The translations under genes were made by a program, and so were the position numbers. Source: Hemileia vastatrix (lineage: Eukaryota; Basidiomycota; Pucciniomycetes; Pucciniales; Zaghouaniaceae). From it: DNA of 64,000 nucleotides. How positions within the stretch are numbered: position 1 is the stretch's first letter; every line of letters starts with the position of its first letter. This document shows, in pieces, positions 1 through 64,000 of this stretch. The stretch is from contig JASXTE010000019.1 of assembly GCA_030280995.1 (NCBI GenBank), forward strand, positions 7,427,501-7,491,500, written 5' to 3'. The notes below the pieces were generated by a model that did no database searches, was not told where the DNA came from, and saw only the letters and a program-made list of their open reading frames with translations.

Positions 1-858
1 TTTTCAACCAGTAAGGTGAGAGAGTTTGTAATGTAGCAAAGGGAGTTGTTGAGGAAGAGATAGAGACCTAGTAAAATTCCAATCAGTTCAGCTTCAAATA
101 CTGTATATAATTGGGCATCTCCCAAACAAGAGACAAATGGGAAGGTAAGGCTAGGCTCATAGGCTGCAGCAAATGAACCTGCTGCAGACCTTGAACCATC
201 AGTGTAAAAGAAGTGTGATGAGAGGGGAGAAGATGAAATAGAGGACAGGACTTCTCTTTTTGCAGATTCTTTGCAGGACCCAATATCTGCTACAAAGAGG
301 GGGGGAGCCCATGGTGGAAGCAAGATAGGGCATTTTGTGTCAAGGCCAGTGAGGGGGAGATGAGGGGGGAAGGGGTGAGAGAGAATGTGTAGTTGGTGTT
401 GGTGAGATTTGAGGGCTCGGAGGGAGGCAAGATCTCTGGCTAATCTTGCCATGGGGTTGCTCATCAGGATCGAAATTAATTGGAGCCAAGCTTTGTAGAC
501 AGTGTAGTTGAGGCGTTGCTGGCAAGTGAGTGATGCAGTGTCATGAAGGAGAATACATACAGGGGTGGTACGGAAGCAGCCCAGTCCTCTTCTCATGGCT
601 CTTTTGTGCACCACCTGAAGCATGCAGGTTGTCCTTGATGCTTTTTTTGGTTTGTGCCATACAATAGCAGTGTAATCTGTGCGGGAGTGAATTAGTGATG
701 AAATCAGAATTTTGTATTGGCAGAGTGGGATTCCCCATCCCAAAGAAGCCAGGTGGTGGATGCTGGAGACTGTGCGGAGACCAGTGGCAGAGAGGTTGGA
801 GCCATTTGCTTTGTAAGACAGTGTAGGGTCAAGGAGAACCCCCAGCCATTTGAGGGTA
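1..858 (-). pseudogene. LINE RT C-terminal region and RNase H domain, partial
   Basis: Left of the G10 tract the minus strand is open without a stop to the window edge. It begins KWLGVLLDPTLSY (RT thumb region typical of LINEs) and contains a long connection segment. From about 205 downward it has the RNase H strand FFYTDGSRSAAG and the Glu helix VFEAELIGILLGL. These are the first Asp and the Glu of the RNase H active site. The last part of the domain lies outside the window. It joins the RT only if the G10 tract is frame-corrected. Confidence 0.75.
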
Positions 859-1880
859 GGGGGGGGGGAGAGATGTTGCAAGAGTCAAAATGAAGGGTGT
901 GAGGGTTTTTCAGGAGGAGCCATCTTTTTGTGAGGAGGATCCATTTAGTTTTGGATTGGTCAAAGACTGTGCTTTGTTTTTTGCCCCATGAGAGTACTTC
1001 TTCTCCAAGGGCCACCAGTTTTTCAACAACCCAGTCTGAGTGCTGGCTAGCAGCCAGAAAGATGATGTCATCTATATAGCCTAATGAGAGGCGTGATTGT
1101 GAGATAGAGGGGAGAGAAAGAAGATTTGAATTGTATGTGATGTTAAGGATGGGAGAGAGTGGGGATCCTTGTGGGAGGACCTTTGGTTCGAAGGCCAGGA
1201 GGGACATTTAGGAGGAGAAGTAGATACTGGTAAGCCGGTCTTTGAGAGAGTTAGTGATGAGTGAGGAGAGGTTGTGAGGGATGGGGAGTGATGATAGGAT
1301 GGCTGATAATATGTCAAGGTTAATGGAAGGGAAAGCTCCCTTCACATATAATGATAGGGTACCCACTACTTTACCTTCTCTCCATCTTTCTTTAGTCCAG
1401 GTTGTGAGGTGTAGGAGAGCATCTGATGTTGAGCAGGTGGGGCGTCCACCATAGTATTTTTCAGGGAGGAGATTGCCTGTTTCAAGCAAATAACAGAGTC
1501 TTTTTGTGAGAAGTGAGTCAAGTAGCTTACCCATTGTGTTGAGTAGGGAAATGGGGCAGAAAGCATTGGGAACTGAATAGTCTGGTCAGTGAGGTTTGGG
1601 GATAATTATAGTGTTTGCCTTTTTCCATATCTTTGGGTAGTAGCTGTGTTTGAGGCAGGCTTGGAATATTGGAAGCAGCAATCTGGTAGTAGTTTGAGGG
1701 AAAAGTCGGAGCAGAAGGTTGGAGATCCCATCTGGGACTGGGGCCGGCTTCAGTTTTGTGGATTGGAGAATGGAGAGGAATTTGTTTTTTGTGAAAGGGG
1801 GAGAAGGGGGGGAGGCGGGCAGGGGTAGGAGGGGGGGGATGTCAGAGAGGTCACATGGGATTGTGGCAACTTACATGCCT
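859..1880 (-). pseudogene. LINE reverse transcriptase (fingers/palm)
   Basis: One frame carries APVPDGISNLL (RT motif 1-2), then a palm strand reading LYVKGAF where LDVKGAF is expected, so the first catalytic Asp is Tyr (codon at 1346-1348). PQGSPLSPIL and YIDD follow, so the other two Asp residues survive. In-frame stops are TGA 1586-1588 and TAA 1208-1210. The frame is then lost in a run of ten G residues at 859-868. Two stops, one catalytic substitution and one frameshift mean the protein cannot be made as such. Confidence 0.8.
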
Positions 1881-3209
1881 TCAAAAAAGGAGTCTAGCTT
1901 TGACAAAGTTGTCCCGGATGGGGTTACCATCCTGGGCAACTAAGGGAGGGTTAGTATGAGGGGGTTGGGAGGATAGAGAGTACTTAGCTGTTTTATGTAG
2001 TGAGGTGGGAGTGAGGGTTGCCAATTTTTGGCACCAGTGTTGTTTTTTAAGGAAGTTGATTTTGGTGCGGAAAGCTTTGTGTGCTGCTTTGAACTCAGCT
2101 ACATTGTGGGGGTCCTGGGAGAATTTGAGTCTTCTCTGGGCCTGATAGCAGAATTTCTTGAGAGGGTCCAGGATACTTTGGTTCCACCAGGCATGGCATG
2201 ATGAGCAGGGCTGCTGCAGCGGAACAAAACAATCCATTAGTTTGATAAAAGAGGAAGTGAGATGTTCAGCAGCCAGTTCAATCTGGACTGAGGAGGTAAA
2301 GGGAGGGGGGGAAGGGAGAGAGGAAAGTGCAGAGAGGAGTGAACACTTATCAAACATATTCCAGTTTCGATAAGGACGGGGAAGGGAAGGGGGTGAGGAG
2401 GAGATAGAGAGGTTGGAGAGGTGTGAGAATGAGCTATCTTGGTCTGTGTCACATTTGACTATAAGATGTCTGGCTTTCTCATTTGCAAACACTAGGTCTA
2501 TCACAGATGTGAAATTCCTGGTGTTGCAGAAGGTGGTGACTCCAGACTGGGAGGTGAGGGACATGTTGAGGTAGAACATGGAATCAAGGAAGGAGGTTGC
2601 TTCCAGATGGTTTCTGGTGTGTTTGGAGGGGTCAGACCAGAGATCATAATGGAGGTTAGAGTCCGTTAGTAAGAGACATGGAAAGTGTTTGTGGGGGGAG
2701 AGAGCCAGAACAATGAGTGGGAGAGAGGAGAAGGTAGCAGGAGGGTTGTACATGTTAGCAATAAGTAGGGGGGAGGGAGTGATGTTTAATAGTAATAGGG
2801 TGATGTCTTGGCTTGGGCTGGGGAGGGAAGAGAGGAGGTGTGGGGGGCGGCGTTTGTTGACATAAAAGCCACATCTTATGGGGAGGGAGGGAGGAAAGTT
2901 GGAGGATGGGAGAAAGAGGTTCCAGCCTTTTGCTGGGGCTGGGGAGAGGTGGTCATATGATAGGAATGGTTCTTGTAGTGCTAGGATATCAAACGTAGTG
3001 GTGAGTGAATCATTGAAGAGAGAGTGGAAGCAGTGGAAGGAGCGGTGACAATTGAGTTGTAATATTTTTATTTGAAAATTGGTGTCATTGGGCAGGCAGT
3101 GGTGTTCCATTATTGGGCAGGTGACTTGATGTGCTTGATAGGCATGGATGTACCCAACAGATGGTATGTTAAGAGACAAACACATTATTGAAGTACACCT
3201 AGTATTCAC
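1881..3209 (-). pseudogene. LINE endonuclease domain, 442 codons
   Basis: Open frame of 442 codons. From about residue 48 it matches the AP-endonuclease-like domain of LINEs: ILQLNCHRS (N motif), ILALQEPF (catalytic Glu), LLLTDSNLHYDLWS (D-N-H step) and VIDLVFAN. The usual SDH step reads FSHLS, so the late catalytic Asp may be lost. After the domain comes the typical linker with a WWN motif and an AQRR segment. The frame ends at TGA 1881-1883. The RT continues in another frame, with a further TAA at 1871-1873, so the domains are now separated by a frameshift near 1884-1920. It would nick target DNA to prime reverse transcription. Confidence 0.8.
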
Positions 3210-3266
3210 AGGGTTACTTCAAATTAAAATGACTTATCTGGTACCTTTTTTGTGGGACACTTGAAT

Positions 3267-3295
3267 GGCATATATGCCAATGTTTGACACCCCCT
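3267..3295. repeat. Isolated DNA-transposon terminus-like sequence
   Basis: The segment ends ATGTTTGACACCCCCT and is followed by AAT. Read inwards on the minus strand it starts AGGGGGTGTCAAACAT, close to the termini of the three transposons described below (AGGGGGTGTCAGTTCTGG and AGGGGGTATCAATGTT). It includes the palindrome GGCATATATGCC. No partner end is visible; the LINE occupies the space to the left. It may be the right end of a further family member. Confidence 0.4.
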
Positions 3296-3311
3296 AATAT
3301 ATATATATATT

Positions 3312-3446
3312 TGTTGTGGAGTGTTTAGGGAAGTTAGTAGAATGATCGAGAAGAGATGAGAAACTAGTAGAATATTCTAGAGCTATGTGTATATAGATAT
3401 ATAAGTGTTTGCACAGAGTAATGAAAACTGGATAGTCTCCACTATA
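3312..3446 (+). repeat. Copia 5' LTR
   Basis: 135 bp, starts TGTTGTGGAG and ends CTCCACTATA. Identical to the copy at 7098-7232. Preceded by ATATT (target duplication). Confidence 0.97.
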
Positions 3447-3461
3447 GGTTATGGGCCTGCG
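3447..3461 (+). promoter_or_regulatory. Copia primer-binding site (internal initiator-tRNA type)
   Basis: GGTTATGGGCCTGCG lies directly after the 5' LTR. It is complementary to the anticodon arm of an initiator tRNA-Met (the CCCATAACC segment), as in Drosophila copia, which primes with a half-tRNA rather than the tRNA 3' end. Position and sequence are seen; the tRNA match is from family knowledge. Confidence 0.75.
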
Positions 3462-3643
3462 TTAAACCTGACCTGCGCCCCCAGTAATTCTGAACCCTTC
3501 GGTAACCCGATTTTTTTTTATCTTTATCTTGGATAACCTCCAGACTCAACCAGTAGCACCAACCCCTCAGGATAACCTCCGAGCTATTATCAATATCAAT
3601 ATTATTTTATTATTATTATTATATTTTTTTTTATCTCTCACAC

Positions 3644-6600
3644 ATGGCTTGCTACAACCCGTATAACTTATCTACCTCCTATTTTTATCCACCTCCACCT
3701 GTATCAAACTGCGGCAACTCATTGAATTACCAAACATACTACCCAACCTTGTATCCAGTTTACCAACCTTCTGTTCACCCAACCACCTCCATGTCACCAG
3801 CTCCATGTCTTCCATCCCTTCATCAAAGAAATGTGAGCCCACAAACTTTTACTAAAATCACCGAGATTGGCGAGAATCTAATTGCTGCAGATGATGAACC
3901 CCGAATCAAGGAGGCCCACGCCAATGTATCTTACACCCACTCAAGTCCAATCCTTGATAGTGGTGCCACTCACCACCTAACTGGAAACAAAGACCAGCTA
4001 GTCAATTTCAAACCCTTTAAAAATCCTATACCACTGAAAGTAGCCACCCACCTCTCTAAACCTCCTTTCATCACAGGCATGGGGACTCTTAACTTTCAGG
4101 ATGTAGATGGGAATATACTGGCATTGAATGGTGTCTTGTTTTGTGAATCAGCGAGTAGCACTTTAATATCCCCTGCTGCTATTATAGAGGGAGGAGGACA
4201 GATTGGGGTTTATGAAAAGGATATGTTTATTCTGGACAGAGATGGATTCTATTTACTCAAAGCAGAATATAAGGATAGGAAATGGGTGTTGCCTAATCCT
4301 GTTACCATAGATGATAAATGTCTCCCTAGTAATAAAATACTTTCTGTCGCTATCTGTCCTTCTGAAGTTGCTCCCGGCCCAACTGATATTTCTGTAAACA
4401 ATGACAATGATAATCTTTTGATGGTATGGCATCGCCGTCTAGGTCACAGATCTCTCAAATGCATCAAACGACTATTCAAATTTGGAGGAGCCAATGGACT
4501 TCCTAAATTCTTACCTGCTGGGTCACTCAACTGCACTGCATGTAAAGAATCAAAAAGTGAACGCCGTCAAAATCCATCATGGCACCCAACGAACAGATCA
4601 TTACAAAAACTTGAGATCATAACGACTGACTTAGTTGGTCCACTACCACCAACTCCAGAAGGTTACACATACATGATTACTTTTCAGGACCTGCACACCT
4701 CTTTTGGTGTTTGTGAACTTCTAAAGAGCAAAACAGATGTTTTTGGATCAATTGTCCGGACTGTTAACTTACTGGAAAACTACAGTAACCACAAAGTAAA
4801 AATTATACGTACAGATAATGGGACTGAATATGTCAATAATCAAGTTAAGATTTGGATGGCTGAGAAAGGAATTTTTCACGAACATAGCATGCCATACACT
4901 CATGGACAAAACGGCAAAATTGAGCGTTTCAACAGGACTGTATCTGACAGTGGTAGGACACTGCTTGTTGATAGCAAATTACCTGAGGAGTTCTGGGGCA
5001 GGGCTTATTTATGGGCAGCATATGTATACAACAGGGTTCCCAACAGCACCTGTCTTACCAATACACCTTTTGAATCCTTCATGGGTTATCGGCCTGATCT
5101 TTCTCACTTGAGAATTTTTGGAGAAGTAGGATATGTTCACTTACCTTCAGAAAAAAGAAAAAAACTTGATAAAAGAGGCATTGAATGTGTTGTACTTGGA
5201 TATTCTGTGGGAGGTAAAGGATGGATAATGTATGATAAGATTAAAAATAAATACTATGAAAGCATATGGGTACATTTTCCTGGAGACTTGAAATCTCAAA
5301 CCTATGAAGTCCGCAGACCTGTTAAAAATCGAAATTACACTGATCTAGCTAGAAGTAACAATACTCAAGACCATAATAGTAAAATTCAAAAAAAACAAAA
5401 AATGGACTTGGATTTTATCACTAATAAAATGGATTTGCTGAATTTTGATGAGATTAAAGAAATTCGAGAGCAAGACAGAACTGCGGATGACATTGAGCGT
5501 AATTGTGTGGAAATTATGAGTGGTGTACCTAGGACCTACAAACAGGCAATGAAAGATGGGGAAAATAAAGAGTGGGTAAAGGCATGTAAGAATGAAATGG
5601 AGAATATGGAAAAGATGGATGTTTGGGATTTTGTTGACCGGCCAGAAAACAAGAATGTTATGAAGGGAAAATGGGTTTTCAGCATTAAACGAGATGGTGC
5701 AGGGAATGTTATCAAAAGAAAAGCTAGATTTGTAGCCAAAGGCTTCACCCAAGTTGAAGGAACAGATTATCACGATACCTTTGCACCTACTGCAACTTTC
5801 ACTTCTTTACGACTCCTTCTAACAACAGCAGCATTGAATCAATGGCCTGTCCATAGTTTTGATGTCACAGCAGCCTACTTACACTCAAAAATTGATGAAG
5901 ATGTATGGATAGAATTACCTGAAGGTTTTTATGAACATGAAAAAATAAACAATAAAGTTTTAAAATTAAAAAAGGCCTTATATGGGACAAAACAGGCGGC
6001 ACGCTGCTGGTGGAAACATTTGTCCTCCAAACTTCGACAACTTGGTTATATCCCTAGTTTTTATGATTCTAGTCTATATATAATTAGTAGTGGTAATAAT
6101 AGTGACAGGGGGATTATCTGGATACATGTTGATGATGGTATAGTTGCTGGTAGTTCTGATTTAGTGTTAAATACTTTATCAAAAAATTTAGATGGCATTC
6201 TGAATATAAAATGGTCTAGTACTATTACTTCTATTGTTGGTGTGGATATTAAACACATTGATGGAGGCTTTTCTCTGAATCAGGGTGCTTTAGTTTCTAG
6301 AATATTGAAAGAACACAACCCCTCCCACAACCGGTACCTGACTACACTCCCCAGTCATCCAGAAAATGGCATTATCAAACTGAACGATAAACTCAACCAA
6401 CGAAACTACCTCAGTATCCTTGGCTCAATGAGCTACCTCGCAGTTGGTACAAGACCCGATATTTCTTATAGTGTCAATTTCCTATCACGTTTTGCCCAAA
6501 ATCCACAGCCCGAACATTGGGTTGCCATTAATCATTTGCTAGGTTATCTGGAAGCCACTCAAGGTCTTGCACTCATTATAAAACCTCAATATATCAAAGA

Positions 6601-7066
6601 TCAACCACTGCATGTCTATACAGATGCAAGTTGGACTAGTCCTACAGATCGGGCCAATCATGGATATGTCATCATGTACCATGGGGTACCTATTAGCTGG
6701 AGTGCAAAGCGACAACCACTTGTTTCAATTTCATCACAACACGCAGAAAATATGGCCTTAAGTCATGGGACTCGGACTGGAATATGGATCCAGAACCTCA
6801 TAGAGGATGTTACAGGCATCAAGTTTAAACTTAAGCTCTTTTGCGACAACAAATCATCTGTCCATGTTGCAGAAGATCCACCTTCTAACAAACGTTCCAG
6901 ACACATGAGGCGAGACTTCTATTATGTGAATGAAATACTATACGATGAACTGGCTTCTCTCACCTGGATTTCTACTCATGACAACATTGCTGACATTATG
7001 ACTAAAACCATAGGGAGGAACAAACTCTCAGACACTTTGCCACTATTACAGCTCAAATCTTTGTAA
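3644..7066 (+). CDS. Copia Pol polyprotein (protease, integrase, RT, RNase H), Gag-less
   Basis: 1140 codons without interruption. Residues 1-60 are Pro/Tyr-rich and unlike Gag. Protease: DSGATHHLTGN at about 105. GAG-pre-integrase zinc segment about 260-305 (WHRRLGHRSL, CTACKE). Integrase with TTDLVGP near 327, RTDNGTEY near 389 and the Glu of GKIERFNR near 425. RT from about 676 (WVFSIKRDG), with FDVTAAYL and HVDDG near 828. RNase H from about 990 (YTDASW), with the Glu in SSQHAENMAL. All catalytic acids are present. There is no capsid domain and no CCHC knuckle, and the leader before the ATG is only 197 bp. It would need Gag from another element. The ATG context (cacacATGG) is good. Confidence 0.93.
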   Translation: MACYNPYNLSTSYFYPPPPVSNCGNSLNYQTYYPTLYPVYQPSVHPTTSMSPAPCLPSLHQRNVSPQTFTKITEIGENLIAADDEPRIKEAHANVSYTHSSPILDSGATHHLTGNKDQLVNFKPFKNPIPLKVATHLSKPPFITGMGTLNFQDVDGNILALNGVLFCESASSTLISPAAIIEGGGQIGVYEKDMFILDRDGFYLLKAEYKDRKWVLPNPVTIDDKCLPSNKILSVAICPSEVAPGPTDISVNNDNDNLLMVWHRRLGHRSLKCIKRLFKFGGANGLPKFLPAGSLNCTACKESKSERRQNPSWHPTNRSLQKLEIITTDLVGPLPPTPEGYTYMITFQDLHTSFGVCELLKSKTDVFGSIVRTVNLLENYSNHKVKIIRTDNGTEYVNNQVKIWMAEKGIFHEHSMPYTHGQNGKIERFNRTVSDSGRTLLVDSKLPEEFWGRAYLWAAYVYNRVPNSTCLTNTPFESFMGYRPDLSHLRIFGEVGYVHLPSEKRKKLDKRGIECVVLGYSVGGKGWIMYDKIKNKYYESIWVHFPGDLKSQTYEVRRPVKNRNYTDLARSNNTQDHNSKIQKKQKMDLDFITNKMDLLNFDEIKEIREQDRTADDIERNCVEIMSGVPRTYKQAMKDGENKEWVKACKNEMENMEKMDVWDFVDRPENKNVMKGKWVFSIKRDGAGNVIKRKARFVAKGFTQVEGTDYHDTFAPTATFTSLRLLLTTAALNQWPVHSFDVTAAYLHSKIDEDVWIELPEGFYEHEKINNKVLKLKKALYGTKQAARCWWKHLSSKLRQLGYIPSFYDSSLYIISSGNNSDRGIIWIHVDDGIVAGSSDLVLNTLSKNLDGILNIKWSSTITSIVGVDIKHIDGGFSLNQGALVSRILKEHNPSHNRYLTTLPSHPENGIIKLNDKLNQRNYLSILGSMSYLAVGTRPDISYSVNFLSRFAQNPQPEHWVAINHLLGYLEATQGLALIIKPQYIKDQPLHVYTDASWTSPTDRANHGYVIMYHGVPISWSAKRQPLVSISSQHAENMALSHGTRTGIWIQNLIEDVTGIKFKLKLFCDNKSSVHVAEDPPSNKRSRHMRRDFYYVNEILYDELASLTWISTHDNIADIMTKTIGRNKLSDTLPLLQLKSL

Positions 7067-7083
7067 AATGGGTGTTTCGTATG

Positions 7084-7097
7084 GTTGAGGGCGGGGG
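7084..7097 (+). promoter_or_regulatory. Copia polypurine tract
   Basis: TTGAGGGCGGGGG directly abuts the 3' LTR, the usual site for plus-strand priming. Confidence 0.8.
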
Positions 7098-7232
7098 TGT
7101 TGTGGAGTGTTTAGGGAAGTTAGTAGAATGATCGAGAAGAGATGAGAAACTAGTAGAATATTCTAGAGCTATGTGTATATAGATATATAAGTGTTTGCAC
7201 AGAGTAATGAAAACTGGATAGTCTCCACTATA
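7098..7232 (+). repeat. Copia 3' LTR
   Basis: 135 bp, identical to the 5' LTR; followed by ATATT (target duplication). Confidence 0.97.
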
Positions 7233-7307
7233 ATATTCAAATTAATCAATCAAATCCAATTCCAACAAACAAAATAACAACCACTCCTGCCCCTCTTCAC
7301 TTCCCTA

Positions 7308-7950
<643 letters not shown>

Positions 7951-8440
7951 TCATAACGGTAATCTAATACTAGGAGTAGTAGTAGCAGCAGCAGCAGCAG
8001 TGTTAGCAATAGCGTGACGATCATCATCATCAATGAACCGAGAAAAAGAAACCGAAGAATCTCTTGTTAACGTTTTCACCTCAAACCTTTCTTCATCACC
8101 CGAATTCGTATCGCTTGAGGAATATGTGACCAAAGGATCCAAAAACTCATGGTTGTATCCCCGATAATCTGCAGAAGATACTGATGGGTTGAAATGATTT
8201 TCTGTAGCTCGACGCCAATAACAGATCCATTGTACTTTTCTTCGTCCAACAGTTGAGGAAGCAAGGTTCCTTAGCTTTGTTTTGAATAATACTGGCACAA
8301 TTCCTAAAATGGAAACAAATGCTAATTTGGCAAGTAAGGAGATGGACCAAATGTTAGTAGGACCATTACTTGCACCAGTGGACACGGCTAAACTTAATAT
8401 TTCTCCGACCTGCCAAAAAACAAAAAAAGTGTAACATATA

Positions 8441-8471
<31 letters not shown>

Positions 8472-9798
8472 AATTATAATTATATCGGTGAGACCGATAA
8501 TGATAAAAACAATCAGAGCTCAGATGAATAAAAATATTTAGATTTATTGAAATCACAAAATTTACCTGAGTCGTAACAAAATTATAAGGTACACTGCCAA
8601 TCACTAAGGTCCAAAAAAAAGGAATAATAGGTAAATTTAAGACACCAGAAGCGAGATTGAGGGCAGCATAAGGCACAATTGGAACCAAACGGGCAACCAA
8701 TAGATAGCTTGACAAATCAGCAGTATTATAAGAGTTGGAAGAGGGTGACTTGAAGCGTGAAACCGTTGATTCAACAACTGCCAAAGGTTTAGGCATATAT
8801 GTTTCGACTACAGGTCTAGCAATTCTAGCCATAGCATAAGCCAAGGATGATCCGACAGCGGTTAACAAACTTGAAATGGCAGTAGCAAGCCAAGTTTGAA
8901 AAATAGCACCTAAAAGTACATTAAGTAAAACAGTACCAGGGATTGAAAAAGCTTGTTTCCAAACAAAGATAAAGGAAAGGACAAAGAGAATATGTGCGAA
9001 ATGTAGAGGTGAGGTTTGGGCATAAGTTTTAAGATGAAAGATTTGAGATTTAATAATGTTGAGGGAGGTAGGTAAAGTGAGAGAAGGAATAGTTGATATT
9101 AACAAGGCTACACATATAAACGAAGAGACAAGAAAGGCTGCAAGGAGAGCAAGACGAGGAAGAAGAGATTTGGTAGAATGGACAGGATACGATGGTGAAT
9201 CAAGAGTGAGATGAGTAGGCGAAGAAAAAGCAGTGGAAGTTAGATGGATAGGTTTTTGAATATCAAGGGGCGGGAGAAAAAAGGTTTGACGAGCAGAAGG
9301 CAAAGGATTAAAGACAAGGGGAAGCTTGACGGAAGACAAGAGTGAGGTTGGAAGAAGGGTTGAGTGAGGAGTATGAGGCGGTGAGTGTGAGGGAGAAGAA
9401 AGAGAAGAGGAAGATGATAAAGATGAAGAAGACAAGAGAGCAGAATGGACGCCAGAAGATAGAGGTTCGTCGTCGTCGTCCGTTTGAGAAGAAAAAGTGA
9501 TAGAGTGATTGGGAGTGGAGACTAGATGAAGCTGGTGATTATGAAAGTGCTGCTGCTGCTGCTGGAGAGAAATGTGAGAGTGAGCGCGCTGGTCGACACA
9601 AGTGACGGGAGTTGAAGGACAGCTGCCGTTCTGCTGGTCTTGAAACGTGACGCTGCGGGATCTGAGACGGGTTCCTGGTGAGTCAAGACGAAGACGGGGC
9701 GGAGGATTGAGGAAGGATGAGAGGGAGGAATGGGGATTGGGAAAGACATAAGAGTGAGTGCGGGAAAGGGGACAGTTGAGGGGATGAGGATGAGCCAT
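7951..9798 (-). CDS. VTT-domain (TVP38/TMEM64-like) membrane protein, two exons
   Basis: Likely the only host gene. Exon 1 is 9798-8566 (411 codons) and exon 2 is 8409-7951 (152 residues plus stop), giving 563 aa after removal of a 156-bp intron. Residues 1-200 are Ser/Pro-rich and low in complexity; a hydrophobic segment follows (LALLAAFLVSSFICVALLIS). The VTT core has IPGTVLLNVLLGAIF, then LLVARLVPIVPYAALN and ASGVLNLPIIPFFWTLVIG, and exon 2 resumes with VGEILSLA and a last membrane helix. The C-tail has an Ala/Thr run. The family sits in Golgi/ER membranes and is linked to lipid scrambling and vesicle traffic. The ATG is the first in the open frame. The intron keeps the frame open, so a longer 615-aa reading also exists. 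Confidence 0.85.
8410..8565 (-). other. Intron of VTT gene, 156 bp, stop-free multiple of three
   Basis: Minus-strand donor CAG|GTAAAT and acceptor TTTTTTGGCAG|G. The intron interrupts the VTT core between NFVTTQ and VGEILS, where family members are continuous, and holds a TA microsatellite. Its length is 52 codons with no stop in frame, so retention would insert 52 residues without truncation. Confidence 0.85.
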
Positions 9799-9833
9799 TT
9801 GGGGAGAAAACGAGCGACGAGAAGGAAGGTGGA

Positions 9834-9931
9834 TGATAAGAATGATAATAGTGATAATAATAATGATAATAGTAATGATAATAGTAATAATAGTAATGAT
9901 AATAGTGATAATAATAATAATAACAATAATC
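9834..9931. repeat. Imperfect (GATAATAAT) trinucleotide-type repeat in 5' region of VTT gene
   Basis: Runs of GATAAT/AGTAAT units lie within 140 bp upstream of the VTT start codon, in the presumed promoter or 5' UTR. Confidence 0.9.
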
Positions 9932-9948
9932 TTATGCTAGATATGTAA

Positions 9949-10687
9949 TAACAATGACAATAATAAAATGATCAGAAAATTGATACTAAGCCAAAGATGG
10001 GTATAATATGATTGATTGAAAGGGAGATATTAAATATCAATATTAATCACCACCACTGAAGCAATCTCAACCGTCCAACCGCAAATACTCGCTCCCATCA
10101 ACAAGATGAACAGCAAAACACCAATCCAACATCTATTTATCACCCATTAGGTTCCGCTGTTCCGCAGACCATCTTGCCTCCCTTGCTTGTGTATCGTCTA
10201 TGGTCTCCGTCCGAGTCTTGGATTCTAATTCAGTCCCCATCTTCCCCTTTATTCATTCTGCTATTCATCTCCCTTTCTCTACATCTCAGTCTTCATCATC
10301 TTCCCCGCCTGGTCTCAGCCCTTGTCTCGTTCATTACACACACCATCATATAAAAGCTTTTCAAATCAATACTTACAAAGAACTAAAATGAGTTAGTAGA
10401 TAAACCCATCCCTCAGCGAAACCTCCTTGATAATAACATAGTTACTGCTAAACCGTAAAAGCTTGCGGTTTTCTTGTCACTTATTCCCTGCCAAAAGCAA
10501 CCGAAACTCATGTTTTTGGCGGGGAATCGGAGACGAGAAACCCTCTAGCAATTCAGGTTTTGCTGTATCCTACAAGCATTAGGGGGGGGAGGGGGGGCAT
10601 CTACCACCGTGTGTCAGTAACACCCCGCTCCATGCATACTTAACTATTACCTTGATGCATATTCCGGCACCGTGTCATTTACACCTC
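9949..10687. other. Upstream region of VTT gene, no gene recognised
   Basis: No convincing reading frame. It holds one hairpin: ATTCCCTGCCAAAA at 10483-10496 pairs with TTTTGGCGGGGAAT at 10514-10527 (one mismatch, 17-nt loop). A G-run lies near 10582-10597. Confidence 0.5.
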
Positions 10688-11159
10688 AGAGCATCCACAC
10701 TCGCGGGTCAAATTAGCTTGGGTATGCATATTTTACTGAAAGTAGCCGCTAAAATTCCACACTCATCTATTTTCAGTCTTTTGGTAACAGGTCAAATCAG
10801 TAATTTTTTCAGTAAATCATGGATCTTTCCACAAATTATTGAACCATTTGTGTAACTCATTTTCTGCCCTGCCATTTTTTCAGTAATTCATCTCACTTGC
10901 TCAACCTTGCAACACCTCACTACCTCCAATTCATTAAATCTTCACTCTTATCAAACACTACATTACTCATCATTCTCTTACTCAATACTACTTTTCTCAC
11001 TTCTCATCATCACATCACACCCAAAATTATCATCTTATTATATTATAATACTTTCCAAACCATTTCTACACCTCAAAGCTCCAACAAAATTGAAAATGGG
11101 TTTGCCCAAAGTAGTCTTTCATTAAGCATGCATTGTCAGTGTAACTATCTTGTTCTATC

Positions 11160-11193
<34 letters not shown>

Positions 11194-11553
11194 GTCTGAG
11201 TGTAGTTGAATTAGATGTTTGATTGTTGTAATAGGTAGTTAAAAAATATGTAAAAAGCAGATCTTTTTCTTCCATGTCTAATAAATCATCAAGGAAATTC
11301 AATGGCATGGGAAATGCAACAGTTGAGTGAAGAAAAAATGAGTATGGAAGAAGGAGGGATAGAAGAAATCAGTGCTGTGGAAGGTATGATGTTATTGAAT
11401 AAACCAAGAAACACAAGTGATGAATATTTTGTGCAACTCACAAATAGTGAATTTTTTGAAAAATGAGTGTGAAATGATATCATAAATTTGTGCAACTGAG
11501 AAGTAATATGCATGTAAGCAGGAGTTACACAACCAAACAAGTGTGGATGCTCT
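10688..11553. mobile_element. MITE-like element with terminal inverted repeats
   Basis: Starts AGAGCATCCACACTCG and ends with the complement of AGAGCATCCACACTTG, 15 of 16 bases matching. The inner flanks share ATGCATATT. Length is 866 bp with no transposase frame and a run of about 31 T residues at 11161. No clear target duplication was found. Resembles a non-autonomous DNA transposon; superfamily not assigned. Confidence 0.6.
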
Positions 11554-12164
11554 CACATTAGCTATTCATTTCAATAAGTGTTGGGTACACATAAGTATAT
11601 ATACTTACAGATACTCACTTCATGTCTTTAACTCACACTTCTCCCTGCCAATTTTTTCTCATCTTTCATCTCACTTAAAGGTAACTTACTCATGTCCTTG
11701 ATTCCCCCACTGTTTCACAAATAAAAATTACAAGACACATTAACTGTTACTCATCACCAAATTTCCTCTATTTCTACTATGATACACTACTTGTAACACC
11801 TTTTCAACCTTAAATACCAAAAAATTCCAAACAATCCTAGGAAAAAAGAAATATTCAAACTAGAATCATGATGATAATGATCTGGAGATATTAATTAAAA
11901 TGAAGGAATATTTTTTTTTTAAAAAAAAAGGTAGATGAGTGGTTGTAGGTCTTAAATTGGTTGTATTTTTTTAACTTTAAAAATTCTGTTTAACATCAAT
12001 TTACAAAATATGACACTATATCAACTTTTAAATTTATTTAAGTAGTTTCTAAGAAAAATTGATATTATTAGCATATATTTCTACTGTGTTGCATTATATA
12101 TATATATATATATATACATTGATACTTTAAGATTATTGTATCTATAAAATTATGGCATATGACA
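11554..12164. other. AT-rich DNA without recognised features
   Basis: Short homopolymers and a TA microsatellite near 12096-12116. No gene or repeat boundary recognised. Confidence 0.5.
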
Positions 12165-12446
12165 ATTTTACTACAAAAAAAAATTAAGATTAGTGTTATG
12201 TTGTGTTCCCACCACAAATAATTATAAAGAAATCCTTACTTACCTTTATATAAATCACTCTATGTTAAAGAAAAATATCTATCATAAAAATTATTCCAGA
12301 TAGATACTGTGAGGAGTAAACATTACTGATTAAATTTTATATCAAGAATAAATCAACTCTATTGAGAAGTTATAAGGTAGAAAAAGGCATGGGGAAATGA
12401 TAATGTAAGACAAAAATTAAGAAACTAGTTTCAGTGGTGATATGTG

Positions 12447-12860
12447 AAGAGATAGAAAAATAGTGCCTGGTATGGAGGTCAAACCCATGACCTCCTAATA
12501 GATGTAGGCGGCTCTACCACTAAGCTAACACAGCTGGTGATAGGCTTCTGGGGGATAGGTGGATATACTCCAAACCCCCTTCATCCACCTACCACCTTAT
12601 ATCTATATCTCTTGTAAGTGAAGAAAGGTGAAAACTGGCTGATGATGACAATGTGTTGATGTGGCCAATGATGATAAAAATGATGATATTACAGGATGGA
12701 GAAGCCGGGCCTACAACCTGAAGAGACAAAAAAATAATGCCTGGTATGGGGGGTCAAACTCATGACTAGCTAATACATGAAAGCTGCTCTACGACAAACC
12801 TAACCTGGCTTGAAATAGGTTTCTGGGGGATGGGTGCATATACCTCAACAATATGATAGA
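12447..12860 (-). repeat. Tandem pair of tRNA-derived SINE-like units
   Basis: Two direct copies, starting near 12447 and 12720, share GAAGAGA..AAAAATA.TGCCTGGTATGG. On the minus strand each carries a tRNA-like A box (TTAGCTTAGTGGTAGAGC in the first) and B box (GGTTTGACCTCC; AGTTTGACCCCC). In the first copy the T arm folds (ATGGG, 7-nt loop, TCCAT) but no acceptor stem is found. These are internal Pol III promoters, so tRNA-derived SINEs fit best. The block is an insertion relative to the opposite arm of the inverted repeat. Confidence 0.65.
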
Positions 12861-13359
12861 GAAAGGGACAACAGGGCAGAAAAATGTGAAACTTAAACTT
12901 AGTAACAAGATTAAAGGATACAAAAGGGGAAGGATTAGTTTAGTATGAAAATTATTACAAGAAATGTGGAAGGCATCTTGCTCAGAACAGCCCTTGTTAT
13001 ATATTGTGGGAGAGGATGAGAAGATCCATCTACACCTTCAAGGTTTCTTTACTGATAACCTATGTTTACTGAGGACTCCTGACATAAAACTACCTCAATC
13101 CTACATGATTGAGTCAGTATATTGATTTTGAAATCAATGAAAAAACAAATACTTACATTTCCAAAAAAAACTGGTGAGATTTCTTGTGTTGAGGAGCTGA
13201 GAGATGTAGGATCATCAAAAGAAAAAAAAAAAAAATACAAAAGGCAAGCAAAAATAAAAATTTAAAAAATTTTTTTTTAAAAAAAAAGTAATGGCCAAAG
13301 AAAAAAAAATTTGTAAGAAATAAAAAATTAAAGAGAGAAACAAAATACAACAGGAAAGC

Positions 13360-13390
<31 letters not shown>

Positions 13391-13392
13391 AA

Positions 13393-13449
<57 letters not shown>

Positions 13450-13455
13450 GAGAGG
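13360..13455. repeat. A-rich and (GA)n low-complexity tract
   Basis: AAAAAAAAGA units followed by about 50 bp of GA repeats; mirrored by CT/T-rich DNA in the other arm (13630-13670). Creates a spurious Leu/Ser/Phe-rich reading frame on the minus strand. Confidence 0.9.
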
Positions 13456-13520
13456 AAAAGCCAAAGGAAAAAAAAAAAAGTAAGAAAAACAAATTAAAGT
13501 GAGATTGAAGAGAGAACTAG

Positions 13521-13553
<33 letters not shown>

Positions 13554-13781
13554 GGACAATCTAAGATAGTTTTTTTTTTTTTTTTTTTTTTTCTCCTTAA
13601 ATATTGTTTTTCTTACTAATTTTTTTTTTCTATTTTCTTTCTCTCTCTCTTTATTTTATTTTATTTTTTTTTGCTTTGCTGTTGTAGTTTCTTTCACTCT
13701 TTTATTTTTATTTCTACCTCTTTTCTTTTTGGCCTTAAATTTTTTTTATCTTGCCTGATGTATTTTCTTTCTTTTGATTAT

Positions 13782-15020
13782 TGTCAGCCAGGCTGTCCCA
13801 GGAGCCCAGTAAATAAACATAAAATTTATTGAAATTAAATAAAGACATAATAATTGCAGAGTATGCATTTAACATTAATATTATATTACATAATAAATTT
13901 ATATTAATATTTTATTTATATAAATAAAGTAAATACTATTTTAATTTTATTATAAGAGAATTTAAAAGTATTTAATTATATTCCATAAAAAAGGGCACAT
14001 TGTTTATTTAATAATTATAAATTAATTAATTAAAAACTTATAAGATAATTATATTCAAGTGTTTATCTTATATTGTAATTACTTTAATTAATTAAATTTA
14101 ATTATTAAAATATACCTTTTCATATACTATTATCCATAATTATTGCCGCTGTTTTTTGGACCCTTAATTGTGTCAAAAAAATTAAATAAATTATAATACT
14201 TATTTTATAAAATAATATTATAATTTTCAACTTAATTTAGTAATAAATTAATTACTTGTTTCATTTAAATTAATTATTTAATTACATAGTTGGAACAATT
14301 AATTAATTTCTTTATACTAAATTAAAATTGATTACATATTTTGTTGCGTCAAAATATTTTTTCTTGTTTCACTTAAAAACCCTTAAAGCAGACTTTACCA
14401 TCTGTTTTGAATTATTTTTCTCATAGTTCCTATGTCACAGGCTTGTTTAGTTACTCACTATTTTTACTTACTGATTTGGGAATTAGTTGTGGGGAAATTT
14501 GGTTCTTATTTGGGGTTTTAATTATCTGTTTCATATTTTTCTCTAAATTGTTATGTTTCACTTATTCTTTTATTTTCTTGTTTCATCTTATTATTATTCT
14601 TGTATTTACAAATGTAGTGGCGCTTCAGAGGACCCATTGCCTATAAAAAGGCCTTGGATAATCCCCTGTAGCCTCATCACTTACTATACAAACCAAATCT
14701 GAACAAACTGTCAATATAATACGTTTTATTATTATTTTTATTAGAATTAAAATTCTAATTTAAATTCTATATATCTATTTACAGGTTTCTTTAAGCCTGA
14801 TAGTAATTATAGTGTTTGCCGCGCAGAATCCTTACTTTAAATAATATTGTCATTAAATAAAACCTCATTTTGTGTCATCCCTCAAGTAACTCGTTGTTGC
14901 CTCTCTTTAAATAAATTATTACTTTATTTCTTCTATTTTCTATAAAACTTTCTTGCCTATTTTCCTTTCCTCCTCTTTTCCTTCTCCCTTTCTTACCTTC
15001 TTCTAGACAACTGGCCGACA
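13782..15020 (+). repeat. Solo LTR, 1239 bp, of a Gypsy-2-related family
   Basis: Starts TGTCAGCCAG and ends CTGGCCGACA, flanked on both sides by ATTAT (13777-13781 and 15021-15025). Its 3' end TTCTAGACAACTGG matches the LTR ends of Gypsy-2 (TTCTAGACACCTTG), and the promoter region is alike. No internal sequence remains, so LTR-LTR recombination removed the element. Confidence 0.88.
14642..14650 (+). promoter_or_regulatory. TATA box of the solo LTR
   Basis: TATAAAAAG follows CAGAGGACCCATTGC. The Gypsy-2 LTRs have the same arrangement: CAGAGGGC then TATTTAAAG at 37914-37922 and 45948-45956. The shared spacing suggests an LTR core promoter. Confidence 0.55.
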
Positions 15021-15468
15021 ATTATCCTACCTCTCTCAGCTCCTGACCTCAAGAAATCTCCCTAGTTTTTTTTTTTGGAAATGTAAGTGATTTTTTTTTC
15101 TACTTTACTAAACTTTATTAACTGTCACAATCATTTAGGAGTGAGGAGATTTCACATCAGGAAAACTCACTAAACACAGGCTATCAGTAAAGAATCCTTG
15201 AAAGTGTAAGCAGGTCTTCTCTTCCTCACCCACAATATATAAAGAGGTCTGTTTTGGAGAAACATTTGCTCCACATTTCTTGTAATTAATTTCATACTAA
15301 ACTAGTCCTTCCCCCATTGTCTCTTTTAGTTTAGTTTCTAAGCTTCTATCAAACTTTTCTACTCTGTTTTCTCTTTCTCTATTCTATCACTACAGAAACT
15401 GGTTGCTTAAATTTTGTCTTTCATTATCATCTCACCATTCCTTTTTCTATCTTATATTTTCTCAATAT

Positions 15469-16644
15469 TGTCAGTATATGCTAGTATCTAGGTATGATTT
15501 AATATTAAATATTAATGGTCCTAATACTTATTTGTAAATTATTTAGTGATTAAACCTCAGAGGAAGATTAATAAAATATTTATGCTCAATATTAACTCAC
15601 AATATTTGGATTGGTGTGTGCTAGTGGTGAAAAATAGGTTGATAATATAAAGTTATAGCTAATATAAAAATAATACCAATTTAGAAATTCTTTAAAATAT
15701 ATTTGTATATGATAGTAATTGTGATATAATGTCTATTTGAGTTGTAGTAAGTAAGTGATGTCCAATAACCAATCAAATCCTCCCTTACTTATACCAAAAT
15801 CCACTGGAGTGCACAGACCTTCAATCCAGATGATGTCACTTCTCTCCCCAGAAATTAAAGCACTGTGAGGGCCCATCATCTCCCCATGGCATCCACTTTA
15901 AGAAGTTTAAATCACCTAGACTTCCAGTAAGGACCCTCCATCACAATAAATGATATCATAAACCCATACCATAAATAGAGAAAACAGATAAAAGAGGATA
16001 CCATAAAGAAACAGGTAAAATAACTCATCCAAAGGATATAGAATGAAACCAAAAGCATATAAAGGAACCAAATCAACTTTCCAAGCCCCCAATAACATTC
16101 CCAAGCATTCATATTAACCCAGTAATCATATGCCAACCCATAAATCTGTGAAAATCCATCAAAGGAAGCAGATTAAGTTGTCAAAACTGGATATATGCAC
16201 CTGAAAAAGGTGTATATGCTTGTGTAGGTGTGATGAGTCCATTGAATATTTCCATATTACCTAAAATAAGCAGAAAAAAAATCTTATAGGCTATTTAGAG
16301 GTTAAAAACTGCTTATAGACCTATATATACATAATATAACTACATATTCCACTGAATATGAAATTTATGCATACATATAAGCCTATGTATGTCTATAATT
16401 ACTTAATATAACTTAAGACAAGTATATTATGACTCCATTAGCACCTTAATAAGTATTATAGGGCTATGAATAAGCTATTTTAAATTATATAATTCATTTA
16501 ATAGTGTAATATATATATATATAAGCATAACAACCATATATATAAGTATTATAGCCATAATTTTTAATTATAAGCTTAATGTAATTAAGTGTATCATATT
16601 TTAAGCATAAGAAATACTCAGTCCTGGGGATACCTAGGCTGAAA
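15469..16644 (-). repeat. Gypsy-1 3' LTR (left)
   Basis: 1176 bp, uninterrupted. Includes a 62-codon minus-strand hydrophobic frame (15916-16104) also open in the other LTR. Preceded by AATAT. Confidence 0.9.
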
Positions 16645-16764
16645 GTCCCTCACCCAAAAAAAACAATAAAAAAATGTTAAGAAATTTTAATTAATAAGTA
16701 AGGAGTGGATAGAAAAATAATTTTTTAAAATTTCTACAATACATATACCAAATATTTAACAGTA

Positions 16765-16916
16765 TTATTTAGTTTTAATTTTTTTCAAGAGATTTTTAAG
16801 ATCAGATATTTCATTTTCAGTAATCCACTGGTCATATTCACTTTATTTATTCTTAAACCTTAATAGATACTTAACCCTCTTTTTTTAGTAAGGTTTCTCT
16901 TTTTAAGTATCTTTTC
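16765..16916 (-). pseudogene. Gypsy-1 Pol C-terminal tail, cut off by transposon A
   Basis: The frame ends in DQWITENEISDLKNLLKK followed by TAA at 16765-16767. The same tail in Gypsy-2 reads DTWIPGKEISNLSTLLK. At least one in-frame stop lies upstream. It continues the integrase frame on the other side of transposon A (20688), showing that A landed in pol. Confidence 0.75.
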
Positions 16917-16919
16917 AAT

Positions 16920-17303
16920 AGGGGGTGTCAGTTCTGGCAAATCCGCACTTAACTTAAGTGCGGATTTCAAACCAAATCAGCACTTACAAATCAGCACTTA
17001 AATTTTGCAAAAAAGTCACTTATTTCAAAAAAGGGTGTCAGTTATGACCTCAAATCAGCACTTTTTTCCCGTTTTTTTTCACAACCACATTTTGGCCACA
17101 AAACATCCCTTCCTTTCTTACCCCATCTCTGTCACATGTGACACACTGACCTTCCTCGCTACCTACTGATCAATCCTCGGCACACACCCCTTCCTGACAT
17201 TTTCAATATTTTTGCCAGGTATGTTTACATTCTTTTTTACTTATTTCTTCTACTTCTTAATCTTTTTTCTATGGGTGTCAGTTCTGACCTCAAATCAGCA
17301 CTT
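16920..17303. promoter_or_regulatory. Left subterminal motif array of transposon A
   Basis: AAATCNGCACTT occurs at 16939, 16974, 16988, 17052 and 17292, and inverted at 16956. The first two inverted units form a perfect 29-bp palindrome at 16939-16967 (14-base arms, one central base). The block from GTGTCAGTT to the AAATCAGCACTT motif is directly repeated (17036 and 17276). Likely transposase or SANT-protein binding sites (inference). Confidence 0.7.
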
Positions 17304-17330
17304 TTTTTGTGATTTTTTTTTCAAAACCAC

Positions 17331-18540
17331 ATGTTGGGCACATCATCCCTTTCTTTCCCATACCATTTTGTACTCTCCAAATGTCCTCTTTGTGTACTTC
17401 ATTCACTTGGGTTAGTATTTTGGTTTGTTGCATATTCATTTTTTTTTGGAATTTACGGTGAAATTTTTTTTTTTGGATGGCTCATTGGTTTTCTTTCACC
17501 AGCTCAACATGAAATTGCATATTTTCTGAAATCACATATTTTGTCAGTGATTTTTTTTTTTCATTCATCCCTCATATCCTTTTCCTATTCTCCTCCAACA
17601 TCCCTCAAACAATTTGGTTTCATTCATTTTGTCATCTCATCTCTCCAGGTAAGTCACTTTATTCTTTTTTTTTTGATTTTTTGATTACTTTTATAATTTT
17701 TTTTTGTTTTTTTCTGTTTATTTTATTTTTTTTTATCTAAATTTTTTTTGTAAGTGGTTATTTTGGATTTCAATGGTATAATTAACCTTTTTTTTCTCTC
17801 CCTCTTTACTTTCTTTTTTAGCTCCATCACCCTACTCTTCATCCCTCCTTGGCATGGTCATTATCCCCCCTTTCCCTTATTTCACTTTTTTTTGGCTCCA
17901 TTTCATTGAAACAAATACATTGCACATTCTTTATGCATTTCACTTACTCCATATTCAATTTCCCCACAATTCCAACATCAATCTTTCTCACTCTATTTTT
18001 CCTACTTTTCAATCAAGGTAAGTTTCATCTCCTTTTTTTTCATGCCTATATGATATCTCATTCCTTTTATGAAAATTTCATACTTAAATATATGTATGAC
18101 TCTTATCTGGATAACAGTGAACTTATAAAACTCCTTTTGATCTCATCTTCATTACCACTTTTCAAGTTTTTGTAAAATTTTGAGAATCAGACTCGGAATT
18201 AGGGTTAGGTTTATTCAAATCTAATGTTCTTTTTACTGAAGATTCTCCTGAAGGCTACCGTTCATTTCCCACAAACAGATTTGAATTTGATTCAGTGGTT
18301 TCTGAGATATTGACCGTTAAAGTTGAGCCTTTTTTTTCCCAATTTAAATTTTTATTTCATTTTTTATGTAACAAACTAGGGTTAGGTTTATTTAAATCAC
18401 ATGTCCTTTAACTGAAGATTCTACTAAAGAATATCTTTCATTTCCCTCAAACAGGTTTGAATTAGGTTCAGTGGTTGCTGAGATTTTGACCTTTGAAGTT
18501 GAGCCTTTTTTCCAAATTTCACTTGTCTTATTTCACATTT
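17331..18540. other. Transposon A non-coding, T-rich region
   Basis: Homologous to DNA after the transposase in B and C (shared GGATGGCTCATTGG, TCACCAGCTCAACATGAAA). A block with AGGGTTAGGTTTATTNAAAT is repeated near 18200 and 18379 (direct repeat of about 110 bp). The Phe/Leu-rich reading frames here are not conserved as protein. Confidence 0.6.
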
Positions 18541-18616
18541 TTATATTGCATATTTAGAGGATAAGGATTCTGAAACTCTTATATGATTATTATCTAGGCA
18601 TTTCAATTATATAGGC

Positions 18617-19242
18617 ATGTATTCATTGCTCAAGAATATCACTAAAGCTCAGAAAGATGAAGATTTTTGCTTATGGGACACTCTACCTTCCTTTAACTCT
18701 TTTCTTGCTCTTCGACTCAAAAAGCACTGTAATAAAGCATTTGAAAAAAATCATGAACTTGAAACCAAAGTTGGAATACTGAATTGGTGTGACTCCGAAT
18801 GGGAAGATATCAGCCACGAATATATTTTATTTTCTAATGTTATTATCACTCATTCTGGATTTCACAATAAAATTCACACCGATACCAAGGACACCAATTT
18901 TCTTACTTTTGGTATATTATCATATATCAAACCGATTACTGGCCAACCAATACCATCTCCAGCTAAAATCAAATGACATGGTTTATATTTTCCAGACCAC
19001 CGGTGCATCATTGATTTTGGTTTGGAAATGGTATCATCGAAACTATTTGGAATTCTTCTAAGGATAATCATCAAACGACCAAAGCTCCTCCTGGTTCGGA
19101 ATCCTGTCAAGATTTAACACATTTTGGTTGCTCATTTCAAATCAGTCATAAGTTGATTCAAAGAATCAATAAGGTAATGAAAGAAGGCAAAGTTATTCGA
19201 TTTAAAAAAACTTTATCTAGATCCAAAAAGTATGGGGATTAG
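18617..19242 (+). pseudogene. TET/JBP-like 2OG-Fe(II) oxygenase, copy A (catalytic exon only)
   Basis: Matches the second exon of the copy in B. A conserved acceptor (ATATAG|GC) lies just before. Core motifs: FCLWDTLPSFNSF, the Fe ligands in HNKIHTDTKD (HxD), ITGQPIPSPAKIK, and distal DNHQTTKAPP with the second Fe-binding His. The family oxidises 5-methylcytosine or thymine in DNA. Breaks: TGA after PSPAKIK (a Gly in B) and a one-base deletion in an A run shortly after, then an open frame to TAG 19240-19242. The first exon seen in B is not found. Confidence 0.75.
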
Positions 19243-19540
19243 AGTTGTCATCGAAAATTTTATATTTTTTGGTAAATTTTTAATAAATATTTTTTATGTA
19301 TCAATTTCCTCAACTAAAGTAATGGGCCCATGACCTTGTGTTGTATAAATGGTAATCATGATAACATTTATTTGTTTCATGGGGTTCCTCTAGCCTATAC
19401 CTGTGGAAAGTCCCAAACTTTTGTTTCTAGATTTGATCTGCATTTTGGCTTGAGGGATTGTCATTACTTTAAACTAGGTAAATTGATATATATTAGATAT
19501 TTATTTAATAATTTATGTAATTATATTAAATTTAGATGAC

Positions 19541-19725
19541 TTCCACCACTTACTTCAATAAAATGCGGGGGGGGGGGGTATTGCCAAATTTTCAAATCTG
19601 ACATGTGAAATTGATGACTTAGAAAAATTTTGGTGATATCCACCCCTTGCTTCAATAAAATGCAGGGGAGAGTATTGCAAATTTTTTAAAACAGATATGG
19701 AATTTATTGACTTGTAAATATTTTG
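19541..19725. repeat. Two tandem ~95-bp units downstream of TET gene A
   Basis: Units share CTTCAATAAAATGC followed by a G-run and ATTGC(C)AAATTTT. The same place in C (53818-53965) has two units and in B (34125-34205) one. Confidence 0.7.
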
Positions 19726-19741
19726 GTGAATATTTTTGACG

Positions 19742-20379
19742 AGAATGTGAAAGTAATTGTTTCAACCTTGAGCAGGTTTCTGGCTCAAAGGAATAGCAGT
19801 ACCATCAACAACACCAATACATCCTGGGAAGCCCTCTGCTTGCATAACCTGAGATGATTCAAGTCGCTCTTCTTTTGTTGGCCAGGTGAGAAGTTGAGAT
19901 TACAAGGAGTTGATGGCAGTGATACATTGTTTGGTATAAGTGTTAACTGAACCATACCCTAAATCAAAGACATTTTCTAAACGTTTCAAAGCGGCTCCAT
20001 TACCATTTGAACCCTAATGACATAGTGTGATGGCCAATTGAATTGAAGGATGTTGTTGTTCTTTTTGAGAATTATTGTGAAATATGGGATGATCCTGAAT
20101 AAGCTCAAGCAATTTAAGGAAACAATCCTGAGAAGTCCTGAACAGCTGTCTAAAACTGGGTGTAGATAGTTTAAGAAGTTTTTGGATGGTGTACTTGGGG
20201 GTATGAAGTACTTGAGGCTTTCTGGGAAGAAGGTAATGTTTTGTGGCCATTTTTGATAAAAAGACAAAATCTTCTTCTATATCAGAATCATAATTGCAAT
20301 CAGAGTCCAAGAGCAGTTCAAGAGCCATGAAAGTCATTGCTTTATGTAATTTATCACAATTTGAAAGTGAGGAAGGCAT
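19742..20379 (-). pseudogene. Harbinger-type transposase, 5' fragment, copy A
   Basis: Start MPSSLSNCDKLHKAM, acidic Asp/Ser segment, then FVFLSKMATKHYLLPR; matches the first half of the B transposase. The helix-turn-helix-like segment LFRTSQDCFLKLLELIQDHP is conserved. The first catalytic Asp survives in GVVDGTAIPLSQKP. Stops: TAG after ITLCH, TAA in INSL*SQ, TGA after KPAQG. The sequence then ends and adjoins the 3' region of the TET gene, so the second Asp and Glu are missing. It reads inward from the right terminus. Confidence 0.75.
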
Positions 20380-20508
20380 AACTCTTATATGATATGATAT
20401 GAAGATGTAAGTGATGTACGATGTTTTGAGTTATGAAGCGTTATGCTGCGAAGTGCTGCGTATGAATGGGATGATGCTGACAAATCAGTGAAATGGGACT
20501 TGATGGTG

Positions 20509-20687
20509 AAATCAGCACTTTTGGTTGAGAAAGTGCAGATTTGAGTGAAATAAATGACTTATTTCATTCTGAAATCCACCAGTATTGGGGCTAGTGTGTT
20601 TTGGAAATCCGCACTTATTTAAGTGCAGATTTGGTCAAATTTAAGTGCGGATTTGTAAGTGCGGATTTGCCAGAACTGACACCCCCT
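20509..20687. promoter_or_regulatory. Right subterminal motif array of transposon A
   Basis: The AAATCNGCACTT motif occurs at 20509 and 20605 and inverted at 20531, 20621, 20643 and 20657, six copies in 160 bp. 20605-20632 is a near-perfect palindrome (one mismatch). Confidence 0.7.
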
Positions 20688-20690
20688 AAT

Positions 20691-23600
20691 TTCTGCTTTT
20701 TCAACTATTTCTTCAGTTTTTTGCTTATGTCTTCCTGATCTTTTTAGAAATAGAGAAGTATCATTAGAATGTTATGGTTCTATAAGAGAAATAGGAAATA
20801 CTGGATGTTTTCTATCATATGGTGCATATAATATAAATTCAACAGCATTTTTACCAACCATCTTTTTCACTAAAAATGGTCAAATGAATGGATCTTTCAA
20901 TTTAACATTACCATTTAAACTGAAATGTAGTGTAGAAATAAAGACTTCATCACCCTCTTTGAAAATTTGCTCTTTATGGGCTTTATCCCATCTTTTCTTA
21001 TCATACTCAAATGCCTTATATATATATTCTTGAGCATGATTTCTGCACAATTGTTGCATTTGAAGAAAATGTTTTGTACCTGGATGGATATCCAATCTTG
21101 GTAATTTATTAAGTGTTTTAGCAGGGGTATTAGGTTCATAACCTTACCACAAATCAAATGGCTTTTTTCCCATGACATAATGTACTGTATTATTTTATGC
21201 AAAATTTAAACCTTGGATAAGGGTTACCCAATTATGAGTGAATTTGTCATTGTCTTTAGATTCAAGACTAAAAGCACAATATCTTCTTATCATATCTTCT
21301 AAGGTTTCTATCATTATTTCTGCTAGCCCATCAGTTTGTGGATGGTGTTCTTTAGAAATTATTAATTGACAACCTGAAACTTCCATAAGTGATGTCCAGA
21401 ACTCAGAAGTAAACTTAGGATCTCTGTCTGAAACTATTGCTTTGGGGAATCCTGCTATATTTAAAATTTGTGTCCACCATTTAAAGTCTAAGTGCTTTGC
21501 AGAGACCTCTTTGTGAGTAGGAGTAAATTTACACATTTTTTTAAATCTATCTACAACTACCCAGCAGGAGTTATAAATCATATTTCCTGCTATTGAAAAA
21601 CCTGTTAGAAAGTCTATGTTAACTATTTCCCATGGAGCTCTTGGTTGCTCAATTTGCTGTAACAAACAAGCTCTTTTGCCCATCAATCTTTTAGATTTTT
21701 GACAAGAATCACATGTCTCAACATATTTTTGTACATCATCAAACATGTTAACCCACCAAGCTGTATTTTTTACTCTGGTTAATGTTTAATTGAAGTTAAA
21801 ATGACCTGCTAGTATATCATCATGACATATACTTAACATTAACTCCTTCATTGAAGGAGGAATTACTATTACATTACTTAAATTTTTTCTATAATATAAA
21901 AAACCATCCTCAATGGAAAATTTTCCTTTCACTAATGATTCCCTATATTTTTGTGGAAATGGGTTTATTGAAAAACTCATTGAAGAATTATATGGATCAT
22001 TTAATATTGCAGTAGGTTTACTTAAGTCAGGATCTGAAGCATAATTATCAAGAATTGATTGCATAAATTCATTCTCAAGATCTACAATATAAATTCCATA
22101 ATTGGTAATAATATCTGTTTCAGGAACATAAGCTGGATTATCATCATTATTAGGTAGAGGTACTCAAGATAACAGATCTACATTAGAGTTTAAAGTTCCT
22201 GCTCTATGTGTAATAGTCATCTGTCCTCAGTATTTTGTACAGCCAATTGCCATCTAAACATATGCCTATTGGGAGTTTTCATTTTTAAGAGTGACTTAAC
22301 TGCACTACAGTCAGTTATTAACTCAAGTTTTTGGTCTTCAAGGTAATAATGTAGCTTCTCAAGAGCCCATACTACTGCCAAGAATTCAAGTTGAGTAGCA
22401 CCATATTTCAATTCCCTACTTCTTAGAGTACATAAAATATAGTAAATTACTACTTCTGACATTTTTCCTTCAATAAGTTTTTTTTAATGCAAAGAAGCAC
22501 CCAAACCAAAAAAACTTGCATCAGTATACAAGACAAAAGGTAATTGGAAATCTGCTAATCCCAAGATAGGAGCTGTCATCAAACATTCTTTCAACTTATC
22601 AAAAGCCTTTTGTCTTTCTTTGTTCAAAATGAAAGGTTCTGTTTTCTTTATCAGGGTGGTCAATGGTGCGGCAATTAATTGGTAGTTTTCTTTATATATT
22701 GTCTATAATAGACACACATTTCAAGAAAAGATTCTGAATCCTTTACATTTTGAGGAATTCCAATATTATTTATTACAGCCACCTTATTTTGATCTACACA
22801 TATTTTTAAGCCAGATACAATATTACAAAGCACTTTTAAAGACTTAAACCCAAATTTACATTTTTTCAATGCAAGGGTCATTTTTTTTTCATCCATCTTC
22901 TGAAATACCTTCTTTAAATGGATTAAGTGTTCATCATATGTCTTAGAAAACACTATGATTTCATCAATGTATACCAGTAGCCATCCTTCAATTATTTCAT
23001 TATGGAATGTTATATCCATTAACTTCTGAAATACTGAAGGGGAATTTTTTCGGTCCAAATGGCATCCTGAAATATTTGTAAATTCCCATATGTGTTGCTA
23101 TCAACAAAAAGTTCTGTGAGTTCTTTTCAACAGTAATTTGATGATACCCTTTATTTCCATATAGGAAACTTATGTACTTAGCACCTTTAAGGGTATAATG
23201 TATAAAGGCAATCCTTGGTAAGAGGTAAATATCATCTACTGAAAATGAATTTAATGCTCTAAAATCACAGCCCAGTCTTGCTTTATCTTGTTCATAAGAA
23301 ATTAGCACTGGTGATATCACACAATATTTTGGTGTAGTTTCAACCTTTTCAATAAATTTCATGTTTAACAACATCTTAATATTATCCTCTATGTCTTTCC
23401 ACTTCATTGGTGAAGCAGGGTTTGGTTTCTGTTTAATACTAGCAGGAATATTATCCATTTCACAGGTTTAACTAATTTTCATCTCATGATATTTTACAAG
23501 GCCAAGCTCATTTGTCCCATGTGTAAAAGCCATTGGAAATTTTTTAATTAAGGTCAAAATATTTTTTACCTCAGTCTCACTTATCTGAGTGCCAAATGAT

Positions 23601-24060
23601 ACTTTTGAAATTTCTGTTTCCAGAAGTTCCATCTCACTGGATTATTTTCCTTTGCAAGGAATATCTATTACTGACTCAATGTGTAAGACTGTGTTAAAAG
23701 AGTTTATTTTAAATTTTCTTTTTCCATTCATGTCAATTGTAAAATTATTATTAGCAGGGTCTAATTTCACACCAAACCTAGTCAGAATGTCATTTCCAAT
23801 GATAAAACAGCTACTACAATTAGTATTTTCCATTACTACAAAGTCACAAGTTATTCTAACATAACCATGTTGATGTTTAAAGAAAACAGAAGCTTTGTAT
23901 CTACCAATGGGGTGTAGAACTGATCCAAAATTTCTCCAACTCTTACATTGAAGGGTTTCAAGATTTGACTTCTAATCACTATCAATTTCCTGTAATGTAT
24001 ATGCAGAAACAAAAGAGCCAGAAGCTCCTGAACCCAATACTATATTTACAGTTTCTCCAG
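20691..24060 (-). pseudogene. Gypsy-1 Pol (protease, RT, RNase H, integrase)
   Basis: Domains in minus-strand order. Protease: VLGSGASGSFVS, where the catalytic Asp is Gly (24032-24034), then FIIGNDILTRFGVK. RT: DFRALNSFSVDDIYLLPR; FLYGNKGYHQI (Asp to Tyr); YIDE instead of YIDD. RNase H: RELKYGATQLEFLAVVWALE. Integrase: zinc segment TCDSCQKSK, IDFLTG, SDRDPKFTSEFW and GLAEIMIETLEDM, so its D-D-E triad is kept. Frames are split by stops and indels. Protease and RT are catalytically dead. The closest relative in the window is Gypsy-2. Confidence 0.85.
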
Positions 24061-26400
24061 AAATTATTGCTGAAAACTGTGATAGGTTTCATTATTAAGT
24101 TACCAGCTTGTATATCCTTAATGATTTCAGAATCTTCAAAATTAATTAATGATATATTTGAGTCCATACTTAATATTGGATTTTCAAAGATGGAAAAATC
24201 ATCTTCCAACATACAGACCTCATTTTCATTACTATATGAGATATTACTGTCATAATCACTTGAATCTTTACTTTTTCTGTTTCATTTTCAGATTCTTGCT
24301 GATTTTCAACAATATATATATTTTTCTCACATTTGTGACCCTTAACCCAAGGCTTATTACACTTATAACAAGTATTTTTCTCATACTTTTCAGGTACTAC
24401 AGGTGCAGTAGGTTTTTTCTGATTTTTCTGAAGTGTTATTGAATTCTTATTTTTCACAGGTTCATTATTTTGTTTATAAGTGGTGTACCTTGCTTCATAC
24501 TTATGATTTAAAAGTATTTCATTACAAATATTAAAAAATTCAGAGTATTCATTAACCATTATTGTTCTAGCTACAACAATTTCTATGACAGATATAGGTA
24601 ATTTATATATTGTTTTACATTTCCATAAGTTAAAATCCATATTTGGCTCAATGACTTTGAATATTTTATTTAAATTCATTAAAAATACCATAGTTTTTTC
24701 ACCATTCAATGGATTATACCTTGTTTTCTCATATAATCTCTGCTGAGTTAGTCTGAATTTAGAGCCTCCAAATTGTTTTTTAATTAGTTGTTTCCATTCA
24801 GCCCAAGAGTAATCTTTACCCTCACTTAATACAGCTTCAAACCATAATAAAGCAACATCCTTAAATAATGAAATTTTTTTAATGTTATTTCTTCATCTAT
24901 TAACTTATATGAGAATTGTAAATTGTCAATTCTTTGAATAAAATGTTTCCAATCATAGCTGGCCTCCCCTTCATAAGTTGGGTACTAATAAATTTTTAGC
25001 CAGTTCTTCTGATTGAATTTAATCTCACTAATCCTGGGAAAATTCAATAACAAATTTACACTAGATAAATGGTATTTTATTTCTTCTTGTACTTATTTGT
25101 GACTTAAATTTTCTCTTTCAGATTTCACATTTCCACCTGATGTTTTCATTTTTGGTGGCAATGGGAATGATTGAGATTCATTTTTGCAAATGAATGGATT
25201 ATTATTGTACTTTGTATACTTATGATTATCTTGATTCATTAGTAGATTGGAAGTTTCAATATCAACCTTAGTTAATCTTTGTAAAAAATTAGAGACACTC
25301 TGATTTGTTTGTTTAAATGATAACTTTTTTCTTGATTCATACTTTAAAAAATGTGCTTCATACAATTTTTCTAACTCACAGAATTTTTTTGAAATGTCAC
25401 TATATTTATTACTTGAAGAATCATATTTAAGAGTTAGAGCCAAGGGTTCTTTTTCTAATTCTTTGTTTCTTGTTTTCAGTTGAGAAATATTCAATGTTTA
25501 GGACAAAAATTTTTCATTTGTGAGCTTAATTGCCTGTTCCTCACACTCAGCAATTCTATTACATAATGCTGAAACAATTCTATGGACAGTTGGATTTTTT
25601 TTAAATACTCAACATCTTCATTCTCACATTATTCACTATTTTGTGAACCTCTCAGCTCACTAAAAAGTGGTGAAAACTGACTGCTAACTGTATTATTATT
25701 TAAAATAGTACTATTGTTATTGACAAAAGATAAATCTGGTGTATCTACATCAAAACCCAATCGTCTCAAGTCATACACAATTATCTGGACAGATTCCACA
25801 TCAATTACATTACCTGAATTGTAATAATCAGTATTGTGTTCAATCTGAGAAGGAAATCTACTTACCAAGAGATAGGAGAAAGCCCTGATTTTTGGCGCTT
25901 TTCCTTTGGCTTTTAAGGGTTAGTTGAAGTGGTCTGATGAGGGGGTTGGTCCCTGTTGCAGTTGTGACTGGCCCACTGTTGGTGAAACCAATCCCATTTC
26001 AATTTCTCTACCAAGATCTTGTTTGGAGACCTACCTTATCCTCCTTGAATAGAGGGTGTCTGGTTTAGCTGTACTCCCTACAGCTCTGCCAGAGTTTGTT
26101 TTAGTTTCTGGAATCCTATCCTGCAGTTGTTTTCCACAATTTTCACATCTTTTATGATAGAAGATTTTGACTCCTCCAGCTTCAGAACTTATTTTTCCAA
26201 GTGGAAAAGTTGATAATGTAGAGGAGGTGATGTCTTTTTTATAGTTATATTTTTTAGGAGCGTGTCATTTTCCTCTATGCTCATTTTGTCTGGCTGGGGG
26301 TAAGACTGACCTTCCCTAGTGATGTCCTGGTATATTGTTTTTAGCTTTAGACCTGGTATTAAAAGCAGTTTTATCACTTAAATTATTCTTTGGAGCACTC
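24061..26400 (-). pseudogene. Gypsy-1 Gag
   Basis: Fragmented. N-terminal part (25093-25494) is Lys/Glu-rich and probably coiled coil (NISQLKTRNKELEKE). The capsid part includes LNKIFKVIEPNMDFNLWK. The C-terminal zinc knuckle CYKCNKPWVKGHKC has spacing seen in some fungal Gypsy Gags. Stops separate all parts. 26401-26911 is AT-rich leader with no coding signal. Confidence 0.7.
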
Positions 26401-27244
26401 ATAATATCTGAAATAACAATTCTTTACGCCTACAAAAGGGAAAAACTTTATTTTAATCAGTAGACAAAAGATATTAGTAATATAAATACTAATAAAAGTG
26501 CTGGAGCTTACCCTTAGTTTATGTTCTTCTTTATTTAAATAAAATATAATAAATGTTTAAAAAAATCTGTTAAATTTTAAATAATAAGTTTAACTAGAAC
26601 TTTATAAAGTTTAATAATTAGCTTACCAATCTTTAACCAAATAGTAATTTAATTGGGTGTTATATTGGTGACCAAATACCATGTGAAATTGGGTTTATAT
26701 TGGGTACAGTTACTACTGTAAATACTTAATTTTTATTTTAAAAAATTAGTTCAATTATTATGAGGTTTCTTTTCTGAAATCACTGAGTTATTATGACCCA
26801 CTAATGTGCTTCATACCCAAATTTTTGGTTTATATGAGCTATACTAGAGTAAAAATCACAACCCAAGGCTTACACTAAATAATAAGTAATAATTAAGGAA
26901 AGACCCCCAATTGTCAGTGTATGACGGTATCTAAGTATGATTTAGTATTAAATATTAATGGTCCTACTTCTTATTTGTAGATGATATTTTTATTAAATCT
27001 CTGGGGAAGACTAATAAAATAGTTATGCTCAATATCAACTCACAATATTTGGATTGGTGTGTGCTAGTGGTGGAAAATAGGTTGATAATATATAGTTATA
27101 GCTAATATAAAAATAATATCAATTTATAAATGCTTTAAAATATATTATTATATGATAATAATTGTGTTATAATGTTTTTTTTAGTTTTAGTAATAAAGTG
27201 ATGTCCAATAACCCATCAAATCCTCCCCTACTCATACCAAAATT

Positions 27245-28744
27245 GTCAGGCTAGGGTCAAGTACAAGGACGTGAACTAGCTTGAATAGTCAGTTTTCTAG
27301 AAGATTTTAATGGTCCTATATGAATACTGTGGTTCTAATCCACTAAGTTGTAAAATATAATCAAATATAAAGGTCTCAGTAATATAATTCTCACTATTCT
27401 TATATATGGCTTACAATCTTTATAGTTGGTAGAAAAATAGATTATATAAATTCATATACTATTCAAAAGTCTTATAAAAGTACTAATTGATATGTATTGT
27501 AATTGGCTTGGTTATATTGGTTAAATTGTAATGATAAAGAATGAAGAAATACAACCCAAAAACCTCCTCCTTTTATACACACTGAGTTCCCCAATGATTC
27601 CCTTGATGTACCACCCAATACACAGTTAATCACGCCTCTAAACAACTAATAGACATTCCCATCAACATTCCCAGTGACCCATGACATAATTAGAAGAGTA
27701 ATAACCGCCAAAATCCTGAAATAATAAGGGAAATCCATCAAAATTAAAGAAAAAGACAAAAAGAGAGTATATGCGTATAAAACAATAATATTAAGGACTA
27801 AAGGAGACTTTTTAAGGTTAATAATAGCTTAATAATAAGGGGGATTGACTGTAGAAATAATGGGGCTAATCCTGACATTATACTACGTGAAATTCCCATT
27901 CAAAAATAACCAAAATTGACTGAGAAACCACCCAAAAACTTAAAAAAGAGCGTGAGATGTGGGGTAACTACATGCAGTTCTTGGAAGGCTCTTGCACGGG
28001 TAAATCCTTGACTAAAATTAGGCGAATTTAAGCGTGGTGATGAAATAAAGTGCCAAGAGTGAGGTTATTAATGAAATTAGTGCATATAAACAGGGTCAAT
28101 GCATTATTAATTAAGCTAGGACACTAAATAAGCGCCTGTCGCCTATTTTAGTGTGTTTCCCCACAGTGGGCGTAGAATGTGGGGTAATTATAGTGTGAAA
28201 AAGCTAACTTTGCTAAAAATGAAGCTATTCACACGGGAAAAAAGCAGGCAGTATGTGGCCAGTACACAGAAGCCATTTCTGGCATAAAAAACACCAAATT
28301 TGAAAAGTGTTATTTTTATGCATTTAAATAGCCAAATCAATAGTTCTAAATGAGCCCAATTGATCTGTCAAAGCGCAATTTTGATATTCTCAATTTTATA
28401 GCGCATATAGTCAACTTTTAAGTGAAATAAAGCGCATTTCTTGTTTTTTGCATAAAACAATGAATATAACAGCTTTAAGTGTACTTAAAAGTTATGCAGC
28501 CTTATACTTAAGGTTCTTAAGATTACCCTAACATATTACAACTTAATATTAAGTACATAAGACCTATAAAAGGTGGATATATGCGTGTATATAAGGTGTT
28601 ATAATGGCATTTTTTGTGTATTATCATAATTTTACTTATGTATACTATTTGTGTACTCTTATTTATTAGTCCCATGTATAGTTCATGTGTTTAACATAAC
28701 TTATAATCACTTTTTACTCAGTCCTGGAGATATAAAGGCTGACA
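27245..28744 (-). repeat. Solo LTR X, copy 1 (1500 bp)
   Basis: Starts TGTCAGGCT and ends AGGCTGACA, flanked by AAAAT at 27240-27244 and 28745-28749. The uninterrupted left LTR of Gypsy-1 shows the empty site CCAAAATCC. On the minus strand its start (TGTCAGCCTTTATATC) resembles the Gypsy-1 LTR start, so it belongs to a related family. No coding content. Confidence 0.92.
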
Positions 28745-29462
28745 AAAATCCACTAGAGTTCACAGACCTTCAATCCAGATGACGTCACTGCTCTCCCTGG
28801 AAATTACAGCACTTTGAGAGCCAATCACCTGCCCATGGTGTCTAATTCAAAAAGTTTCAGTCACCTAGACCTCCAGTAAGGACCTTACATCACAATTAAT
28901 GATATCATAAACCCATACCATAAATAGAGAAAACAGATAAAAGTAGATACCATAACAAAACAGGTAAAATAACTCATCCAAAGAGTATATAATAAAAACT
29001 AAAGCATATAAAGGAACAAAATCAACTTTACAAGCCCCAAATAAAGTCCTCAAGCATTTATATTAACCCAGTAATTATATCCCAAAACATAAATCTGTGA
29101 AAATATATCAAAGGAAGCAGATTAAGTTGTCCAAACTGGATATATGTGCATGAAAATGGTGTATATGCTTGTGCAGATGTGGCGAGTCCATTAAATACAT
29201 TCATATGACCTAAAATAAGCAGAAAAGTAAAGCTTATAGGCTATGTAGAGGTTAGAACCCACTTATATACCTATATATACATAATATAACTACATATTCC
29301 ACTGAATATGAGGTTTATGCATACATATAAGCCTATGTATGTCTATAATTACTTAATGTCGCTTAAGATAAGTATATTACGGGTTATCAATGTTCAGAGA
29401 TCAGCAATTAGGGATAAGGAATTTTTTTTTTGGGATCAGACATTATTACTTGCAGAAGATTC

Positions 29463-29492
29463 TTATCCACTAGCCCCAGGGCTAGTGGATAA
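29463..29492. promoter_or_regulatory. Left subterminal palindrome of transposon B
   Basis: TTATCCACTAGCCC and its exact complement flank CA. A decayed copy is at 47425-47454 in C. The surrounding 29420-29560 also has an outer pair (TTTGGGATCAG / CTGATCCCAAA). Confidence 0.7.
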
Positions 29493-29843
29493 CTAATCCA
29501 CAATAATGAATTATCCCGCCTCTTATACCCCAATTTCTGTTCCTTATTCCTGATCCCAAACTCATCACATCCATGATTGATTTGTAAGAAAGTCACATGA
29601 CTTATAATTTCTGATGCTATCCTTAAGTCTTTCCTCACTCTATGATACTAAATTTTGGTGGCAAACACATAACATTTTTTCTCATCCTTATGTGTCTCTT
29701 TGCTCTCTATGATACTTAGTTTTGGTGGCAAACACATAAATTTTTTTTTCTATCTACACACCCCACCTGCTCATTTGGTGGAGAATTCCTACTTTCCACT
29801 CATCACCTAAACCTTCTACTGACAGCCTTTTCTACTGACAAAA

Positions 29844-31106
29844 ATGAAGCACCTCTCTACTAGAAAGAAAATCCACACTTTTATGAATGCTATCACTTTA
29901 GTTTTAGCTGCTGACTCTGATTCTGACTCTGGTTTGGAAGACACTTTAGCTGATATGTCTTTTCTTTCCAAAAAGTATTACATCATCCCAAGGGGGCCAA
30001 ATATTTATCATGATCCCAGATATGATCTCTGCTCCATTCTCAACATTCCAATACTAAACTTCACTCAACTATTTTTAACTTCTCATGATTCTTTTCTCAA
30101 ACTTTCTCAACTCATCTTCAATCATCCTATATTCCATAATGATTCACATAGCAAACAGTGTGATCCTTCCTTTCAAGTTGCTGTCACACTATGTTGCTTT
30201 GGTTCAAATGTAAATGGTGCTGCTGTAAGACATTTAGATAATCTCTTCACCATAGGATATGGTACCATCATATTATACACCAAGAACTGCATGATTTCTA
30301 TCTTTTCTCTCAAGTCTCAAACACTTGCTTGGCCAACTCCACAACAGCGACTTGAATCCTCTCAAGTAATGCAAGCCAAAGGTTTCCTTGGATGTGTAGG
30401 TTTTGTTGATGGTACAACTATACTAATGAGTCAAAAGCTTGCTCATGATGGCAACCATTTTTTTGATTGCAAAAAAAGGTTTCTTCAAAATGTTCTCCAA
30501 TTTCTCATCTTTCATAAACTAACTTTTTATCTTCCTTTTAGATACTCTATTTCCATTCAAATTGTCTGTGACATCATCAAAAAGTTTTTTGCTTTTCATA
30601 GTGGCTTCCCCGGCTCATTTCATGACTCTTCTGTCTTCCAAAGAATGAGGATTTCCCAAAGTCCTGACTCATACTTTGACAAATCTCAGTACCTCCTTGC
30701 ACACTCAACATATGCAACTGGAGAGTACATTATACCTGCTTTCTGTGGTGCAACCTTAGAAAATGACCCCAAAACCACCTTTTATTATCACCTTGCCCAA
30801 TAAAGAGTATGGATTGAACATGCTATTTGGATTTTAAAGGGAAGATTTTCTAGTCTTTGGGAACTCAGAATATAATTTCAAAAAAAAATGGAAATAAAAA
30901 CTGCAAATCATTGGATAATGACTTGACTTATACTCCACAATATCCTAGCTGATTTAAAGGATGAGTGGAATGATCTTTATGAAGAAGAGGATCCTGAACC
31001 AGAGTCAGCTATCCCCTCCCTTGAATCACAAAACATTCATTCAATTGGCATATGCTCTGTCCTTATGCCACTCACCCTCCACCATTTTGACACACAACTC
31101 TTTTGA
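29844..31106 (+). pseudogene. PIF/Harbinger-type DDE transposase, copy B
   Basis: Start MKHLSTRKKIHTF, then an Asp/Ser-rich stretch. Catalytic region: GFVDGTTILM (first Asp); after removal of a 63-bp intron (30479-30541, AG|GTTTCT..CTTTTAG|A) the frame gives KKRYSISIQIVCD (second Asp), then FHSGFPGSFHDSSVF and RVWIEHAIWILKGRF (Glu), all in the DDE_Tnp_4 pattern. Breaks are TAA 30801-30803 just before the Glu segment (Ser in copy C), TAA 30873-30875 and TGA 30924-30926. The intron is a stop-free multiple of three. It would cut and paste elements with these termini. Confidence 0.82.
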
Positions 31107-31509
31107 TTTTTTGTTTTCATGCTCTGCAAATGTCCACTTTTTATACTTTACTCACTTGGCTTGGTATTTCTGTTTGTTTCATGTTCTTTTTTTTGAATTT
31201 ATGGTGAATATCTCTTTTTTGGATGGCTCATTGGTTTTCTTTCACCAGCTCAACATGAAATCACATATTTTCTAAATTAACATAATTCTTCAGTGTTTCT
31301 TTTTTTCATTCTTCACTCATATCCTTCTCCTCCTCTCCTCAAACATCCCTCAAATATTTTGGTTACATTTTTTTAACTCATCTCACCAGGTAAGTCATTT
31401 TTCATTTTTGTTGATTTTTTATTTTCTAATCATGAATTTTTTTTGTTTTTTTAATTTAATTTAATTATTTTTATTTGTAAGTGCTTCACTTATTTTTTTT
31501 CAAGGTTAG

Positions 31510-32110
31510 ACTAATTTTTTTTTGTTTTTTCTCTCCCTCTTTTCTCTCTTGTCCTGCTCTTTTTCTCTCCTTTTCACCCTTCTTGACAGCCTCAATCCCC
31601 CCTTCCCCCCCTTATTCTCTTCCTCACCCCTCATTCCTCACCTTTCCTCACCTTTTCCCCCCTTTTATCCCCTTTAGACTTTTTTTTTGCCCTCTTTAGG
31701 CCCCTTATACCCCCCTTTAGGCCTCCTTACCCCTCTCCCCCCTCATCTCCCTATCCCCTCCACAACTTCCCCCCCTCTCCCTCTCTCCCCTCCACCACTT
31801 AGGGGTGAGAGGGGAGGGGGAGGGGGGGAAAGGGATAAGGGGGGAGGGGAGAGAGGTGGAGGGGAGAGGGGGATCAGGGGGGAAGTGGTGGAGGGGAGAG
31901 GGGGATGAGGGGGGGGGGGGAAAGGCAGTAAAGGGGGGTGAAAGATGTGTCTGAAGGGGGGAAAAAGGCACCTCAAGGGGGTGAAAGGGAGGAGGAACTG
32001 GTGAAAAAGGGAAGTAAGGGGATTTTGAGGAGATCAAGTAGGGGGAGGGGGGTTTGAGGACACCAAAATAAGGGAAATGATGCAGACAAGGAGGGGAAAT
32101 ATGGGAGAAA
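31510..32110. repeat. Pyrimidine-to-purine strand switch in transposon B
   Basis: About 290 bp almost purely C/T switches at 31801 to about 300 bp almost purely G/A. Inverted parts pair exactly, for example CCCCTCCACCACTT (31787-31800) with AAGTGGTGGAGGGG (31883-31896). C has the same arrangement at 49440-50047. Reading frames here are artefacts. May mark a hairpin, triplex or transcription boundary (inference). Confidence 0.8.
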
Positions 32111-32625
32111 CTTTTTTTATTTTTATTAACAATATTTTTTATTTATTTTTGTTTTTTTACAGAATATCATTATTTTGTATTTTTTTTGGTTTTTTTTTAC
32201 AGAATATTATAAAAAAAACTTTACGGTTCAAGCTGAATTAAAAATAAATTTGGTGTGGTTATAACTTCGATTTTTTATTTTTGGGAATAATTTTTCTGAT
32301 GCAAATTTTTTTTTTTAATTTTTGAGTGTAGTTTTTTTTATCATTTTTTTTTCAAGGACTTTAGGTGGTATATCTAACACCAAATAACTTTAAAATTCAA
32401 TTATTTGGCAAATAATTTTTCTCATGTTTGTTTTTATTTTATTTTGTCTCAATTTTTCAAGGACAGTTTTAGTAATTGATTTCTTTTCAAAAAACAGTTA
32501 TTTGGATTATTTTATATCAATAAATTCACAAGGTTGAAAAAAAAACTAAAATTTGTGAGTTTTGTTTTTTTTCCATTTTATTTTTTTGGTTTTTGACACA
32601 AATTTTTTTTTGTTCAGAGAAAAAA

Positions 32626-33826
32626 ATGTCTATTTCATCAGAATCACCTCTTACTTCTCTATCATCATCCTCTTTATCATATTTATCATCATTTTCAAAT
32701 TCAACTTCATGACAAACATCATCCAAAATAAAATAAAAAAATAATGATGATTGAAGTCAGCAGAATAAAAGAAAATTAAAGAAAAAATTCAATTGAATTG
32801 TATAGTTGTCCATTTATCAAATATTGAGTACTATAAAGCTAGGGTGGATCAAAAAAATTCTTATCCAAAAAAGTTACCAGAAGATATAATGTATTTAACC
32901 AAATCAGGAGAGGATGAAATTAAAGTAGTTATCAGTAATTCTTTTAAACCTCAATTTATTTATGAAAATTATTCTTTTAATGTTTCAAAAGATGAAACAT
33001 TTAATCAACTATCAGATCTCATAATAGCACTATATCAAATGGCTTTGGTTTGCTTACCAATAAGGAATACAAATCTTTTGGGTGGTATTATTATTGGATT
33101 TGGTTGGAGACCAGGATTTGATAAAGGCTATTCTCTTGGTATGTCTGATAGTATATGTTTCACTCTTAAAATCATGTCACTAATTTTATTTCCATAGACA
33201 TCTATTCTTTACTTAAAAATTTATCTAAAGCTGAAAAAGATGACAATTTTTGCTTGTGGGACACCTTACCTTCTTTCAATACTTTTATTTCTCTTTGCCT
33301 CAAAAAACTCTGCAATAAGGCTTTTGAAAAGAATCATCAACTTTCTACCAAAGTTGGAATACCAAATTGGTGTGACTCTAAATGGGAAATAATTAGCAAA
33401 AAATATCTTTTATTTTCAAACGTTGTTATTACTCATTCAGGATTCCAAAATAAGATTCATATTGATAGTAATGACACCAATTATCTTACTTTTTTAATTT
33501 TCTCGTATATAATTCCAATAATTGGCCAACCAATACCATCTCCAGCTAAAATCAAAGGACATGGCTTATATTCTCCAGACCATCAGTGCATGATTGATTT
33601 TGGTTTGGAAAATGGTGTGATTGAAACAATTTGGAACTCTTTTCAGGATCATCACCAAACAATCAAAGCTCCACCTGGCTTGGAATCTTGTCAAGAGTTC
33701 ACACATTTTGGATGTTCTTCTCAAATCAGTCAAAAATTAATCCACCAAATAAACAAGGTAAAAAAAGAAGATAAGTTTAATGGATATAAAAAAACTTTAT
33801 GTAGATCAAAAAAGTATGGGAATTAG
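32626..33826 (+). pseudogene. TET/JBP-like 2OG-Fe(II) oxygenase, copy B (best preserved)
   Basis: A Ser-rich start (ATG 32626) is cut by TGA 32710-32712. The main frame runs from 32793 to 33138, then a 59-bp intron (33139-33197, TTG|GTATGT..CCATAG|A), then a 209-codon open exon to 33826. Core: GFQNKIHIDSND (HxD Fe ligands), IIGQPIPSPAKIKGHGLY, CMIDFGLENGVIETIWN, FQDHHQTIKAPP (distal His), FTHFGCSSQIS. This is the pattern of the Tet-like oxygenase family expanded in basidiomycetes. Where I recall Arg in many relatives (TRxG), this and the other two copies read THFG. Predicted to oxidise modified bases in DNA. It lies between transposase and SANT genes. Confidence 0.8.
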
Positions 33827-34491
33827 TAGATTCATCAAATATTTTTTATTTTTTCATAAATTTTTTAAAAATAGCTCTTATATTTCAAATTACTAGAGTA
33901 AAGTAATGGGCCAACAACTCTGTGTTGTATAAATGGTAATCATGATAACATTAAATTGTTTCATGGGGTTCAACTTGCCTATGCCTGTGGAAAGTCCCAA
34001 ATTTAGTTTCTAGACTTGGTCCACATTTTAGAAGAATGAATTTTAATTACTTTAAAACAAGGCATGTTGATATATATTAGCTGTTTATATATTAATTTAT
34101 GTAATTATATTAAGTTTTGGTGATTTTCACCCCTTACTTCAATATAATTCTGGAGAGGATAGTGCCAAATTTTTAAAACAGATACAGAGTTTTGTTGACT
34201 TAGCTGTATTAAAAAAATTAAATTTAATGATTTGAATGTAAAGAAGAAAAAATGTATGAGCTTTTCAAATTTTTGCAGAAAAAAATTATCTAGAATCAAT
34301 AAATTTAAAAAGTCAGCGCATATGAAATTATCACCAAAAAGAAAAAACACAAAATTAATTTAACCAAACAAGCAAATAATCTAAAATATTGCAAAAAAAA
34401 GTTTCAATTATCAGTGAGGAGTTTGTGCCAAGGATTGATTTTTAGGTTTAATGAATTCTATCAAGAAATCTTTGAAAATGAAATAAAAAAA
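33827..34491. other. Conserved non-coding block after TET gene B
   Basis: Shares AAAGTAATGGGCC, TGTTGTATAAATGGTAATCATGATA and CCTGTGGAAAGT with A (19318-19410) and C (53588-53690). Reading frames disagree between copies, so it is probably a 3' UTR or regulatory segment. Confidence 0.6.
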
Positions 34492-35880
34492 CTAATAATC
34501 AAACATTTTCATTAAGCATTCAATTTCCTCATTTGATTTATTAGCTTTAACACAATCTCTCAAGAAATTTTTTTTTTTGAATCTTCTTCAAGTTTATACT
34601 TTAGTTTTATTTGATCCAATAGCAAATTGTACTCATAAGCCTTCTACTCTTTCTTTATCTTGAATCACTTCTCCTCCAAATCATGCGCCCTCTCATCCCT
34701 CTTTAAAGAAAGCTTGAATTTCTCTCCTACAAGTCATGTGCCCTCTCATCCCTCTGTAAAGAAAGCTCAAATTTCTTCTCCTCCAAGTCTTGTGCCCTAT
34801 CATCCCTTTGTAAAGAAATATCAAATTTTTTCACCTCCAAGTCTTGTGCCCTATCATCCCTTCTTAAAGAGAGCTCATATTGTTTCTTTTAAAAGTTGAG
34901 AGTATCTCTTGCAACTTAGACTTTACCTAGAATGAAAAGAAATATTAACAAAAGAAAAGAAGAGATCACTTAATTATTAAGAGGTATTCTATCACTTACC
35001 AGATTCAGATTTCTCCAGAAAATCATCAATGGAAGAAAAAGGGGTTTGGGAAAAACTATCTCTGTTTTGCTTTCTATGACTGTTGAAATTCAAAGTAGTT
35101 GATGATCTTTGCTTTTTTTTGGGGGTAAAATTTTCTTCTTCACCATTGATGCTAGCTTCAGACTCACTTGCTTGAGGATCCTGGGTTTGTTCATTAGCCT
35201 TTTTAGAAATAAAAAAGTAAAACAACTAGACAAGAAATAAAAACTTACTGGAGTGGGATCATTTTAGTTTATATCACCATAAGGATATATTGGAAATCTA
35301 CCTAGATTTGTTGAATTTAGAACAGGGGAGGCTTGAGTGAAGGAAGAGGATAGGAAAAGATTTCTTTTGAAATCATTTTTGGAGATAGCATCTTCACCAT
35401 CCAACATTTTGGCAGAATTAACATCAGCTTTCTCTACAAAATTAGCATCCATCTCTTTAAAGTATGGACATAGAGATTAAAATTTTATGCCCTTACTGAT
35501 ATCAATGTTGTTAATACCAAAACCAGTAGAACTAGTATTTCCATCTTGTATTTGGCTTGGTTATTCTTGAAATTTTTAGACATCTGTTTAGGCAAAATAT
35601 TAACACTTCTCTTTGTCTAATTTTGTAATTCATTGGCCATTAGAAGATAGCCATTAACTTTTGATGCAGGAGGCCATCCTACTTTAGTTGCATTCTCAGT
35701 ACCATAACAAGAATCATAATTAGTTTTTATTTTAAGCCAGTTTATAAGTATGAGATGATCATCTCTTTTTAGTTGAAAAGTCTTTGATATCTCAGCTGAG
35801 CAGGGGAAAGAGGGAGTAATGAGATTTGAAGAACAACTGGGGGAAGGCTGTCTTTGAGAAGATCTATGATGATGGGGCAT
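34492..35880 (-). pseudogene. Myb/SANT-like DNA-binding protein, copy B
   Basis: Minus strand from MPHHHRSSQRQ (a longer frame extends to 36000). The SANT/Myb-like segment is DDHLILINWLKIKTNY, then GWPPASKVNGYLLMANELQN. Next come a Ser/Asp-rich linker, a 50-bp intron (35248-35199), TPKKKQRSS (possible nuclear signal), a second intron after about 35000, and a C-terminal coiled coil of 18-residue repeats (RDDRAQDLEEKKFELSLQ type) at 34690-34880, ending in TAG 34492-34494. Breaks: TAG 35617-35619 (Lys in copy C), a frameshift near 35550, and a 53-bp instead of 54-bp repeat spacing. Harbinger elements usually encode such a partner, needed for DNA binding and nuclear import of the transposase. Confidence 0.72.
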
Positions 35881-36141
35881 GTTGAGATATTTGAAGGTGA
35901 AAAGAAGAAGAAATAAATATATGATATGGGGAGGGGCTTTGAACAGATAGAATGAATAGACAGGATGGGAGTGCACAGCAAGGTAGGGAGGCTGGAACAT
36001 CCAGAAAGTTGTCCAGGATGTGGTTAAGAAAAATTGAGGATAAAAATGTCAAATAGAGGTTAACATTGACAAATAAAAAGTCTAATAACCCAATTATTAG
36101 GAAAAATAATTGCAGAAAATAATTGGGGTATAATGATCTTT

Positions 36142-36187
36142 ATCTGCAATTAATTTAATTGCAGATTGGTCAACATTGATACCCCCT
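36142..36187. promoter_or_regulatory. Right end of transposon B with subterminal palindrome
   Basis: 36142-36166 is a perfect palindrome (ATCTGCAATTAA, one base, complement) placed just inside the terminus ACATTGATACCCCCT. C has it at 55884-55908 with one change. Confidence 0.7.
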
Positions 36188-36404
36188 ATTATGACTCCAT
36201 TAGCACCTTAATAATTATTATAGGGCTATTGATAAGCTATTTAAACTTATATAAGTTATTTAATAGTGTAATAAATCTATATATAAGCATAATAACCATA
36301 TATATAAGTATTATAAACATGATTTTTACTTATAAGCTTAATGAAATTATGGTTATCTTTTCAAGTATAAGAAATACTCAGTCATGGGGATACCTAGGCT
36401 GAAA

Positions 36405-36610
36405 AATATAGTCAATAAATTCTTAATATAAAATTTAATGAATAATATTTACTTCTCATATTATCAAACTGGAATAATTTTTATTATATATATTTTTCTT
36501 TAACATATAGCAATTTATATAAAGGTATGCAGCAATTTTCTTAAAATAATTTTTGGTGGGAAAACAACATAAACTAATCTTATTTTTTATTTGATAGTAA
36601 GATTGAAATT
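36405..36610. repeat. Right arm of the long inverted repeat (second part)
   Basis: Continues 15468 across Gypsy-1. AAACTGGAATAATTTTTAT and TTTTCTTTAACATA match the complement of 12165-12345. Similarity fades after about 36610. 36610-37034 is AT-rich and has no feature I recognise. Confidence 0.75.
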
Positions 36611-37034
36611 ATATTTAAATAGTAGAATGTAATAAATAAACATAAATTATAATCTATTCATAGGATTACAAATAATGATTAGTTTAATTTATTTATTTCT
36701 ATCAGTTTATATTAAGGTAAGTAAATATTTGAATAAATAAGAATAAAACATAATAATAATAGTAAAATTTCATTTTTCAGTAAGTATTTTTGACATTAGT
36801 TTTTTAAACTTCATATACTGTTCCTCTAGCTACACAGTTATAAATCTTTAAATTTTCATTTAGTTGTAAGTGGATGCTTTAGTTTTGCAGACTGCATATA
36901 TTAAAAAAAGCAGGATCATGATGGCTTTCAACTACTTTACTTGATATATTTTGTATACCAGATAGGTATCAATCTGCTATAGATTTTGACTCTATGGTCA
37001 TGTTTTGTAATATTATACAACATGTCATTACTTT

Positions 37035-38300
37035 TTTTAGCCAGGCTATATTAAAAGGCAAATAAAATCTTATGTTAAATTACAATAAAAAATTGGATAT
37101 AAAATATATACAAATTAAATATTATATTACATAAAATTATATAACAATATGTTTTAAATAAATTGTTATATAAATTTTATTAATATATTAATGTATATAC
37201 ATTTAAATACAATGTAAAGCTATATTTTATAAAAATATTTGTATGGTTTTATGTACTTAACAATTATAAATTTATAATTAATTACTTAAAAAATTTTTAA
37301 GTAAAAAAATCAACTTATAATGTAATTAATTATTTACTTAATTATATAGACTAAATCATAAAAATAAAAATACTTTAAAAATTTATTGAGAACTCCATTT
37401 TTCTCACAAATTGGCCAATAAAATAAAATAAAATAATTAATTAAATAATTAAATACATTAAACAAATGAAACCTTTATTTTAAATATAAGTGTTTTATTT
37501 TAATAAAACCAATTTTATTAAAATACTTGTTTAACTTACAAAAATTATTATACTAGTACAATTGTTTAATTTTCTTACTAAATATTGTTTTAAAACTATA
37601 TTAGTTAGATATCAAAAATTTTATGTCCCAAATAGTATAAAATATTTTGCTTCATTAAAAATTTGGATTTTTTACAATACAACAAATGTAACATGTTTGT
37701 AATTACTATGGTTACATTTTTTCTATTTTTGATAAAATTGGTATCCTATTTCATCTCTTACATTGTTACAGGGTTTAAAGGGATGGATACATTGGGGTCT
37801 TTTGCTCTATTTTTGTAAATAGTTACATAAAGCCCTTATTTTTCTGTAAAACTTTATTTTAATTGTTTCTTTTCTTTGGTACCCTTAGTAACATCTCAGA
37901 GGGCATAATTTGCTATTTAAAGGCTTTGATTTCTCACTTTCAAGTCTCCATTACTTACATTACTTAAAAATTCATAGATAAAATTTTTGTTACAATATCT
38001 AGTATTTTTCTATTAAATTTATTACTGTGTTTAAAATACATAAAATGAGAAAATTAACTATATACAAGGTTGCTTTAAGAGCAGTTTAAGTGTTTTATTT
38101 TGTTTTTATATAGCATATAGAAATAAATTTACTTATGTGATTTAAATAAACCCTTAATGTCCAATAGTTGTATTTGAAAGTCCTTAGCTTCTTTATTAGT
38201 TGTAGTTCTTCCTTAAGCTTCTTCTTATTGTTTTCTTTTGTCCTCTTCTTCTTCTGTTTTTGTTGTATTTTTCTTCCTTTTTCTAGACACCTTGCAAACA
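37035..38300 (+). repeat. Gypsy-2 5' LTR
   Basis: 1266 bp; TATA-like TATTTAAAG at 37914. End placed at CTTGCAAACA by alignment to the solo LTR. Confidence 0.8.
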
Positions 38301-38922
38301 ATTGGGAACCTTTCCTAATATTGACATTTTCCACTTTTTGGATTAACAACTTGGCACATGGATCACCCTTGCCCAAAATCAAACTTTTGCCATGGTCATG
38401 ATTCAAACTGGGGTTTTAGACTAAAGGTACATATATACTTAGAATAATATATATTTTTGTATGATTTTTCAATCACTATAGTAAGTTTACATTTTCTCCT
38501 AATTAAATTTACCTTGAGCTTTTACTACAATAACAGTGTCATTGGCTATTTTGAAAAGTCACTGCATGTAAGTAATAAATTTTTTTATTTTTTTCATAGC
38601 TGAAAAATAATAGAGTAATCATCTTAGTCCTAGATGATCTGTATTTTTTGATTAATTATTAAATAATTTATTCATTAATACTTGATAGTTTGGTTGGAAA
38701 TTATAACACTTAATGTTTAGTCCCAAATAATTTTTTTTGGTTATTATTTTAATTAATATAATCAAATTAAATAAATTGAAATAAAACATTACTTTTATTA
38801 TTGTTTTATAATATAAATAAGAATCATTGTAAATTTAAATTTTTTCCTCATATTTTTGACTTAAAATATTAATTACATATTTTATCTCATAAATTTAAAT
38901 TTAAAATCATTGTAAATTTACT

Positions 38923-41467
38923 TTGATTTTTTTTCAGGATACAGATGTTATGTATAGATGCTTAACTAATAGCATAGATAATTTACATGTTGATGAAATA
39001 GAGGTAGATTTTGATTATGAATCTGAAGGTTTTTCAAAATTAACTTATAAAGATTCTTTAGATGACAGAAAACAATCAAATTATTCAGGACATAGAAATG
39101 TCAGGAGAAGTAATAAATCTTCCTCCTCCAACAATTCAGAAAGAAGTCAAACCTCAAATAAATCTGGTCAATCACTTAAAAAATATAAAAATAAAAAAGA
39201 TCCCTCTGTCACAGCAGGTAAAAATACTGTCAGTTCATATAAAGGAACTGAAAATAGAAAATATGAGGCACAAATCCAGAGTGGATACACTATGAGATCA
39301 GATGCAAGAGCTGTTTAAGCAAAACCAAGGTCATCATCAGCCTATAAAGCCAAACCCACATCACCCCCAACAAACCTCAAAAGCAATGGAGGTAGAGCAG
39401 TGGAAATGGGATTATCTTATGAATCATTACCAGAATAATGTGCAACCTCCTCTAGCTCATAAACCTGGCCCATCCAGGACACACACTTACCATCCTCATG
39501 ATTTCTATCCTTATCAGGGAGGCAGAAAAAGAAGACTCAGGACCAGGGGAAGTTTCCTCCTCTGCCATGGTAAGTAACCTTTTTGATAAGCATGTTGGTG
39601 TGTAAAATACTAAGCCTTCTTCTTCAGGTAATATTGTTAAGAGTAGTGACAGAACTGTAAAAACTCTTTAAAACAATTCCTGTTATGAGTAGTCCTAATG
39701 ATGTAATAACTAAATTGTCATTTGATGATCCTTTACATTTAACTTCAACTACTTTAGTAAATTTTTCTCCTGAAATTAGAAACCATTCTATTGCTCCTGA
39801 AGTTAATGTCTTGCTTGAGAAAACTTATAAAGAAATTTTAAAAGATTCTCCTGATTTCAGTGTTATGAAAGACAAATACTTGAGAGATTTATTAAAGCAT
39901 GAAAATGAAAGATTAATTAATTAATATTTACATTGTAAAGTGAGTTCTTCTGTACAAGATACAGCTTATTGTAAATTAAAGGATACCTAGAATCATATAC
40001 TTTCTCAACAAAAAACTATAAAAAATGATCACAGAGCACTTTCAGATAAAAATTAACATCAGAATATATTTATTATTAAATTGAAACCCCTCATAGATAA
40101 AAAAATTCATTAAAAATGATTATAAAACCTTACACAAGTAATTGAAGAAATTAAAAACTTATTTACAAGCTTTGAGTAATTAATAATCAGTAGAGGAAGA
40201 CAGAAATATTTTATCTCTTAAAAAAATTAATGAACAACTTTCTTATATTCCTAATTTAAGAAGAAATTTATTTAGTCTTGAGGAAAAAATCTTTACATTG
40301 CCAGTTATTTCTAATGAACATTATGATGTGGTAAAAATTACTACCCAAACTTCTACTAGAAATAAAGTAAAACAACCTAAACAAATGAATTCTTCTTTAC
40401 CTGGTAATATGGCTAATAAGCTTTCTTAAAATGATTCAATGAAATCTTTTGTAACTAACAAAAAAGATTTAATTATCACAATGAACCAGCTGCCTCTGTG
40501 AAAATTGAGATTTCTGAACTGCTTTCCAAACTTCAGGAATTAATTAAAATGAATAATTAAAACATTAAAACTGACCAGCCTATTAGCAATAAGAACTGGC
40601 CTAAACTTGATCAATACCCTACCTTTGATGTTGATTCTCCATCTGATTGGCAACATTTTATTCAAAGAATTGATAATTTAAAGAGTTCTTATAAATTAAC
40701 AGATGAAGAAATTGTTTATAAATTAATTTCTTTATTTTAAAATGTAGCCCTGATGTGGTATGAATCTGTTTTATTGGATAACAATCACTATACATGGAGT
40801 GAGTCAAAAATATTAATGGAGAATCAATTTGATGGTTCAAAATTTAGATTGTCTCAACAGAGATTATATGAGAAGTCTAAATATTTATCCTCCTCTGCTG
40901 AAACACCTTTTGTTTTCCTTATGAAAATTAATAAAATTCTAAGAGCTATAGATCCAAAGATTAATTATGATATTTGGAGAGACAATTCTCTATAAATTAC
41001 TAAATTCTCTGAGATTTGATTATTGCTAGAACTGAACATATAAAAGAAAATTCTTCTTTCATTAATATATGTAATGAGCTTTTACTTAATCATAGATATG
41101 AAACAAAGGATTATCCCTTAAAATCCTATCATGATAAAAAAAAAACTTCATCAAAACTCACAGAAAACCTGTTAAACACTCTACCCCAGTTGTGAAAAAG
41201 AAATATGCAACAAATACTTGTTTTAAATGTAACAAATCATGGAAGAAAGGACGTATTTGTGAAAAGAAAATTCATCATGTTGAACAAACTGAGGGAACTG
41301 AAAATAATGCCATTGATCTTAGTAATTCCTCTAGTGAGTGTGAACGTAATGTCTTATATGAAAATGATTCTTCACATGAATTTCTAATGTTGGAACAAGA
41401 TGTCCATTATTTAGATAATTTATCTGAAGTTTTTAGCTTGTATTTATCTTCAGTAGAGAATGTTTAG
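38923..41467 (+). pseudogene. Gypsy-2 Gag
   Basis: N-terminal acidic frame (38923-39318, DVMYRCLTNSIDNLH), then a polar region and capsid-like sequence at 40753-40995 (LMKINKILRAIDPKINYDIW), parallel to Gypsy-1 Gag. The zinc segment CFKCNKSWKKGRICEKK (41219 on) has Arg for the zinc-binding His. Several stops lie between parts. Confidence 0.7.
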
Positions 41468-41539
41468 ATTATAAAAGATATTACTGAAAGTTCCATATTA
41501 ATCTCCCCCTTGAGAGCACCAGTATCATAAATGGTAAAA

Positions 41540-44500
41540 ATGTTGAGGTTGTTCTTGACACTGGTGCTGGATGAAGTGTAGTGTCTGAGAAAGCACTAGC
41601 TTCTATAGATAAAGATTATCATAGTAAATTATTACCTATGGCATCTGAAAAATGGAGAGATTATGGTTCTGTTTTATGTCCCATTGGAATATGCAAATCC
41701 ACTGTATTCTTTGAGTATAATAGTTTTTTTGTCAGGGCTGTCAGTGAATTTTTTGTGATGAAAAATGACAACTTAAGCAATTGATTTATTATGGGAAATG
41801 ACATTTTAACAATGTTTGGTATCAAACTATATTATACAATACATTTTTTCACATTGGGCAAGAATGGAAAAAGAAAAATTAAACTTTATTCCTCTAAAAA
41901 CTTTCTGCACACCTTTTATAATCTTTTATTTCATTAATTCAATGTAAAGGTATATCAACAGAATAAATGGGTAGTTTATTTTTTTGATATAAACAATGCT
42001 ACATTTGGTGATTATTTAAGTGGTGATCAAAAAGATTCTATAATTGCCTTGATTACATCTTTTCATATGGATTTTTCTCATGGATCTCATGAATCAGGAG
42101 TTTTTAAGGAAGATATGAGAATTTATTTATCTTGTAACTTGAATGAAATCCCTCTCAGCCTTAAGAAAAAACCATATCCTGCTTCTACAACAAAGAGAAA
42201 AGATATTTAGGATAATATCACTACCCTCTTGAAAATGAACATTATTGAGTAGGTTGATGTTACCCCAAAATAATGTGTCATCTCCCCTGTCTTAATATCT
42301 TATGAAAAAGATAAATCTAGATTATTTGGGGATTATAGAGCATTGAATACTTATACAGAGGATGATATTTATCTTTTACCCAGAATAAACTCAATACATG
42401 CTACCTTGCAAGGTGCAAAAATTATTAGTTTTCTAGATGGTAATAAGGATTATCATCAGATTCTTTTTAAAAGAACTCTCAGAACTTCTTGCTAGCTACT
42501 ACACACATGGGAATATATAAGTATGTTAGAATGCCATTTGGTCCTAAAAATGCCCCTTCGGTTTTTCAAAAAGTGATGGATAACACTTTTCATCAAGAAG
42601 TAATTGAAGGATGGTTAATGGTCTATATTGATGACATCATAGTTTTTATAAAACCTTTGATGAGCACATGAATCACTTCTTTCAAAAAATGGATGATATT
42701 ATAATGACTTTATCTATAAAATAGTGTAAATTTGGCTTTCAATCATTGAAAGTTCTAGGTCATTTTGTGTAGATCAAAATAAAGGTACTGCAATTCAAAA
42801 TGTGAAAGCACCAACTTTTGTAAGAAAAATTCAAAGTTTTTTAGGAATTTGTGGTTATTATAGACAATATATAAAGAATTATCAAGTCATAGCCTTAACT
42901 CTTACTAAATTAACCAGAAAAGATGTTACTTTTATCTGGAATGATGAATTACAGAGAGCCTTAAATACATTGAAAAAAATTTTAATGTCTGCACCAATTC
43001 TTTTTCTCCCAGATTTCAATAAATCATTTTTACTCTGCACAGATGCAATTTTTGTTGGACTAGGAACTGCTCTTCACTAAAAATAAATTATTAATGATAA
43101 AAACTCAGAAGTATTTATTAGTTATATGTCAAGAAACTTAAGAAATAGTGAATTGAAATATGGTGCCACTCAATTAGAGTATTTAGTAGCTGTATGGGCT
43201 TTGGAAAAACTTCATTAATACTTAGATGATTAAAAAAATCAAGTTGGTTACTGATTGTAGTGCAGTTAAATCCCTATCAATCCTAAAAACACCAGACAGT
43301 CATATGATTAGGTGGCAGCTAGCTGTTCAAGAATGCAGGGGTAGAATGATAATTATACACAGAGCTGGAAATTTTCATTCCAATTTAGATATGCTGTCTA
43401 GATTAACTCTAACAAACTATGACTCCAACCCAGCTTATGTACCTGAAGATGACAAAATTCATAACATGGTATATATATAGTTGATATGGAAGAGGACTTA
43501 TTTCAATTCATTCTGGATTCATATGAAAAAGATTCTGATTTTAATAAATTAGCTACAATCTTATTTGATCCAAATAATTCTTCAATTCAAGCATTAATAA
43601 AAACCCTTCCCAAAAAGTACCAAAATTCTTTGAATAAAGGAAAGTTTTCAATAGATGATGGTTATATTTATTACAAGAGAAAACTTACTAATATTATTGT
43701 AATTTCTTGTTCCATGAAAGAAACCATCTTGAAACTTTTTCAAGATGATATATTGGCAGGTCATTTTGATCTAGAAAAAACCATGGTAAAAATAAAAAAT
43801 ACTGCATGGTGGGCTAATATGTCTGAAGACACAAAATTATATGTTGAATCTTGTGATTCTTTCCAAAAATCTAAAACATTAACATGAAAAAGGGAAGGAT
43901 TAATGCAACATATTGAAGCACCTGATACTTTATGGCAAATAATTAATATGGATTTTGTCACTGGTCTTCCTGTAGCAGGAAAATACAGTTATAATTCTTT
44001 TTGGGTAATAGTGGATAGAATCACCAAATTGTGTGAATTCATTCCCACCCATAAAGATATTTCTTCCAAAGATTTAGCTTTCTTATGGTGGTTACACATG
44101 TTTAAAATTATTGGTTTCACAAAATCCATCATCTCTGAAAGAGACCCAATATTTACATCTGATTTTTGGATGTCTTTACTGGATATATGTGGCTGTGAGT
44201 TAAAATTATCTACTGCTCACCATCCTCAAACTTATGGATTAGCTGAGAGAATGATTAAAACTATAGAAGATATGATTAGAAGGTATTGTGCCTTTGGATT
44301 AGAATCTAAAGACAATGACATATTTACAGATGACTGGGTTACTTTATTAGCAAGCCTTGAATATGCATATAATAGAACTGTACATTCTGTCTCTGAAAGA
44401 AAACCTTTTGATATCTGGCTATTTTATTTACCAATTACTCCTGCTCAAGTTTTCAATAATAAATTACCAAAGTTGGAACTTCACCCTGGTGTAAAATCTT

Positions 44501-45036
44501 TTATGCAGATTCAAAAACTATGCATAAAGCATGCTCAAAGTTTTATTGATAAGGCATTTGAATATGAAAAGAAAAGATGGGATAGATCCCATAAGGAATA
44601 CACATTATAAAAGGGTGATGAAGTAATGATATCTACAGTCCACTTCAATTTATAAGGAAATAACAAACTAAAGGATCCTTTTGTGGGACCATTTGTTGTT
44701 AGAAGAATGGTTGGTGATAATGCAGTAGAAGCAGTATTGTATTCTCCCTATTAAAGAAAACATCCCGTTTTCCCCTTCTCCTTACTTAAACCTAAAACTT
44801 CCAATGGTGACTTATTTCCTAAAAGAAAAGGTAGACCTAAGAAAAATACTCAAGAAGTCACAGAAGCTGCAGAAATTGATAAAATTATCAATCATAGAAT
44901 TATCACCTCTGAGAAAGATTCTGAATATTTATAAACATATAAAAATAAATCATCTGAGCATGATACTTGGATACCTGGAAAAGAAATTTCTAACCTCTCT
45001 ACTCTTTTGAAGAATTATAAAAAGAGAAAATCTTAG
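41540..45036 (+). pseudogene. Gypsy-2 Pol
   Basis: Protease active site VVLDTGAG followed by TGA; FIMGNDILTMFG. RT: DYRALNTYTEDDIYLLPR, FLDGNKDYHQI (Asp kept) and VYIDDIIVF (YIDD kept). RNase H: SELKYGATQLEYLVAVWALE. Integrase: ESCDSFQKSK (one zinc Cys is Phe), MDFVTGLPVAG, SERDPIFTSDFW and GLAERMIKTIEDM. C-tail DTWIPGKEISNLSTLLK, TAG 45034-45036. RT active-site residues survive better than in Gypsy-1, but many stops prevent expression. Confidence 0.83.
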
Positions 45037-45066
45037 CATGTTTTTTATATTTTTAGAGTGAGGGAG

Positions 45067-46339
45067 TCTCAGACAGGCTATATTGAAAGTTAAAGTAAAT
45101 CTTATGTTAAATTACAATAAGAAAAAATTAAATTTAAAATATATACAAATGAAATATTATATTAAAATATAATTATATAACAATGTGTTTTAAATAAGTT
45201 GTTATATTAATTTTATTATTATATATAATTTATATACATTTAAATAAAATATATAATTATATTCTATAAAAAGATTAGTATATTTTTATCTACTTAATGA
45301 TTATAAATTTATAATTAATTAATTAAAAAATTCTATAAGTAAAAACATCTACTTATAATGTAATTAATTAATTATTTAATTATATAGAATAAATTATAAA
45401 AATAAAAATACTTTACAAATTTATTGAGCACTCTATTTTTCTAACAATTGGACCAATAAAATAAAATAAAAAAATAAACAAATAAATACATTATACAAGT
45501 GAAACCTTTATTTTAAATATAAGTGCTTTATTTTAATAAAATTGATTCTATTAAAATACTTGTTTAAATTAAAACAACTATTATACTAGTAAAATTGTTT
45601 AATTTAGTTACTAAATCTTGTTTTAAAACTAAATTAGTTAGATATAGAAAATTTTACATCCCAAAAAGTATAAAATATTTTGATTAATTAAAAAATTGAA
45701 TTTTTTATAATACAACAAAATTTAACATGTTTGTGATTACTATAATTAAATTTTTTCTGTTGTTGATCAAATTAGTATCCTATTTCATCTCTTACATTGT
45801 TACAGGGCTTAAAAGAATGGATACATTGGGATCTTTTGTTCTGTTTTTGTAAATAGTTATATAGAGCCCTTATTTTTCTGTAGCACTTCATTTTAATTGT
45901 TTCTTTTATTTTGTACCCTTAGTAACGTCTCAGAGGGCGTCATTTGCTATTTAAAGCTTTTATTTCTCACTTTGTAGTCTTCATTACTTACATTACTTTA
46001 TAATTCATAAATAACATTTTTGTTGCAATATCTAGTATTTCTCTATTAAATTTATTACTTTGTTTACAATATATAAACTGACAAAATTAACTATTTAAAA
46101 GTTTGCTTTAAGAGTGGTTCAATGGTTTTATGTTGATTCAATACAGCTGATAGAAATAAATTTACTTACTTGATTTAAATAAACCCTTAATGTCCAATAG
46201 TTGTATTTGAAATTCCTTAGCTTCTTTATTAGTTTTAGTTCTTACTTAATCTTTATCTTATTGTTTTCTTTTGTACTCTTCTTCTTTTTTTTATTATTTT
46301 TTTTTATCTTTCTTCCTTATTCTAGACGACTCACCAAAA
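45067..46339 (+). repeat. Gypsy-2 3' LTR
   Basis: 1273 bp; TATA-like TATTTAAAG at 45948; right boundary approximate. Confidence 0.78.
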
Positions 46340-47336
46340 AGTTCATTTGAAATTTCTCTCTTCCGTGAACAACACAGCTGACAAAATATTCACCATTGAG
46401 CATGCAACACTCCAAAAACATTCCCAATTTCTTTTTGTGATTCTTCTTGTAGTTTGAAAATATATTGACTTTCTTCATCTTGGGTATGTGGAATAGTTTA
46501 AACAAGTGTAGAAAATGAATGATATATTCCACCTTTAAGGTAATACACATTTATATATATATAATTATTTATCTTAAAACACACCCCATCTTAATTACCA
46601 GCAAAGAATCTGAAAAAAATGTTAGTTTAATGGAGCACATTTATATTCTTAAGTGCACCAGGAGTTCCTAAAAATAAATTCTAAAATTTTAGGTTCTTGT
46701 TGGCTACAGTTTCAAGCACCATTGTTGGTGTTTCTTCTATTCCTTAAAATTGACCAGCCCAAGCTGCTGAGAAATTTTTCACACCAAGTTCATTCCATCT
46801 ATTGAAGCTGGACATCCAGTGAATCCACATTTTTCTTACTCTCCATATAATTTTTTTAAACAGGATTAGGTACTTGTAAATACTCCTTGCCATATAAGCT
46901 AATTATATCTTTGATGAAGAATTTTAGAGCTCTTGTCAAAGTAGTTTTTCCAATTACTCATCAGTGCTATCAGAAGATATCCCATACACAAGCTGGTGTT
47001 GAACCGCTGTCATTTTATGATGTGGTTTCAAACCAACTTGGCCACAACAATAATAAGTAAGTGTAAGATAATTAAATTATGATTAGAATGATTAAATATT
47101 TCAGAGGTTACGTTTTTCAATAACCAAAAGGGGTTGTGTTTCTGTAGGTCCTGAAAAATACTGTTGAATAGATCCATGCTCATCCTAAAAAATTCTCAAA
47201 CATGATATGGTTTTATGTACAGTTGTGGTTAAAGTGGTCACTCATTGATCATTGATGGCATTATTCACATTGTCAATTTTGAAGTTCTTTTTTTTTCTTG
47301 GTATAGTTGATTTTGAGTGTTGAATGAATTGGAAAT
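46340..47336. other. Unassigned AT-rich DNA between Gypsy-2 and transposon C
   Basis: No supported gene. The last 120 bp, joined across transposon C to 55933-56010, weakly resemble 11140-11330 of the MITE-like element (shared AATAAAT.CATCAAG.AAATT.AATGGCATG), so C may sit in a diverged copy of it. Confidence 0.4.
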
Positions 47337-47786
47337 AATAGGGGATATAAATGTTCAGGGATCTGGAATTAGGGATCAGGAATTTTTTTTCTTGGGATCA
47401 GAAATTATTAATTGAGGAATATTATTATCCACTAGCCCTGGGACAAGTGAATAAGGTATCTACAATAATGCATTATTCCACCTCTTATAACCCAATTTTT
47501 GTTCCTAATTCCTGATTCCAAACTCGTCACATCCATGATTGATTTGTAAGCAAGTCACATGAAATATAATTGTGGATGCCATTCTTATGTGTCTCATCAC
47601 TCTATGCTACTTAATTTGGGTGGCAAACACATAAAATTTTTTCTCATCCTTATGTGTCTCTTGACTCTATGATACTTCATTTTGGTGGCAAACACATAAC
47701 ATTTTTTTCTATCTACACACCCCACCTTCTCATTTGGTGGTGGATTCCCACTTCCCACTCATCACCTAAACCTTCTACCAACAATA

Positions 47787-49152
47787 ATGAAGCACCTCTC
47801 TACTAGGAAGCAACTTCACACAGCTATGAATGCTATCACTTTGGTTTTAGCCTCTGACTCTGATTCTGACTCTGGTTTGGAAGACACCTTAGCTTATATG
47901 TCTTTTATTTCCAAAAATCCTTACGTCATCCCAAGGGGGCCAGATCTTTATCATGATCCCAGATATAATCTTGCCTCAATTCTTACAATTCCTCATTTAA
48001 ACTTCTACTGACTCTTTTTTGAAACTTTCTCAACTCATCTCCAATCATCCTATCTTCCATAATGATTTCCATAACAAACAGCATAATCCTACCTTTCAAC
48101 TTGCTGTTGCACTATGGTGCTTTGGTTCAAATGGAAATGGTTCTTCTGTAAGACTTTTAGATAATCACTTTACCATAGGATATGGTACCATCATATTATA
48201 CACCAAGCGCTGCATTATGGCTATCTTTTCTCTCAAATCTCAAACACTTGCTTGAGAAACTCCACAACAGCAACTTGAATCCTCTAAAATAATGCAAGCC
48301 TAGGGTTTCCCTGGATGTGTAGGTTTTGTTGATGGTACAACAATACCTTTGAGGCAAAAGCCTGCTCATGATGGCAACCATTATTTTGATTGCAAAAAAA
48401 GTTTTCTTCAAAATTTTCTCTAATTTCACATCTTTCATAAACTAAATTTTTATCTTCTTTGTAGATGCTCTATTGCCATTCAACTTGTCTTTGAAGTCAA
48501 AAAAAATTTTATTGCTTTTCATAGTGGCTGCTCTATCTCATGTCATGACTCTTCCGACTTCCAAAGAATGAAGATTTCTCAAAATCCTGACCAATACTTT
48601 GACAAATCTTAGTACCTCCTTGAAGACTCAGCATATGCAAGTGGAAAGTACATTATACCTGCTTTCCATGGTGCAACTTTAGAAAATGACCCCAAAATCA
48701 CTTTTGATTATCACCTTGCCCAGTCAAGAGTATGGATTTAACATGCTATTGGTATTTTAAAGGGAAGATTTTCTAGTCTCTGGGAGCTCAAAATCCAATT
48801 TCAAAGAAAATTGAAGATCAAAACTGAAAATAATTGTATCATGACTTGCTTTATACTCCACAATATCCTAGCTGACTTAAAGGATGAGTGGAATGATCTT
48901 TATGAAGATGAGTATCCTGAACCTGTTCCAGCTCTCCCCTCCCTTGAATCACAAAATATTCTTTCCACTGGAATACACTCTGTCATTATGCCAATCACCC
49001 TCCAACACTTTGCAACACAACACTTTTATTTTTTTTCCATACTCTTCAAATTTTCAGCTTGTCTGCTTAATTCACTTGAGTTGGTGTTTTTTTTTTGCAT
49101 ATTCATTTTTTTCTATGAATTTATGGTGAATATCTCTTTTTTGGATGTCTGA
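47787..49152 (+). pseudogene. PIF/Harbinger-type transposase, copy C
   Basis: Collinear with copy B from MKHLSTRKQLHT. A small deletion shifts the frame near 48000. GFVDGTTIPL keeps the first Asp. The intron donor has changed (AAAG|TTTTCT instead of GTTTCT). The codon of the catalytic Glu is TAA at 48739-48741 (RVWI*HAIGILKGRF). The C-terminal part is open (MTCFILHNILADLKDEW). Extra stops are scattered through the middle. Confidence 0.78.
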
Positions 49153-49439
49153 TTTGTTTTCATTTACCAGCTCAACATGAAAGCACATATTTTCTGAAAT
49201 CACATAATTTTTCACTATTTATTTTTTTCATTCATCCCTCATATCCTTTCCTCCTCTCCTCAAGCATCCCTCAAAAAATTTGGTGTCACATATTTTATCA
49301 TCTCATCTCTCCAGGCAAGTCATTTTATTCATTTCTTTTGATTTTTTGTTTTCTAATTATAATTTTTTTTTTGTTTTTTTTTTCTGTTTTCTGTTTTTTT
49401 CAGTGGTTCTTTTTTGTGGTTTTCAAGGTTAAAATAACT

Positions 49440-50047
49440 CTTTTTTTTTCTTTCTCTCCCTTTTTTCTCTTTTTTTTACTCTCCATCATCCCCTCTTTAT
49501 CCCTCCTTAGCCTGGTCATTATCCCACCTTTCCCCCTCCTTAATATCCTGGTTCCCACCTTTCCCTTATCTTTGGCTCCCTCTCACCCCCCCTTTCCTTC
49601 CACCTTGGCTCCTTCAACCCCCCTACACCTGCTTCAAACCTCCCCTATAACCTCCTCAAATCCCCCTACATCTGCTTCAAACCCCCCCTATAACCCCCTC
49701 TTACCCCTCTCTGAATCCCCCCTTACCTGCTCCTGCCTATTTACTTGTTAAAAAACAATTGAGAACAATTGTTTGTTAATAAATTAATAGGGAGGAGGGG
49801 GTATAGGGGGTTTGGAGGGGGGTTTCAGGAGGGGTTTCAAAGAGGGTTGGGGGGCTCTGAAGTGTGTGTAGGTGGTGATTGAGGGGGGGATTCAAGGGGG
49901 TTACAGGAGGGAATCGATGCAGTTTTGGAGAGGGTTTTGGGTGGTATTTTTGAGTTGTTTGGTGAGGTTTTTTGGGAATTTTAGAGAGTTTTGGGGGGTA
50001 TTTTAGGTGTTTGTAGTGAGGGTTTGGGTGGTATTTTGGGGGGGTTT
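49440..50047. repeat. Pyrimidine-to-purine strand switch in transposon C
   Basis: C/T-rich to about 49745, then G-rich from 49785; same position relative to genes as in B. The G-rich half is cut at 50047 by the solo LTR. Confidence 0.75.
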
Positions 50048-51535
50048 TGTCAGGCTGATATCAAGTACAGAGACATGAACTAGCTTGAATTGTCAGTTTT
50101 CTAGAAGATTTTAATGGTCCTATATGAATACTTTAGTAAAAATCTAATAAGTATTAAAATATAACTCAATATAAGGGTCTCAGTAATTTTAATCACACTA
50201 ATTATAAATGGGTCACAATCTTATAGTTGGTAGATATATAGATGTAATAATTCAGATACTATTCAAAGAATTTATAAGTGCTATTGATATTTATTGTAAT
50301 TTTTTTGGTTATATATTTGATTGTAATGATAAATAATGTAGAAAACAAGACCAAAAACCCCCTTCTTTTATACACAATAACCTCCCCAACGACCCCTTGA
50401 TTTACCAGCTCAACACATGGTTAATATCACCTCATTCCAACTAATAAACATGTCTAAAAAAATAAAGAGTGACCATTAACATAATTAGAATGATATCACC
50501 TGCCAAATTATGTAGTAATATGGATAATCCATCAAAAATAAAGAATAAGCAAAAAAGAGAGTATATGCATGTAATACATTAAAATGAAAGACTAAAAAGG
50601 GAAAATTAAGACTAATTATTACTCAATATCAAGGGGGATGAACAGTAGAAATGATGAGGCTAATAATGACATTAAAATATGTGAAATCCCCATTCAAAAA
50701 TAAGCAAAATTGACTGAGAAACACTTAAAAACTCAAAAAAGGGCATTTGATGTGGGTTAACTACATGCAGTCCTTGGAAGGCGCTTGCATAGGTAAATCC
50801 TTGACTAACTTTGGCCAATTTAAGTGTGGTAGTGAATTAATGTGCCAAGCTTGAGTTTATTAATGAAGTTAGTGCATATGATAAGGGTCAATGCATTTAT
50901 AATTAAACTAGGACACTAAAAAAGCTACTGTTGCCTATTTTAGTGTGTCTTCCCACAGTGGGAATAGAAGGTGGGGTAATTATAGTGTTAAAAAGCTAAC
51001 TTTGGTAAAAATGAAGCTATTCACATGGGAAAAATGCAGGCAGTATGTGGCCAGTACACAGAAGCTATTTCTGGCATAAAAACACCAAAATTGAAAATTT
51101 TATTTTTATGCATTTGAGTAGCTAAATAAATAGTTCTAATTAAGACAAATTGATCTGTAAAAGCGCATTTTAAATATTATTAAATTTATAGCGCATATAC
51201 TCAACTATTAAGTGATTTAAAGCGCATTTATTGATTATTACATAGAACAATGAAAACAACAGCTTCAAGTCTACTTAAAAACTATGTAGCCTTATATTTA
51301 TGGTTCTTAATATTACCCTAAAATATTCCAACTTAATATCAAGTATATAAGAGTTATAAAAGCTGGGTATATGAATGTATATAAGGTGTTATAATAGAAT
51401 ATATTGTATTTTATCATAATTTTTACTTTTGTATACAACTTGTGTACTTAAATTTATGGTTCTCATGTATATTCCATGTGTTTAGAATAGCTTATAAGTA
51501 CTTTTTAATCAGTTCTGGGGATATCCAGGCTGACA
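50048..51535 (-). repeat. Solo LTR X, copy 2 (1488 bp)
   Basis: TGTCAGGCTG to CAGGCTGACA, flanked by GGTTT at 50043-50047 and 51536-51540. Aligns along its length with 27245-28744. Younger than transposon C. Confidence 0.92.
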
Positions 51536-51879
51536 GGTTTGGAGGGAGTTTGGAATGGGCTTTGGAAAATTTTTTCAAGGGGAGAAAGGGGACTAAAAGG
51601 GAGTAATGAAAAAATAATAGAAAATTTTTACAGGGACCTATGAGGGTGCAATTAAAAAATTGAAAGAAAAGTATTATTTATATTTAATTTTTTTTTTATT
51701 TTTTTTCAGAATTAACCAAAAATACTTGTCAACTTGAATTAAAGTAATAATAATTCTTATTCATTATTTGATGAAAGTCTTCATGGTTATTTGATTTAAA
51801 TTTTGTGAGTTTTTAATTTATTTATTTTTTAAAATTTGTCTTTTTTTTGACCAGTAAAAATTTTTTCAGAAAAAAAAAA

Positions 51880-52463
51880 GACTTTTTATTCTGATTCAAG
51901 CCTCAAGCCTCTATCTTCATCATCTTCTTTGATTTCAACTTCATTTCAATCATCAAAAAAAAAAATTCAGAAAAATTGTCAAAAAAGGAAAATTTGTTGA
52001 AAAAAAATGTCTATTTCTTCTGATTCAAGCCTTATACATCTATTTTCATCTTTATCTTCTTTATCATTATATTTTATTTCAACTTCATTTCAATCATAAA
52101 AAAAATTCAGAAAAATTGTCAAAAAATGAAAATTCATTGAAAAAAATTTCAGAAAAAAAAATTTCTATTTCTTCTGATTCAAGCCTTATACATCTATATT
52201 CTTCTTTATATTATTTATCATATTCTTTGATTTCAACTTCATTTAAATCATCAAAAAAAAACTCAGAACAATTGTCAAAAAAGGAAATTTTGTTGAAAAA
52301 AATTTCAGAAAATAAAATGTTTATTTCTTCTGATTCAAGCCTTATATATCTATCTTCATCTTTATCTTTTTTATCATCTTCAATTTCAACTTCTTTTCAA
52401 TCTTCTTCAAAGCCTTTAACAATAAAAAATGATTATCAATCTTATCAATGTAAAGATATTTAA
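51880..52463 (+). repeat. Tandem repeats coding a Ser-rich N-terminus of TET copy C
   Basis: GATTCAAGCC recurs at 51893, 52022, 52176 and 52332 in units of about 129-156 bp. In 52116-52463 two units are open and read ISSDSSLI..LSSSLSFLSSS with Lys-rich spacers (LLKKISENK). B has a single short unit (32626-32712). Confidence 0.75.
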
Positions 52464-52477
52464 AAAAGAAAATTCAC

Positions 52478-53513
52478 TTGGATCTTCTATTTGGCCATAT
52501 ATCAAACATCAAGTATTTCAAAACTAAATTTAATAAAAAAGATAAATATCCCAGGAAGTTACCAGAAGATATCAAATATCTAACCAAATTAGGAGGTGAT
52601 GAAGTTAAGGTAGTAATCAGTAATATTTTTAAACCTCAAATTATTTATGAAAATCATTCATTTGATGGAGTAAAAGATGAAGCCTTAAATCAACTATCTG
52701 ATCTCATCTCTATACTATATCAAATGACTTTGGTTTGATTACCAATTAAAGTAAGAATTTGTTGGGTGGTATCATGATTTTTTTTGGATTAAAACCAAGA
52801 TTTATTAAATGTTATTCTCTTGGTAATTCAAATAATTTTTTTGGTTTCATTCTTAATATTCTTTACTCAATTTAATTCTATAGGCATCTATTTGTTACTT
52901 ATAAATTTATCTAAAGTGAAAAAATATAATGATTTTTGATTATGGGACTCCTTACCTTCCTTTAATTCTTTTCTGGCTCTTTGACTCAAAAAACTCTGTT
53001 ACAATGCCTTTTAATCCAATCATGAACATGAAACCAGAGTTGGGATTCCATATTAGTGTGACTCCAAGTGGTAAGAGATTAGCAGTGATTATCTATTATT
53101 CTCTAATGTTATAATTACTCATTCTGGTTTTCATAACAAGATTCATACCAATAAGAATGATGCCAATTATTTTACTTTGGCGATTTTCTCTTATACTAAT
53201 CTGATAACTGGCCAACTAATAACATCTCCAGCTAAAATCAAAGGACATGGCTTATTTTTTTCAAGACCATCAGTTCATGATTGATTTTGGTTTGCGAAAT
53301 TGAATGATCAAAAAAATCTGGAACTCTTCTAAGGATAATCATCAAACAACAAAAGCTCCCCCTAGTTTGGAATCTTGTCACGACTTTACTCATTTTGGCT
53401 ACTCCTTCCAAATTAGTCAAAAACTGAGCCAACAAATCAACAAGGTAAAAAAAGAAGGTAAAAGTTATAAACTTAATAAAATTTTAAGTAGATCTAATAA
53501 TTATGGGGATTAG
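52478..53513 (+). pseudogene. TET/JBP-like 2OG-Fe(II) oxygenase, copy C
   Basis: First-exon part 52478-52738 is open (YPRKLPEDIKYLTKLGGDE) and collinear with B. The catalytic exon follows a degraded intron and has about ten stops or frame changes. The HxD Fe-binding motif reads HNKIHTNKND, so Asp is Asn. Distal parts (DNHQTTKAPPSLESC and DFTHFGYSFQIS) are still readable in the frame 53304-53513. Confidence 0.75.
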
Positions 53514-54269
53514 TAAAGTCATCAAATATTTTTTATTCCTTCATAAATTTTTAATAATTAAATCTGATGTTTCAATTTACTAAACTAAAGTAATGGGCCA
53601 ACAACCTTCTGTTGTATAAAAGGTAATAATGATAGCATTAATCTGTTTCATGAATTTCATCTCACCTATACCTGTGGAAAGTTCCAAACTTAGTTTCTAG
53701 ACTTGATCCGCATTTTGGCTTGAGGAAGTGTCATTACTTTAAAACTAGTAAAATTTAGATATCTTATTTATTTATTTTTTAATTTATGGAATTATATTAA
53801 ATTTTGGTGATTTTAACCACCTAATTCAATAAAATTCAGGGGAGGTTATTGCCAAATTTTCAAATCTGACATGTGAAATTGATGACTTAGAAAATTTTTG
53901 GTGATACTCACCCCTTGCTTCAATAAAATGCAGGGAAGGGTATTTACAAATTTTTAAAAAAGATATAGAGTTTTGTTGACTTAGATGTATTTAGAAAAGT
54001 AAATTTATAGATTTGAATGTTAAGAAGAAAAAATGTACGAGTTATTTAAATTTTTTCAAAAAAAAATCATCTAGAATCAAGACCTTTAAAAAGTCAGCAC
54101 ATATGAAATTATCACCAAAAAGAAATAAAACAAAATTAATTTAAACAAACAAATAATCTAAACTTTTTCAATAAAATGTTTCAAATCTCAGTGAGGAGTG
54201 TGTGCTAAGGATTGATTATTAGCTTTAATGCATTCTATCAAGAAAAATTTGTAAATGAAGTAAAAAAAA

Positions 54270-55626
54270 CTAGTTATCAAGCATTTTCATTAAGCGTTCA
54301 ATTTCTTCAATAGATGTATTTGCTTTAACACATTCTCTCAAGAAATCTTTCTTTTTTTAGCCACTTTCAAGTTGATACTTGAGTTTCATTTGATCCAATT
54401 GAAAATTTTACTCAAAATCCTTCTCCTCTTTATTTATCTCAAATTTCTTCTCCTCCAAGTCATGTGCCCTCTCATCCCTTTTTAAATAAAGCTCAAATTT
54501 CTTCTCCTCCAAGTCTTGTACCCTCTCATCCCTCTGTAAAGAAAGCTAAAATTTCTTCTCCTCCAAATCTTGTGCCCTATCATCTCTTTGTAAAGAGAGC
54601 TCTTATTGTTTCTTTTGAAATTTGAGAGTATCTCTTGAAGCTTCAACTTTACCTAGAGTAAAAATGAATGTTAACAAAAGAAAAGAAAAGCTCACTTAAT
54701 TATTAAGATGTATGCTATCACTTACCAGATTCATGTTTCTCCAGAAAATCATCAATGGAAGAAAAAGGGGTTTAGGAAGAAATATCTCTGCTTTACTTTA
54801 TTTGACTGTTGAAATTCAAAGTATTTGATGGTCTATTCTTTTTTTGGAGGTAAAATTTTCCTCTTCATCATTGATGCTAGCTTCAGACTCACTTGCTTGA
54901 GGATCCTGGGTTTGTTCATTAGCCTTTTTAGAAATAAAAAAAATAAAACAACTTGACAAGAAATAAAAGCTTACTGGAGTGGGATCACGTTGGTTTATAT
55001 CACCATAAGGAACTATTTGAAATATATCTAGATTCTTTGAATTTAGAACAGGGGAGGGTGAGTGGAGGAAGAGGATGGTAAAATATTTGTTTCAACATGG
55101 TTTTTGGAGATAGAATCTTCACCATCCAACATTTTTTCAGGATTAACTTCCACTTGCTTTCCAAAAATACCATCCATCTTTTTAAAGTAAGGACATAAAG
55201 AATCAAGTTTATTGTCTATAGGATTGATGCCCTTACTGACATCAAGGTCAGTGATACCCAAACCAGTGGAAGAAGAAAGAGTCTTAGCCTTCTTGTATTT
55301 AACCTGATAGTTCTTGAAGCATTCAGAAATCTGTTTAGGAAAAAGATCAATCCTTCCCTTTGTCTTATTTTGTAATTCATTGGCCATTAGAAGATAGCCA
55401 TTAACTTTTGATGCAGGGGGACGTCCTACTTTTGTTGCATTCTCAGTACCAAAATAAGAATCATAATATGTTTTTATTTTCAGCCAGTTGATAAGTATGA
55501 GATGTTCATCTTTTTTTAGTGTAACAGTCTTTGATCTCTCAGCTGATCAGGGGAAAGAGGGAGTAGTGGTATTTGAAGAACAACTGGGGGAGGCTGCCTT
55601 TGAGAAGATCTATGATGACAGGGCAT
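54270..55626 (-). pseudogene. Myb/SANT-like DNA-binding protein, copy C
   Basis: Minus strand, start near 55626 (MPCHHRSSQRQ). 55043-55387 is the best preserved stretch (MANELQNKTKGRIDLFPKQI, then YFKKMDGIFGKQVE), which is interrupted in B. C-terminal 54-bp repeats (54473, 54527, 54581) encode the same coiled coil, ending EIERLMKMLDN and TAG 54270-54272. The SANT segment itself is broken by frame changes and stops. Confidence 0.7.
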
Positions 55627-55932
55627 GTTGAGATATTTGAAGATGAAAAGGAGAAGAAATAAATAGATGAGATGGGGAGGGCTTTGAACAGAAATGAATA
55701 GACAGGATGGGAGTGCGCAGCAAGTAAGGAGGCTGGCACATCCAGAAAGTTGTCCAAGATGTGGTTATGAAAAATTTAGGATAAAAATTTCAGATAGAGG
55801 TGAAAATTGGCACATAAAAGGTCTAATAACCCAATTATTAGAAAAAAATAATTGTGGAAGATAATTGGGGTATAATGATTTTTATCTGCAATTAATTTTA
55901 TTGCAGATAAGTCAACATTGATACACCCTAAT

Positions 55933-57408
55933 ATAGTCATCTATCTCCACTTTAATAAATTCATCAAGTAAATTGAATGGCATGTGAGAAAAAAAATTGC
56001 TGAGTTTAGAAAATGATTTCCAAATTCCCAGGGTTGAATATTAACTAAATGCAGAAAATAGTAGAAAATACCTCATAGGACAGTTGAATGTGGTGATTCA
56101 TTATGAAATGACCAAGTAATATTAAATTTTATACTTATTTTCTACTAAAATTGGGGTATATGCCCTTATAACATATGCATGTGTGTATTTACAGTACCTT
56201 GAAAAATGTTCTTCGAAATTTTTATACATACAGCTAGCTCACCTTTCTTTCTCACAACCACAATCATCTTGATGAAACCCATTTTGGTCTAAGTAACACC
56301 ACTGAGTGAAAAACATGAAATTCAACAACTATCAAAATACACATAGAAAGTTTTCTAATCAAGAAACCTATCATAGGGTGTCAAATTTAATCTTATGAGA
56401 CATGCCAAAATGCTGCTAAACCCACAAAAAAAAGTTCCATATGGTGAGCCCCTTCCATTTAACTCAGAATTTTTTTTTCATCATCAATTTTAGTAATTTA
56501 ACTCTTTTTTTTTGCGATTACATTCTTTTTTTCTCTGGCTATTTATTCATAATAGCTCTATATCTCTCTGATCCTTATTTCTTCATCCAGAAACTGGAGG
56601 TCTGTCAAATTTTAAAAATGCAAAAAAAAAACTGAAAATTTTATCTATTTATTTTATATTATGAATCCAAAAGTTTCCCTTGACCATGTAAAAAAATTGA
56701 ATTAAATTGAATTAGTTTTGTGGGAGGTTTACAAAAAAAAAGGTTGATGAGGATATATTGACAGGCACTTTACTATGTGGATGAGCAAAAAAGTATTTCA
56801 TTATAAGCAAGTTGATTTTCCTAGACATCTTTATTCATATTAGGAAGTATAAAAGTAAAAAAGATTCCATTTATAAAATCAAATATCTTTACACAAGTAT
56901 ATGAATATGGCTACAAGATAAACATTAAATATTATAAAAAAATATAAAAAATTGGAGCTCTTTGGTTTGACCTATGTCGTATATAAATAAATGATCATGG
57001 CATTTTTGTTAATGGGGAAGGAGGAGATGGAAGTGCTGTTTTTATAATGAAAATTTTTAATTATGATATCTTTTAAGATAATGATAAAAAATTAAAATTA
57101 AAAATAAATAACTGATCTTGAAAGTTTGATATGAGTAGATAAATCACTAGTAAATAGACAACAGAAAAATAAATGTGGACAACTGATAAAAAATGTAAAT
57201 TTCTTACCTTTGTTTCTATTTACATGATATGTGTTTGTTTCTCCATTTAATTATTTGTTTAAATTTTTGAATATATATATAAAAGAGGAAGAACAGGAAC
57301 AGGACAGTGAAAAATGAAATAGAGATTATTTTGTTAGTAATACAGCATGTACATATATATGAGTTTATGGTAAGTAGCTTCATTATCAAATTCAATAAAA
57401 TCCCTTCT
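55933..57408. other. AT-rich DNA, no gene recognised
   Basis: Only short, non-conserved reading frames and homopolymers; the first part may be MITE-derived (see 46340-47336). Confidence 0.4.
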
Positions 57409-57709
57409 AATTAGGATCTAGGTTAAGAGGTGAGGAGGATGAGCACCTTAGGTGCTATGCATTGTAAGAGGCAGAAGGGAGGGGTATTGAATAAGGTGGT
57501 TTTATAGGGCAAGTGCTGTTGGGTGTTACTCAATAGAAAAATTATTTATTAATCCAGTTACTTCTTAGTTTCCTGTAGTTGTAATCCTCATTCTTGGAAG
57601 CACCAACATAGTCAGTCTTAGTTAATTTTAACTTCTGTCTTCAGTAAATTAAGTCCTGTATTAGGCTAGTGTTAGTGCTAGTAGTAGTCTAGCCTCTTAG
57701 GCCTTAACA
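57409..57709 (+). repeat. Diverged Gypsy-3-family LTR (solo)
   Basis: Aligns with the Gypsy-3 LTRs throughout: GGTGCTATGCATTGTAA, AATCCAGTTACTTCTTAG, ending CTTAACA. About 301 bp. More diverged than the two LTRs of Gypsy-3 are from each other. Confidence 0.8.
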
Positions 57710-57761
57710 CTTATTTAATGAAAGGATAATATATTTCTTTTTTAACCAGTAATTTTTTATC

Positions 57762-58080
57762 TATCAATATGTATTTATTTTCCCAACCCTCTATCACTTG
57801 TATTCTCAACAGAATTCTGGCCAATAATAATAATAATATATTCAAATAAAAAGCACAGATGACATAAAACATAAAATAAAACACATGACATTTCATATAC
57901 AATTCAACTGAGAGATGAATTTTTTTTCACAAACATATATACACATACATTCACACATGCATGCAGAATTTAATAAATAAACAGAAAAAAAATTGAGTGA
58001 GAGAAAGAGCAAAAAATATAAAAGAACTGATAATAAGAATGGGTTATGACTAATCTAGAAAGTGAATAAAGGGGGTTTGG
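57762..58080. repeat. Duplicated flank, copy 1
   Basis: Matches 63694-64000 (GAATTCTGG.CAATAATAA, AAAAAGCACAGATGACATAAA, TGAGTGAGAGAAAGAGCAAA). Each copy follows an LTR of the same family. Confidence 0.85.
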
Positions 58081-58244
58081 AGGAGAGGGGGGAGAGAGAG
58101 AGAATATAGCATTTGTTGAAGAACATTCAATGAAAATTAAATTATATTCATATAATTTTTGTGACAGGAAAATTGAAACAAAAAAAAATTAAAATTAAAA
58201 AAATAAAAAAATCTGATACCATTAAACCAGAAAAGTTAGATTGC

Positions 58245-58542
58245 TGTTGGGATTTGGGTTGATAGGTGAAGAGGTGAAGTGCTATGAGTGCTATGAATTG
58301 TAATAGGAAGGAGAGAGGTAAATTTCATAAGGGGGTATTATGGGGAAAACACTGTGGGGTTTTCTTCATTAGACAACTTATTTAGTAATCCAGTTACTTC
58401 TTAATTTCCCATAATTGTAGCTCTCACTGTTGGAAGCCCCAACATAGTCAGTCTAGTTAGTCTCACTTCTGTATCAGAATAGTCAGTCCAGAATCAGTCT
58501 AGTTTTAGTGCTAGTAGTAGTCTGCCTTCTTAGGTCTTAACA
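58245..58542 (+). repeat. Gypsy-3 5' LTR
   Basis: 298 bp, TGTTGGGATTTG to TCTTAACA. Confidence 0.9.
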
Positions 58543-58562
58543 TTTTTTCTGATCTATAACCA

Positions 58563-59585
58563 GTGCACTACAAAAGGAACATGAACCCCTCAGGTCAATC
58601 TGAAACAGTGCTCCTCCCTGAAATGCAAGAGCAGATGGAATTCTTTCAAGAAAAAAATTCCAGACTGATGGAACGTCTTTCAGAGGAAAATCACTCATAT
58701 TTTGGCCCCACCAAAGCAGAGTTGAATGCTTCCAAAGCCAAAATGCAGGTACCACCTGAAACACCAGTGCCTCTTTTCAAAGGCCACAAAGATTGTGGTC
58801 CCTGAAATATTCAATATAAAATGAGGCCCTTGAGCAGATCATTATGCATCACATTTAAGCCATTATGTCCTGATGAATGGTCACCAATTCCCAGATGCGC
58901 AATCATAAATTGGATTTTCAATATCTTACCTTACCAACAAGGTGGTATTCATGGAAAGTCAATATACAAAGAACTCTTTGGAAATTCCAAGTTGTAAATA
59001 ACCTTTTGCAAGCTCATGGAAACATTTGAGCTAGCTTTTGGCTATCATGATGTGGCCACAACCTTGGAATATGTATTAAATTAATTACTCCAGAAACATT
59101 CAGTGGCCAAGTACGTGTCAGAATTATGGGGCAACACCATCAATGTTACAAAATGGGGAGAGAGAGCACTCATTTTTCACTTCAGGAATGGACTATCATC
59201 AAAAATCAGGAATGCCTTTATCAGTCACATACAATAAATATCCATCCAAGAACTCATAAAGATGTCTATTCAAATTGATAACAAGTTCACACATCAGCAC
59301 ATGGATGGTGGGAGTGGCACTCATTACTGGTGCAACTATTCCCCATTGAGTGGGTCCAGTACTTGGAACCCAAACACCATGGATATTGACACAGAAAATG
59401 CACATGGCGCTGGTCTGAGGAAAAGGCTTTCAGATGAAGAATACCAAATATGCATGAGCAAAGTTTTTTGTCTAAGGTGTGGAAGTAGTTGTCACTTGGA
59501 AAGGGATCTTAGAGGAAAAATCAGGATTGGTGAAGAGGAGGATAGCTCAGGAGAGGCACATGTAAAAGACACTTCTTGGGAGTGA
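58563..59585 (+). pseudogene. Gypsy-3 Gag
   Basis: Begins MHYKRNMNPSGQSET, then QEQMEFFQEKNSRLMERL (coiled coil) and PETPVPLFKGHKDCGP, the usual entry to the capsid. The middle is broken by stops and indels. The last part has a zinc knuckle CLRCGSSCHLERDL in which the final Cys is Leu. Confidence 0.7.
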
Positions 59586-59689
59586 AGGTTGTGGCCTCCT
59601 TGGGCAGATTAGAGGAAAGGAAAAGGTAGAATTAGTGGTGGAATTATTAGTGTGAAAGCCACTTGAAGTAAATGATTATTGTATTATGC

Positions 59690-62600
59690 TAAACTTATGT
59701 TTTATGACCCTTTATGCCACAACAAATATACAAGCCCTTCTGGATTGTGAGGCCAGAGACTGTTTTATTCATAACAAGCTTTTACAAAGAAATAAAAAGA
59801 AAAAAGAAAAATCAGACCACCCAGGTGTTTAATTATGTTTGATGAGTCCCATAATGGGGGAGGAGAAGTAAGAGAGAAAGTTTTTTTGCAGATTCTGGTG
59901 TGATGGAAGGAAGTCCCAATGCAAGGAATATTTGACAAACCTGAAGGACCAATATGATATGGTGCTAGTGATGACATGTCTGTACCAACATTATACATAC
60001 ATTGACTGGTAAGAAAAGAAGATTCATTTTGAAAGGGAAGAAACAATAGTGCTAAAGTATTGGCCCCCTTACCCCTCCAGGGGTTGGGGGCCCACCCAGG
60101 TGGGTCTTCTGATGTTCTGTTATCATCAGTTGACTTGAAACCAGAGCTGATTCTTTCTCTTGACTCTAAGGAGAAGACTGAGGATGGGGAGCCAACATGA
60201 AGTACCAGGGAGGACCAAAGAGGGGATGAAGTGCACCAAGAGAAGGAGAAGGCACAACAAGGAAAATGAAAGGAAGAGAAAAAAAATGTGGATGGACCAG
60301 ATAAAGCATCATCCCCCTGAACCCTTCAGGGGCCCCTCCCAGTAAGTCTCCTGGTGTTTCACAATCATAAGTAGACTTTCTGCAAGAACTGACACTTTCT
60401 CTTGATGATAATTTTCAAGACTTGGAGGGAGCACTGGAGGAATAGGAGGTTCTGGAATGTGACACAACAGCTTGGAAAATATCAGCCAAAATTTTAGCCA
60501 AGGTCCAGTACTCAAAGACAACAAAAATCCTCAAGGAAATGATCCCTAAAGCTTAGCGGGTATCTTACTGCTGTTTGAAGATGGAGGAGTCAAGACCCTA
60601 CCACCTCAACAACTGCAAAACCTTGCCATTGATTTGATTTCAGGTGAAACTCATCAATTTAGTCACATAATCCCATTTTCAACCTTGGAGTCAACAGCAC
60701 TAAAATAGATGATTGATGAAAATTTGAAAAAAGGTTTCATCAGAGAATGAAAATCTCCCTGGGTGTTGCTTGTGATCTTTTCAGGTAAGAAAGGATGGGT
60801 CACTGAGACCATGTATGTATTTCAGAAGGTTAAATGTGCTTAAGGTTAAAAACAGATACCCCCTTCCACTGACTAGTGAGCTGATTGTCAGTCTTCAGGG
60901 TTCAGAAATTTTAAAATCCCTAGATCTGAGGGAAGGTTACCACAACATATGTGTAAATAAAGGTGACAAACACAAACTGAAATTCAACCCTAAATTTATC
61001 ATTATGAATGGTTTTTAATGCCATTTTGTCCATTTAATGCACCAGCTAAATTTGAGAACTTCACCAATAGCATCTTTAGAGACAGAATAGGAATAGATGT
61101 GTCAGTGTATCTAGACAAAAACTTGATTTACTCCAGATGAGTGGAGGAACACCAGATGAAAGTGAAGGATTGTTTTCAATTCTCAAAAGAGGCACAAGTA
61201 TGGCTTAAACCAGACAAATGTGTATTCTCAGTAAGTTAAATACCTTACCTGGAGATTATCATTTCAAATGATAGGGTGAAAATGGACCATGAGAAAGTAA
61301 TATGCAGTAACAGAGTGGCCAACAAAAGTGTCAGTAAAGGAGCTCTATTCATTTTAAGGCTTTGAAATTTTTTACCACCACTTTATTATAAAATACTTTC
61401 ACATTTGTTGACCACTGCATGTTCTCACAAAGAAGGAAGCCAAATTTATTTGGACAAGCAGCCAACAAAATGCATTTGACTACCTGAAAAGATGATTTTT
61501 GAAGGCTCCTATTCTCTCAATCCCAGATTTACTAATGCCATTTGTTCTATAATGTGACTTCTCAGATTTTGGGCTAGGCATGGTATTATCCCAATATGAT
61601 GCAAAAAATGTCTTATAACCAGTATAATATTTGTCACTTACACTTCTAGGCACCAAATCAAACTATGAAATATATGATAAGGAGCTATTGGTGCTAGTAG
61701 AGGCTGTGCATAACTGGTGCCACTATTTAGAAGGAGGACCTCACCATTCACAATTTATTATCTACATGGATCACAAAAAGTTTGAAGCCTTCCTGATAAT
61801 TAAAATGTTGACTTTCCAGAAATTGCACTGAGCAGAACTGCTAAGCAGTATTAATTTTATTGTTCAATTCAGACCAGGGAAGAAAAGTGACAAACTCAGG
61901 ATCTTGAAGTGGGGGTAATCCTAGATGAGGCAGAATTGGAAAATGAGGATTTGATGGAATGGGTAATGAGGGGGCAGGAAAAGAAAAAGTGAGTGCAGGA
62001 ACTAGTAAAGGTGCTCTTATCAAAAAGAAAGGATTGGAGGAGTATCACCTGGAAGGGGAAGCGCTGTATTGGAATGGGAAGATAGTGGTGATAAATGATG
62101 AAGAGATCAAGAGGCAGATGGTCAAGTCAAGGCACAACTCTCCAATGGCAGGACACCCAAGACTTCTGAAGATGGTAGAAATGTGGAATTTCAACTTTTA
62201 TTGGAAGTACATGAAGGTATACATCCAGTACAAGGTAGCGGCATGTGACTCTTTCCAGAGGAACAAGATTAGCCCAACAGCTATACCACTAGCCCTATTA
62301 AGTATACCCAAGAAGCCATGGAAGGAACTCTCTTATAATCTAATAATGAAGTTACCCAGGTCACAAGGAAAGAATGCCTTCCTCACAGTATTTGACCACT
62401 GCACCAAGATGGCACACTTTGTTTCCACCACTACTAATATTACATCAGAGGGTATTGCAGCCTTAATTGTGACACATTTCTGGAAGCTACATGGATTGCC
62501 TGAAATTATGGTATCAGACAGGGGAAGTACTTTTAAATCTTAATTATTGAAGGCAATGTATGAGAAACAAAACATTGAACCCATTTTTCCAACAGCATGG

Positions 62601-63382
62601 CATCCATAGACTGACAGGCAATCTGGGATAGTGAATAAGGCAATTGAACATTATCTATTCCATTTCATTAACTATCAGCAAGATAATTGGGTGCAACTGC
62701 TGCTGTTGGCTGAATTCTCATACAAAAAATGGACACATGTGGAAACTGGCATGTCACCTCTTTATGCCAACTATGGATACAACCCAACATTCTCAATTGA
62801 TACCTCATCCATGTTTTAAGTTCCAGAAGCTGAAGAACAAATTCAGAAAATACTGAGTATATGTCAGGAGCTAGAAGCAGTACTCAAATTATCTCAACAG
62901 TCAATGAAGCACCATCATGATCAAGGAAAAACCCAGTATCAGGTGCTACAGGTAGGTGATAAGGTTTGGCTAAGCTTACAATTACTTTCCACACTATGCC
63001 TAAGTGCCAAATTAGATCACAAGGAGGTAGGACCATTAAAAATCAAGTACAAGATATCTGACTCAGAATACAAATTGGAGCTACCAATTTTAATGAAACA
63101 AGTGCACCTAGTGTTTAATATTTCATTACTCACAAAGCAACAAGAGGATACAATACCAGGGCTTTCAGAAGAACCACCAGCTCCAGCTTATGTATGAATT
63201 GAAGAGGATTTTGAGTTAGAAAAGATTATTGCTAAGCAAGTGTACAGGGGGAAGGTTCAGTATTTGGTGCACTGGAAAGGTTACAGTGTAGGAGATAGGT
63301 CTTGGGAACCAGTAGAGAACTTAGATAACACAAAGGGAAAGGTGAAGGATTTTGTAAAGGAACAAAGGGGGCAGGAAGGGTA
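59690..63382 (+). pseudogene. Gypsy-3 Pol with C-terminal chromodomain
   Basis: Protease segment ALLDCEARDCFI (D-S/T-G changed to DCE). RT from about 60810: FRRLNVLKVKNRYPLPL, KSLDLREGYHNI, WFLMPFCPFNAPA and VYLDK where YLDD is expected (about 61108). RNase H: NYEIYDKELLVLVEAVHNW. Integrase to chromodomain is one frame (61959-63382) with stops TAA 62541, TAG 62607, TAA 62817 and TGA 63195. It has AHFVSTTTNI, SDRGSTFKS and WHP*TDRQSG. The chromodomain [20 protein letters not shown] lies at about 63247-63315 and would target insertion to methylated histones. Confidence 0.85.
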
Positions 63383-63395
63383 AAAGTGGGGTTAA

Positions 63396-63693
63396 TGTTA
63401 GGATTTGAGTTGAGAGGCAAAGAGGAGGAGTGCTATGGGTGCTATGCATTGTAATAGGCAGGAGAGAGGGAAATTTCATAAAGGGGTCTTATGGGGAAAA
63501 CACTGTGGGGTGTTCTTCATTAGACAACTTATCTAGTAATCCAGTTACTTCTTAGTTTCCCATAATTGTAACCTTCACTGTTGGAAGCCCCAACATTGTC
63601 AGTCTAGTTAGTCTCACTTCTGTATCAGCATAGTTAGTCCTGTCATAGGCTAGTGTTACCACTAGTAGTACTCTGCCTTCTTAGGTCTTAACA
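63396..63693 (+). repeat. Gypsy-3 3' LTR
   Basis: 298 bp, TGTTAGGATTTG to TCTTAACA. Confidence 0.9.
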
Positions 63694-64000
63694 GTATATG
63701 TCCAAGCTTCTATCACTTTTATTTTTAATAGAATTCTGGTCAATAATAACAATCATAATAAAGTCAAATAAAAAGCACAGATGACATAAAACATAAAAGA
63801 AAACACATAACATTTCATTTAAAATCTAACGGAGAGATGAAAGTTTTTCACAAACATTTATACACATCCATCCATCCATACATGCAGAAATAAATAAATA
63901 AACTGAAAAAAAAACTGAGTGAGAGAAAGAGCAAAAAAAGATAAATGAACTGATAATAAGTAATTGGTTATGATTAAGCTAGAAAGTTAGTAAGGGGGGT
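63694..64000. repeat. Duplicated flank, copy 2
   Basis: Second copy of 57762-58080, running off the window end. Confidence 0.85.

What the first reader, a model, noticed from the sequence alone, without database searches (positions are those of the whole stretch)
16920..55929. A Harbinger-type transposon family that carries a TET/JBP oxygenase and a SANT partner
Three independent insertions (A, B, C), each bounded by inverted repeats and a 3-bp duplication, all contain a TET/JBP-like 2OG-Fe(II) oxygenase. In B and C it lies between a DDE_Tnp_4-type transposase and a convergent Myb/SANT-like gene, in the same order and orientation. Fungal TET/JBP genes are documented as passengers of KDZ transposons. 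Here the transposase pattern (VDGT, QIVCD, FPGSFHDS, WIEHA..LKGRF) is PIF/Harbinger. Shared synteny in two diverged copies means the oxygenase is a stable part of the element. Possible role (inference): oxidising methylated cytosines at element ends to evade silencing or to license excision.
Basis: partly seen in the sequence, partly recalled or inferred. Interest (0 to 1): 0.93.

Follow-up and report, generated by a model that had tools for sequence, protein, structure and literature searches.

The report
Rust-fungus Harbinger transposons with TET-like oxygenase
In the coffee-rust genome a very numerous cut-and-paste transposon carries, beside its transposase and a probable DNA-binding partner, a gene related to the enzymes that oxidise methylated cytosine; the same combination was reported in 2025 from other rust fungi, but here it has a different target site and the oxygenase gene can be seen being exchanged between transposon families.

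Summary
Elements A (16920-20687), B (29379-36187) and C (47340-55929) have related inverted ends and matching 3-bp duplications (AAT, ATT, AAT). B and C carry, in order, a DDE_Tnp_4 (Harbinger-type) transposase, a Tet-like 2OG-Fe(II) oxygenase (PF20515), and a convergent gene with a weak Myb/SANT match. The genome is almost certainly Hemileia vastatrix. In it, the oxygenase lies in 8 of 10 complete copies and behind 14 of 20 sampled transposases; the third gene lies beside 10 of 10 sampled oxygenases. It is not categorically new: Kojima (2025) described TET+ Harbinger elements ('PHISTA') in other rusts. What differs here: empty sites show a 3-bp AWT duplication, not TA; the third gene looks Myb/SANT-like, which PHISTA is said to lack; and the oxygenase behaves as an exchangeable cassette. 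It is swapped (L039/L047), replaced (L013/L017), and, in element A, captured in inverted orientation from family B into family A. That chimera has multiplied (junction at 40 or more places) although the 6 distinct copies inspected share a stop in the oxygenase. All three window copies are decayed. Counter-silencing through 5mC oxidation is the likely role, but is inferred.

The parts
16920..20687 (.). Element A: 3.8-kb non-autonomous chimera with A-type ends, flanked by AAT/AAT duplication (16917-16919, 20688-20690)
   Evidence: inverted arms of 33 nt, 100% complementary; TSD and ends
17366..19729 (+). Segment of a B-type element (from just behind the transposase stop through the oxygenase) carried inside A, inverted relative to A's own transposase piece
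   Evidence: 94.9% to L016:2150-4507; flanks 97.4% and 95.9% to A-type L042
18587..18973 (+). A: Tet-like oxygenase piece, 129 codons, then a stop shared by 6 of 6 distinct chimera copies looked at
   Evidence: PF20515 E 9.7e-14; shared stop
19747..20687 (-). A: A-type left end with 5' part of the transposase gene (open frame 20017-20430)
   Evidence: 95.9% to L042:888-1823
29379..36187 (.). Element B, B-type, 6.8 kb, ATT/ATT duplication (29376-29378, 36188-36190), inserted in the LTR of a Ty3 element
   Evidence: LTR copy 16410-16440 shows the empty site
29823..30800 (+). B: transposase frame (DDE_Tnp_4), 326 codons, cut by a stop before the last part of the catalytic domain
   Evidence: PF13359 E 4.7e-7, profile positions 27-95 of 158; 100% self hit, next best 82%
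32769..33194 (+). B: upstream frame of the oxygenase gene, probably joined to the next exon by an intron (GT..AG near 33140-33198)
   Evidence: homologous frame upstream in some other copies; no Pfam hit by itself; splice sites read by eye
33170..33823 (+). B: Tet-like 2OG-Fe(II) oxygenase exon, 218 codons, HxD and distal His present
   Evidence: PF20515 E 9.7e-22; alignment A1
35267..36048 (-). B: third gene, Myb/SANT-like family, in pieces (frames 35617-36048, 35267-35476)
   Evidence: 85% to C over the shared part
47340..55929 (.). Element C, B-type, 8.6 kb, AAT/AAT duplication (47337-47339, 55930-55932)
47700..49152 (+). C: transposase gene, broken into several frames
50047..51535 (+). solo-LTR-like insertion inside C between transposase and oxygenase
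   Evidence: 81.8% to 27243-28744
52421..53510 (+). C: oxygenase remnant
   Evidence: 77% DNA identity to B, 80% to A
55046..55546 (-). C: third gene, part of first exon, Myb/SANT-like family
   Evidence: 73-77% to 7 genomic copies; those 7, not C itself, hit PF13837 below cut-off

Best explanation
B and C are decayed copies of a very abundant autonomous DNA transposon of the PIF/Harbinger (PHIS) superfamily in Hemileia vastatrix. It has three genes: a DDE transposase, a Tet-like 2OG-Fe(II) oxygenase in the same direction, and a convergent Myb/SANT-like protein with a second coding part that looks like coiled coil. It inserts at AWT, duplicating those 3 bp (shown). The oxygenase is present in most sampled copies and, between families A and B, shows purifying selection about as strong as the transposase (shown). 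The gene sits in an exchangeable slot between the two other genes and moves between Harbinger families by DNA-level capture (shown for element A, implied by discordant divergence for L047). Inferred: the oxygenase oxidises 5-methylcytosine, most likely in CpG, on transposon DNA and so counters host silencing. Inferred: the SANT-like protein helps the transposase bind its ends, as proposed for other Harbinger elements.
For: Pfam hits. TIR pattern 8225 exact matches against 0 for the reversed control; 7810 with AWT in front. TSD agreement in 12 of 14 B-type and 30 of 31 A-type end pairs under 10 kb. Empty site of L011 gapless only under the 3-bp model, 8 of 8 comparisons; B's empty site fits too (by eye). 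Oxygenase in 8 of 10 complete copies and in 14 of 20 transposase-centred samples, always the same strand; third gene beside 10 of 10 oxygenases, transposase in 8 of 10. Between A- and B-type, dN/dS is 0.11-0.15 for the oxygenase (three by three genomic copies; 0.19-0.20 with decayed window B) and 0.10-0.16 for the transposase. Metal-binding residues: His97 and His162 in 19 of 19 rows, Asp99 in 16 of 19. CpG decay: observed/expected 0.27-0.41 in ten complete copies, 0.05-0.08 in the old B and C.
Against: No enzyme activity, expression or methylome data. Both structure models were poor (pLDDT 44 and 35) and no solved structure was matched. The Myb/SANT match is sub-threshold everywhere, and the one database relative of the third protein, P0121, did not hit it. 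Within the young A-type copies the oxygenase dN/dS is 0.97-2.46, against 0.28-0.57 for the transposase, on few changes. TET-minus copies (L013, L017) have spread, being 0.8% different at separate sites, and the chimera spread with a dead oxygenase, so it is not needed in cis. TET+ copies still lose CpG by transition, with no clear advantage over the single TET-minus pair; and the first 10 kb of the window, outside these elements, has a CpG ratio of 0.34, like the young copies.
Confidence: 0.7

Rival explanations
1. The element is simply a Hemileia member of Kojima's PHISTA lineage; the 3-bp AWT site and the SANT-like match are differences of reading rather than of biology (setting the ends at G gives a TA duplication).
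For: The transposase clusters with rust Harbinger transposases (Puccinia coronata, P. striiformis, Austropuccinia, Phakopsora; local support 0.999). PHISTA has the same three-gene content and PU-type TET genes. The bases around the sites printed are AWTA|GGGG..CCCC|TAWT, so TA also appears repeated.
Against: The empty site inside another copy is gapless only if 3 bp are removed (8 of 8 comparisons). The source says PHISTA third proteins have no Myb/SANT domain, whereas here 7 of 8 and 4 of 4 family members give PF13837 as the only hit, though below cut-off. A second, P. graminis-rich clade exists in the tree and I cannot tell which clade is PHISTA.
Confidence: 0.45
2. By its ANT-type duplication and AG-starting ends the element belongs to the Pangu group of the PHIS superfamily, into which a TET gene has entered independently of PHISTA.
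For: Pangu is defined by 5'-ANT-3' duplications, TIRs of 11-40 bp starting AG or GG, and two ORFs; found in three basidiomycetes (PMC4482050).
Against: Position in the DDE tree relative to Pangu was not testable (no Pangu reference sequences at hand). Nearest relatives found are other rust transposases.
Confidence: 0.2
3. The oxygenase is a neutral hitch-hiker: captured once, carried because it lies inside the ends, without function for the element.
For: Amplified copies exist without it (L013, L017) or with a dead one (6 of 6 distinct chimera copies); dN/dS 0.97-2.46 among young A-type copies.
Against: dN/dS 0.11-0.15 across A- versus B-type and 0.14-0.26 to the third oxygenase lineage, L005; invariant metal-binding histidines; exchanged as well as lost.
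Confidence: 0.15
4. The oxygenase lies near, not in, the elements, by chance clustering of repeats.
For: Repeat-dense window.
Against: Inside matched ends in 8 of 10 complete copies; same orientation in 14 of 14.
Confidence: 0.01

Closest known systems
PHISTA (TET+ Harbinger elements of Puccinia and Austropuccinia; Kojima 2025, PMC12730594)
   Same: Rust hosts; Harbinger-type DDE transposase; Tet-like dioxygenase and a third protein in one element; some families without the oxygenase.
   Different: PHISTA is reported with TA duplications and a third protein without Myb/SANT domain; here 3-bp AWT and a weak but recurrent Myb/SANT match. Hemileia is not mentioned in that paper's main text (0 occurrences).
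Pangu (PHIS group; Han et al. 2015, PMC4482050)
   Same: ANT-type 3-bp duplication, ends starting AG, short TIRs.
   Different: Pangu families are described with two ORFs and no known motif in the second; tree position not tested here.
Canonical PIF/Harbinger
   Same: DDE_Tnp_4 transposase plus (here only probable) Myb/SANT partner.
   Different: Canonical duplication is TWA; no oxygenase.
KDZ (Kyakuja-Dileera-Zisupton) TET+ elements
   Same: Fungal DNA transposons carrying a TET/JBP gene.
   Different: Different transposase and 7-8 bp duplications; no KDZ match here.
IS3EU TET+ elements of rusts
   Same: Oxygenase between transposase and a third gene of opposite orientation.
   Different: Third gene is an alpha-kinase and the duplication is 6 bp.

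Membership tests
PIF/Harbinger (PHIS) superfamily | DDE_Tnp_4-type transposase alignable over the catalytic core | tested here: met
   PF13359 5.8e-26 over 1-158/158 for L013; relatives named HARBI1/DDE Tnp4
PIF/Harbinger group sensu stricto | 5'-TWA-3' duplication | tested here: not met
   AWT before 7810 of 8225 ends; empty sites
PIF/Harbinger group sensu stricto | second protein with Myb/SANT domain | tested here: inconclusive
   PF13837 only hit in 7 of 8 and 4 of 4 members, best E 0.00097, below gathering score; none for relative P0121; model pLDDT 44
PHISTA | TA duplication | tested here: not met
   3-bp model gapless, TA model leaves 3 extra bases, 8 of 8 comparisons at L011
PHISTA | DDE tree position with the PHISTA reference set | not testable with these tools
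   reference sequences are in supplementary files not available; own tree puts it with rust proteins
PHISTA | TET gene plus a third protein without Myb/SANT | tested here: inconclusive
   TET gene and third protein present; Myb/SANT weakly present
Pangu | 5'-ANT-3' duplication confirmed by paralogous empty sites | tested here: met
Pangu | position in the Pangu clade of the DDE tree | not tested
   no reference sequences at hand
TET/JBP-type 2OG-Fe(II) oxygenase (PF20515) | profile match above gathering score | tested here: met
   78.4 bits against cut-off 27 for B; 112.8 bits for L042
TET/JBP-type 2OG-Fe(II) oxygenase (PF20515) | HxD...H metal triad | tested here: met
   His97, His162 19 of 19; Asp99 16 of 19 rows
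TET/JBP-type 2OG-Fe(II) oxygenase (PF20515) | oxidation of 5-methylcytosine | not testable with these tools
   needs an enzyme assay
KDZ transposons | KDZ transposase | tested here: not met
   Pfam scan of L013's transposase gives DDE_Tnp_4, DDE_Tnp_1 and Plant_tran only; similar for L042 and P0001

The most novel reading that the evidence does not exclude
Hemileia holds a TET+ Harbinger lineage that keeps an ANT target site and the Myb/SANT partner, that is, a form between ordinary SANT-bearing Harbingers and the TET+ PHISTA of Puccinia. In it the oxygenase is a moving cassette: exchanged between backbones, replaced by other DNA, and caught in the act of transfer (element A: clear junctions, 94-97% identity to both parents, then amplified). 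This gives a sequence-level case of the TET transfer that the literature I read infers from trees.
Probability: 0.5. Interest if true: 0.66.

Novelty: new variant of a known kind. Interest (0 to 1): 0.52.

Why it matters
Transposons that carry their own DNA-demethylation-type enzyme are a direct form of counter-defence. The Hemileia families are so numerous (8225 exact B-type ends, 5510 exact A-type ends with AWT) that TET+, TET-minus and dead-TET copies with nearly the same backbone coexist in one genome. The open question, what the enzyme does for the element, can therefore be asked by comparing methylation, expression and copy number among them. The chimera shows how the gene passes between families.

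Tried and rejected
Rejected: KDZ affiliation (no match). Rejected: TA as the duplication. Rejected: A as a third independent TET+ element of the same architecture. Led nowhere: protein search with B's oxygenase exon (59 candidates, none significant); PDB profile searches; two AlphaFold models from two- and three-row alignments (too poor for a fold search, so none was run); naming the filler of TET-minus copies (no Pfam hit in 4 frames; its genome search did not complete). The idea that TET+ copies are shielded from CpG decay found no support when five TET+ pairs were set beside one TET-minus pair by inspection. A genome search with PF13837 did not complete, nor one with PF13359; the transposase was searched as a protein instead.
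Full report
WHAT THE WINDOW IS. The window is G000:C19:7427501-7491500 of a 747.6-Mb genome in 791 contigs. The largest contig seen, C26, has 71,415,227 bases, exactly the largest scaffold of the Hemileia vastatrix Race I assembly of 747.98 Mb and 794 scaffolds (PMC10652848, part 1 of 2 of the text read). The host is therefore almost certainly the coffee leaf rust, order Pucciniales, family Zaghouaniaceae. The middle of the window is a nest of Ty3-type elements and DNA transposons (self-comparison; integrase matches).

THE OBSERVATION. Elements A, B and C have inverted ends and exact 3-bp duplications: AAT, ATT, AAT. B lies in an LTR whose other copy (16410-16440) shows the unoccupied site. 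B's oxygenase exon matches PF20515, the Tet-like 2OG-Fe(II) oxygenases, with E 9.7e-22, and A's piece with 9.7e-14. B's transposase matches DDE_Tnp_4 with 4.7e-7. B and C align at 77-84% over three long blocks, apart from an LTR-like insertion in C (50047-51535) and the variable stretch between transposase and oxygenase. B's transposase frame ends early, and C's three genes are all broken into pieces, so none of the three window copies is intact.

GENOME-WIDE SUPPORT. The 16-base end AGGGGGTATCAATGTT occurs 8225 times exactly, against 0 for the reversed control. A 25-base end of element A's family, preceded by AWT, occurs 5510 times. Four samples were read. (i) The ten end pairs 5-8 kb apart among the first 100 listed ends (first 10.3 Mb of C2): transposase in 10 of 10, third gene in 10 of 10, oxygenase in 8 of 10. 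(ii) Twenty of 123 scored transposase hits, about every sixth of the ranking, 3.5 kb behind each: oxygenase in 14 of 20, always on the transposase strand; 6 without, one of them with another transposase inserted. Four of the positives reach the edge of the stretch, so some of the six misses may be too short a look. (iii) Ten of 150 scored PF20515 hits, picked by hand down the list, with 4.2 kb on each side: third gene in 10 of 10 (in L043 its second part only), transposase in 8 of 10, in L044 a short piece at the edge. (iv) Three further copies of the chimera described below. Uninterrupted 454-codon transposase frames occur in L011, L013, L014, L017, L018, L030 and L046. The first-look candidate numbers (18,062 for the transposase, 10,849 for PF20515) are not copy counts.

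TARGET SITE. Of 8225 B-type ends, 7810 (95%) follow AWT. Left and right duplications agree in 12 of 14 B-type and 30 of 31 A-type end pairs under 10 kb among the listed ends. In L011, which sits in the third gene of another copy, removing 3 bp restores that gene without gap in 8 of 8 comparisons, whereas a TA model leaves 3 extra bases in 8 of 8. In window B and C the repeat could by itself be read as 5 bp (TATTA, TAATA), but not in A or in L009. The duplication is therefore AWT, with ends 5'-AGGGG..CCCCT-3'. This is neither TWA (canonical Harbinger), nor CWG or C|TNA|G (Nuwa), nor TA (PHISTA); it fits the ANT of Pangu (PMC4482050, passages and sections 5, 6 and 12 read; PMC12730594).

THE THREE PROTEINS. 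Transposase: L013 gives DDE_Tnp_4 with 5.8e-26 over the whole profile. Its nearest relatives are Puccinia coronata (52% identity) and P. striiformis (51%), then others including Austropuccinia psidii (47%). In a tree of 46 proteins the Hemileia A- and B-type sequences fall in a rust clade with support 0.999; their grouping with each other has only 0.501, and a second clade rich in P. graminis lies elsewhere. Oxygenase: the metal ligands His97 and His162 are present in 19 of 19 aligned rows and Asp99 in 16 of 19. Six A-type copies have it as one long frame of 326-399 codons. B-type copies come in a long form with an upstream exon and a short form in which that exon was not found. Third protein: PF13837 (Myb/SANT-like) is the only Pfam hit, in 7 of 8 rows of the B-type alignment (best 0.00097) and in 4 of 4 further members, of which three are A-type (0.0014-0.0021) and one B-type (0.007), always below the gathering score; the one database relative, P0121, did not hit it. 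The second coding part looks rich in coiled-coil-like repeats (by eye). The AlphaFold models of the third protein and the oxygenase had pLDDT 44 and 35 and are not used.

SELECTION AND EXCHANGE. Between A- and B-type, the oxygenase has dN/dS 0.11-0.15 (three copies by three; 0.19-0.20 with the decayed window B), the transposase C-terminal part 0.10-0.16 and the third gene 0.24-0.32. Within the young A-type group the ratios are 0.97-2.46 for the oxygenase, 0.28-0.57 for the transposase and 0.68-0.84 for the third gene, on few changes; this does not favour recent constraint on the A-type oxygenase. Within B-type the oxygenase has 0.30-0.33. Synonymous difference between A- and B-type is lower in the oxygenase (0.58) than in the transposase (0.71) or third gene (0.71), one pair of copies; the bootstrap tails are 0.046 and 0.0255 and the intervals overlap, so this is suggestive of later exchange, not proof. 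The clearest discordance is L047: against the B-type copy L046 its third gene differs by pS 0.36 (0.27-0.46) but its oxygenase by 0.72 (0.61-0.82). L039 groups with L047 in both trees. In L013 and L017 the oxygenase stretch is replaced by about 1.7 kb of unrelated, apparently non-coding DNA, while the flanks of L013 stay 92-99.6% identical to TET+ L046.

ELEMENT A IS A TRANSFER EVENT. A consists of an A-type right end (16920-17270, 97.4% to L042), a contiguous B-type stretch 17366-19729 (94.9% to L016) that starts just behind the transposase stop and contains the oxygenase, and an inverted A-type left end with the 5' part of the transposase gene (19747-20687, 95.9% to L042). Its right-hand junction is found full length at 40 of 40 scored places, the window's own included, at 97-100% identity, out of 1226 candidates. 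Three further copies read end to end are 3.7 kb with duplications AAT, AAT and ATT. The oxygenase is cut by the same stop in 6 of 6 distinct copies looked at (the window copy, L050, L051, L053, L054 and L055; L049 and L052 are the window copy and the L053 copy again). So the gene was copied from family B into family A, was broken in or before the common ancestor of these copies, and the chimera nevertheless multiplied, presumably with transposase supplied in trans (inference).

HOW IT PROBABLY WORKS. Shown: a mobile three-gene element, target AWT, constraint on the oxygenase between families, exchange of the oxygenase. Inferred from the families involved: the transposase cuts and pastes with the SANT-like partner; the oxygenase acts on methylated cytosine. 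In favour of a methylated substrate, CpG is depleted (observed/expected 0.27-0.41 in ten complete copies, 0.05-0.08 in B and C, 0.03-0.04 in two Ty3 interiors), and 17-33% of the differences between six pairs of similar copies are CpG transitions although CpG sites make up only a few percent of positions. Caution: the first 10 kb of the window has 0.34 as well, so the young copies are no more depleted than that stretch. Against a simple cis-protection model, TET+ copies lose CpG as the TET-minus pair does, and TET-minus and dead-TET copies spread. An enzyme acting in trans on many copies, or one that affects expression rather than mutation, fits better.

WHAT IS KNOWN. Kojima 2025 (PMC12730594; abstract and sections 4, 5, 14, 16, 23, part 1 of 24, and 27 read, plus passages; supplements and figures not seen) describes TET+ transposons of eleven lineages in fungi. 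These include fifteen TET+ Harbinger families in six rusts, their lineage named PHISTA, with TA duplications and a third protein without Myb/SANT domain, and the same counter-silencing hypothesis. Hemileia has 0 occurrences in its main text. A survey of rust transposons (PMC12210899, passages only) has 0 occurrences of TET and of Hemileia. Searches that could have shown a report on Hemileia Harbinger elements with a TET gene (listings only) showed none by title and abstract, within open-access papers. The finding is thus a new variant of a known kind.

Noticed in passing
window 3312-7232: Compact Ty1/copia-type element with 135-bp terminal repeats that are 100% identical and one open frame of 1169 codons (RVT_2, rve): probably a very young insertion.
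   Followed up: partly
window 7954-9936 (-): 661-codon frame with a VTT domain (PF09335), probably a host membrane-protein gene among repeats.
   Followed up: no
window 15467-36404 and 37039-46327: Two Ty3-type elements, opposite strands; the first is opened by element A, element B and a further LTR-like insertion (27243-28744).
   Followed up: partly
L013:2873-4573, L017: TET-minus copies share a ~1.7-kb filler with internal ~126-bp repeats in place of the oxygenase stretch; origin unknown.
   Followed up: partly
L010, L012, L014-L016 versus L011, L018, L046: Short and long forms of the B-type oxygenase gene; the short form lacks a recognisable upstream exon (in L010 the profile match starts at position 51). 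Whether it is functional is unclear.
   Followed up: no
C2 end-pair listing: 27 of 31 A-type end pairs under 10 kb are 2.5-4.6 kb long, so shorter size classes outnumber the 5.8-7.4 kb ones; B-type pairs of 436-1015 bp also exist.
   Followed up: partly
L039, L047: Backbones close to B-type carry a third oxygenase lineage, which includes the best-scoring PF20515 hit of the genome search (L001 = L039).
   Followed up: partly
window 1884-3218 (-): Frame with an endonuclease domain typical of non-LTR retrotransposons (PF14529).
   Followed up: no
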